Part shown: piece after piece, positions 1 to 32,565 of the stretch
Layout: every line of letters starts with the position of its first letter
Position numbering within the stretch: position 1 is the first letter of the stretch
The notes under the pieces: generated by a model
What the model was told of the DNA's origin: nothing
The model's input: the letters and a program-made list of their open reading frames with translations, nothing else
Databases searched by the model: none
NCBI GenBank assembly: GCA_019247075.1
Contig: JAFAPR010000213.1
Coordinates: 1-32,565, forward strand
Direction: 5' to 3'
Source of the DNA: Solirubrobacterales bacterium
GTDB taxonomy: Bacteria; Actinomycetota; Thermoleophilia; Solirubrobacterales; Solirubrobacteraceae
DNA length: 32,565 bases
Program-made: the position numbers and the translations under genes

Positions 1-77
1 ACGACTGCTGGGTGATTCCGAAGTCGGCGAAGCATCCGGTGCTCGGGCACCTGTTCATGAACCACTTCCTGGAGATG
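1..77 (+). repeat. Inverted repeat arm, identical to 10554-10630 on the other strand
   Basis: Bases 1-77 match the reverse complement of 10554-10630 without a mismatch; similarity continues to about base 290 at lower identity. Both arms lie in PotD-like coding sequence. The repeat may extend left of the window, because the paralogue at 10338-11615 is over 1.2 kb long. Confidence 0.9.
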
Positions 78-296
78 GAGAGCGCGATCGAGAACTTCCG
101 CGACGTGGGCTATCAGACGATGCTCAAGGACCTGACCATCGACAAGCTCAAGGCCGCCAATGTGGCGAAGCCGCAGGAGATCGAGATGGCGTTCTCACCA
201 CCCGCGTTCCAGAACAACGGCATCCCGATTCCGACTTGGAACAGCCACCAGCTGACGTGGATCGAACAGGAGTTCACACGGCTTACCGCGGCTTGA
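1..296 (+). CDS. PotD-like ABC transporter substrate-binding protein, C-terminal fragment (cut by window start)
   Basis: The open frame runs into the left edge, so only the last ~98 residues are visible (frame begins at base 3, reading D-C-W-V-I-P). It is recognised by near identity to the end of the complete PotD-like lipoprotein at 10338-11615: the segments VIPKSAKHPVLGHLFMNHFL and KPQEIEMAFSPPAFQN are shared. The family binds polyamines or related cations outside the membrane and passes them to an ABC permease; no permease or ATPase of that system is in view. The amidohydrolase gene follows within about 60 bases on the same strand, suggesting co-transcription. The first 77 bases are identical to the other copy and the rest is roughly 90 percent identical by eye, so the two are recent paralogues or under gene conversion. 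Confidence 0.85.
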   Translation, partial: DCWVIPKSAKHPVLGHLFMNHFLEMESAIENFRDVGYQTMLKDLTIDKLKAANVAKPQEIEMAFSPPAFQNNGIPIPTWNSHQLTWIEQEFTRLTAA

Positions 297-357
297 CGTC
301 GTAGCGGGAAACAGATCCTCGCTAGCAGTGGCCGTAGGATCGGATCGCGCGACCCGG

Positions 358-1473
358 GTGACCCGCTCCGGGGAGCCCGGTCGGACCGGCTGGGTCTCCC
401 ATGAGCGCTATCTGTGGCATGACACCGGTAGCGGAGCGGGTTTCCTCGAGGCCGGCGGATGGCTCGAGCCACTCGCGCACGTCGAGAGCGTGGCGACGAA
501 GCGTCGCTTTCAGAACCTCGTCGAGATCAGCGGCCTGCGACGAAAGCTGACCGAGATACTGCCTCGTCCGGCGACGAGGGAGCAGCTGCTAGCAGTGCAC
601 ACGGCGCAGTACGTCGCCCGGATCGAAGAGCTGAGTGCCGGCCGCGGCGGGGACGCGGGAGACGGGACGACGCCGTTCGGACGAGGCGGGTTCGAGATCG
701 CACAGCTGGCGGCGGGCGGGGCAGTCAGTGCGGTGGAGGCTGTCTTCAGCGGCGAGGTCGACAACGTCTACGCGCTCGTTCGGCCGCCTGGGCATCATGG
801 CCTGGCGGATCGCGGAATGGGGTTCTGCGTCTTCAACAACGCGGCGATCGCAATACGCCACCTCCAACGCACGACGGCGATCGATCGGATCGCGGTCGTG
901 GACTGGGACGTGCACCACGGCAACGGCACGCAGGAAATCTTCTACGAGGATCCCCGCGTGCTCGTGATCTCGGTCCATCAGGACCGCTGCTACCCGCCCG
1001 ACTCGGGGCTGATAGAGGAGCGCGGCTCCGGGGCCGGGGTGGGAGCCAACGTCAACGTCCCGCTGCCGCCCGGATCGGGGCACGAGGCTTACCTCGAGGC
1101 GTTCGGCCGCGTCGTGATCCCCGCGCTGCGCCGCTTTGACCCGCAGCTCGTCGTCGTCTCGAGCGGCTTCGACGCCAGCGTGTACGACCCCCTCGGCCGG
1201 ATGCTCCTGCACTCCGACAGCTACCGGCTGCTCACGGGGATGCTGCTCGAGGCGACCGGGGGCCGCCTGGCGCTGATACACGAGGGCGGCTACAGCGAGT
1301 TCTACGTCCCATTCTGCGGGCTCGCCGTGGTCGAGGCCCTGACTGGAACGCGGACAGGAGTCGAGGATCCCTTCCTGGAGGACGTCAAAACGCTGCCGGG
1401 GCAGCAGCTGACCTCGGCTCAGCAGGAGGCGATCGACGCCGTCGCGGCGGTGGTGGCCGGCATCCGCGGTTGA
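358..1473 (+). CDS. Class II histone deacetylase / acetylpolyamine amidohydrolase-like enzyme
   Basis: Zinc hydrolase of the arginase/deacetylase fold; bacterial members remove acyl groups from acetylated polyamines or other N-acyl amines in the cytoplasm. With a GTG start at 358 (371 aa), family signatures are RPPGHH at ~142-147 (catalytic His pair), GFCVFNN, DWDVHHGNGTQ at ~182 (metal ligands D184 and H186), SSGFDAS (third ligand D272) and HEGGY (transition-state Tyr ~312). The frame also allows GTG at 328. I prefer 358 because relatives begin just before the RTGWVSHERYLWHD segment; neither start has a clear Shine-Dalgarno site, and the ATG at 401 is out of frame. It lies between a PotD-like gene and the HpaB gene (58 bases on), so an N-acyl amine or N-acyl breakdown product is a likely substrate. 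The exact substrate is unknown. Confidence 0.9.
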   Translation: MTRSGEPGRTGWVSHERYLWHDTGSGAGFLEAGGWLEPLAHVESVATKRRFQNLVEISGLRRKLTEILPRPATREQLLAVHTAQYVARIEELSAGRGGDAGDGTTPFGRGGFEIAQLAAGGAVSAVEAVFSGEVDNVYALVRPPGHHGLADRGMGFCVFNNAAIAIRHLQRTTAIDRIAVVDWDVHHGNGTQEIFYEDPRVLVISVHQDRCYPPDSGLIEERGSGAGVGANVNVPLPPGSGHEAYLEAFGRVVIPALRRFDPQLVVVSSGFDASVYDPLGRMLLHSDSYRLLTGMLLEATGGRLALIHEGGYSEFYVPFCGLAVVEALTGTRTGVEDPFLEDVKTLPGQQLTSAQQEAIDAVAAVVAGIRG

Positions 1474-1531
1474 AGCCACGATGACCGTCTGCGAGAATAG
1501 TGGGAAAAGATAACCGCAGTATGGGAAACCG

Positions 1532-3019
1532 ATGATCAGGACCGGCGACGAATACCGAGACTCGATCCGTGACGGGCGCGAGGTGTGGATCGACGCCGAG
1601 CGGGTCGAGGACGTGCCCGCGCATCCGGCATTTAGGCCAATCGTCGATGCGCGCGCGCGGGTCTACGACCTCGCCCACGAGGACGCCACTCACGAGCTGA
1701 TGTCCTATGTCGACCCCGAGACCGGCGAGCGCTGCCCCGTCGCAGCCAAGCTGCCGCTCACCAAGTCCGACTGGTACGCCAAGCGAACGGCCGTGGACAA
1801 GGTGCTCGATGATGTCGGCGGGATCATCACCCGCGTCGGAGACGAGACGGTCGGCGAGATGTGGTCGCTGTACGACGGCCAGGATGTGCTCAATGAGATC
1901 AACCCCGCGTTCTCGGATCACATCCGCGATCAGGTGCATCAGCTCGCCCGGTCGGACACCTTCCACGTCTCTGGGAACACCGACCCCAAGGGCGATCGCA
2001 GCAAACGCCCCCAGGACCAGGATCCCGACGTGCTCTTGCACCTCGTAAACGAGACCAAGGACGGGATCATCGTGCGGGGCGCGAAGTTCGAGACGGCGGC
2101 CGCATACGCCAATCAGGCCTTCATCAAGCCGACGATCGCCGACTGGGGCACCGCCGAGCTCTCGGACTACGCGGTCGGCTTTCTTGCCGACATGGCCGCC
2201 CCGGGGATCAAGCACATCTGCCGCTCATCGTTCGCGGGCCGCGGATCCGACGCAGACTATCCGATGTCAAACCGCTTCGATGAGATCGACACCATGATCG
2301 TCTTCGACGACGTCGAGATCCCGTGGGAGAACGTCTTCTTCTACCGGCACACGCGCGCCGCCGCGTTCATCCGCGCGACGCTGCACCGCTACAGCATGTT
2401 CCCGTTCGTGCAGCGCCACCTGCGCTTCGCCGACCTGCTGGTCGGAGTCGCGTACACCAATGTCACGCAGACCGGGGTCAAGATACACCAGGGAGTACGC
2501 GAGAAGCTGGCCGAGCTCGTGTGCTACCGGGAAGGAATCAACGCGCACCTGACCGCAGCGATCGAGACAGCCGACGTCAGCCCGGCCGGGCTACTAATGC
2601 CCAACCCGGCGCTGCTGTACACCGGCCGCGTGCTCGCCTGTTCACAGCTACCGGCGATGATGCACCTGGCGCGCGATCTGTGTGGCGGCCAGCTCTGCGT
2701 AACCCCCAACGCCGATTCGTTTGCGGACCCCGAGACGGGCAGGTGGCTGAACAAGTACCTGGCGATCGGTGACACCGACGCGGAGGACCGGCGCCGCCTC
2801 TTGGCGTTCGCGCGCGACCTGCTCAACTCCGACTACGCCGGTCACCGGCTTACCTTCCAGCTGTTCGCCCAGTCGCCCGCGTTCGCGCACTTGCTCGCTG
2901 TCTACAACAACTATGACTTCGCCGGGCCGGCGGAGCTCGTGCGGCGCTACGCCGGCCTGAGCGGCTCGGTGAGCGAGGGCCGCGACGCACCGTTGGCGAC
3001 CCCCGCCGCGGGGTCGTGA
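1532..3019 (+). CDS. 4-hydroxyphenylacetate 3-hydroxylase (HpaB/PvcC) family flavin-dependent monooxygenase
   Basis: 495 aa, the full length of the HpaB oxygenase family, which uses FADH2 supplied by a separate reductase to hydroxylate aromatic or heteroaromatic rings (a few relatives are dehydratases). Family signatures include SNRFDEIDTMIVFDDVEIPW (~250-270), the helical KIHQGVREKLAELVCYREG segment (~315-335) and a C-terminal DLCGGQLCVTP region. No HpaC-type flavin reductase is visible, so FADH2 must come from elsewhere. The stop overlaps the GTG start of the HutI-like gene (GTGA, 3016-3019), indicating translational coupling. In this context ring hydroxylation ahead of hydrolytic opening is the likely role; phenylacetate itself is not supported because no ring-cleavage dioxygenase is nearby. 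Confidence 0.9.
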   Translation: MIRTGDEYRDSIRDGREVWIDAERVEDVPAHPAFRPIVDARARVYDLAHEDATHELMSYVDPETGERCPVAAKLPLTKSDWYAKRTAVDKVLDDVGGIITRVGDETVGEMWSLYDGQDVLNEINPAFSDHIRDQVHQLARSDTFHVSGNTDPKGDRSKRPQDQDPDVLLHLVNETKDGIIVRGAKFETAAAYANQAFIKPTIADWGTAELSDYAVGFLADMAAPGIKHICRSSFAGRGSDADYPMSNRFDEIDTMIVFDDVEIPWENVFFYRHTRAAAFIRATLHRYSMFPFVQRHLRFADLLVGVAYTNVTQTGVKIHQGVREKLAELVCYREGINAHLTAAIETADVSPAGLLMPNPALLYTGRVLACSQLPAMMHLARDLCGGQLCVTPNADSFADPETGRWLNKYLAIGDTDAEDRRRLLAFARDLLNSDYAGHRLTFQLFAQSPAFAHLLAVYNNYDFAGPAELVRRYAGLSGSVSEGRDAPLATPAAGS

Positions 3020-4290
3020 GCGATCTCAACCTTCTCCATGCCGCTCAGCTCGCGCGCGTCACGGACCGCGGCGCGGCCCGCCGGGGGGACGAGCAGCGAG
3101 AGCTCGACCTGATCGCCGACGGCGGGGTAGCAGTCAGAGCAGGTCGGATCGCCGCCGCGGGCACGACGGAGCAGATCCTCAGCGAGTGGGACGATGAGGT
3201 GCCGACGCTCGATTTGACGGGCAAAACCGTGCTGCCGGGCCTGATCGAGTGCCACTCGCACCCGCTGTTTGCGGGCAGTCGTCACGCCGAGTACTCAAGG
3301 CGCCTGGGCGGCGCCTCGCTTGAAGAGGTGGTGCGCGAGGGTGGCGGCATCTGGGCGACGGTGACGGCCACGCGCAGCGCCGCCGACACGGACCTGATCC
3401 GGCAGCTCGAGGGCGCGTACCGCAGGATCCTCGCCGGGGGTGTGACCACGCTCGAGGTCAAGTCGGGCTACGGACTCACCCCCGAACACGAGCTGCACCA
3501 GCTCGCGCTGCTCGATCGCAGCCGCGAGCTGACACCGCTGAGCTTGGTCGTCTCGTTCCTGGGCGCGCACGTCGTCCCGGCTGGGATCGACGCCGATGCC
3601 TACACCGAGGAGGTCGCGTCAATGCTGCCCGTCGTGCTCGAGCAGGGAGTTGCCGCGTTCCACGACCTCACCTGCGAGCACGGGCTGTTCACGCCGCAGC
3701 AGGCCGGGCGGCTGCTCGCCCGCTCGCGAGAGCTCGGCATCCCGACGAAGGTGCACGCAGATGCATGGGCCTCCTCCGAGGGATGGAGGACGGCGGTGGC
3801 TGGCGGCGCCGTCTCGGCCGAGCACCTCACCTACACGCCCGATGAAGAGATCCTCGACGCGGGCTGGACCGACACGGTGGCGGTATTGCTACCTCAGGCC
3901 GAGCTCGTGTACATGACCGAGCGGCGCGCGAACGCCCGCCTTCTGGTTGGGCGACGAGTGCCCGTCTCGATCGCAACCGACTACTGCTCCTCAATCCACG
4001 CGACGTCCTTGACGACCACGCTGGGGATCGCCGCACCGTGGTTCAGGCTCACCCCCGCCGAGGTGCTCGTTGGCGCGACTCTGAACGCCGCCTACGCGCT
4101 CGGCCTGCAGCGTGATCGAGGCTCAGTCGACACGGGCAAGCGTGCCGATTTGACGATCCTCGGCGTAGAGCACCCCGAGGAACTCTTCCTTGCTGTCGGT
4201 CAGCGGGTCGTGGACGGCGTGGTGATTGCCGGCGTCCCCGTCGACGGGCTTGGCGCCGAGACCAGCCCGAACTCCCCGGAGGTCAGATGA
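3016..4290 (+). CDS. HutI (imidazolonepropionase)-like amidohydrolase
   Basis: 424 aa metal-dependent amidohydrolase closest to imidazolonepropionase, which opens the imidazolone ring in histidine breakdown. Shared signatures are LPGLIECHSHPLFAGSR (metal ligands H80, H82), EVKSGYGL, FLGAHVVP, metal ligand H247 in KVHADA, H270 in AVSAEHL, and D322 in IATDY. Two active-site differences stand out: HutI has HADE where this has HADA (the acidic residue is missing), and HutI ATDFNPGS is here ATDYCSS. It therefore probably hydrolyses a related cyclic amide rather than imidazolonepropionate, and no hutH, hutU or hutG is nearby. It overlaps the upstream gene by four bases and the downstream RidA-like gene by four (ATGA at 4287), in the middle of a tight operon. 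Confidence 0.85.
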   Translation: MSDLNLLHAAQLARVTDRGAARRGDEQRELDLIADGGVAVRAGRIAAAGTTEQILSEWDDEVPTLDLTGKTVLPGLIECHSHPLFAGSRHAEYSRRLGGASLEEVVREGGGIWATVTATRSAADTDLIRQLEGAYRRILAGGVTTLEVKSGYGLTPEHELHQLALLDRSRELTPLSLVVSFLGAHVVPAGIDADAYTEEVASMLPVVLEQGVAAFHDLTCEHGLFTPQQAGRLLARSRELGIPTKVHADAWASSEGWRTAVAGGAVSAEHLTYTPDEEILDAGWTDTVAVLLPQAELVYMTERRANARLLVGRRVPVSIATDYCSSIHATSLTTTLGIAAPWFRLTPAEVLVGATLNAAYALGLQRDRGSVDTGKRADLTILGVEHPEELFLAVGQRVVDGVVIAGVPVDGLGAETSPNSPEVR

Positions 4291-4709
4291 GCCACACTCG
4301 CATCAGAAAATTCAACACCCAGGACGTCTATCGCGGCCAGCAATTTGATAACGACTTCTGCAACGCTGTCGTGGCGGATAACCTCGTGTTTCTGCGCGGA
4401 CAGGTGGGCATGGATCTCGACACAAACGAGTCGGTGGGAATTGGCGATCCCGCGGCGCAGGCGGAGAAGGCAATGTCGAACATCGAGATGCTGCTCGGCG
4501 AGGCCGGGGCACGCCTTGAGGACATCTGCAAGCTCGTCGTGTATGTGACAGACGTGCGCTATCGCGAGCCCGTCTACCAGGTGATCGGACGCTGGCTGCA
4601 CGGCGTCTACCCCTGCTCGACCGGGGTGGTGGTCAGCGGTCTCGCTCGCCGCGAGTGGCTGGTCGAGATCGACGCGACCGCGGTGATCCCGCGCGAGCGG
4701 ATGGAGTGA
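4287..4709 (+). CDS. RidA/YjgF/UK114 family protein
   Basis: 140 aa, the family length; members form trimers and the RidA branch hydrolyses reactive enamine/imine intermediates to ketones. The sequence has the family core (NLVFLRGQVG, AMSNIEMLLGEAGARLEDICK, LVEIDATAVIP). The catalytic arginine of canonical RidA, in the PARSC segment of the E. coli protein, aligns with Ser in PCSTG here, so canonical imine deaminase activity is doubtful; the Glu of VEIDATA is kept. Several arginine-lacking Rid subfamilies sit in catabolic operons as hydrolases. Coupled to the HutI-like gene by ATGA and four bases before the amine oxidase, it may process an unstable intermediate of either. Confidence 0.9.
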   Translation: MSHTRIRKFNTQDVYRGQQFDNDFCNAVVADNLVFLRGQVGMDLDTNESVGIGDPAAQAEKAMSNIEMLLGEAGARLEDICKLVVYVTDVRYREPVYQVIGRWLHGVYPCSTGVVVSGLARREWLVEIDATAVIPRERME

Positions 4710-4713
4710 CGCG

Positions 4714-6669
4714 GTGACCGAGTCAAAGCTCGCCGAGCAAGCGGCTGCTGCCACGGCGAACGTCAATCCGCACCCGCTCGATCCGCTGACGGGCCCGGAG
4801 CTGCGTCGCGCGGCGGCGCTCGCGCTCGCACGCTGCCGAGATCGCACGATGGCGCGGGTGATCGAAGTTTCGCTGCACGAGCCGGACAAGTCGGAGCTGC
4901 TGCCCTGGACTGCACAGAACGGCGAGCTCGGGCGCGAGGCGTGGGTGGTTGTGCTGGACCGACGCGAGGGGTCGACCATCGAATTGGTCGTCTCGCTGGA
5001 CGACGACGCCGTTGTCAGCGAGCGAGAGCTCCGCGGCGTTCAGCCAGCGATCACCCTATGGGAATTCCAGGAATGCGAGCAGGTGGTCCGCCACGATCCC
5101 GGGTTTCAGGAAGCGCTTCGCCGTCGCGGAGTCACCGACTTTGATCTCGTGACCGTCGAGGCGTGGGGCATGGGCACGCATCGGGACCCCGACGAACGCC
5201 ATCTACGGCTCGCCTGGACTCCTTGCTGGGTTCGCGAGGACCCCAGTGACAATCCGTACGCCCATCCGATCGACGGGCTGTTCGCGATCGTAGACCTAAA
5301 CGCGATGGCCGTGATCCGAATCGAGGATCATGGTGTCGCCCCGATCCCTAAGGCGTCCGGTCGGTATTTGCCTGGCGCGACCGGACTGCCGCTGAGACCG
5401 GGACTCCTGCCCCTCGAAATCAGTCAACCGCAGGGGCCAAGCTTCCACGTTGACGGTTGGGAGGTCTCCTGGCAGAAGTGGCGCTTCCGCGTCGGCTTCA
5501 CCTCGCGCGAGGGACTGGTCCTTCATCAGATCACCTATGAGGATCGGGGGCGGGGGCGTGTTCGGCCAATCATCTACCGCGCCTCGTACGTTGAGCTTGT
5601 GGTGCCCTACGGGGATCCGGGCCCGAGCGGTTACCGCAAGAACGCGTTCGACATCGGCGAGTATGGCGTGGGCGCGTTTGCCAACTCGCTCGAGCGGGGG
5701 TGCGATTGCCTCGGGGAGATCCATTACTTCGACGTCGATCTCTGCGACGATCGCGGGGAGCCGTTCACGATCAAGAACGCCGTCTGCCTGCACGAGGAGG
5801 ACTTCGGCCTGGGCTGGAAGCATTACGACAGCCCCACCGACCACGCCGAGGCCCGGCGAATGCGGCGGCTGGTCGTCTCGTTCATCGTCACCCTCGGCAA
5901 CTACGAGTACGCCTTCTACTGGTACCTCTGCCAGGACGGCACGATCGAGAGCGAGGTCAAGGCCACCGGCATCGTGCTCACCCGTGGTCCTGCTCCCTAC
6001 GGCGACCCGTACGGCGTGACCGTCGCGCGAGGCTTGGTGGCACCCCATCATCAGCACTTCTTCTGCGCGCGCCTGGATATGCAGATCGACGGGGCGCGCA
6101 ACTCGGTGTACGAGGTGAACACCGCAGCTGTCGAGGGACGTGAAGCTAATCCGTACGGTAATGCCTTTACGCCGGTTTACACTCGGTTGGAACGGGAGGT
6201 GGAGGCTCACAGAAGCGTCAACCCGTTCACCGGACGCTACTGGGTGGTCAGCAACGACCTAGTGCATAACTCGCTGGGTGAGCCGGTCGGATACAAGTTG
6301 GTGCCCGGCAACACTGTGCCACCGTTCGCTACCGATGACGCCGACGTTATCCGGCGAGCCCCGTTCCTGCGCCACAACGTGTGGGTAACTCGCTACGATC
6401 GGCGGCAGCGCTTCCCCGCCGGCGAATACCCCAACCAGCACCCCGGCGGTGCCGGGTTGCCAGACTACCAACGCGCAGATCGACCGATAGTCGACGACGA
6501 CATCGTGCTCTGGTATGCGTATGGGATGCTCCACATCTCGCGACCGGAGGACTGGCCGGTGATGCCGGTCGAGCGCGCCGGATTCATGCTCAAGCCCACT
6601 GGGTTCTTCGACCGCAACCCGGCTATCGACGTTCCCCCGTCGTCTGATCACAACCAGAATCGGCATTAG
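4714..6669 (+). CDS. Copper-containing (topaquinone) primary amine oxidase
   Basis: 651 aa, close to actinobacterial phenylethylamine/histamine oxidases (~640 aa). The enzyme converts R-CH2-NH2, O2 and water to aldehyde, ammonia and H2O2 using copper and a self-made topaquinone. All hallmarks are present: catalytic base D313 in DIGEYGVG, topaquinone-precursor Y397 in TLGNYEY, copper ligands H446 and H448 in HHQHF, and third ligand H607 in MLHISRPEDWPVMP. There is no signal peptide, so it acts in the cytoplasm. The GTG start is four bases after the RidA-like stop, making this the last gene of the operon. The substrate (aryl-ethylamine, histamine or polyamine) cannot be decided from sequence; the flanking PotD-like and HutI-like genes favour a polar or imidazole amine. 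Confidence 0.95.
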   Translation: MTESKLAEQAAAATANVNPHPLDPLTGPELRRAAALALARCRDRTMARVIEVSLHEPDKSELLPWTAQNGELGREAWVVVLDRREGSTIELVVSLDDDAVVSERELRGVQPAITLWEFQECEQVVRHDPGFQEALRRRGVTDFDLVTVEAWGMGTHRDPDERHLRLAWTPCWVREDPSDNPYAHPIDGLFAIVDLNAMAVIRIEDHGVAPIPKASGRYLPGATGLPLRPGLLPLEISQPQGPSFHVDGWEVSWQKWRFRVGFTSREGLVLHQITYEDRGRGRVRPIIYRASYVELVVPYGDPGPSGYRKNAFDIGEYGVGAFANSLERGCDCLGEIHYFDVDLCDDRGEPFTIKNAVCLHEEDFGLGWKHYDSPTDHAEARRMRRLVVSFIVTLGNYEYAFYWYLCQDGTIESEVKATGIVLTRGPAPYGDPYGVTVARGLVAPHHQHFFCARLDMQIDGARNSVYEVNTAAVEGREANPYGNAFTPVYTRLEREVEAHRSVNPFTGRYWVVSNDLVHNSLGEPVGYKLVPGNTVPPFATDDADVIRRAPFLRHNVWVTRYDRRQRFPAGEYPNQHPGGAGLPDYQRADRPIVDDDIVLWYAYGMLHISRPEDWPVMPVERAGFMLKPTGFFDRNPAIDVPPSSDHNQNRH

Positions 6670-6692
6670 GCCTGAGCACGGCGTAGGCCTAA
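6666..6692. repeat. Inverted repeat straddling the amine oxidase stop codon
   Basis: TTAGGCCT (6666-6673) and AGGCCTAA (6685-6692) are perfect reverse complements separated by 11 bases; the TAG stop lies inside the left arm. It could be a hairpin that helps end the operon transcript or protects its 3' end, but no T-run follows, so a classical intrinsic terminator is not supported. Confidence 0.5.
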
Positions 6693-7072
6693 AACGAGTG
6701 TCGCTTACGGGTTTGAGCCACGCATCGCGGGCCGCCCCACGGCTGCGCCCGAGCGCCCTCACGACGCAAGGCCGCCTCGCTCCCGCGCGAGCGCGATACC
6801 GCCCCGCGGCGTGCCCTGCGTACGGGTTAGGTGATCGCCGTGGCAATCGGGATCCACCATTTTGGCTGAGGGGCTGCGATCTGCGTCTCCGCCCGCACCG
6901 GGGCCATCAGCCTCGCGACCCGTCCTGATCATCGGCTTCGCGCTGCGCAATCCAAGCGCGCGTGGGTGCCGACACAGCCCAAGCACGCCAACCGCAACGC
7001 ACCGCTAAGCGCCCCACCCGAAAATGTGCTTGCCTTGCCACTGGCGCTCGGCGGGGAACTAGCCTAGGCGGC
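6693..7072. other. Intergenic region before the IclR gene, no gene supported
   Basis: About 380 bases with no convincing coding frame on either strand. It must contain the promoter of the IclR-type regulator, but I see no clear -35/-10 pair. A CCGAGCGCCCTC stretch near 6750 resembles half of the palindromes found at 14143 and 14274, which may be chance in GC-rich DNA. Confidence 0.5.
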
Positions 7073-7879
7073 ATGCCGCGACCGAGGAGAGCGGAAGGGC
7101 CGGAGACGCCCAAGGTGCTCGGGAGGGCGTTGCGCGTGCTCGAAGCGTTCGACGAACACTCTCCGCAGTGGTCGGAGGCGGGGCTTCGGCGTGAGCTTGG
7201 TCTGCCGTCATCGACACTCAATCGCATCCTGCGCGTGTTGGAGAGCAACGGCTACGTGCTGCGTCGAGAGGACGGGCAGTACCGATTGGGACTCGCAGCC
7301 ATCCGTCTTGGCAATCGCGCAACCGAGTCCTTGGATCTGGCAGCCATGCTCGACTCGCTTATCCGCGAAGTCGCCCGGGAGGCGAAGGAGCTGACGCTGC
7401 TCGCCGTCCCAGACTTCTCGGCCGGCAAAGCGACCTACATCGCGGTCGGTGAATCCACAAGCCGGCTGCGGGTGACTGCGGAGGTGGGGACATCAGTACC
7501 GTTGACCGCGGGCGCGACAGCCAGGGTCTTGCTGGCCTTCCAGCCACAAACCGTGATCGATACGGTGCTCGAGCGTCCGCTGCAGCGGATCGCGAATGGC
7601 ACTTTGACCGAGCCGGATGTTGTGCGAGCGCGTCTGGAGAAGGCTCGCCAGCAGGGCTGGACGATGAGCTGGGAGGAGACCTACGACGGAGCCTGGGCGG
7701 TCGCCACGCCAGTACTCGGCGACGACGGGAAGACCGCGTTTGCGTCCATCGGCGTAGCGTCTCCGATCACCCGTCATACGAAGAAACTGGAGGCCGACAT
7801 CCGGAGGCTCGCGCTCGATGCTGCCTTTCGCGCGCGTGGCGCGCTCGGGTACACCAACGTCGACGCTGCTTTCGGTTAG
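7073..7879 (+). CDS. IclR family transcriptional regulator
   Basis: 268 aa from ATG 7073; the frame is open further upstream, but homology (VLGRALRVLEAFDEHSP) begins just after this ATG. The N-terminal winged helix-turn-helix spans about residues 12-75 (LRRELGLPSSTLNRILRVLE, then YVLRREDGQYRLG), followed by the IclR effector domain with VPLTAGATARVLLAF and GVASPITRH. IclR proteins usually control catabolic operons next to them and respond to a pathway substrate or intermediate. It lies between the amine oxidase operon and the convergent amine dehydrogenase gene, so it is the obvious candidate regulator of the island. Whether it activates or represses is not visible. Confidence 0.93.
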   Translation: MPRPRRAEGPETPKVLGRALRVLEAFDEHSPQWSEAGLRRELGLPSSTLNRILRVLESNGYVLRREDGQYRLGLAAIRLGNRATESLDLAAMLDSLIREVAREAKELTLLAVPDFSAGKATYIAVGESTSRLRVTAEVGTSVPLTAGATARVLLAFQPQTVIDTVLERPLQRIANGTLTEPDVVRARLEKARQQGWTMSWEETYDGAWAVATPVLGDDGKTAFASIGVASPITRHTKKLEADIRRLALDAAFRARGALGYTNVDAAFG

Positions 7880-8006
7880 CGCTGTGGATGCGTTGTTTTA
7901 CCGGAACTTCCCGCTGGCATCCATCGCTCGAGCACCCCGGCCAACTGCACTGAGATGACGCGCGCGTCACTCGTCGGTTCTCCGAGCCTGCTTGGCGCCC
8001 GGCTGA

Positions 8007-10112
8007 TCAGCTCGGGTCGGCCAGTTCGGTGGCTTCTCGCAGGAATGGGACGGTGTCGCCGTGGTGGACCGGTTGGTCGAGTTCTTGGGCGTAGCGATGG
8101 CCTTCCCAGACGGCCGCGGCGATCGTACCCGGGCACCAGCAGTCTCCGACCGCGGTCACGGTCTGCAGCCCGACATCGTCCCACTCCTCGCGGCGCTCAG
8201 TGAGTTCGCGATAGAGGGTGTCAACTGGGAGGCGGGCGGTCACGAACACCGCGGCATCGGCGGCGACTGAGCGTTCCCGGTCGGTGAAAACGCAGCGCGC
8301 ACGGAGACCGTCGGGGTCGGTTGCGATGACGGCATGGGATGCGATGATCTCGACGTTGAGCTCGAGCATGCGTCGCTGGATCCGATGCTGCTCCATGGTC
8401 GCGACCGTCCAGCTCGAAACGGAGTGCGCGGGCGTCACGAGGGCAACGCGCCGGCCGGCGCGGGCCAGCAGCTCCGCGAGCACCCCTCCCATGTAGTAGT
8501 GGTCGTCGTCGTAGATCGCGATCCGCTCGCCTTCGGGCAGGCGCCCGGCCATGAGGTCATCGGGGGTGAACACGGGCAGCGCAGGGTCGAGGGGGATCGC
8601 CCGCGTGTGGTGGCGCCCCACGCCGTCGGCGCGCCAGCGAGCCCCGGTGGCGACGGCAACATGCTCGAAGTCATAGTCGAGGATCTCGTCGGCGGTCACG
8701 CTGCTCTGGGCCCGCTCGACCATGTGTAGCTGGCGGATCTGGGCCACGCGGTAGTCGACGACGCGGATGTAGCTCGCCAACCCCGGCAACCGCGCCTCAC
8801 GGGCGGCGCGGCCGCCGAGCGTGGCCGAGGCCTCTGTGAGGATCACCTCGTAGCCGCGCTTGGCCAACGCCTGTGCGGCCTCGAGTCCGGCGGGGCCTGC
8901 GCCGACGATCAGCACCTTGGCCTCGCTGGTGCGCGGGCGGATCCGCTCGGGATGCCAGCCACGTCGCCACTCCTCCCCCATGGAGGGGTTCTGGGTGCAG
9001 CGAATCGGGGACATCGTGAAATCACCCGCCACGCAGATGTTGCAGCCAATGCACTCCCGGATGTCCTCGAACCGGCCCTCCTCGATCTTGCGCGGCAGAA
9101 ACGGGTCGGCGATCGATGGACGCGCGGCGCCGATCAAATCGAGCACGCCGCTGTTGATCATCCGAACCATCGTGTCCGGCGAGGTGAACCGTCCCACCCC
9201 GACCACAGGCTTGGACGTAAGCGCCTTTAACCCACGGACGTATTGCTCCTGTTCGGCCTCCTCGCCGAATCGTGCGGTGACCGAGTCGTCCTCCCAGGTG
9301 CCCATGACAAAATCCCACAGATCGGGCAGCTCGCCAAGCGTCCCGATCACCTCCTCAATATCCCCGCGCGTGATCCCCTCGTCGCCGAGCAGCTCATCTA
9401 CGGTGATCCGGCACGCCACCGCCGCGCGCCCGGCGGCCTCCTCAAGGGTGTCCTCCAGAATCTCGCGCAGCAGGCGCCTGCGGTTCTCGGCCGAGCCACC
9501 GTATGCATCGATGCGGTCGTTGTAGCGCCGAGACAGGAAATGGTGGATGCCGCCGAGCGCGTGGCCCGCGTAGACGTAGACGAGGTCATAACCCGCCTCA
9601 ATCGAGCGGCGGACCGCGGCCCGGTGCCAACGGCGCAGGTCTGCGATATCCGCGAGGTCCATCCGCCGCGCCTGCACCGGGTCCGCCGTGAACGTCGCCA
9701 CCGGAAGATGCGCGGGCCCCATCGGCGCCACCCGGCTGTAAAAGTTCGGTCCGTTCATCCCGTTATAGGCGAGCTCGACGCCCGCCAGCGCCCCATGCTC
9801 GTGGATCCGGTCCGCGATGCGCGCGATCGCGGGGATGTCCTGGTCATCCCAAATCCGCAGCTCGATGAACGGCGTGATTTCAGACGAGTAGTGGATCTCG
9901 GCCTGCTCCGTACAGACGACCGCCCAGCCTCCCTCGGCCTTCACAGCGCGCATCTCGGCGTGAGCGCTCACGTCCCGGTAGCCCATGCCGTTGCAATGCG
10001 GCACCTGGAAAAAGCGGTTGCGCGCCCGGACCGGACCGATCTGCACCGGCTCGAACAACACATCGAAACGAGGGAGGCGCCTAGACCGGAGGCTGATGGT
10101 TTCCAGGGTCAT
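8007..10112 (-). CDS. Trimethylamine/histamine dehydrogenase-like iron-sulfur flavoprotein
   Basis: 701 aa: an N-terminal old-yellow-enzyme FMN barrel, a 4Fe-4S site and a C-terminal FAD/ADP-binding domain (VLIVGAGPAGLEAAQALAKR ~400). The match to trimethylamine dehydrogenase (729 aa) is unusually close: QVPHC with C40 at the position of the cysteinyl-FMN cysteine, VKAEGGWAV, VYVYAGH (substrate-side Tyr and His), RPSIADPFLP, and cluster cysteines C354, C357, C360 and C372 in CIGCNIC...IRCTQN. This separates it from ordinary 2,4-dienoyl-CoA reductases. Such enzymes oxidatively deaminate or demethylate amines and pass electrons to an electron-transfer flavoprotein, which is not in view. It is convergent with the IclR gene and 225 bases downstream of a PotD-like gene on the same strand. 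Codon 295 is the rare TTA. Confidence 0.88.
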   Translation of the reverse strand: MTLETISLRSRRLPRFDVLFEPVQIGPVRARNRFFQVPHCNGMGYRDVSAHAEMRAVKAEGGWAVVCTEQAEIHYSSEITPFIELRIWDDQDIPAIARIADRIHEHGALAGVELAYNGMNGPNFYSRVAPMGPAHLPVATFTADPVQARRMDLADIADLRRWHRAAVRRSIEAGYDLVYVYAGHALGGIHHFLSRRYNDRIDAYGGSAENRRRLLREILEDTLEEAAGRAAVACRITVDELLGDEGITRGDIEEVIGTLGELPDLWDFVMGTWEDDSVTARFGEEAEQEQYVRGLKALTSKPVVGVGRFTSPDTMVRMINSGVLDLIGAARPSIADPFLPRKIEEGRFEDIRECIGCNICVAGDFTMSPIRCTQNPSMGEEWRRGWHPERIRPRTSEAKVLIVGAGPAGLEAAQALAKRGYEVILTEASATLGGRAAREARLPGLASYIRVVDYRVAQIRQLHMVERAQSSVTADEILDYDFEHVAVATGARWRADGVGRHHTRAIPLDPALPVFTPDDLMAGRLPEGERIAIYDDDHYYMGGVLAELLARAGRRVALVTPAHSVSSWTVATMEQHRIQRRMLELNVEIIASHAVIATDPDGLRARCVFTDRERSVAADAAVFVTARLPVDTLYRELTERREEWDDVGLQTVTAVGDCWCPGTIAAAVWEGHRYAQELDQPVHHGDTVPFLREATELADPS

Positions 10113-10337
10113 GTCGCCGTCAGCTCGAGGCGCCGGCCACGTCGATCGCGAGCACGCCGCGCGGCGTCGAGGTACCCGTGGAAAACGCTACGTGGCGTGT
10201 GCAGCTCTCGCGGCCGCGCCGGGACGATCCTTCGGCTCAACCGCGCCATGCATCCCGAGAAGAGTTCATCAGCCTCGCGAGCGGGATTGGGCACGTGCAT
10301 AGGAGGGCCTGTCCCCAGGTCCAGCCTTCCGGGAGCG

Positions 10338-11615
10338 TCACGCCGTGAGCTGCGCGAACGCCTGCTCGATCCATGCTCGTTGCTGCGTGTTCCAGGTTGG
10401 AATCGGGATGCCGTCGTTTTGAAACGCGGGTGGCGAGAACGCCATCTCGATCTCCTGCGGCTTCGCCACCTTGGCGGCCTTGAGCTTATCGATGGTCAGG
10501 TCCGTGAGCATCGTCTGATAGCCGACGTCCCGGAAGTTGTCGATCGCGCTCTGCATCTCCAGGAAGTGGTTCATGAACAGGTGCCCGAGCACCGGATGCT
10601 TCGCCGACTTCGGAATCACCCAGCAGTCGTTGATGATCACGCCCCGCCCGTCAGTCGGGAAGTAGTAGCTAACTGCGGACAGTGGCACCGATTTCGGTAG
10701 GTAGCTGCCGATCACCGCGAAGTCGCCGTTGAAGGCGTACACGAGCTTCTCGACTCCGGTGGCAAGCGGCTGGTAGCTCGTGTACTGCCATTTCACGTGA
10801 TTGAGCAGCGACAGCTCGTGGGCCGCAGCGGTGATGTCGGCATAGGTGACCGACTCGAGATCGTTGCCGTTGCGGATCAGCGACATCCCGATTGGGTCGG
10901 ATGCTGTGTCGTTCAACATGCCCATTGGAGTGCTTGTTGGGGCGTTCCAGAAAACGTCCCAGGGATTGCTCATCGACGCCGGATCGATCTTGATCAGGTC
11001 GTTGCGCCATCCGATCCCGTTCGTGTTGATGAAGTTCGGAGACGTGTAGCGCGCACCTTTGTCGTACCAGGGATCGCCCGCCGCCGGGATGACAGTGTCC
11101 AGGTTCGGGACGTAGCTGTGGTTGATGGGCTGGATCAGCTTGCTCCGGACGAACTCGTAGATGTGTTCGGCGTCCGGCACCCAGACGTCCGGGGTGATCG
11201 CGCCCGAAGCTACCTTGTTGATCGCCTCGTCGATCGTCGCGAACGTCGTCACCTGCGCGGTGACGCCGTACTTCTGCTCGAAGCTCTTGACCACCGCCGG
11301 GCTGAGGTAGAACGCCCAGTCGTAGATGATCAGCGGGCCTTTCTCGGGTGAATGACCCGAGGCGATCGGCTTATTGTCGGAGAAGATCGGCAGCGTGATC
11401 GGTCGCTTCTTGGTCGAGATCGGAAGCGCCGGGTTGCTCTTCGCGCTGGACGTACTGCTCGAGCTCGAGCCGCATGCCGCCAGCAGCCAACTCGACCCGG
11501 CGAGTGCCGCCGCTCCTCCGACCGAGCGGCGGAGCATCGTTCGCCGCGTCATACCCAGCCCGTCGGCGGCCGCCAGCCCATCGGGCAGCCGTGAGCCCTG
11601 CTCGCTATCACCCAT
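10338..11615 (-). CDS. PotD-like ABC substrate-binding protein, Tat-exported lipoprotein
   Basis: 425 aa from ATG 11615, chosen because a strong GAGGAGGAAGGA ribosome site precedes it directly; the frame stays open for 47 more codons. The N terminus has a twin-arginine signal (TRRTMLRR, ~23-30) and lipobox LAAC (Cys48), followed by a Ser-rich linker. The mature part is a spermidine/putrescine-type binding protein (DWAFYLSPAVVKSFEQKYGV, PDVWVPDAEHIYEF, TNGIGWRNDL). It should sit on the outer face of the membrane and bind an amine or other cation. No permease or ATPase follows; the next gene is the amine dehydrogenase. Its C-terminal third is nearly identical to the fragment at 1-296, in opposite orientation. 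Confidence 0.9.
   Translation of the reverse strand: MGDSEQGSRLPDGLAAADGLGMTRRTMLRRSVGGAAALAGSSWLLAACGSSSSSTSSAKSNPALPISTKKRPITLPIFSDNKPIASGHSPEKGPLIIYDWAFYLSPAVVKSFEQKYGVTAQVTTFATIDEAINKVASGAITPDVWVPDAEHIYEFVRSKLIQPINHSYVPNLDTVIPAAGDPWYDKGARYTSPNFINTNGIGWRNDLIKIDPASMSNPWDVFWNAPTSTPMGMLNDTASDPIGMSLIRNGNDLESVTYADITAAAHELSLLNHVKWQYTSYQPLATGVEKLVYAFNGDFAVIGSYLPKSVPLSAVSYYFPTDGRGVIINDCWVIPKSAKHPVLGHLFMNHFLEMQSAIDNFRDVGYQTMLTDLTIDKLKAAKVAKPQEIEMAFSPPAFQNDGIPIPTWNTQQRAWIEQAFAQLTA
10554..10630 (-). repeat. Inverted repeat arm, identical to 1-77
   Basis: The reverse complement of this segment equals bases 1-77. The two arms are about 10.5 kb apart and enclose the deacetylase, monooxygenase, HutI-like, RidA-like, amine oxidase, IclR and amine dehydrogenase genes. 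Confidence 0.9.
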
Positions 11616-12346
11616 TCCTTCCTCCTCTCGGCTGCTCATCTTTCTTCGATCGTCAGTCCCCACGAAGTCCGGATTTAGGTCGGCCCGTCGCCCTTCGATC
11701 ATCGCCTGCACCCAATCCGCCTTGCCACACCCGCCTGGTCGGTCAGAAGAGCACAACTGAGTCGCCGCAATCGCTGAGGACCACTCCGGCCTTGCGGCGC
11801 AGCGCTACCGAATCGGGGGCGATCGCAAGTAGGCGCTCCGGCAGCTGGATAGCGGGCGGAGATCACGACCTGCTCCCGGATCTCGCCGACAGCAACTCCT
11901 GAAGCACACGCATCCTGTCCGCGCTCGTCAGTTCTGCATCCGGGGCGGGCGGGCATCCGCGGTCGTGTGCCACGTCTCTTTTCTCTCACCGCTTGCCGAC
12001 GGCTTCCCGAATCGCGGAAAGGGTTCCCAAAGTTCAAGACACCCTATCGCGACTTGCCGCGACGCGCAAGGTTTTGACTCCGCGACGAGCGCCCTGCACA
12101 CCAGGCATGGACCCGCTGGGCGTGGCAAGGACTCGCGTCTTTGGACATGGCGACGTCGTCGGCTGCCGGGCCGTGGTGCTATGCCTCAGTCGAGGCTCCG
12201 GACCGCCCGGTTGCTTCTGGAGCTAGGTGAACGACCTCAGGCTCCGGGTCCAGAGCCATCGAGCTCGCACGGTTCGACCGCCTGTTTACATCGCGAGAAT
12301 CGACGCTCGCGGGTAAGAACGCGTGAAACGAAACTCGGCACGGAAT
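11616..12346. other. 731-base region without a supported gene
   Basis: Upstream of the - strand PotD-like gene and outside the IS remnant. No frame looks like a real protein over a useful length. On the - strand about 35 codons around 11757-11860 read plausibly (PERLLAIAPDSVALRRKAGV) before a stop, which may be the end of a decayed gene. The region presumably holds the promoter of the lipoprotein gene; I cannot assign one. Confidence 0.5.
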
Positions 12347-12370
12347 TGTCAATGGCCATCTGTTTGTCCT

Positions 12371-12438
12371 CACCGGCGGCCATGAAATTCCCCACCGGTG
12401 GCCATCCTTCTCGCCGCTGGTGGCCACGAAAGTCCCCA
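12371..12438. repeat. IS21 subterminal direct repeats
   Basis: Two 24-base repeats at 12371-12394 and 12415-12438 match at 19 of 24 positions (shared core GGCCA.GAAA.TCCCCA) with a 44-base period. A weaker third copy is at about 12349-12372. Such repeats bind the transposase at IS21-type ends. Confidence 0.65.
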
Positions 12439-12464
12439 TCTTCAGCGGGCTGCTGTTTTTAGGA

Positions 12465-12740
12465 AAGGGCCTTCACCCCCTTGCCGACTGTCGCTTGGGC
12501 GAGCCGGTAGCTGTCTTCGGCGATGATCACGTGGGCGTATGCAGAAGCCGGTCGACGGTGGCGGTCGCCACAGTTTTGGGCATTAGTTCGTCGAAACCGG
12601 AGGGTGGATGTTTGATGAGATCGCGATGGAGCGTTTCTCGTAGGCGGCGTCGACTACTCTGAAGAGCGCTTCGGCCGCTTCGGGCGAGACAGGCAAGAGG
12701 CCGATGTCATCGACCAGGGCAACCACACCGGCCCTTGGCG
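12465..12740 (-). pseudogene. istB: istB fragment (IS21 helper ATPase), frameshifted
   Basis: Only the C-terminal ~85 codons remain. The - strand reads RAGVVALVDDIGLLPVSPEA, AYEKRSIAISSNIHP, then after a frame change near 12595 GFDELMPKTVATATVDRLLH, and after a second change near 12540 AHVIIAEDSYRLAQATVGKG, ending at a stop near 12467. The VDDIGLLP stretch is the Walker B region of the ATPase that assists IS21 transposition. The Walker A half is missing and at least two single-base losses break the frame, so it cannot make a working protein. Confidence 0.8.
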
Positions 12741-12745
12741 CGTGA

Positions 12746-14077
12746 CTACGTTGTGGATCCTGCACGCTCGGGCAAGCGCTGGAGGCGCATTGTTGCTGTC
12801 AGGGCGTGCCCACCGAAGTGCTCGGCCTCGCAGATCGCCGCTACTGTCGGGGCGATCCGGCGCGTTCCCTCCTCGGTAAGCCGCTGGTAGGTGCAGGTCT
12901 TCAGGAACTTCCCGACCCACAAGCCACCGGTGTAGCGAGCTGCGCCCATCGTCGGAAGGATGTGATTCGTCCCGACAGCTTTGTCCCCATAGGCGACCGT
13001 CGCCTGCTCGCCAAGGAATAGCGAGCCGTAGTTACGCAGTACATGCAAGTACCAGTCCTGCTCGTCCTTGGTCACTTGAACCTCGAGATGCTCAGGAGCG
13101 ATCTCATCGGACACAGCCACCGCCTCCTCCCGGCCGTCAACGACGACAACGGAGCCGTGAGCCTCCCAGGCTTCGCGAGCCACCTCACGGGTTGGCCACG
13201 TTCTCAGCAGTTGCTTCACTTGCTCCAGAACGTCGCGACCGAGCTCGTACGAGGTTGTGATCAGGATCGCGGGCGAGGTCGGGCCGTGCTCGGCCTGACC
13301 CAGGAGATCAGCGGCGACCAGCCGCGCGTCAGCGGTCTCGTCGGCGATCACGACGATCTCGGTCGGCCCGGCAAGCAGGTCGATTCCGACTCTGCCGAAA
13401 AGCTGCCGCTTCGCCTCGGCGACGTAAGCATTGCCGGCCCCAACGATCATGTCGACCGGCTCGAACTCCTCAATGCCGAACGCCATCGCTGCCAGCGCCT
13501 GCACCCCGCCAAGGCATAGCATCTGATCTGCACCGGACGTGGCGATCGCGTACAGCATCGCTGGGTCGATTCCGGCGCCGCCGCGCGGTGGCGCGCAGGC
13601 GATCACTCGCTGCACGCCCGCCACCTTCGGGACGATCACCGTCATGAACGAGGATGCGAGCATCGGGTACCGGCCGCCCGGAACATACGAACCAACGGCG
13701 CCGACGGGAATATGACGGTGCCCCAGATTGATCCCCGGCTGTATCTCGATCTCCAGGTCCGTCATCGCCGCGCGCTGCGCCTCCGCAAATGCGCGCACCT
13801 GGCTCTGCGCGAACGCGATGTGCTGGCGCAGTTCATGCTTGAGCATTGCTTCCGCTGGCGCAACCCTCTTTGGATCGACTAAAAATGATGGGGGATCCCA
13901 GCCGTCCAGTTGCCGCGAATACTCCCGAATCGCCTTCTCTCCGCCCCGCTCGATCCGGGAGAGCATCTCCGAAACCGTACGCCGGACTTCCTCGGTCGCC
14001 TGCCCGCTGTACATCGGAGCTTGCTTGAGGTACCTGGGCATCTTTGAGAACTCGCGATCGTAGCCCATCATCGGCAC
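12746..14077 (-). CDS. Histidinol dehydrogenase family protein (HpsN-like, catabolic branch)
   Basis: 443 aa; HisD-family enzymes are zinc- and NAD-dependent and oxidise an alcohol through the aldehyde to an acid. Conserved features are GHRHIPVGAVGSYVPGGRYP (~118-137), VGAGNAYVAEAKRQLFG, AGPTEIVVIAD, metal-ligand pair QAEH, catalytic pair in APEHLEV, Asp in AYGDKAVGTNH and the final His in EAEHFGGHA. The GHRHIPV start and LPTMGAARYTGGLWVGKF end resemble the sulfopropanediol-dehydrogenase (HpsN) type rather than biosynthetic HisD, and no other his gene is nearby. Starts are possible at GTG 14077 or ATG 14071 or 14068. It diverges from the transaminase gene. A role in oxidising the alcohol or aldehyde left after deamination is my inference. 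Confidence 0.87.
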   Translation of the reverse strand: MPMMGYDREFSKMPRYLKQAPMYSGQATEEVRRTVSEMLSRIERGGEKAIREYSRQLDGWDPPSFLVDPKRVAPAEAMLKHELRQHIAFAQSQVRAFAEAQRAAMTDLEIEIQPGINLGHRHIPVGAVGSYVPGGRYPMLASSFMTVIVPKVAGVQRVIACAPPRGGAGIDPAMLYAIATSGADQMLCLGGVQALAAMAFGIEEFEPVDMIVGAGNAYVAEAKRQLFGRVGIDLLAGPTEIVVIADETADARLVAADLLGQAEHGPTSPAILITTSYELGRDVLEQVKQLLRTWPTREVAREAWEAHGSVVVVDGREEAVAVSDEIAPEHLEVQVTKDEQDWYLHVLRNYGSLFLGEQATVAYGDKAVGTNHILPTMGAARYTGGLWVGKFLKTCTYQRLTEEGTRRIAPTVAAICEAEHFGGHALTATMRLQRLPERAGSTT

Positions 14078-14142
14078 CCCAGACCGAGTCGCACAATCTC
14101 ACATGGGACGCGCACCACCGCCTCGGTCTGGCCCGCTCTGCC

Positions 14143-14156
14143 GAGCGTTAACGCTC
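14143..14156. promoter_or_regulatory. Perfect 14-base palindrome, candidate operator 1
   Basis: GAGCGTTAACGCTC is its own reverse complement. With flanks the half-site reads CCGAGCG, the same as in the second palindrome, which suggests a shared dimeric DNA-binding protein. It lies 66 bases upstream of the dehydrogenase start. Confidence 0.5.
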
Positions 14157-14273
14157 TCGGGTCTACCCAGCCGCGCGTCATGCTGCACACCACCGTCTGA
14201 ACAACCTGGACGAGACCTACAAGCGGCTAGCAGACGCTTTGCCGGAGGAGGAAGTGGCTCACGACCCGAACTT

Positions 14274-14287
14274 ACCGAGCGCTCGGT
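14274..14287. promoter_or_regulatory. Perfect 14-base palindrome, candidate operator 2
   Basis: ACCGAGCGCTCGGT is its own reverse complement and contains the CCGAGCG half-site of operator 1 with a shorter centre. The two centres are 131 bases apart. It lies about 156 bases upstream of the transaminase start. Confidence 0.45.
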
Positions 14288-14442
14288 GCGCCGGGCGGTG
14301 AACCTGGAAGTCGTCGCTGCGGGCGCCGAGCGAAACACGCCCTCACCGATTGTGGCCAGGTCGCTTTCTGCCTTCGGCAGGTGCGGAAGATACGATCCTC
14401 TCACCCCGGTCCTCGTGCCAAGCCGCTTTCTGAGGTGAGCAG

Positions 14443-15393
14443 ATGACGGCGAGTAGGTCAACGTCAACTCCGACTCGGTCGACTGCGTCCGCGGAAAATC
14501 CGTTCGCAGCAGGGTGCGCGTGGATCGAAGGTGAGTATGTGCCCATCCGGGAGGCCAGGATCCCGATCCTCGACGCTGGTTTTGTACGTTCGGACCTGAC
14601 CTACGATGTCGTTGGCGTTTGGGAGGGGAGCTTCTTCAGACTCCCTGACCATATGGCACGACTGGAGGCCGGGCTCAGGCGCATCCGCTTGCGCTCTCCT
14701 GTCTCGCGGAATCAGATACACGAAATCCTCTTCGAACTCGTGCGGCGCTCGGGGCTGCGGGAGGCATACGTTGAGACTGTGGTCACCCGCGGGGTGCCCG
14801 CACCTGGTGAGCGCGATCCCCGACAGGGGGATCCGCGCTTTTACGCGTATGCGATCCCGTACGTCTGGATCGTCCGGCCGGAGCAGCAGGAAGTCGGCAC
14901 CCAGGCGGTGGTCGCGCGCGAGACGGTACGCATTCCACCCGACGCGGTGGATCCGAGAGTCAAGAACTTTCACTGGGGAGATCTTGTTCGTGGGCTGTTC
15001 GAGGCCTACGACCGCGGAGGGTGGCTGCCGATCCTTACCGATGGGAGAGGTCTCATCGCTGAAGGTCCCGGATTCAATGTATTCGCCCTCGTCGACGGAC
15101 GGCTGATGACACCGCGCGCGGGTGTACTCGAAGGCATCACCCGCAAGACTGTGATCGAGCTAGCCAGGGAAGCAGGTCTTTCGATGAGTGTGGGCGATCT
15201 GCCGGTGGCGTCGCTCTACCGAGCCACCGAGGTGTTTTTCACCAGCACGGCGGGCGGTGTGATGCCCGTGACGATGCTCGACGGCAAGCCGGTGGGCGAC
15301 GGTCGCCCTGGACCAGTGACGATGAACCTCCGCAGTAGGTATTGGGATCTCCACCGAGATCCTCGTTACAACCTTCCTGTCGACTACTCCTGA
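14443..15393 (+). CDS. Class IV PLP aminotransferase, (R)-selective amine transaminase type
   Basis: 316 aa fold-type IV aminotransferase. It follows the (R)-selective amine:pyruvate transaminases of Aspergillus terreus and Arthrobacter more closely than branched-chain or D-amino-acid transaminases: NPFAAGCAWIEGEYVP, ARIPILDAGFVRSDLTYDV, FFRLPDHMARLEAG, VTRGVP, YVWIVRP, then K174 in VDPRVKNFHWGDLVRGLFEA (Schiff-base lysine), EGPGFNVFAL, GVLEGITRK and TSTAGGVMPVT. The enzyme would move the amino group of an amine to a keto acid. The ATG is preceded by GAGGTGA at good spacing. It diverges from the HisD-family gene, suggesting the two act in sequence on an amino alcohol or amine. Substrate and stereopreference are inferred from similarity only. 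Confidence 0.88.
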   Translation: MTASRSTSTPTRSTASAENPFAAGCAWIEGEYVPIREARIPILDAGFVRSDLTYDVVGVWEGSFFRLPDHMARLEAGLRRIRLRSPVSRNQIHEILFELVRRSGLREAYVETVVTRGVPAPGERDPRQGDPRFYAYAIPYVWIVRPEQQEVGTQAVVARETVRIPPDAVDPRVKNFHWGDLVRGLFEAYDRGGWLPILTDGRGLIAEGPGFNVFALVDGRLMTPRAGVLEGITRKTVIELAREAGLSMSVGDLPVASLYRATEVFFTSTAGGVMPVTMLDGKPVGDGRPGPVTMNLRSRYWDLHRDPRYNLPVDYS

Positions 15394-15711
15394 GGGGTGC
15401 CTTCCTCGTCGGCCCAAAGCAGCCGCAACCACGATGCATCGTGCTTCAGGCTGATCCCGCCGGCCGGTCAGGCCTCCCATGTTCGACGAGGGCGCGGCTG
15501 ACGCAGCAGACCTGAAGGCATGAGCCACCAGTGCGGCATCTTCCGCCCGTGGTCCAGACATCGCCGCGTCGGCCTCGACCAACCTGTTCCGCGGCACCTC
15601 TTGCGCGTCGCCAGGTCCCGACGAGGGGTCGAAAGCGGGTCCCAAGAAATGCAGTCCTACGACATTTGGGGACCTACTGGGGATCCGCGCCCGCAGCCCC
15701 CAAACGACGAA
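15394..15711. other. Intergenic region after the transaminase, no gene supported
   Basis: About 320 bases between the transaminase stop and the tRNA terminator. Short frames exist on both strands, but none has a ribosome site or recognisable sequence. It is the right edge of the amine-catabolism block. Confidence 0.45.
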
Positions 15712-15729
15712 GGCCACCTTGCGGTGGCC
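15712..15729 (-). terminator. Hairpin terminator for the tRNA-fMet transcript
   Basis: GGCCACC (15712-15718), four-base loop, GGTGGCC (15723-15729). Read on the - strand the stem is followed by TTCGTCGTTT, a moderately T-rich tail. It lies 65 bases past the tRNA 3' end, as expected for its transcript. Confidence 0.6.
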
Positions 15730-15793
15730 CTCGAGGTCTCGGTCGGCCGGTATTCCAGGGCTTTTTAGGGTCCTAGCTCCTGGTCGGCCTCGA

Positions 15794-15867
<74 letters not shown>

Positions 15868-16035
15868 GTGGACCCACCATGGTAGCTCACCGGTGGTCGA
15901 GTTGCATCCCAACGACGTGCCCGTGCGGCGCCCGGGAACGCCGGACTCAGGACTGCAGATCCGTCGCACTTTTGATTCGGACTTCTTACGACCACGTCTT
16001 GATCCGTCACGGCGGTCTCGCCGATGCTCCGGGTC

Positions 16036-16311
16036 ATGGCAACGCTCAAGGAAAAAATCTGGGTTGAGACGCAGGTAAGAGAGCTGCTGGCTCGGAATGG
16101 GCTGCCGGAGCCGGACGGGGTCGAGTACGGCTACGGCTGCATACGGCTCTTCTTCGAGGAGCCGAAGACGGTGCTGATCGTCGACATCGGCGAGCCGGTC
16201 CAAGACGCCGGCAAGTCCGGGACTGGCGGCTACGTCGTCGACACCGAGGACTTCGGAGACGATTTTGCGATCAAACCCCCCGACGGCGACACGGAGGCCA
16301 ACTGGAACTGA
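16036..16311 (+). CDS. Small conserved-looking protein of unknown function
   Basis: 91 aa from ATG 16036 (ATG 16024 is also in frame). I do not recognise a family. The sequence is acidic, with a short N-terminal helix (KEKIWVETQVRELLARNGLP), a beta-rich middle (GCIRLFFEEPKTVLIVDIGEP) and a Gly/Asp-rich tail without hydrophobic segments, so it is probably a small soluble cytoplasmic protein. Codon use and composition fit the neighbours. It stands alone between the initiator tRNA on the other strand and the ABC transporter operon. Confidence 0.6.
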   Translation: MATLKEKIWVETQVRELLARNGLPEPDGVEYGYGCIRLFFEEPKTVLIVDIGEPVQDAGKSGTGGYVVDTEDFGDDFAIKPPDGDTEANWN

Positions 16312-16349
16312 AGCTGGACCCTCCGCGGGAGGGAGCTCGCGCACACCGG

Positions 16350-16409
16350 GACTGACATAGCCCCACAGCGCAAGGACCCAGCCCCCACAACCCGACTGAC
16401 ATAGCCCCA
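16350..16409 (+). repeat. Pair of 16-base direct repeats upstream of the ABC operon
   Basis: GACTGACATAGCCCCA occurs at 16350-16365 and again, identical, at 16394-16409, 44 bases start to start. Each carries CTGACA, one base from a -35 hexamer. They may bind a regulator of the transporter operon. Confidence 0.6.
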
Positions 16410-16417
16410 ATCCCCCG

Positions 16418-16434
16418 CGCGCTACCGTAGCGCG
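16418..16434 (+). promoter_or_regulatory. Inverted repeat abutting the ABC ATPase start; possible leaderless start
   Basis: CGCGCTAC, one base, GTAGCGCG: eight-base arms ending one base before the GTG at 16436. It contains TACCGT (16423-16428), a TAnnnT-type -10 element placed so that transcription could begin at the GTG. No Shine-Dalgarno sequence is present, which agrees with a leaderless mRNA. An operator is an alternative reading. Confidence 0.35.
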
Positions 16435-16435
16435 G

Positions 16436-17140
16436 GTGCCGGTTCTTGAGGCCCGCGGCGTGACAAAGACTGTCGGGGCCGGGCGTGCGGCGCGGCGGCT
16501 GCTCGAGGACGTCAATCTCGAAGTCGACGCCGGCGAGGTCGTCGCGGTCCTGGGGCGCTCGGGGAGCGGCAAGTCGACGCTGCTGCACCTGCTCGGCGGG
16601 CTTGACCTGCCCGACAGAGGACGGATAACCCTCGCAGACGAGGACCTGACGCGCCAATCGTCGCAACGGCTCGCCCGCACGCGCCTTCGACACGTCGGCT
16701 TCGTCTTCCAGGCGTTCCACCTGATCGAAGAACTGAGTGGCGAGGAGAACGTGCTCGTGCCGACACGACTGCCGGGCGCAAAGCGCGGCGGGGAGCGGCG
16801 TGCGAAAAAGCTCATCGAGGAGCTTGGAATCGACGACATAAAAGAGCGCCGGCCGCACGAGCTCTCTGGCGGCGAACAGCAGCGGTTCGCGATCGCCCGG
16901 GCGCTAGTCAACGACCCCGAGCTCGTCCTCGCCGACGAGCCCACCGGAAACCTCGACCAGGAGAACGGGGCGGCCGTTCTCGAGCTCCTACGCCGACTTG
17001 AAGACCGCGCCGTGGTGATCGTGACCCACGAGCCGCAGGCGGCAGCGATCGCAGACCGGGTGTTGCATCTAAGCGACGGACGCCTAAGCCAGCCTGCGGT
17101 CGAGGCGCGACGTGCGCGGCTCGGCGGCGCCGCGGCATGA
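16436..17140 (+). CDS. ABC transporter ATP-binding protein (MacB/LolD type)
   Basis: 234 aa ATPase with Walker A GRSGSGKST (~39-47), Q-loop in GFVFQAFHL, signature LSGGEQQRFAIARAL, Walker B LVLADEPTGNLD and the switch His in IVTHEP. This is the type that pairs with FtsX-fold permeases to pull lipids, lipoproteins or peptides out of the membrane, or to drive mechanical transmission rather than import. The GTG start directly follows a dyad and has no ribosome site. The next gene, an FtsX-type permease, overlaps its end by 29 bases, so the two form one transporter. The substrate is unknown. Confidence 0.95.
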   Translation: MPVLEARGVTKTVGAGRAARRLLEDVNLEVDAGEVVAVLGRSGSGKSTLLHLLGGLDLPDRGRITLADEDLTRQSSQRLARTRLRHVGFVFQAFHLIEELSGEENVLVPTRLPGAKRGGERRAKKLIEELGIDDIKERRPHELSGGEQQRFAIARALVNDPELVLADEPTGNLDQENGAAVLELLRRLEDRAVVIVTHEPQAAAIADRVLHLSDGRLSQPAVEARRARLGGAAA

Positions 17141-19436
17141 AAAGCAGACCCGCCGACAAGTGAAAGCCGCCATCGCCGAAGCCAGCATCGGCCTCCGCCT
17201 GCGCAGGAGGCGGACGCTCCTAACCGCGGTCGGGATCGTGCTCGCCGCCGCGATGCTCGCGGCCGCGATTGTCGTGAGCGACAGCCTCGGCAAGGGGTTC
17301 TCCAGAGCCGCCAGGCAGGCTCACCTCGCCGACATCATCGTGCGCTTCGACTCGCAGCCGGCCCGAAGAGTCGCACGAAGGATCAACGCCCTGCCCGACA
17401 TCAGGTACTTCTCCCTCCGGCAAGAAGTCACGAACGTAAGCATCTCGTCCGGCGCTAATAGCGCGGGGAACGCCTCGGTAGAAATCGTCCAAGTAGGGGG
17501 CAGAGGCCCCCACGGCTACGCGCTCGTCGCCGGTCACGACGTCACCAACCAAGCGGGTCAGGTAGTCGTCGAGCGCGGTCTCGCCGCCGCCTGGCACATC
17601 CCGCTGAACGGCACGATCGACATCTCCGGCCTCGGCGCCGAACACGTCGTCGGCTTCGCCGAGGAGCCCGACAACGTCGCCTACCCGCTCGCGGTTCCCC
17701 AGATCTACATCTCCAGACAGGCGCTCGGGCCGGAGGACAACCCCTACGTCAACGAGGCGCAGATCTGGCTCAAGGATCCCCGCTACCTGAACGAGGTCCT
17801 CGTCCAAGCGCGCGCGACCAGCTACGGCGTCGAAGGCCTCCGCTTCGTCACCCGCTCCGGAGTGCGCGTGCTGCTCGACCAGGCGGCAGGCATCGTGATC
17901 GACCTGCTCGTCGCCCTCTCGCTGATCGCTTTGGCGACGGCGGGAGTCCTGCTGGCGGCTTCGGCGCGCGCCGAGGTCGAGCGGCGCATGGCGGCGATTG
18001 GAGTGAGACGCGCTGTCGGCGCGCCGAGAGGCTTCATCGCCCTCACACAGGCCATAGAGGCTCTCCTCATCGCCGTGCCCGCCGCCACGCTCGGCACGCT
18101 CGCCGGAGCGCTGGCGACCGGTGGCCCCAGCGACCGGTTGTTGATGCTGCTCAACGAGCCCTCCGCGGGGGCAAGGCTCATCCCGCTGCTGGCAGCCGGC
18201 TGGGCAGTGAGCATCGCGATCCCAACCCTGGCGGCGGCGTGGCCCGCCTGGCGGGCAGCGGGCCGGCCCCCCGTCGAGCTGCTCCGAGGGGCCGAACTCA
18301 AAGCCCACGGCAGGAGCGTCTTTGGCCGCCGAACTCCCGGCGCACTGGGTAGTGGAGGGAGCCTCGCCGTCCTCGGCGGCCGACTCGCCGGCGCTCGCCG
18401 CACCCGCCTCGCTGCGACCGCGGTGACGCTTGGCTGCTCGACGGCGTTCGTGCTCTTGATGCTCGCGCTCGCCTCGGGGCTCAGCAACCTCGAGACCGAC
18501 CCGCAGGCGCTGGGGAAGCGCTACCAGCTCACCGCTGCCCTGCCGCCGAGCGCCGTCCAGAAAGTCAAGAAGATTTCCGGCGTGCAGGCGGTGGCCCCGC
18601 GCTACGAGGACCAAGCGGTCGACTCGTTTTCGCTCGGCGAGACGATCGACGTGATCGGCTACCCCGGCAACCCGACCACCTTCGAGGCCCCGCCCCTGAC
18701 GGCCGGGCATCGGCCGCGGGGGCCGGATCAGGCTGAGGTCGGGACGGGGCTGGCGGACGCGCTCGGCCTCTCCCCCGGCTCCTTGCTCGCGGTCGAGTTC
18801 CAATCGGGCAAGGAGCTCCGGCTGCGAGTCGCCGGCGTGGTCGGGTCATTCGACCACGACGGCCGCGTGGCTTACGTGCCCGCAAAGGCGATGCTCCGCG
18901 CCGACCCGTTCGCGCCCGAGGAGCTTGCAATCATTGTCAAACCCGGGGCGAATACGGCCGCCGTCCAAAAGACGATCGGACCGGCGGCGGCGCCTACCAC
19001 CGGCGCGATCGGTCGTGGCGTGCCGCTCGTGCAGACGCTGCGCGCGATCCTCACCGCGATCGCGATCGTCGACGGGCTGGTCTGCCTGTACGCGCTCACG
19101 CAGGCGTGCGCACTGATCGTGCAGGAGAGGAGGCGGACGGTCGCGGTGCTGAGAGCGTTCGGCGCCGGCCCGGCCGCGGTCGGGCGGCTGCTGGCGGGCG
19201 CGGCCGCGGCGCTCGTGGTCCCGGCCGCAGCCCTAGGGATCGTGCTCGAGGCGACGGTGCTCGGCCCCTCACTCTCGAGCCTGGCCGCCAACTACGCGAC
19301 GCTGCCGCTCGCCCCGACCACCGCGGACATCGCCGCAGTGCTCATAGGACTCGCCCTGGCCGCGGCGGTCGCGGTCGCGTGGGTGACGCACCGCGCCACG
19401 AGCGAGAGCGTGGTCCTGGGATTGGCGGGGCCATGA
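17112..19436 (+). CDS. FtsX/MacB-type ABC transporter permease
   Basis: 774 aa integral membrane protein with two FtsX cores. Hydrophobic segments lie near residues 36-57, 258-283, 316-335 and 355-377 (first core) and 434-456, 646-670, 693-713 and 739-757 (second). Large extracytoplasmic domains fall after the first and fifth segments. Motifs such as EVERRMAAIGVRRAVGAPRG and QERRRTVAVLRAFGAGPAA are the coupling-helix regions that touch the ATPase. GTG 17112 overlaps the ATPase gene and has GAGG upstream; GTG 17160 is an alternative. The stop overlaps the next start (ATGA at 19433), tying it to the secreted metallophosphoesterase. No MacA-like adaptor is present. Confidence 0.93.
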   Translation: MRGSAAPRHEKQTRRQVKAAIAEASIGLRLRRRRTLLTAVGIVLAAAMLAAAIVVSDSLGKGFSRAARQAHLADIIVRFDSQPARRVARRINALPDIRYFSLRQEVTNVSISSGANSAGNASVEIVQVGGRGPHGYALVAGHDVTNQAGQVVVERGLAAAWHIPLNGTIDISGLGAEHVVGFAEEPDNVAYPLAVPQIYISRQALGPEDNPYVNEAQIWLKDPRYLNEVLVQARATSYGVEGLRFVTRSGVRVLLDQAAGIVIDLLVALSLIALATAGVLLAASARAEVERRMAAIGVRRAVGAPRGFIALTQAIEALLIAVPAATLGTLAGALATGGPSDRLLMLLNEPSAGARLIPLLAAGWAVSIAIPTLAAAWPAWRAAGRPPVELLRGAELKAHGRSVFGRRTPGALGSGGSLAVLGGRLAGARRTRLAATAVTLGCSTAFVLLMLALASGLSNLETDPQALGKRYQLTAALPPSAVQKVKKISGVQAVAPRYEDQAVDSFSLGETIDVIGYPGNPTTFEAPPLTAGHRPRGPDQAEVGTGLADALGLSPGSLLAVEFQSGKELRLRVAGVVGSFDHDGRVAYVPAKAMLRADPFAPEELAIIVKPGANTAAVQKTIGPAAAPTTGAIGRGVPLVQTLRAILTAIAIVDGLVCLYALTQACALIVQERRRTVAVLRAFGAGPAAVGRLLAGAAAALVVPAAALGIVLEATVLGPSLSSLAANYATLPLAPTTADIAAVLIGLALAAAVAVAWVTHRATSESVVLGLAGP

Positions 19437-20992
19437 CCTATCGGGTCACCAGACGCCAGGCGCTGGCGGACGCGCTCGCGGCCACAGCCGGAGCGCTCCT
19501 GGTGACCGCTTGCGGCGCAAGCGTCAGCCGCACGCCCGCGACCTCCGGCTCCACGCTGCAGGCCAGGTGGATCGACCCGCAAGGGATCGGCCTCCTCAGA
19601 CCCGGCCCGGGAGAACCGCTCGCGGACCGGACCGATCTCGCGCCAAGGCAACCGCTTGAACACGTGATCGGGACCCTCGCACACATCACCGACGCCCACG
19701 TGCTCGACGCGTCCTCTCCCGCGCGCGCGACGTTCCTCGACCGCCTCGGACCGCCGTTTCAGTCCACCTTCCGACCCCACGAGACGCTCACGACACAGGT
19801 GCTGGCGGGGACGGTCGCCGCGATCCGCCACCTAGGGCCCGACGCGGTGATTCAGGGCGGCGATCTGATCGACAACGCGCAGCGCAATGAGCTCGAGCAC
19901 GCCCTCTCGGTGCTCACCGGCGGGACCGTTCACCCAGGGAGCAGCCCTCACGGCTACTACGGCGTGCAACTCGCGAGCAACCCCGATCCCTTCTACTACC
20001 GCCCCGACCTCGACGCCCCCCGCCACCCCGACCTCCTGCAAGAAGCTGTGAGGCCGTTCGCGAGCCCGGGGCTCAAGGCCCTGCAATACCCCGTGCTCGG
20101 CGACCACGACGTCTTGGTCCAGGGCGAAATCGTGCCCACCGCAGAGACGCGAAAGCTCGCGCTTGGGAACCAAGCTCTGTGGGAACTTCTGCCGGGGCTA
20201 CACCTCCCGCCCGGCGCCCGAAGCGAGATCACAAATTCGCCCGACGGTCCCCCGAGCCCTGGGCTCGTGAGCGCCTTCATCGCGCAGGCGCTCAAGGGGC
20301 CAAAACAGCGCGTCCCGGCCGACCGGGGCCGCCGGGAGATGGCAGTGCACGAGGTAGTCGCGCGCCTCCAAGAAAACCGCGCCACAGCCAACGCAGACCG
20401 CATCCCAGCTAACGCAAACGTCACCCCAGCCAACGCCAACCGCACCCCAGCCAACTCCGCCCTCGACTACCACGGAGACGTCGGACCCAACCTCCGCCTG
20501 ATCGTGCTCGACCTCGCACGGCGCAAAGGCGGGTCCGGCGGCCTCGTGCGCCCCGATCAGCCACCCTGGCTCGAACAACAGCTCGCGGCCGCAAAAAACC
20601 GCTGGGTGATCGCCGTCTCGCACCAGCCGCTCGCAAGCTCCGTTGGCGGTGACCAACTGCTCGCGCTGCTGGACCGCCATCCCCGGGTGATCGCTGCGGT
20701 CTCGGGCCACACGCACCGAAACGAAATCATGCCGCGCTCCGCTCCAAATGGCGGCTACTGGCTGATCAGCACCGCCTCGCTAATCGACTACCCGCAGCAG
20801 GCGCGCGCGATCCAGCTGATCGCGACCCACCAGGGCGGGGTGGCGCTGCGGACGTGGATGCTCGACCACGTTTTCCCCGGCAACCTAGGCACGATCTCGC
20901 GCCAGCTCTCCTACCTCGACGCGCAGGGTGGCCGGCCGGAAGGGTTCGCGGGCACGCGGCTTGACCGCAACGTCACGCTGTACGTCCGGTGA
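19433..20992 (+). CDS. Tat-exported lipoprotein metallophosphoesterase
   Basis: 519 aa calcineurin-like phosphoesterase. The N terminus has a twin arginine (R7-R8) and lipobox LVTAC (Cys27), so the protein is exported folded and anchored outside. Metal-site motifs are D87-A-H89 in HITDAH, D144 in GGDLID, D224-H225-D in GDHD (usually GNHD) and H426-T-H428 in SGHTH. It resembles the actinobacterial PPA1498-type phosphohydrolase family. An insert at ~316-343 has four copies of a seven-residue unit (RIPANAN, VTPANAN and variants). The four-base overlap with the permease suggests it acts on what the transporter presents at the cell surface. The substrate is unknown. Confidence 0.88.
   Translation: MTYRVTRRQALADALAATAGALLVTACGASVSRTPATSGSTLQARWIDPQGIGLLRPGPGEPLADRTDLAPRQPLEHVIGTLAHITDAHVLDASSPARATFLDRLGPPFQSTFRPHETLTTQVLAGTVAAIRHLGPDAVIQGGDLIDNAQRNELEHALSVLTGGTVHPGSSPHGYYGVQLASNPDPFYYRPDLDAPRHPDLLQEAVRPFASPGLKALQYPVLGDHDVLVQGEIVPTAETRKLALGNQALWELLPGLHLPPGARSEITNSPDGPPSPGLVSAFIAQALKGPKQRVPADRGRREMAVHEVVARLQENRATANADRIPANANVTPANANRTPANSALDYHGDVGPNLRLIVLDLARRKGGSGGLVRPDQPPWLEQQLAAAKNRWVIAVSHQPLASSVGGDQLLALLDRHPRVIAAVSGHTHRNEIMPRSAPNGGYWLISTASLIDYPQQARAIQLIATHQGGVALRTWMLDHVFPGNLGTISRQLSYLDAQGGRPEGFAGTRLDRNVTLYVR
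20378..20461 (+). repeat. Four in-frame 21-base tandem repeats
   Basis: Units at 20378-20398, 20399-20419, 20420-20440 and 20441-20461 encode RATANAD, RIPANAN, VTPANAN and RTPANSA. The two middle units are the most alike. They form an Asn/Pro/Ala-rich linker inside the phosphoesterase; repeat number could vary between strains. Confidence 0.85.
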
Positions 20993-21079
20993 GGCGGTCT
21001 CCCCCTGGACCGATCGAACGGGGTTCGCCAGGTGCAACCCGGCGTGCAAGCGCGCAGCGAGCGGGTAAGAATGCCGGGA

Positions 21080-22033
21080 ATGGCCCGTTGCCTAGTAACT
21101 CGGGAGCTGCCGGGGCCGGCGCTGCACCGGCTGCGCTCCGTCCACGAGGTGGTGGTCTGGCAGGCAAGGCTGCCCCCCGCCCCGAACGAGCTCGCACACG
21201 CGGCGCGAGACGCCGAGGGTCTGCTGACCCTGCTCACAGACCGGGTAGACGCCTGGCTGCTCGAGCAGCTGCCGCGGCTGCGGGCAGTCTCGAACTATGC
21301 GGTCGGATACGACAACGTCGATCTGGAGGCAGCCAGCCGCAGGGGCATCCCGGTCGGCCACACGCCCGATGTCCTTACCGACGCGACCGCGGATTTGACC
21401 TTCGCGCTCATGCTGGCGGCAGCCCGTCGGCTGCCTGCGGCGCTGGCGGCTGCGAAAGACGGTGATTGGGTGACCTGGGAGCCGGCCAAATTCCTGGGGT
21501 ATGAGGTCCGCGCCGCCACGCTCGGGATCCTTGGCTTTGGCCGGATCGGCCGCGCGGTCGCGGACCGGGCAGGCGGGTTTGCGATGCGCGTGCTGACAGC
21601 GAGCGCCAGGCAGGGGCTGAGCGAGCCGGTGAAGGAACTTCTGCGCGAGGCGGACTTCGTCTCGCTGCATTGCCCGCTGACGCCCGAGACGCATCATCTC
21701 ATCGGCGCGCAAGCGCTCGAGCTGATGCGCCCAACCGCCATCCTCATCAACACGGCGCGCGGGCCGATCGTCGACCACCACGCGCTGAAAGACGCCCTCG
21801 AGCGGGGACAGATCGCGGCGGCGGCCCTCGACGTCACCGAACCGGAGCCACTTCCGGCAGGCGACCCCCTGCTACAAACCCCGAACCTCATCATCACCCC
21901 GCACATCGGCTCGGCGACGCGGGCGGCACGCGAGCGAATGGCGGACCTCGCGGTCGACAACCTGTTGGCCGCGCTCGACGGGCAACAGATGCCCCACCAG
22001 GCAAACCATATCCCGGCACTGGGGGCGGCGTGA
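21080..22033 (+). CDS. D-isomer-specific 2-hydroxyacid dehydrogenase (glyoxylate reductase-like)
   Basis: 317 aa from ATG 21080 (ATG 21071 and GTG 21032 are also in frame; relatives begin near CLVTRELPGPAL). It is an NAD(P)H-dependent reductase of glyoxylate, hydroxypyruvate or similar 2-keto acids. It has the substrate segment NYAVGYDNVDLEAASRRGIPV, the dinucleotide motif LGFGRIGRAVADR, catalytic Arg in NTARGPIVD, Glu in LDVTEPEP and His in ITPHIGSAT. It follows the phosphoesterase by 87 bases and precedes the Ppx gene by 40, so it may share the operon, though no functional link with the transporter is evident. Confidence 0.92.
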   Translation: MARCLVTRELPGPALHRLRSVHEVVVWQARLPPAPNELAHAARDAEGLLTLLTDRVDAWLLEQLPRLRAVSNYAVGYDNVDLEAASRRGIPVGHTPDVLTDATADLTFALMLAAARRLPAALAAAKDGDWVTWEPAKFLGYEVRAATLGILGFGRIGRAVADRAGGFAMRVLTASARQGLSEPVKELLREADFVSLHCPLTPETHHLIGAQALELMRPTAILINTARGPIVDHHALKDALERGQIAAAALDVTEPEPLPAGDPLLQTPNLIITPHIGSATRAARERMADLAVDNLLAALDGQQMPHQANHIPALGAA

Positions 22034-22073
22034 CAGGGGCATCGCGAAAAGTGCAACCGGGGGTGGCCTGACC

Positions 22074-22991
22074 GTGCGTGTCGCGATCATCGACATCGGC
22101 AGCAACTCCACGCGGCTTTTGATCGCCGACGTGGAGGACGACCGCGTCGAGAACGAGCTTGACCGGCGTTCGGAGGTCACGCGGCTCGGCGCGGGCGTGG
22201 ACGTGAACGGCCGCCTGCGCGAGGACGCGATGGAACGCGTCTACGCCGTGCTCAACGAGTACGAGGAAGCGACCGAGGACAACGATGTAGAGAAGAAGAT
22301 CGCGGTGCTGACGAGCGCGGTCAGGGATGCGAAGAACGGCGAGGAATTCGCGCACACGGTGCAGGAGCACTACGGCTTCGAGCCCCACGTGCTGAGCGGA
22401 GACGACGAGGCCGGCCTCACATTCCTTGGGGCGACCAGCGGGCGTGATCCCGAGGACCACGCGCGGACGCTGGTGGTCGACATCGGCGGCGGCTCGACCG
22501 AGCTCGTCGTCGGGTCCGGGCGCGAGGCGAGTTTCCACGTCTCGACCCAAGCGGGCGTCGTGCGCCAGACCGAGCGGTACATCGACAGCGACCCCCCGTC
22601 CGCGGACGAGCTCGACGAGCTGGCGACCGACGTGCGGGAGATCATTTCGGGCGCAGTGAATGCCGAGGCGCGGCGCGCCGTGCAGCATGGCATCGGGGTC
22701 GCGGGCACGGCGACCTCGCTGGCGGCGATCGCGCAACGACTCGACCCATACGACCCCGAGAAGGTCCACGGCTACCTGCTCTCCAGGGCCGAGGCGGAGA
22801 GGATCCTCGGCGAGCTGGCGGCGATTCCATTGGCGCAGCGGCGCCGGGTGCCGGGCCTTCACCCCGACCGCGCGCCGACCATCATCGCGGGCGTGATCAT
22901 CCTGCGCGAGGTAATGGAGCTATTCGGCCTCAGCGAGATCGAGATCTCCGAGCACGACATCCTCAGGGGTGCCGCGCTCGCGCTCGCCTGA
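22074..22991 (+). CDS. Ppx/GppA family exopolyphosphatase
   Basis: 305 aa, the short form of the family with only the two actin-like ATPase-fold domains and no HD-type C-terminal domain. Motifs are IIDIGSNSTRLLIADVE (phosphate 1), AVLTSAVRDAKNGEEF, VVDIGGGSTELVVG (phosphate 2) and GVAGTATSLAAI (adenosine region). It would shorten polyphosphate or hydrolyse pppGpp, linking to phosphate storage or the stringent response. The start is GTG 22074. It is the last gene of the + strand run that begins at 16436. Confidence 0.92.
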   Translation: MRVAIIDIGSNSTRLLIADVEDDRVENELDRRSEVTRLGAGVDVNGRLREDAMERVYAVLNEYEEATEDNDVEKKIAVLTSAVRDAKNGEEFAHTVQEHYGFEPHVLSGDDEAGLTFLGATSGRDPEDHARTLVVDIGGGSTELVVGSGREASFHVSTQAGVVRQTERYIDSDPPSADELDELATDVREIISGAVNAEARRAVQHGIGVAGTATSLAAIAQRLDPYDPEKVHGYLLSRAEAERILGELAAIPLAQRRRVPGLHPDRAPTIIAGVIILREVMELFGLSEIEISEHDILRGAALALA

Positions 22992-23054
22992 CCGGGTGCG
23001 AAGGCCCGCCGCTAGCGAAATCGCCCCCAAGGCGGCCCGCTGACCGGTTAAACG

Positions 23055-23244
23055 AAAACCGCCCGCATGCCGCGGGCGGCTTCCGATCCAGGTGGCCCAT
23101 CAGGACGGGCAGGGGAAAAACGTGCCAGAAGGGCCGATTAGTTTGGCCCGGGCGGCGGGAGGCGCCGATATACGGCTTTCACCCGAGCCTATGTAGTGGC
23201 CTGAGCTACTAGAAGTGCCCCAGGCCCCATCGTGATGATGGTAG
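23055..23244 (-). ncRNA. Candidate small RNA of about 190 nt, family not identified
   Basis: The interval between the convergent Ppx and thiamine-diphosphate enzyme genes has no coding frame, but on the - strand it has a good promoter (23251-23278) at one end and a strong hairpin followed by TTTTCGTTT (23059-23079) at the other. Inside are several pairings, for example GGCCTG...CAGGCC, GCCG-TATAT-CGGC and GGGCC...GGCCC. The size and GC-rich fold would suit a 6S-like or other regulatory RNA. I do not recognise tmRNA, RNase P or SRP RNA signatures. Confidence 0.45.
23059..23079 (-). terminator. Intrinsic terminator (- strand)
   Basis: Eight-base stem CCGCCCGC (23059-23066) and GCGGGCGG (23072-23079), five-base loop, followed on the - strand by TTTTCGTTT. 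On the + strand no T-run follows, so it acts best for - strand transcripts (the candidate RNA and perhaps the thiamine-diphosphate enzyme gene). Confidence 0.75.
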
Positions 23245-23250
23245 GTGGAC

Positions 23251-23278
23251 AGTCTACGCGCAATCAAACATCTGTCCA
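23251..23278 (-). promoter_or_regulatory. Sigma-70-type promoter (- strand)
   Basis: -35 TGGACA (23273-23278), 16-base spacer, -10 TAGACT (23251-23256). The start would be near 23244, downstream of the stop of the thiamine-diphosphate enzyme gene, so it must serve a separate transcript. Confidence 0.55.
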
Positions 23279-23364
23279 GTCGATGCGCGAATCCCGCGTG
23301 TTAGAAATTTCCCCAGTTATATGTGTTTCAGGACCGCCCCGGGTCACACCCTGGTCTGGCTCCG

Positions 23365-25014
23365 CTACGCCAGATTCGCCCTCCGAGGGTACACAACCGT
23401 AGGATCGGTGAGGACGTTCACCAGCGCCGGCCGGCTCGAGGCAAATGCGCGCACGAGCGCCGGCCGCAACTCCGCCGGCGTGCGCACGAGCTCGCCGTGA
23501 CCGCCAAGGGCCTGCACGACTTCGTCGTACCGCGTCCCCGGGCGCAGGTCGGCCGCTACCGAGTAGCCATACAGCAACTCCATCGGGTGCTTTTCGAGCG
23601 CCCAGATGCCGTTGTTCCCCATCACCGCCACGACCGCGACGCCGTGACGGGCGAGCGTGTCGAACTCCAGGCCCGCGAACCCGAACGCGCCGTCGCCGAG
23701 TAGCAGCACGACCTGACGGTCGGGGTGTGCGAGTTTGGCGGCCAGCGCGTATCCGGGGCCGCTGCCGAGACACCCGAACGGTCCCGGATCGAGCCAGCAA
23801 CCGGGCGCGTAGGAGTCGACGACCCGCCCGGCGAAGGAGACGAAATCGCCACCGTCGCCGACCACGATCGCGTCGCGATCAAGCAGCTCCCGTAGCTCCC
23901 CATAGACGCGCATGGGGTGCAGAGGAGCTCGCCCGTCGGCGAGGTCGGCCACCTCCGCGGCTCGGCGCTCCCGCTCGACCGACCGAAGCGAGCTGATCCA
24001 GGCCTCGCGCTCGCGTGAGCCTCCCGGCCCAGCGGCGTCCTGGAGCGCCGCGAGGGTCGCCGGCAGCGCGCCGTAGAGCTCGGCCGCGGCCGGTCGCGGG
24101 TGGTCGCGCGCGGGCTCGGCCACGTCGATCACGATCAGCTCTGCGTCGTCCGCGAACGCCGCCCCGAACCCCAGGCGGAAGTCGAGCGGTACGCCGACCA
24201 CGAGGGCGACATCGGCTTCGCCGAGTCCCTTGGAGCGGGCGCGGGAGAAGCTCAGCCCGTGGTCGGCCGGAACGCAGCCCCGGCCGAGGCCGTTCAGGAA
24301 TACAGGGATCCGCAGCTGCTCGACCAGCGCACGCAGTGCCTCCTCGCCGTGTCCCCAGTACAGGCCGCTGCCGGCCATTACCACGGGGCGCTCGGCGTCG
24401 TGCAAGAACGTCGCAGCGCGGTCGAGCTGGCGCAGATCGGCATTTCCCCGGGAGCGCGGTTCAGGGCCGACCATGGGTGACGGGGCGTCGTCGGCCTCCA
24501 TGAAGACGTACTCGAGCGGAAAATCGAGGAAGGCCGGGCCGGAGTGCGGGGCGAGCGCGGCGCCGATGGCGTCGTCGATCAGCTCTGGGATCTCGGCGGT
24601 GCCTCGCGCCGTCGCGGCAAGCTTGACCAGCGGGCGCACTAACGGGACGTGGTCTATCTCCTGCAACGACCCCTGTCCCCAGCGAAGCTGCGGCGCCCTT
24701 CCGCCGAGCATCAGCACCGGGGAGTGGTTCTGGGCCGCGGAGGCGATCGCGCTAACGCCGTTGGTCACTCCCGGCCCCGCCGTCACCGCGCACACGCCGA
24801 CCGTGCGCGTGACCTTCGCCCAGCCCTCGGCGGCGAACGCGGCCGTCTGCTCGTGGCGGACGTCGACGAGCTCGATGCCCTCCGCGCGGCAGCCGTCATA
24901 GATCGAGAACAGGTGGCCGCCCGAGAGCGTGAACAGCTTGGTCACGCCGTGGGCGCGCAGCCGGCGCGCAATGAGGCGGCCGCCGTGGACTTTGGTGCCG
25001 GTCTCCGTGGCCAC
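23365..25014 (-). CDS. Thiamine-diphosphate-dependent enzyme, acetolactate-synthase-like
   Basis: 549 aa from GTG 25014; the frame is open to 25176 but that leader is not family-like. The three-domain layout is intact: N-terminal pyrimidine domain ([15 protein letters not shown], catalytic Glu in [16 protein letters not shown]), central domain ([20 protein letters not shown]), and C-terminal diphosphate domain with GDGAFG...NN ([28 protein letters not shown]). It resembles the IlvG/2-hydroxyacyl-CoA lyase side of the family, which makes or breaks carbon-carbon bonds next to a keto group. The biosynthetic enzyme needs a small subunit, absent here, so a lyase or decarboxylase is as likely. It diverges from the HxlR gene, its probable regulator. 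Confidence 0.88.
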
Positions 25015-25095
25015 GACTGCGGACGCTAACAATCCCAGGGCGCCACCGGTCAGCCAACAGGCGGGCCGTTCGCTGACAGGCTCGCCGGTTCCCTT

Positions 25096-25124
25096 TTGCG
25101 CTTGGTAACCGCGGCCGATATGCT
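25096..25124 (+). promoter_or_regulatory. Possible promoter of the HxlR gene
   Basis: TTGCGC (25096-25101) and TATGCT (25119-25124) with a 17-base spacer, upstream of an AGAGGGAG ribosome site and ATG 25164. The match to consensus is moderate. Confidence 0.35.
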
Positions 25125-25163
25125 GAAACCCGGTCCGTGGAAGTGGTTTAGAGGGAGACGCAC

Positions 25164-25868
25164 ATGCAGCATGCACCGCTACCCAAGCGCCACCCCTACG
25201 ATCAGTGGTCGCCGGACGCGCGGGCCCTGGATCTCGTCGGCGACAAGTGGACGCTGCTGATCATTCGCGACCTGGCGGCCGGTCCGCGGAGGTTCGTGGA
25301 GCTGCAACGAGTGCTGCCCGGAATCTCCACCGAGCAGCTGCGATCGCGCCTCAACCGGATGGTTGCCGACGGCATGCTCACGCGCCAACGGTTCCGCGAG
25401 GTCCCACCGCGCGTCGAGTACGACCTGACCGAGCGCGCCCGTGACCTGTTGCCCGTGCTCGGCGAGCTGGCACGGTGGGGCTATGCATGGATGTGGAGTG
25501 CGCCGCGAGAGGGCGAGCAGGTCAACGTCGACGCGATCTTCCGACTCGCTCCAGGGCTTGTCCGCCTCCCCGTCGAGGTCCTCGGAGAGCTCGAGTTCAC
25601 CATCGAGAACGGTCGCGAGAACGAACCGATGACGTTCAAGATCACCGCCTCGGGCGGGACCGTGAGGATCGAGGAAGGCGCCGCTGAGGATCCCGCCGCG
25701 CGCGTCACCGGCTCCACGGCTGCGTGGGTGCGCGCGTTCATGCCAGGGGGCGACCGCAGCGGGCTCCGGATCGAGGGAGACGAGGCACTTGCTGCGCGGC
25801 TACTCGTGGGGCTCGCCCCCGAGGCGTACGGCGCACAGGAGCAGATCGCGCAAGCAGAAATCGCGTAG
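25164..25868 (+). CDS. HxlR-type winged-helix regulator with SCP2-like C-terminal domain
   Basis: 234 aa. Residues ~10-105 are an HxlR/MarR-like winged helix ([40 protein letters not shown], wing [20 protein letters not shown]). Residues ~115-230 look like a sterol-carrier (SCP2-like) fold ([19 protein letters not shown], then [11 protein letters not shown]), seen in some actinobacterial HxlR proteins and probably a ligand pocket. HxlR proteins usually respond to aldehydes, quinones or other small toxic molecules. The ATG has AGAGGGAG upstream. The 149 bases shared with the divergent thiamine-diphosphate enzyme gene suggest it controls that gene and itself. Confidence 0.9.
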
Positions 25869-25957
25869 CGCCTCGGACCGGGCAAGCGGCGAGCGCCTAC
25901 CCACTAACCGCCGCCCCGCCGTTTCGCTTCTCGTCAAGTCTGCTATCCAATTAGTCA

Positions 25958-27511
25958 ATGGATGGAGGAGGAACGCGCCAGCGCTCCGGGTCGCTGACGC
26001 GCCGACAAGTGCTGAAGGCGGCCGGCGGGGCCGCGGGTCTGATCGCTCCTCGGAGGAGGGGCGTTCGGCGCCTCACGCGTGTTCGGAGGCCTGCGCACCT
26101 TGCATTCCTATGCGCCGAAGCCCACCGGTGTCGCTCGCGAGTTCGTCACGCGGCCCGACCTGCGACCGCCGGCGGTCGAGGTCACGACCGCATCACCGGA
26201 CACCCGTGTGGCTCCCGGTTACGTATTCCTCGGGCCGAGCACGAAGGGCGACGTTCAGGCCGGGCCGCTAGTCGTCGACCGCCTAGGGGAGCCGGTGTGG
26301 TTCAGGCCGGTCTCGCGGGCGGACTGGTCGGCCGACGTGCGGGCCCAGCGCTACCGCGGGGAGCCGGTGCTCACCCGGTGGGAGGGCGCAATGATGGTCT
26401 TCGGCTTTGGTCACGGAGAGGGGATTCTCGTCGACAGGTCGTACCGCGAGGCGGCGCGTGTCCGCGCCGGCAACGGTCGCTCGATCGACATGCACGAGCT
26501 GGTGCTCACCCCCCAGGGCACCGCGCTCGTCTCGTGCTATCCGGAGCGCGTTGCGCCGACCTCTCTCCTTTCGGGGGACCGCAGGCGGGCGCCGTGCTCC
26601 AGGGAGTCATCCAGGAGATCGACATCGCGACCGGGCGCGTCCTGCTCGAATGGCGAAGCCTCGACCACATCCCGCTGTCCGACTCCTTCTTCCCGCCCAA
26701 CGCGAGCTTCGGCTACGACTACCTCCACATCAACTCGATCGACATCGCCCCGGATGGCAACCTGCTGCTTTCGGCCCGCCACACCTGGGCCCTCTACAAG
26801 ATCGACCGCCGGACGGGCCAGGTCATGTGGCGATTGGGCGGCAAGAGCAGCGACTTCGACATGGACGACGACGCCAAGTTCGCATGGCAGCACGACGCGC
26901 GCCACCGCAGCGACGGCACGGTGACGGTCTTCGACGACGGCGCGGCGAACTTTCCCGAGGGCGCGGGCTCTCGTGAGTCCGAGCGGCAATCGCGGGGAGT
27001 CGTGCTTGACGTGGACGAAAACGGCAGGCGGGTGCGGCTGTTGCGGTCTTACCGTCACCCTAAGCCGCTGCTCGCGAGCTCGATGGGGAACTTCCAGACG
27101 CTGTCGGACGGCCACGTGCTCCTAGGGTGGGGTAGCGCCCCCACGGCCAGCGAGTTCGCGCCGGGCGGGGCGCTGCTTGCCGACGTCGATATCGGGAAGT
27201 ATCACGGGTCCTACCGCTCTTACCGATACCCCTGGACGGGGTACCCGACGGAGCCGCCCGCGATCGCGGTGCGCCGCGGCCGCCGTGACCGTGGGGCCAC
27301 GCTGTACGCGAGCTGGAACGGAGCCACGGAGGTCAGCAATTGGGTCGTGAGCACCGGTGAGCGGACGAGCAACTTGCGGCCTGCCGGAATCGCTAGGCGT
27401 CAGGGGTTTGAGACCGCGATCTTGCTGACCGGGAGCGCGGGCTATGCGAAGGTCACGGCGATCGACGCCGCCGGACGCCACCTGGGGAGCAGTCGCGCGG
27501 TGCGCATATGA
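25958..27511 (+). pseudogene. Arylsulfotransferase (ASST) family Tat-exported protein, two compensating frameshifts
   Basis: Start and end share one frame, but the middle of the protein reads in another. Codons from 25958 give a Tat signal (LTRRQVLKAAGGAAGLIA). Near 26042-26052 the meaningful frame shifts by one base (VFGGLRTLHSYAPKPTG, TRVAPGYVFLGPS, IDMHELVLTPQGTALVSCYP). Near 26556-26561 it shifts back (DLSPFGGPQAGAVLQGVIQE, YDYLHINSIDIAPDGNLLLS, WRLGGKSSDF, WQHDARH). The repaired protein would be a ~515-residue beta-propeller exported by Tat; ASST enzymes move sulfate between phenols. As given, the middle ~170 residues are garbled, so it is a pseudogene or the sequence has two indel errors. 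The start codon has no ribosome site; AGGAGG lies just inside the frame. Confidence 0.75.
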
Positions 27512-27580
27512 GGGGGTGCAGTGTCGGGCTGAGCGTCGCGAGCCCGACAAGCGTCGCGTGCGCCTTATGATCCTCTCCAC

Positions 27581-27664
27581 GCCCGGGTAGGCAAACTGGC
27601 AAAGCCTGCGCCCTTAAAAGGCGCTGCTCGAGAGAGCTTGCGGGTTCGAGTCCCGCCCCGGGTA
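27581..27664 (+). tRNA. tRNA-Leu, anticodon TAA
   Basis: 84-base class II tRNA with a long variable arm. The acceptor stem pairs GCCCGGG with CCCGGGT, the anticodon stem-loop is GCGCC-CTTAAAA-GGCGC, and the T arm is GCGGGTTCGAGTCCCGC. CCA is not encoded. It reads TTA, the rarest leucine codon in high-GC actinobacteria; in Streptomyces the matching gene is bldA. Confidence 0.93.
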
Positions 27665-27793
27665 CTGCGGCCCTCCCGAGGCGCTTGCGCGGGGCGACGC
27701 GGGGCTGCGCCGCGCAGGCGAGCGACTCAGGCCCGAGCACCGCAACCGAGCCCGAAAGCTTTGCTGCACAACTCGGCGAGCCAGGCTGATAGG

Positions 27794-28585
27794 GTGCGCG
27801 CCGTTCAGGGGCACCCGAATGGAGTTGGATTGGAGAGCCCAGCTTTCCCACACCAAAGGGTACGAAGCCTGCACATCCCGTCGCCACTGCTCGGTCTGCA
27901 GTCGGACGAGCGTTTGGTAGCGATCACGCGTGCCGGACACGTGGCGGCTTTCGAGGCGCTGGTAGCCCGCTATTACGGCCGCTTGCTCGCTTTCTGCCGG
28001 CACCTGGTCGGCTCCCAGGAGGACGCCGAAGACGTGCTGCAGGAGGTGATGGCGGCGGCTTTCAGGGCGATCTTGGCCGACGACCGCCAGATTCACGTGC
28101 GCCCCTGGCTGTATAGGATCGCGCGGAATCGCAGCCTCAACCACCTTCGCCGCGACGACACAGCTTGCGCCGATTCGTTCGATGCCCACGCATGCGAGAA
28201 CGGCGTGACGACCGCGGATCAGGTGCAGAGCCGCGAGGAGTTCCGGCTGCTCGTGGCCGACATCCGCGGGCTGCCGGAGACACAGCGAACCGCGCTCGTG
28301 CTACGCGAGCTGGCCGCCCTGTCCTACGAGCAGATCGCCGCGAACATGGACACGACGGTGCCGAGCGTCAAGTCGCTGCTCGTGCGCGCCCGCGGCTCGC
28401 TGGCCGAGGCCGCGGAAGCCCGGCATATCTCCTGCGAGCAGGTTCGCCGCGAGTTGGGCGAGCACGCAGCGGGTGCGAGGAGGTCTCCCAGCGCCCCCGT
28501 CCGGCGCCATCTGCGCGGCTGCGAGCGCTGCGCAGAGTTCCGCTCGGAGCTGCGCGGGAATCGTGGCGTGCCGACGTTCGCCTAG
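27794..28585 (+). CDS. ECF sigma factor fused to a zinc-finger (zf-HC2-like) domain
   Basis: 263 aa from GTG 27794; the frame opens within the tRNA but the earlier part is not protein-like, and a TTG near 27830 is an alternative. Sigma region 2 (ALVARYYGRLLAFCRHLVGS, QEDAEDVLQEV, RPWLYRIARNRSLNHLRR) and region 4 (LPETQRTALVLRELAALSYE, VPSVKSLLVRARGSLAEA) are typical. The last ~55 residues begin SCEQVRRELGEHAAG and end HLRGCERC (H-x3-C-x2-C), the pattern of zf-HC2 anti-sigma domains, so the regulator appears fused to its own inhibitor or sensor. No separate anti-sigma gene is adjacent. It converges with the AsnC-type gene. Target promoters are unknown. Confidence 0.9.
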   Translation: MRAVQGHPNGVGLESPAFPHQRVRSLHIPSPLLGLQSDERLVAITRAGHVAAFEALVARYYGRLLAFCRHLVGSQEDAEDVLQEVMAAAFRAILADDRQIHVRPWLYRIARNRSLNHLRRDDTACADSFDAHACENGVTTADQVQSREEFRLLVADIRGLPETQRTALVLRELAALSYEQIAANMDTTVPSVKSLLVRARGSLAEAAEARHISCEQVRRELGEHAAGARRSPSAPVRRHLRGCERCAEFRSELRGNRGVPTFA

Positions 28586-28594
28586 AGCATCAGG

Positions 28595-28870
28595 TCACTG
28601 ACCGAGCGAGAACAGCGCCTCGAGGTCGTGCCGTGAATAGGCCTCGAAGGCGACCATCGTGTGCGTGCGCGTCACGCCCTCCAGCTGGGAGAGCTGCCCG
28701 GCCACGAGCTGCGCGAGCTGCTCGTGCTCGCGCACCCGAACGATCGCGACGAAGTCCCACTCCCCGGTGACCGAGTAGGCCTCGGCGACCCCGTCGAGGT
28801 CGGCCAGCTCTCCGCCCAGCGTTGGCAGCGCCGTACGCTGCGCTCGGATCAGGACGATCGCGTGAACCAT
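28595..28870 (-). CDS. Stand-alone Lrp/AsnC ligand-binding (RAM) domain protein
   Basis: 91 aa that fills exactly one RAM domain: AIVLIRAQRTALPTLGGELA, VAEAYSVTGEWDFVAIVRV and GVTRTHTMVAFEAYS form the alpha-beta sandwich that binds amino acids in Lrp-type regulators. The DNA-binding half is missing, so it may sense small molecules or modulate a full-length Lrp partner by mixed oligomers. The ATG at 28870 lies 16 bases after the stop of the metallo-hydrolase gene, so it is the last gene of that - strand run. Confidence 0.9.
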   Translation of the reverse strand: MVHAIVLIRAQRTALPTLGGELADLDGVAEAYSVTGEWDFVAIVRVREHEQLAQLVAGQLSQLEGVTRTHTMVAFEAYSRHDLEALFSLGQ

Positions 28871-28886
28871 GTTTCCTGTCCGCCGG

Positions 28887-29561
28887 CTAGACCGAATGGG
28901 TCTCGCCGGGGTCGAGCACCACGACGTCTGAGCGGGTGGCGGACTCGACGTCGGACTTGAACGCCTCGGCGTCGGTCTCGAGTGGCGGCCATGTGCCGTA
29001 GTGGCAGGGAATTACTGTCTTCGCCCCGATCAGCTGGGCGGCGTCCACCGCGTCGGTCCTGTCCATCGTGTAATGGCCGCCGATGCACATCAAGGCGACG
29101 TCGATGGGCGAGCGCTTGCCGACCAGTTGCAGGTCTGAGAACAGAGACGTATCGCCCAGGTGGTAAACGACGGCGTCGTGGAAGTTGACCACCAGGCCCG
29201 CGGGGGTGTTGACGGTGCCCTTGGGCGTGGTCGATGTGTGCCATGCGGGAACGAGCTTGACGGAGCCCCAGTCGAATCTCACGGTGCCCCCGAGATTGGG
29301 GTCATGGACCTCGACGCCCTCCTCCCCGATTTCGTTCGCCAGCTCGACGATCGCGACTACGGGCGCTCCAGTGCGCTTCGCGATCGAAACCGTGTCGCCG
29401 AGGTGGTCGGCGTGGCCGTGAGTCAACAGGATCGTCGTCGCCGCCGCATCGTCGGCCGCGATCGCCGCCCTTGGATTGCCTGACAGGAACGGATCGATCA
29501 GCACCGTGTCGGTGCCCTCAGACAACTCGAAGCACGCATGGCCGAGAAACCGGATCTCCAT
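28887..29561 (-). CDS. UPF0173 metal-dependent hydrolase (metallo-beta-lactamase fold)
   Basis: 224 aa, the usual length for UPF0173. It carries the di-metal motif LTHGHADHLGD (~47-57), a His in PAWHTS, Asp in YHLGDTSLFSD and the final His in PCHYGTWP. Members hydrolyse an unidentified ester or phosphoester and act in the cytoplasm. An AAGGAGGAG ribosome site overlaps the end of the upstream gene six bases before it, so translation is probably coupled. Its specific substrate is unknown. Confidence 0.92.
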   Translation of the reverse strand: MEIRFLGHACFELSEGTDTVLIDPFLSGNPRAAIAADDAAATTILLTHGHADHLGDTVSIAKRTGAPVVAIVELANEIGEEGVEVHDPNLGGTVRFDWGSVKLVPAWHTSTTPKGTVNTPAGLVVNFHDAVVYHLGDTSLFSDLQLVGKRSPIDVALMCIGGHYTMDRTDAVDAAQLIGAKTVIPCHYGTWPPLETDAEAFKSDVESATRSDVVVLDPGETHSV

Positions 29562-29567
29562 CTTCGC

Positions 29568-29942
29568 TCACTCCTCCTTTTGCTCAGCTTCATCTCCGCT
29601 CGACGAACCCCGCCGGCCTTCCCCCCGGAGGGTGCCCAGCTCGCGAGCCAGCTCGAAGCCCACGGTGACCCCCACGAACATGCCCAGCTGTGTCTCCTGC
29701 GCGATCAGCGTGCGGACTGCCTCGGCCCGCACGCGGGGATCGTCGACGGCGGTGGCTTCGCGGATCGCCTGGTCGTGTCCTTGGTCGAACCATCCACCCT
29801 GGCCGATTGCCTCATCCAGCACGCGCCGCAGAGCCGGCGCGACCCGCGTGACGAGGTCCTCAGCCGCCTGCAGGCGGCCCGGCTCACTGAGGGCGGCGAC
29901 GGCGGCATCGAGGTCGGCATCGGTGTAGGCACGGTCGACCAC
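29568..29942 (-). CDS. Small alpha-helical protein of unknown function
   Basis: 124 aa, GTG start at 29942; I do not recognise the family. It is predicted almost wholly helical (DADLDAAVAALSEPGRLQAA, PALRRVLDEAIGQGG, RAEAVRTLIAQETQLGMFVG) with a charged, disordered tail. No membrane segment is obvious, although GMFVGVTVGFELA is mildly hydrophobic. The last codons contain the ribosome site of the UPF0173 gene six bases on, so it belongs to that operon. Confidence 0.7.
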   Translation of the reverse strand: MVDRAYTDADLDAAVAALSEPGRLQAAEDLVTRVAPALRRVLDEAIGQGGWFDQGHDQAIREATAVDDPRVRAEAVRTLIAQETQLGMFVGVTVGFELARELGTLRGEGRRGSSSGDEAEQKEE

Positions 29943-30061
29943 TCGGATCGACCATCATACGTGCGCACCGGCGAAGGGCCTCACCGCCCGGTGTGGCTCG
30001 TCGGCAACGGCCTTGCCGCCCCGCGAGGCTCACCCCCATGACCGCCGAACGTCGCGGGGGC

Positions 30062-30820
30062 TCAGTCGGCGCTCGACATCGCGAGCGGCACCCCCATGAG
30101 CAGCCCGAGGGCGAGTCCCACCCCGCCGGCGACCCAGCTGGCGGCGGGCGCCGCCAAGGGCATCAGCAGCACCACGAGCGCGATCACGACGGTGGCGATC
30201 ATGTCGGCGTCGGTCCCCTCCCGTCGGGAGAGCGCGACCAGGTGCGGTGTGCTCCATGCGCCGAGGAGCGCCATCGCCCCTCCGTTGCCCGAAAGCGCCA
30301 CCGGGTGCGGATAGATAAGCACCGCCATGCCAAGTCCGGCGATCGCCCCCACACCGAAGATCGAGAGCACGGCCAGTGGGCCACGGCGGCGCTCCAGCAG
30401 GCAGCCGAAGATCGCGACCGTGCCGAGGACGGCGAAGGCAAGTCCGGCGTTGTCGTAGGTGAAGGCGGCCGTCACGAGCTTCCACCACTGGCTCCCGAGC
30501 TTGTCGAAGATCGCGATCTGGTCGAGCGAGACCAGGCTCGTTCGCCACACCAGAGCGCCTGCTACTCCCGCCAGCACAAGCAGGATCGACGCGTACGGCC
30601 GCAGCTCTGCGCGAATCCCGGGAATCTCCCCCGGCCGAAGCCGCGACAGCGCCGGTTTTGGGGGCCGCAGCCGCCGCTCGGCCACCCGGCCTGAGCGATC
30701 GAGCTTCGGCGCCCGCTTGCGCAGCCGGTTGCCGCAATAGGGGCACTCGGTGATGTAGGGGCTTACTTCGGACCCGCAGCTCTTACAGATGACGAACAGA
30801 TCGGGACCGCCCGCACTCAC
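30062..30820 (-). CDS. Zinc-ribbon rhomboid-family membrane protein, predicted pseudoprotease
   Basis: 252 aa. Residues 12-29 form a zinc ribbon (CKSC...CPYC, cysteines 12, 15, 26 and 29). From ~75 follow about six membrane segments with rhomboid features: WWKLVTAAFTYDNAG (usually FLH in the family), IFGCLLERRRGPLAVLSIFG, then SGNGGAMALLGAW. Active rhomboids have G-x-S-G here; this has G178-N-G180-G, so the nucleophilic Ser is Gly. The last segment lacks the catalytic His (SWVAGGVGLALGLLMG). It should therefore bind rather than cut membrane proteins. The start is GTG 30820, directly after a long hairpin. The - strand neighbours may be one transcription unit. Confidence 0.82.
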   Translation of the reverse strand: MSAGGPDLFVICKSCGSEVSPYITECPYCGNRLRKRAPKLDRSGRVAERRLRPPKPALSRLRPGEIPGIRAELRPYASILLVLAGVAGALVWRTSLVSLDQIAIFDKLGSQWWKLVTAAFTYDNAGLAFAVLGTVAIFGCLLERRRGPLAVLSIFGVGAIAGLGMAVLIYPHPVALSGNGGAMALLGAWSTPHLVALSRREGTDADMIATVVIALVVLLMPLAAPAASWVAGGVGLALGLLMGVPLAMSSAD

Positions 30821-30880
30821 AAGCCGATTGTAGAGCGGACAGATCGTGCCGGGAACACTCGGAGCGCTCCAAATCGGCTT
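30821..30880 (-). promoter_or_regulatory. Long inverted repeat directly upstream of the rhomboid gene
   Basis: AAGCCGATT (30821-30829) and AATCGGCTT (30872-30880) are perfect complements around a 42-base centre that adds GAGCG/CGCTC pairing. The arm touches the GTG start codon and no separate ribosome site is visible, so the hairpin could control translation. On the + strand CTTTTT follows, so it could also terminate a + strand transcript. Confidence 0.4.
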
Positions 30881-30922
30881 CTTTTTGCGCGCTCGAGCCG
30901 CCCGCGCTGCCGAGCCGCGCCC

Positions 30923-32023
30923 CTACACCTCGGTCGCCGCCACGATCTCGGCCATCACCTCGCGCAGGTCGCGGTTGGCCTCGTAGACCACGAGCTGGCG
31001 AGCGGCGCCATTCCCCCGCTCGAGCAGGTCCTCGACGGCCTCGAGCCCTGACTCGGAACCCAGATCCTGCGCGTGCTCGCGCATCCGATCGAGCATCCGC
31101 CGCGCGAGAGCGCGCGTCGCCACGCGGTCTGAATGCGGAAGGTCCACGAGCTCGCCTTCGAGGCCATGACGGGCCGCCAGCCACTTGTTCTCGTCAAGCA
31201 TCTCGAACGGGTAGCTGGCCAGCTGTCCCCCCTCCTCGAAATGGATCGCGAACTCGCGCACCAGCGCCTGCACGAGGGCCGCCAGCCCCACGGTGTGCTC
31301 CACGTGCGTCTGCGAGTCCATCACGCGGACCTCGACCGTCCCGAAGTTGGGGTGCGGGCGGACGTCGTACCAGAGATACGTGTAGTCCTCGATCACGCGG
31401 CTTCGGACCATGAACTCGATCCGCTGCTCGTAGTCGGCCCAATCCCTGTAGGTGGGAGGCATCCCCACGCGTGGAAACGCCCTGAAGATGGGGGTCCGCG
31501 TCGAGGCCAGTCCGGTCGAATCGTCGCGCCAGAACGGCGAGTTGGCAGACAGCGCCAGCAGCAGCGGGATGTGGACGCGCATGCCGTTGGCCACGTGTAT
31601 CGCCTTTTCGGGGTCATCCAGGCCCACGTGCACGTGGACGCCGAAGATCAGCTCCTGGCGAGCGACAAACCGCAGCGCCGAGATGAGGTCGCGATAGCGC
31701 GGCCTTGCCACGATCCGCTGGTTCTCCCACCTGGCGAAGGGGTGCGTCCCTGCCGAGCCGATGGCCAGGTTCCGCTGCCTCGCCGACTGGATCACCTGGC
31801 CGCGGAGCGCCCGCAGCTGTGCGCTGGCCTCGGGCATGTTGGCGCACGGCGCCGTCGAGACCTCGAGCACGGACTCCATCAGCTCTGGCTTGATCTCGCC
31901 CGTCGCGGCCGGCTCCAGCATCGATTCGATGGCGTTGACGAGGTCGAGCGTCTCGCCGTCGAGGATCATCAGCTCTTCCTCGATCCCGAGCGTGAACGCG
32001 GGCGTGCGGAAATGGTGCTCCAT
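30923..32023 (-). CDS. YbdK-type carboxylate-amine ligase (GCS2 family)
   Basis: 366 aa, usual for the YbdK branch of glutamate-cysteine ligases, which joins a carboxylate to an amine using ATP and shows weak gamma-glutamylcysteine synthetase activity. Signatures are FTLGIEEELMILD at the N terminus, ESVLEVSTAPCANM, GVHVHVGLDD, SANSPFWRDDSTGLASTR and HPNFGTVEVRVMDSQT (metal and ATP residues). It could contribute to low-molecular-weight thiol synthesis or to an unknown amide. It starts at ATG 32023, divergent from the aldolase-like gene. Confidence 0.92.
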   Translation of the reverse strand: MEHHFRTPAFTLGIEEELMILDGETLDLVNAIESMLEPAATGEIKPELMESVLEVSTAPCANMPEASAQLRALRGQVIQSARQRNLAIGSAGTHPFARWENQRIVARPRYRDLISALRFVARQELIFGVHVHVGLDDPEKAIHVANGMRVHIPLLLALSANSPFWRDDSTGLASTRTPIFRAFPRVGMPPTYRDWADYEQRIEFMVRSRVIEDYTYLWYDVRPHPNFGTVEVRVMDSQTHVEHTVGLAALVQALVREFAIHFEEGGQLASYPFEMLDENKWLAARHGLEGELVDLPHSDRVATRALARRMLDRMREHAQDLGSESGLEAVEDLLERGNGAARQLVVYEANRDLREVMAEIVAATEV

Positions 32024-32146
32024 CGGCGGCGGAGCCTAACGGGCGAGGGGCCCCAGCACGGTCTCGGCAGAGATCCCACCCAGCTGGTCGCCCAGCTCTT
32101 AAACTGGCCCGAAACCCAAAGCAAGGGACGAGGAAAAGGAATAACA

Positions 32147-32565
32147 ATGGCGCTCGGCTACGACGGGAAGCTGTACATCCTGGCCTTCGACCATCGAGGC
32201 TCCTTCCAAAAGAAGATGTTCGGGATCACGGGCGATCCGACTGCGCAGGAGACCGAGACGATCGCGGACGCCAAGCGAGTGATCTTCGAGGGCATGCTCG
32301 AGGCTGTCCGCCGCGGCGCGCAACCCGGCGCGACAGGCGTGCTGGTCGACGAACAGTTCGGCGGCGACGTTCCCGAGCAGGCGCGCGCCCACGGGGTCAA
32401 GCTGGCGATGCCGGTCGAGAAGTCGGGGCAGGACGAGTTCGACTTCGAATACGGCGATCGTTTCGGCGAGCACATCGAGCGGTTCGACCCGGATTTCTCC
32501 AAGGTCCTCGTGCGCTACAACCCCGATGGGGACGAGGCCATGAACGAGCGTCAGCTTGCAAGGCT
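32147..32565 (+). CDS. DUF2090 / IolC C-terminal-type aldolase, N-terminal fragment (cut by window end)
   Basis: The frame is open from ATG 32147 to the last base (139 codons seen). The sequence YILAFDHRGSFQKKMFGI, GVLVDEQFGG, LAMPVEKSGQDEFDFEYG and VLVRYNPDGD matches the DUF2090 family, related to the C-terminal domain of IolC and to 2-deoxy-5-keto-gluconate-6-phosphate aldolase, a TIM-barrel sugar-phosphate enzyme of inositol breakdown. A purine-rich AGGAAAAGGA site precedes the ATG. The rest of the gene and its neighbours lie outside the window. Confidence 0.85.
   Translation, partial: MALGYDGKLYILAFDHRGSFQKKMFGITGDPTAQETETIADAKRVIFEGMLEAVRRGAQPGATGVLVDEQFGGDVPEQARAHGVKLAMPVEKSGQDEFDFEYGDRFGEHIERFDPDFSKVLVRYNPDGDEAMNERQLAR

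What the first reader, a model, noticed from the sequence alone, without database searches (positions are those of the whole stretch)
1..15393. An amine-catabolism island combining three deamination chemistries with a ring-opening module
Within 15 kb are a topaquinone amine oxidase, a trimethylamine/histamine-dehydrogenase-like flavoprotein and an (R)-amine-transaminase-like enzyme, plus a HisD-family dehydrogenase, HpaB monooxygenase, HutI-like amidohydrolase, RidA-like protein, deacetylase-like amidohydrolase, two PotD-like binding proteins and an IclR regulator. An order that uses all parts: uptake, deamination to aldehyde, oxidation to acid, ring hydroxylation to an imidazolone-like product, hydrolytic ring opening, removal of the remaining N-acyl group. 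This parallels aerobic histamine/imidazoleacetate breakdown but with different enzyme families. I know of no described pathway with this set.
Basis: partly seen in the sequence, partly recalled or inferred. Interest (0 to 1): 0.78.

Follow-up and report, generated by a model that had tools for sequence, protein, structure and literature searches.

The report
Histamine breakdown operon with swapped enzymes
A bacterial gene island that most likely breaks histamine down to aspartate by the same chemical steps as the known Pseudomonas pathway, but with unrelated enzymes doing three of the four ring-breaking and clean-up steps, which hints at functions for protein families that had none.

Summary
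The flavoprotein is a histamine dehydrogenase by sequence: 993 bits to the solved Nocardioides enzyme, 7 of 8 proposed histamine-site residues kept. The operon HDAC-HpaB-HutI-RidA-amine oxidase matches, slot by slot, the known hinFLHG module (imidazoleacetate to aspartate), which on plasmids reads FAD-monooxygenase (FMO), RidA, DUF1028, M20 deacylase. RidA is kept. HpaB stands for the FMO, a diverged HutI clade for DUF1028, an HDAC-fold hydrolase for M20. Relatives show the first two swaps separately: FMO/DUF1028, HpaB/DUF1028 (15 of 15 near-full-length plasmid HpaBs), FMO/HutI (3 loci), HpaB/HutI (4 loci). HpaB has lost two of three phenol-contact residues; the HutI clade has lost two canonical residues and its genome shows no urocanase. 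HisD and the class IV aminotransferase are probably not part: an IS21 relic lies between and none of nine relatives shows them. No enzyme was assayed; the reactions of HpaB, HutI, RidA and HDAC are inferred. Two plasmids carry both monooxygenases, and no HpaC-type reductase was found in this incomplete genome. Verdict: a new variant of a known pathway.

The parts
3..296 (+). C-terminal fragment of a PotD-like solute-binding protein, cut by the contig start
   Evidence: 87.5% identical to residues 377-472 of the other PotD
328..1473 (+). HDAC-fold amidohydrolase; proposed N-formylaspartate deformylase (HinG slot)
   Evidence: PF00850 284.6 bits; closest solved: dimethoate hydrolase, propanil hydrolase, HDAH; DWDVHH, GFDA, HEGGY present; HDAC also in L031 (70%) and in the Bacillus badius cluster (47%)
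1532..3019 (+). HpaB-family oxygenase; proposed two-component imidazoleacetate hydroxylase (HinF slot)
   Evidence: PF11794/PF03241; phenol contacts changed; 15 of 15 near-full-length plasmid relatives with RidA and DUF1028 within 10 kb
3016..4290 (+). HutI-like amidohydrolase of a separate clade; proposed imidazoloneacetate hydrolase (HinH/DUF1028 slot)
   Evidence: TIGR01224 314.6 bits; ten clade members split from 30 canonical HutI, 100/100
4287..4709 (+). RidA-family protein, hin type (HinL)
   Evidence: 66% identical to RidA of the Arthrobacter hin module
4714..6669 (+). copper/topaquinone amine oxidase
   Evidence: NF008559 882.8 bits; 45% to the hin-linked oxidase of Arthrobacter
6962..7879 (+). 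IclR-family regulator
   Evidence: PF01614, PF09339; relatives at 53% in L031 and L032, a 65-residue piece at 62% in L034
8007..10112 (-). histamine dehydrogenase
   Evidence: 993 bits to PDB 3k30; Gln65, Ile74, Phe77, Glu79, Asn115, Trp267, Asp358 equivalents kept, Tyr181 is Leu (list of proposed site residues from PMC10180351)
10338..11756 (-). PotD-like solute-binding protein (amine uptake, inferred)
   Evidence: PF13416; PotD/PotF models below cut-off
12586..12798 (-). stop-free piece of an IS21 IstB relic, probable edge of the island
   Evidence: PF01695 30.3 bits, cut-off 24.1
12746..14077 (-). HisD paralogue; membership in the pathway unsupported
   Evidence: TIGR00069 437.6 bits; 0 of 9 relatives; a second HisD (40% identical) lies in two pieces elsewhere in the genome
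14443..15393 (+). class IV aminotransferase; membership in the pathway unsupported
   Evidence: PF01063; no NCBIfam model over cut-off; 0 of 9 relatives

Best explanation
The island is a hin-type histamine-to-aspartate pathway with replaced parts. Inferred steps: a Pot-type ABC transporter takes up histamine; histamine dehydrogenase and/or the copper amine oxidase make imidazole acetaldehyde; an aldehyde dehydrogenase not identified in the island makes imidazole-4-acetate; HpaB, fed with FADH2 by a separate flavin reductase, hydroxylates the ring to imidazolone acetate; the HutI-like hydrolase opens the lactam to N-formimino-aspartate; RidA removes the imine nitrogen to give N-formyl-aspartate; the HDAC-fold hydrolase (M20 in most relatives) releases formate and aspartate. 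Shown here: gene content and spacing, identity of the histamine dehydrogenase by sequence and site residues, slot-by-slot match to hinFLHG, and separate exchange of the monooxygenase and ring-opener slots. Inferred: each individual reaction, above all those of RidA and HDAC.
For: Histamine dehydrogenase: 993 bits to 3k30, 857 to 6de6, 520 to TMADH; Gln/Trp/Asp also in L038, L045, L050, L051, L052, while three TMADH-like controls (L047-L049) have Tyr and no Asp. Known module on plasmids: FMO-RidA-DUF1028-M20, with amine oxidase, aldehyde dehydrogenase and aspartate ammonia-lyase in Arthrobacter, and with histamine dehydrogenase, aldehyde dehydrogenase, aspartase and PotABCD-like genes in Leisingera. 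L038 has PotA-like, two permeases, PotD-like, M20, FMO, RidA, HutI, histamine dehydrogenase in a row: DUF1028 is the swapped part. Paracoccus aminophilus pAMI6 has HpaB-RidA-DUF1028-ArgE: HinF is the swapped part. 15 of 15 near-full-length plasmid HpaB relatives have RidA and DUF1028 within 10 kb, 13 of 15 a flavin reductase; control 0 of 6 distant HpaBs with RidA or DUF1028. No DUF1028 in the stretches held of 10 of 10 HutI-clade loci. M20 in 8 of 10; the 2 without (window, L031) have HDAC. No urocanase in the genome.
Against: No assay. Two plasmids (L120, L121) carry both HpaB and the FMO, so the two may not do the same job. No HpaC-type reductase (PF01613) was found in this genome nor a relative of the plasmid ones in any of the 10 HutI-clade loci, though all 9 other genomes with the clade have PF01613 somewhere; the genome is 87% complete. 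No aldehyde dehydrogenase in the island; one near 2 of 10 HutI-clade loci. Histamine dehydrogenase sits with the HutI module in only 2 of 10 loci and, in L045 and L046, lies in 20 kb without any hin partner. The HutI clade lacks residues conserved in canonical HutI, so its substrate cannot be read off. RidA was not seen in 4 of 10 HutI-clade loci. A 16th plasmid HpaB match, a 133-residue remnant, has no RidA or DUF1028 annotated near it. Histamine dehydrogenases also oxidise putrescine and other amines (PMC10180351).
Confidence: 0.77

Rival explanations
1. The lower module acts on a different imidazole (for example an N-methylated or otherwise substituted imidazole acid), and histamine dehydrogenase is only a loosely linked feeder.
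For: Both monooxygenases coexist in L120 and L121; the four Paracoccus clusters have branched-chain-type ABC genes and no annotated amine-oxidising gene within 10 kb; the HutI clade differs from canonical HutI at two conserved positions.
Against: Histamine dehydrogenase directly follows HutI in L038 (open frames as called overlap by 4 bases) and lies in the same cluster as HpaB in L120 and L121; aspartase near 5 of 15 plasmid HpaB loci fits an aspartate product.
Confidence: 0.15
2. A polyamine or aryl-amine pathway: PotD, amine oxidase and an acetylpolyamine-type HDAC feed an HpaB phenol hydroxylase.
For: PotD-like protein, HDAC family and an AGAO-like oxidase.
Against: HpaB has Glu and Ser where phenol-type relatives have an aromatic residue and mostly His; a HutI-like ring opener has no place in it; polyamine deacetylases score far below the closest solved HDACs; partners are hin-type RidA and histamine dehydrogenase.
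Confidence: 0.04
3. Histidine utilisation: HutI is the ordinary imidazolonepropionase and the rest is coincidental neighbourhood.
For: HutI scores above the TIGR01224 cut-off.
Against: No urocanase found in the (incomplete) genome; separate clade with 100/100 support; 30 of 30 canonical rows have Glu/Gln and Asn where 10 of 10 clade rows have Ala and Cys/Ser.
Confidence: 0.02
4. Chance neighbourhood in a mobile or rearranged region.
For: IS21 relic; duplicated PotD; contig edge.
Against: 4-bp overlaps and partners kept in Actinobacteriota, Pseudomonadota and Bacillota.
Confidence: 0.02

Closest known systems
hin histamine pathway of Pseudomonas putida U / P. aeruginosa (hinFLHG; de la Torre 2018 not held, known here through passages of PMC6467879 and PMC8231116)
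   Same: step order, RidA (HinL), a monooxygenase, a ring-opening amidase slot, a deacylase slot, amine deamination feeding it
   Different: HpaB instead of the FAD-monooxygenase HinF, HutI clade instead of DUF1028 (taken as HinH), HDAC instead of M20 (taken as HinG); histamine dehydrogenase and copper amine oxidase instead of the aminotransferase HinC; IclR instead of LysR
HpaB two-component flavin hydroxylases (2yyg and others)
   Same: near full-length family match
   Different: 24-33% identity to phenol-type or other distant relatives; Tyr and His phenol contacts replaced by Glu and Ser
HutI imidazolonepropionase (2bb0/2g3f)
   Same: His, Arg, Tyr and Asp of the site aligned and kept (their roles recalled)
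   Different: His-Ala-Asp-Ala-Trp and TD[YF]xSSIHATSL in place of Glu/Gln and TDxNG; no urocanase in the genome
Nocardioides simplex histamine dehydrogenase (3k30)
   Same: full-length match, 7 of 8 proposed site residues
   Different: Leu at the Tyr181 position

Membership tests
hin histamine/imidazoleacetate pathway | hin-type RidA (HinL) | tested here: met
   66% to Arthrobacter hin RidA
hin histamine/imidazoleacetate pathway | HinF-type FAD-monooxygenase in the cluster | tested here: not met
   none in the window; HpaB in its place
hin histamine/imidazoleacetate pathway | DUF1028 (HinH slot) in the cluster | tested here: not met
   one DUF1028 elsewhere in the genome, without hin partners in the 15.9 kb held
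hin histamine/imidazoleacetate pathway | M20 deacylase (HinG slot) in the cluster | tested here: not met
   HDAC in its place
hin histamine/imidazoleacetate pathway | histamine-deaminating enzyme linked | tested here: met
   histamine dehydrogenase
hin histamine/imidazoleacetate pathway | growth on histamine | not testable with these tools
   no strain
histamine dehydrogenase | Gln65, Trp267, Asp358 equivalents | tested here: met
HpaB phenol hydroxylase | Arg100, Tyr104, His142 contacts (numbers recalled, Thermus enzyme) | tested here: not met
   Arg kept, Glu and Ser at the other two in 18 of 18 subfamily rows
HpaB two-component system | separate flavin reductase | tested here: inconclusive
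   near 13 of 15 plasmid HpaBs; not found in this genome
HutI imidazolonepropionase | TIGR01224 above cut-off | tested here: met
   314.6 vs 298.15 bits
HutI imidazolonepropionase | conserved Glu/Gln and Asn of the pocket | tested here: not met
HutI imidazolonepropionase | urocanase in the genome | tested here: not met
   (genome 87% complete)
copper amine oxidase | NYD/E topaquinone motif and HxH (motifs recalled) | tested here: met
N-formylaspartate deformylase (HDAC) | activity | not testable with these tools
   position only

The most novel reading that the evidence does not exclude
Three new enzyme functions in one pathway: an HpaB subfamily that hydroxylates imidazole-4-acetate (a two-component, non-phenolic HpaB found in Actinobacteriota, Pseudomonadota and Bacillota), a HutI clade that opens imidazolone acetate and has displaced DUF1028 (which would make hin-linked DUF1028 the ring-opening imidazolone hydrolase), and HDAC-fold hydrolases acting as N-formylaspartate deformylases.
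Probability: 0.45. Interest if true: 0.75.

Novelty: new variant of a known kind. Interest (0 to 1): 0.62.

Why it matters
Non-homologous replacement at three of four consecutive steps, with in-between combinations still present in sequenced genomes, is an unusually clean record of a pathway being rebuilt part by part. Because HutI chemistry (opening an imidazolone) is known, its place in the DUF1028 slot gives a testable function for a family labelled unknown, and the HpaB subfamily gains a proposed non-phenolic substrate. Such enzymes could be of use for histamine sensing and removal in food.

Tried and rejected
Rejected: polyamine or aryl-amine pathway (HpaB phenol contacts lost); ordinary hut pathway; TMADH function; HisD as a conserved pathway step (0 of 9 relatives; IS21 relic; kept only as a speculation for the missing aldehyde oxidation); the class IV aminotransferase as a histamine transaminase (0 of 9; no model over cut-off).

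Led nowhere: ten paper searches, of which I saw listings and read passages of three papers only (PMC6467879, PMC8231116, PMC10180351), showed no description of HpaB, HutI or HDAC in histamine degradation; DUF1028 is named in 0 papers of that library. The original hin paper is not held. The histamine oxidase of Arthrobacter globiformis was not compared (no sequence at hand), so the copper amine oxidase's substrate stays open. Promoter and terminator counts were below the shuffle means. Gene calls in relatives came from a crude GC3 script: some listed starts are too long, and not all called genes were searched for domains. No structure prediction was run.

Rows dropped: L040 and L041 (35% over 60 residues); L128 HpaB from the tree and the 18-row count (broken frame; its first motif reads RVGDET); the 133-residue Rhizobium daejeonense remnant (L137) from the count of 15, told as the 16th.
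Full report
What is there. The window is the start of a contig (C8:1-32565) of a genome of 3.88 Mb in 367 contigs, 87% complete. Relatives that carry the same HutI-like gene at 69-72% are MAGs named 'Actinomycetes', Thermoleophilia or Solirubrobacterales. From 328 to 6669 on the + strand run an HDAC-family hydrolase, HpaB, a HutI-like amidohydrolase, RidA and a copper amine oxidase, with spacings of 58, -4, -4 and +4 bases, then an IclR regulator. On the - strand follow a flavoprotein and a PotD-like binding protein; then an IS21 IstB relic, a HisD paralogue and, on the + strand, a class IV aminotransferase. A second PotD is cut by the contig start and is 87.5% identical to the first. After a tRNA-Met the genes are of other kinds.

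The amine. The flavoprotein matches solved histamine dehydrogenase of Nocardioides simplex at 993 bits, that of Rhizobium at 857 and trimethylamine dehydrogenase at 520. Of the eight residues listed as proposed histamine-binding sites in PMC10180351 (passages read), seven are kept and Tyr181 is Leu (positions carried over from the alignment). Among ten aligned proteins, window, L038, L045, L050, L051 and L052 have Gln/Trp/Asp, L046 has Glu/Trp/Asp, and L047-L049 have Tyr/Trp and no Asp. Matches at E <= 1e-150 were found in 5 of 396 genomes of the phylum, own genome included; two of the five (G222, G244) are of the last kind. The copper amine oxidase carries the topaquinone motif; its substrate cannot be read off, but an oxidase 45% identical lies beside the hin module in an Arthrobacter plasmid.

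The known pathway. PMC6467879 and PMC8231116 (passages read) describe the hin pathway: HinF FAD-monooxygenase, HinL enamine deaminase, HinH amidase, HinG amidase (EC 3.5.1.8), six steps from histamine to aspartate, with imidazole-4-acetate as intermediate. The original paper is not held. In annotated plasmids I found modules in the same order: FAD-oxidoreductase (FMO), RidA, DUF1028, M20/ArgE (L053 Streptomyces, L054 Arthrobacter, L055 Burkholderia). In Leisingera they lie with histamine dehydrogenase, aldehyde dehydrogenase, aspartase and PotABCD-like genes; in Shinella the histamine dehydrogenase stretch has RidA, DUF1028 and ArgE, and the FMO lies about 42 kb away on the plasmid. That HinH is DUF1028 and HinG is M20 is inferred from gene order and names; I did not have the Pseudomonas sequences.

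The HutI clade. A genome scan with the HutI-like protein returned 11 loci; two were short, weak matches and were dropped, leaving nine at 56-72% identity. With the window that makes ten loci. Within the stretches held (tblastn at E <= 1e-6, unless said): DUF1028 0 of 10; RidA 6 of 10; M20 8 of 10 (seven by tblastn, of which L032 at 30% was confirmed by Pfam, and L034 by Pfam); HDAC 2 of 10 (window, L031), the two without M20; HpaB 4 of 10 (window, L032, L033, L034); HinF-like FMO 3 of 10 (L037, L038, L039), L037 and L039 also with a Rieske oxygenase; an acyl-CoA-dehydrogenase-like protein in L035; none of these four monooxygenase-type proteins in L031 and L036 (not every gene there was searched; L036 has another flavoprotein at its end); PotA-like at 48-52% in 5 of 10; histamine dehydrogenase 2 of 10 (window, L038); class III aminotransferase in L031 and L033 and at 33% in L032; aldehyde dehydrogenase in L033 and L037; aspartase-like lyase in L036; flavin reductase like the plasmid ones 0 of 10; HisD, class IV aminotransferase and copper amine oxidase only in the window. 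Several contigs are short, so absences are weak. In L038 the order is PotA-like, two permeases (PF00528), PotD-like, M20, FMO, RidA, HutI, histamine dehydrogenase: the known module with DUF1028 replaced.

In a tree of these ten with 30 HutI proteins (the 30 best of 76 genomes with a TIGR01224 match among 198 of the phylum), the two groups are split by a branch of 1.23 changes per site with 100/100 support. All 30 others have Glu or Gln three residues after the metal-site His and Asn two after the metal-site Asp; all ten have Ala and Cys/Ser. Other pocket positions (Arg, Tyr, His, His) align and are kept; their roles are recalled from the Bacillus enzyme. The own genome has no urocanase and no other HutI above cut-off. 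The clade is rare: 5 of 232 genomes of the order, own genome included, at E <= 1e-80.

The HpaB subfamily. At E <= 1e-120 the window HpaB has 15 plasmid relatives at 53-66% identity; an even sample of 24 of the 207 records at E <= 1e-30 shows the rest at 24-32%, apart from one 133-residue match at 62%. I fetched all 15: RidA and DUF1028 lie within 10 kb in 15 of 15 (in L128 about 8-9 kb away), M20 in 12 of 15, flavin reductase in 13 of 15, aspartase in 5 of 15, histamine dehydrogenase in 2 of 15. The 133-residue remnant (L137) has no RidA or DUF1028 annotated in its stretch. The 15 are not all independent: four HpaB rows are identical copies of others. The two without a flavin reductase (L120, L121) have the FMO and histamine dehydrogenase as well. 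Bacillus badius has flavin reductase, HpaB, RidA, DUF1028, a class II histone deacetylase 47% identical to the window's, class III aminotransferase and aldehyde dehydrogenase, and no M20 in the stretch. Six distant HpaB loci, picked by me from the sample as a control, show RidA or DUF1028 in 0 of 6. Eighteen of 18 subfamily rows have Glu and Ser where 7 of 7 distant rows (from those six loci) have Tyr/Phe and 5 of 7 have His; the four printed alignments to solved enzymes, two of them the same Thermus protein, have Tyr and His. No HutI-like gene was found in the 21 plasmid stretches searched (the latter with L038 as a positive control).

Reading. The four combinations FMO/DUF1028, HpaB/DUF1028, FMO/HutI and HpaB/HutI all exist, so the monooxygenase and the ring opener seem to be exchanged independently, with RidA as the usual constant. 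The simplest account is one pathway, imidazole-4-acetate to aspartate, with swapped parts; histamine dehydrogenase or the amine oxidase supplies the acid by way of an aldehyde dehydrogenase not seen in the island. RidA as the step that frees ammonia from the formimino group, and HDAC as the deformylase, are inferences from position.

Against. L120 and L121 carry both monooxygenases. No PF01613 reductase was found in the own genome, while the 9 other genomes with the HutI clade have at least one. Histamine dehydrogenase lies without hin partners in the 20 kb held of L045 and L046; in Ideonella (L050) the nearest hin genes are an M20 and an FMO some 9-12 kb away. One DUF1028 exists elsewhere in the own genome, in an open frame of 305 codons and without hin partners in the 15.9 kb held.

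Novelty. Ten paper searches in an open-licence library listed no account of HpaB, HutI-like or HDAC proteins in histamine degradation and no paper naming DUF1028; I saw listings, and passages of three papers. Most subscription papers are not in that library. I file it as a new variant of the hin pathway.

Noticed in passing
L116 14950-16122 (similar in L119, L124-L126): A flavin reductase domain (PF01613) fused to a LysR effector-binding domain in L116 (tblastn matches at the like place in the others). The LysR regulator HinK of the hin pathway is reported to bind imidazoleacetate (PMC8231116), so this reductase may be switched on by the substrate.
   Followed up: partly
L122 9402-21249: Bacillus badius plasmid cluster with HDAC, class III aminotransferase and aldehyde dehydrogenase beside HpaB-RidA-DUF1028.
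   Followed up: partly
L037 9579-10712 and L039 9091-10557: Rieske ring-hydroxylating oxygenase kept beside HutI-RidA-FMO-M20 in two Acidimicrobiales loci; role unknown.
   Followed up: no
L035 255-1466: Acyl-CoA-dehydrogenase-like protein (PF08028 among its matches) upstream of M20-HutI, possibly a third kind of flavin monooxygenase in this slot.
   Followed up: no
L049 9946-12000: A second TMADH-like protein in the window's genome (43%), with Tyr and no Asp at the histamine site positions.
   Followed up: partly
L046 9470-11500: Histamine dehydrogenase relative with Glu at the Gln65 position.
   Followed up: no
window 12586-12798: IS21 IstB relic between PotD and HisD.
   Followed up: partly
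window 3-296 and 10338-11756: Two PotD copies, 87.5% identical over the shared stretch, on opposite strands at the two ends of the island.
   Followed up: no
L116, L123-L127, L130: A HutD-family gene is annotated near HpaB-RidA-DUF1028 in these Paracoccus and Aminobacter plasmids.
   Followed up: no
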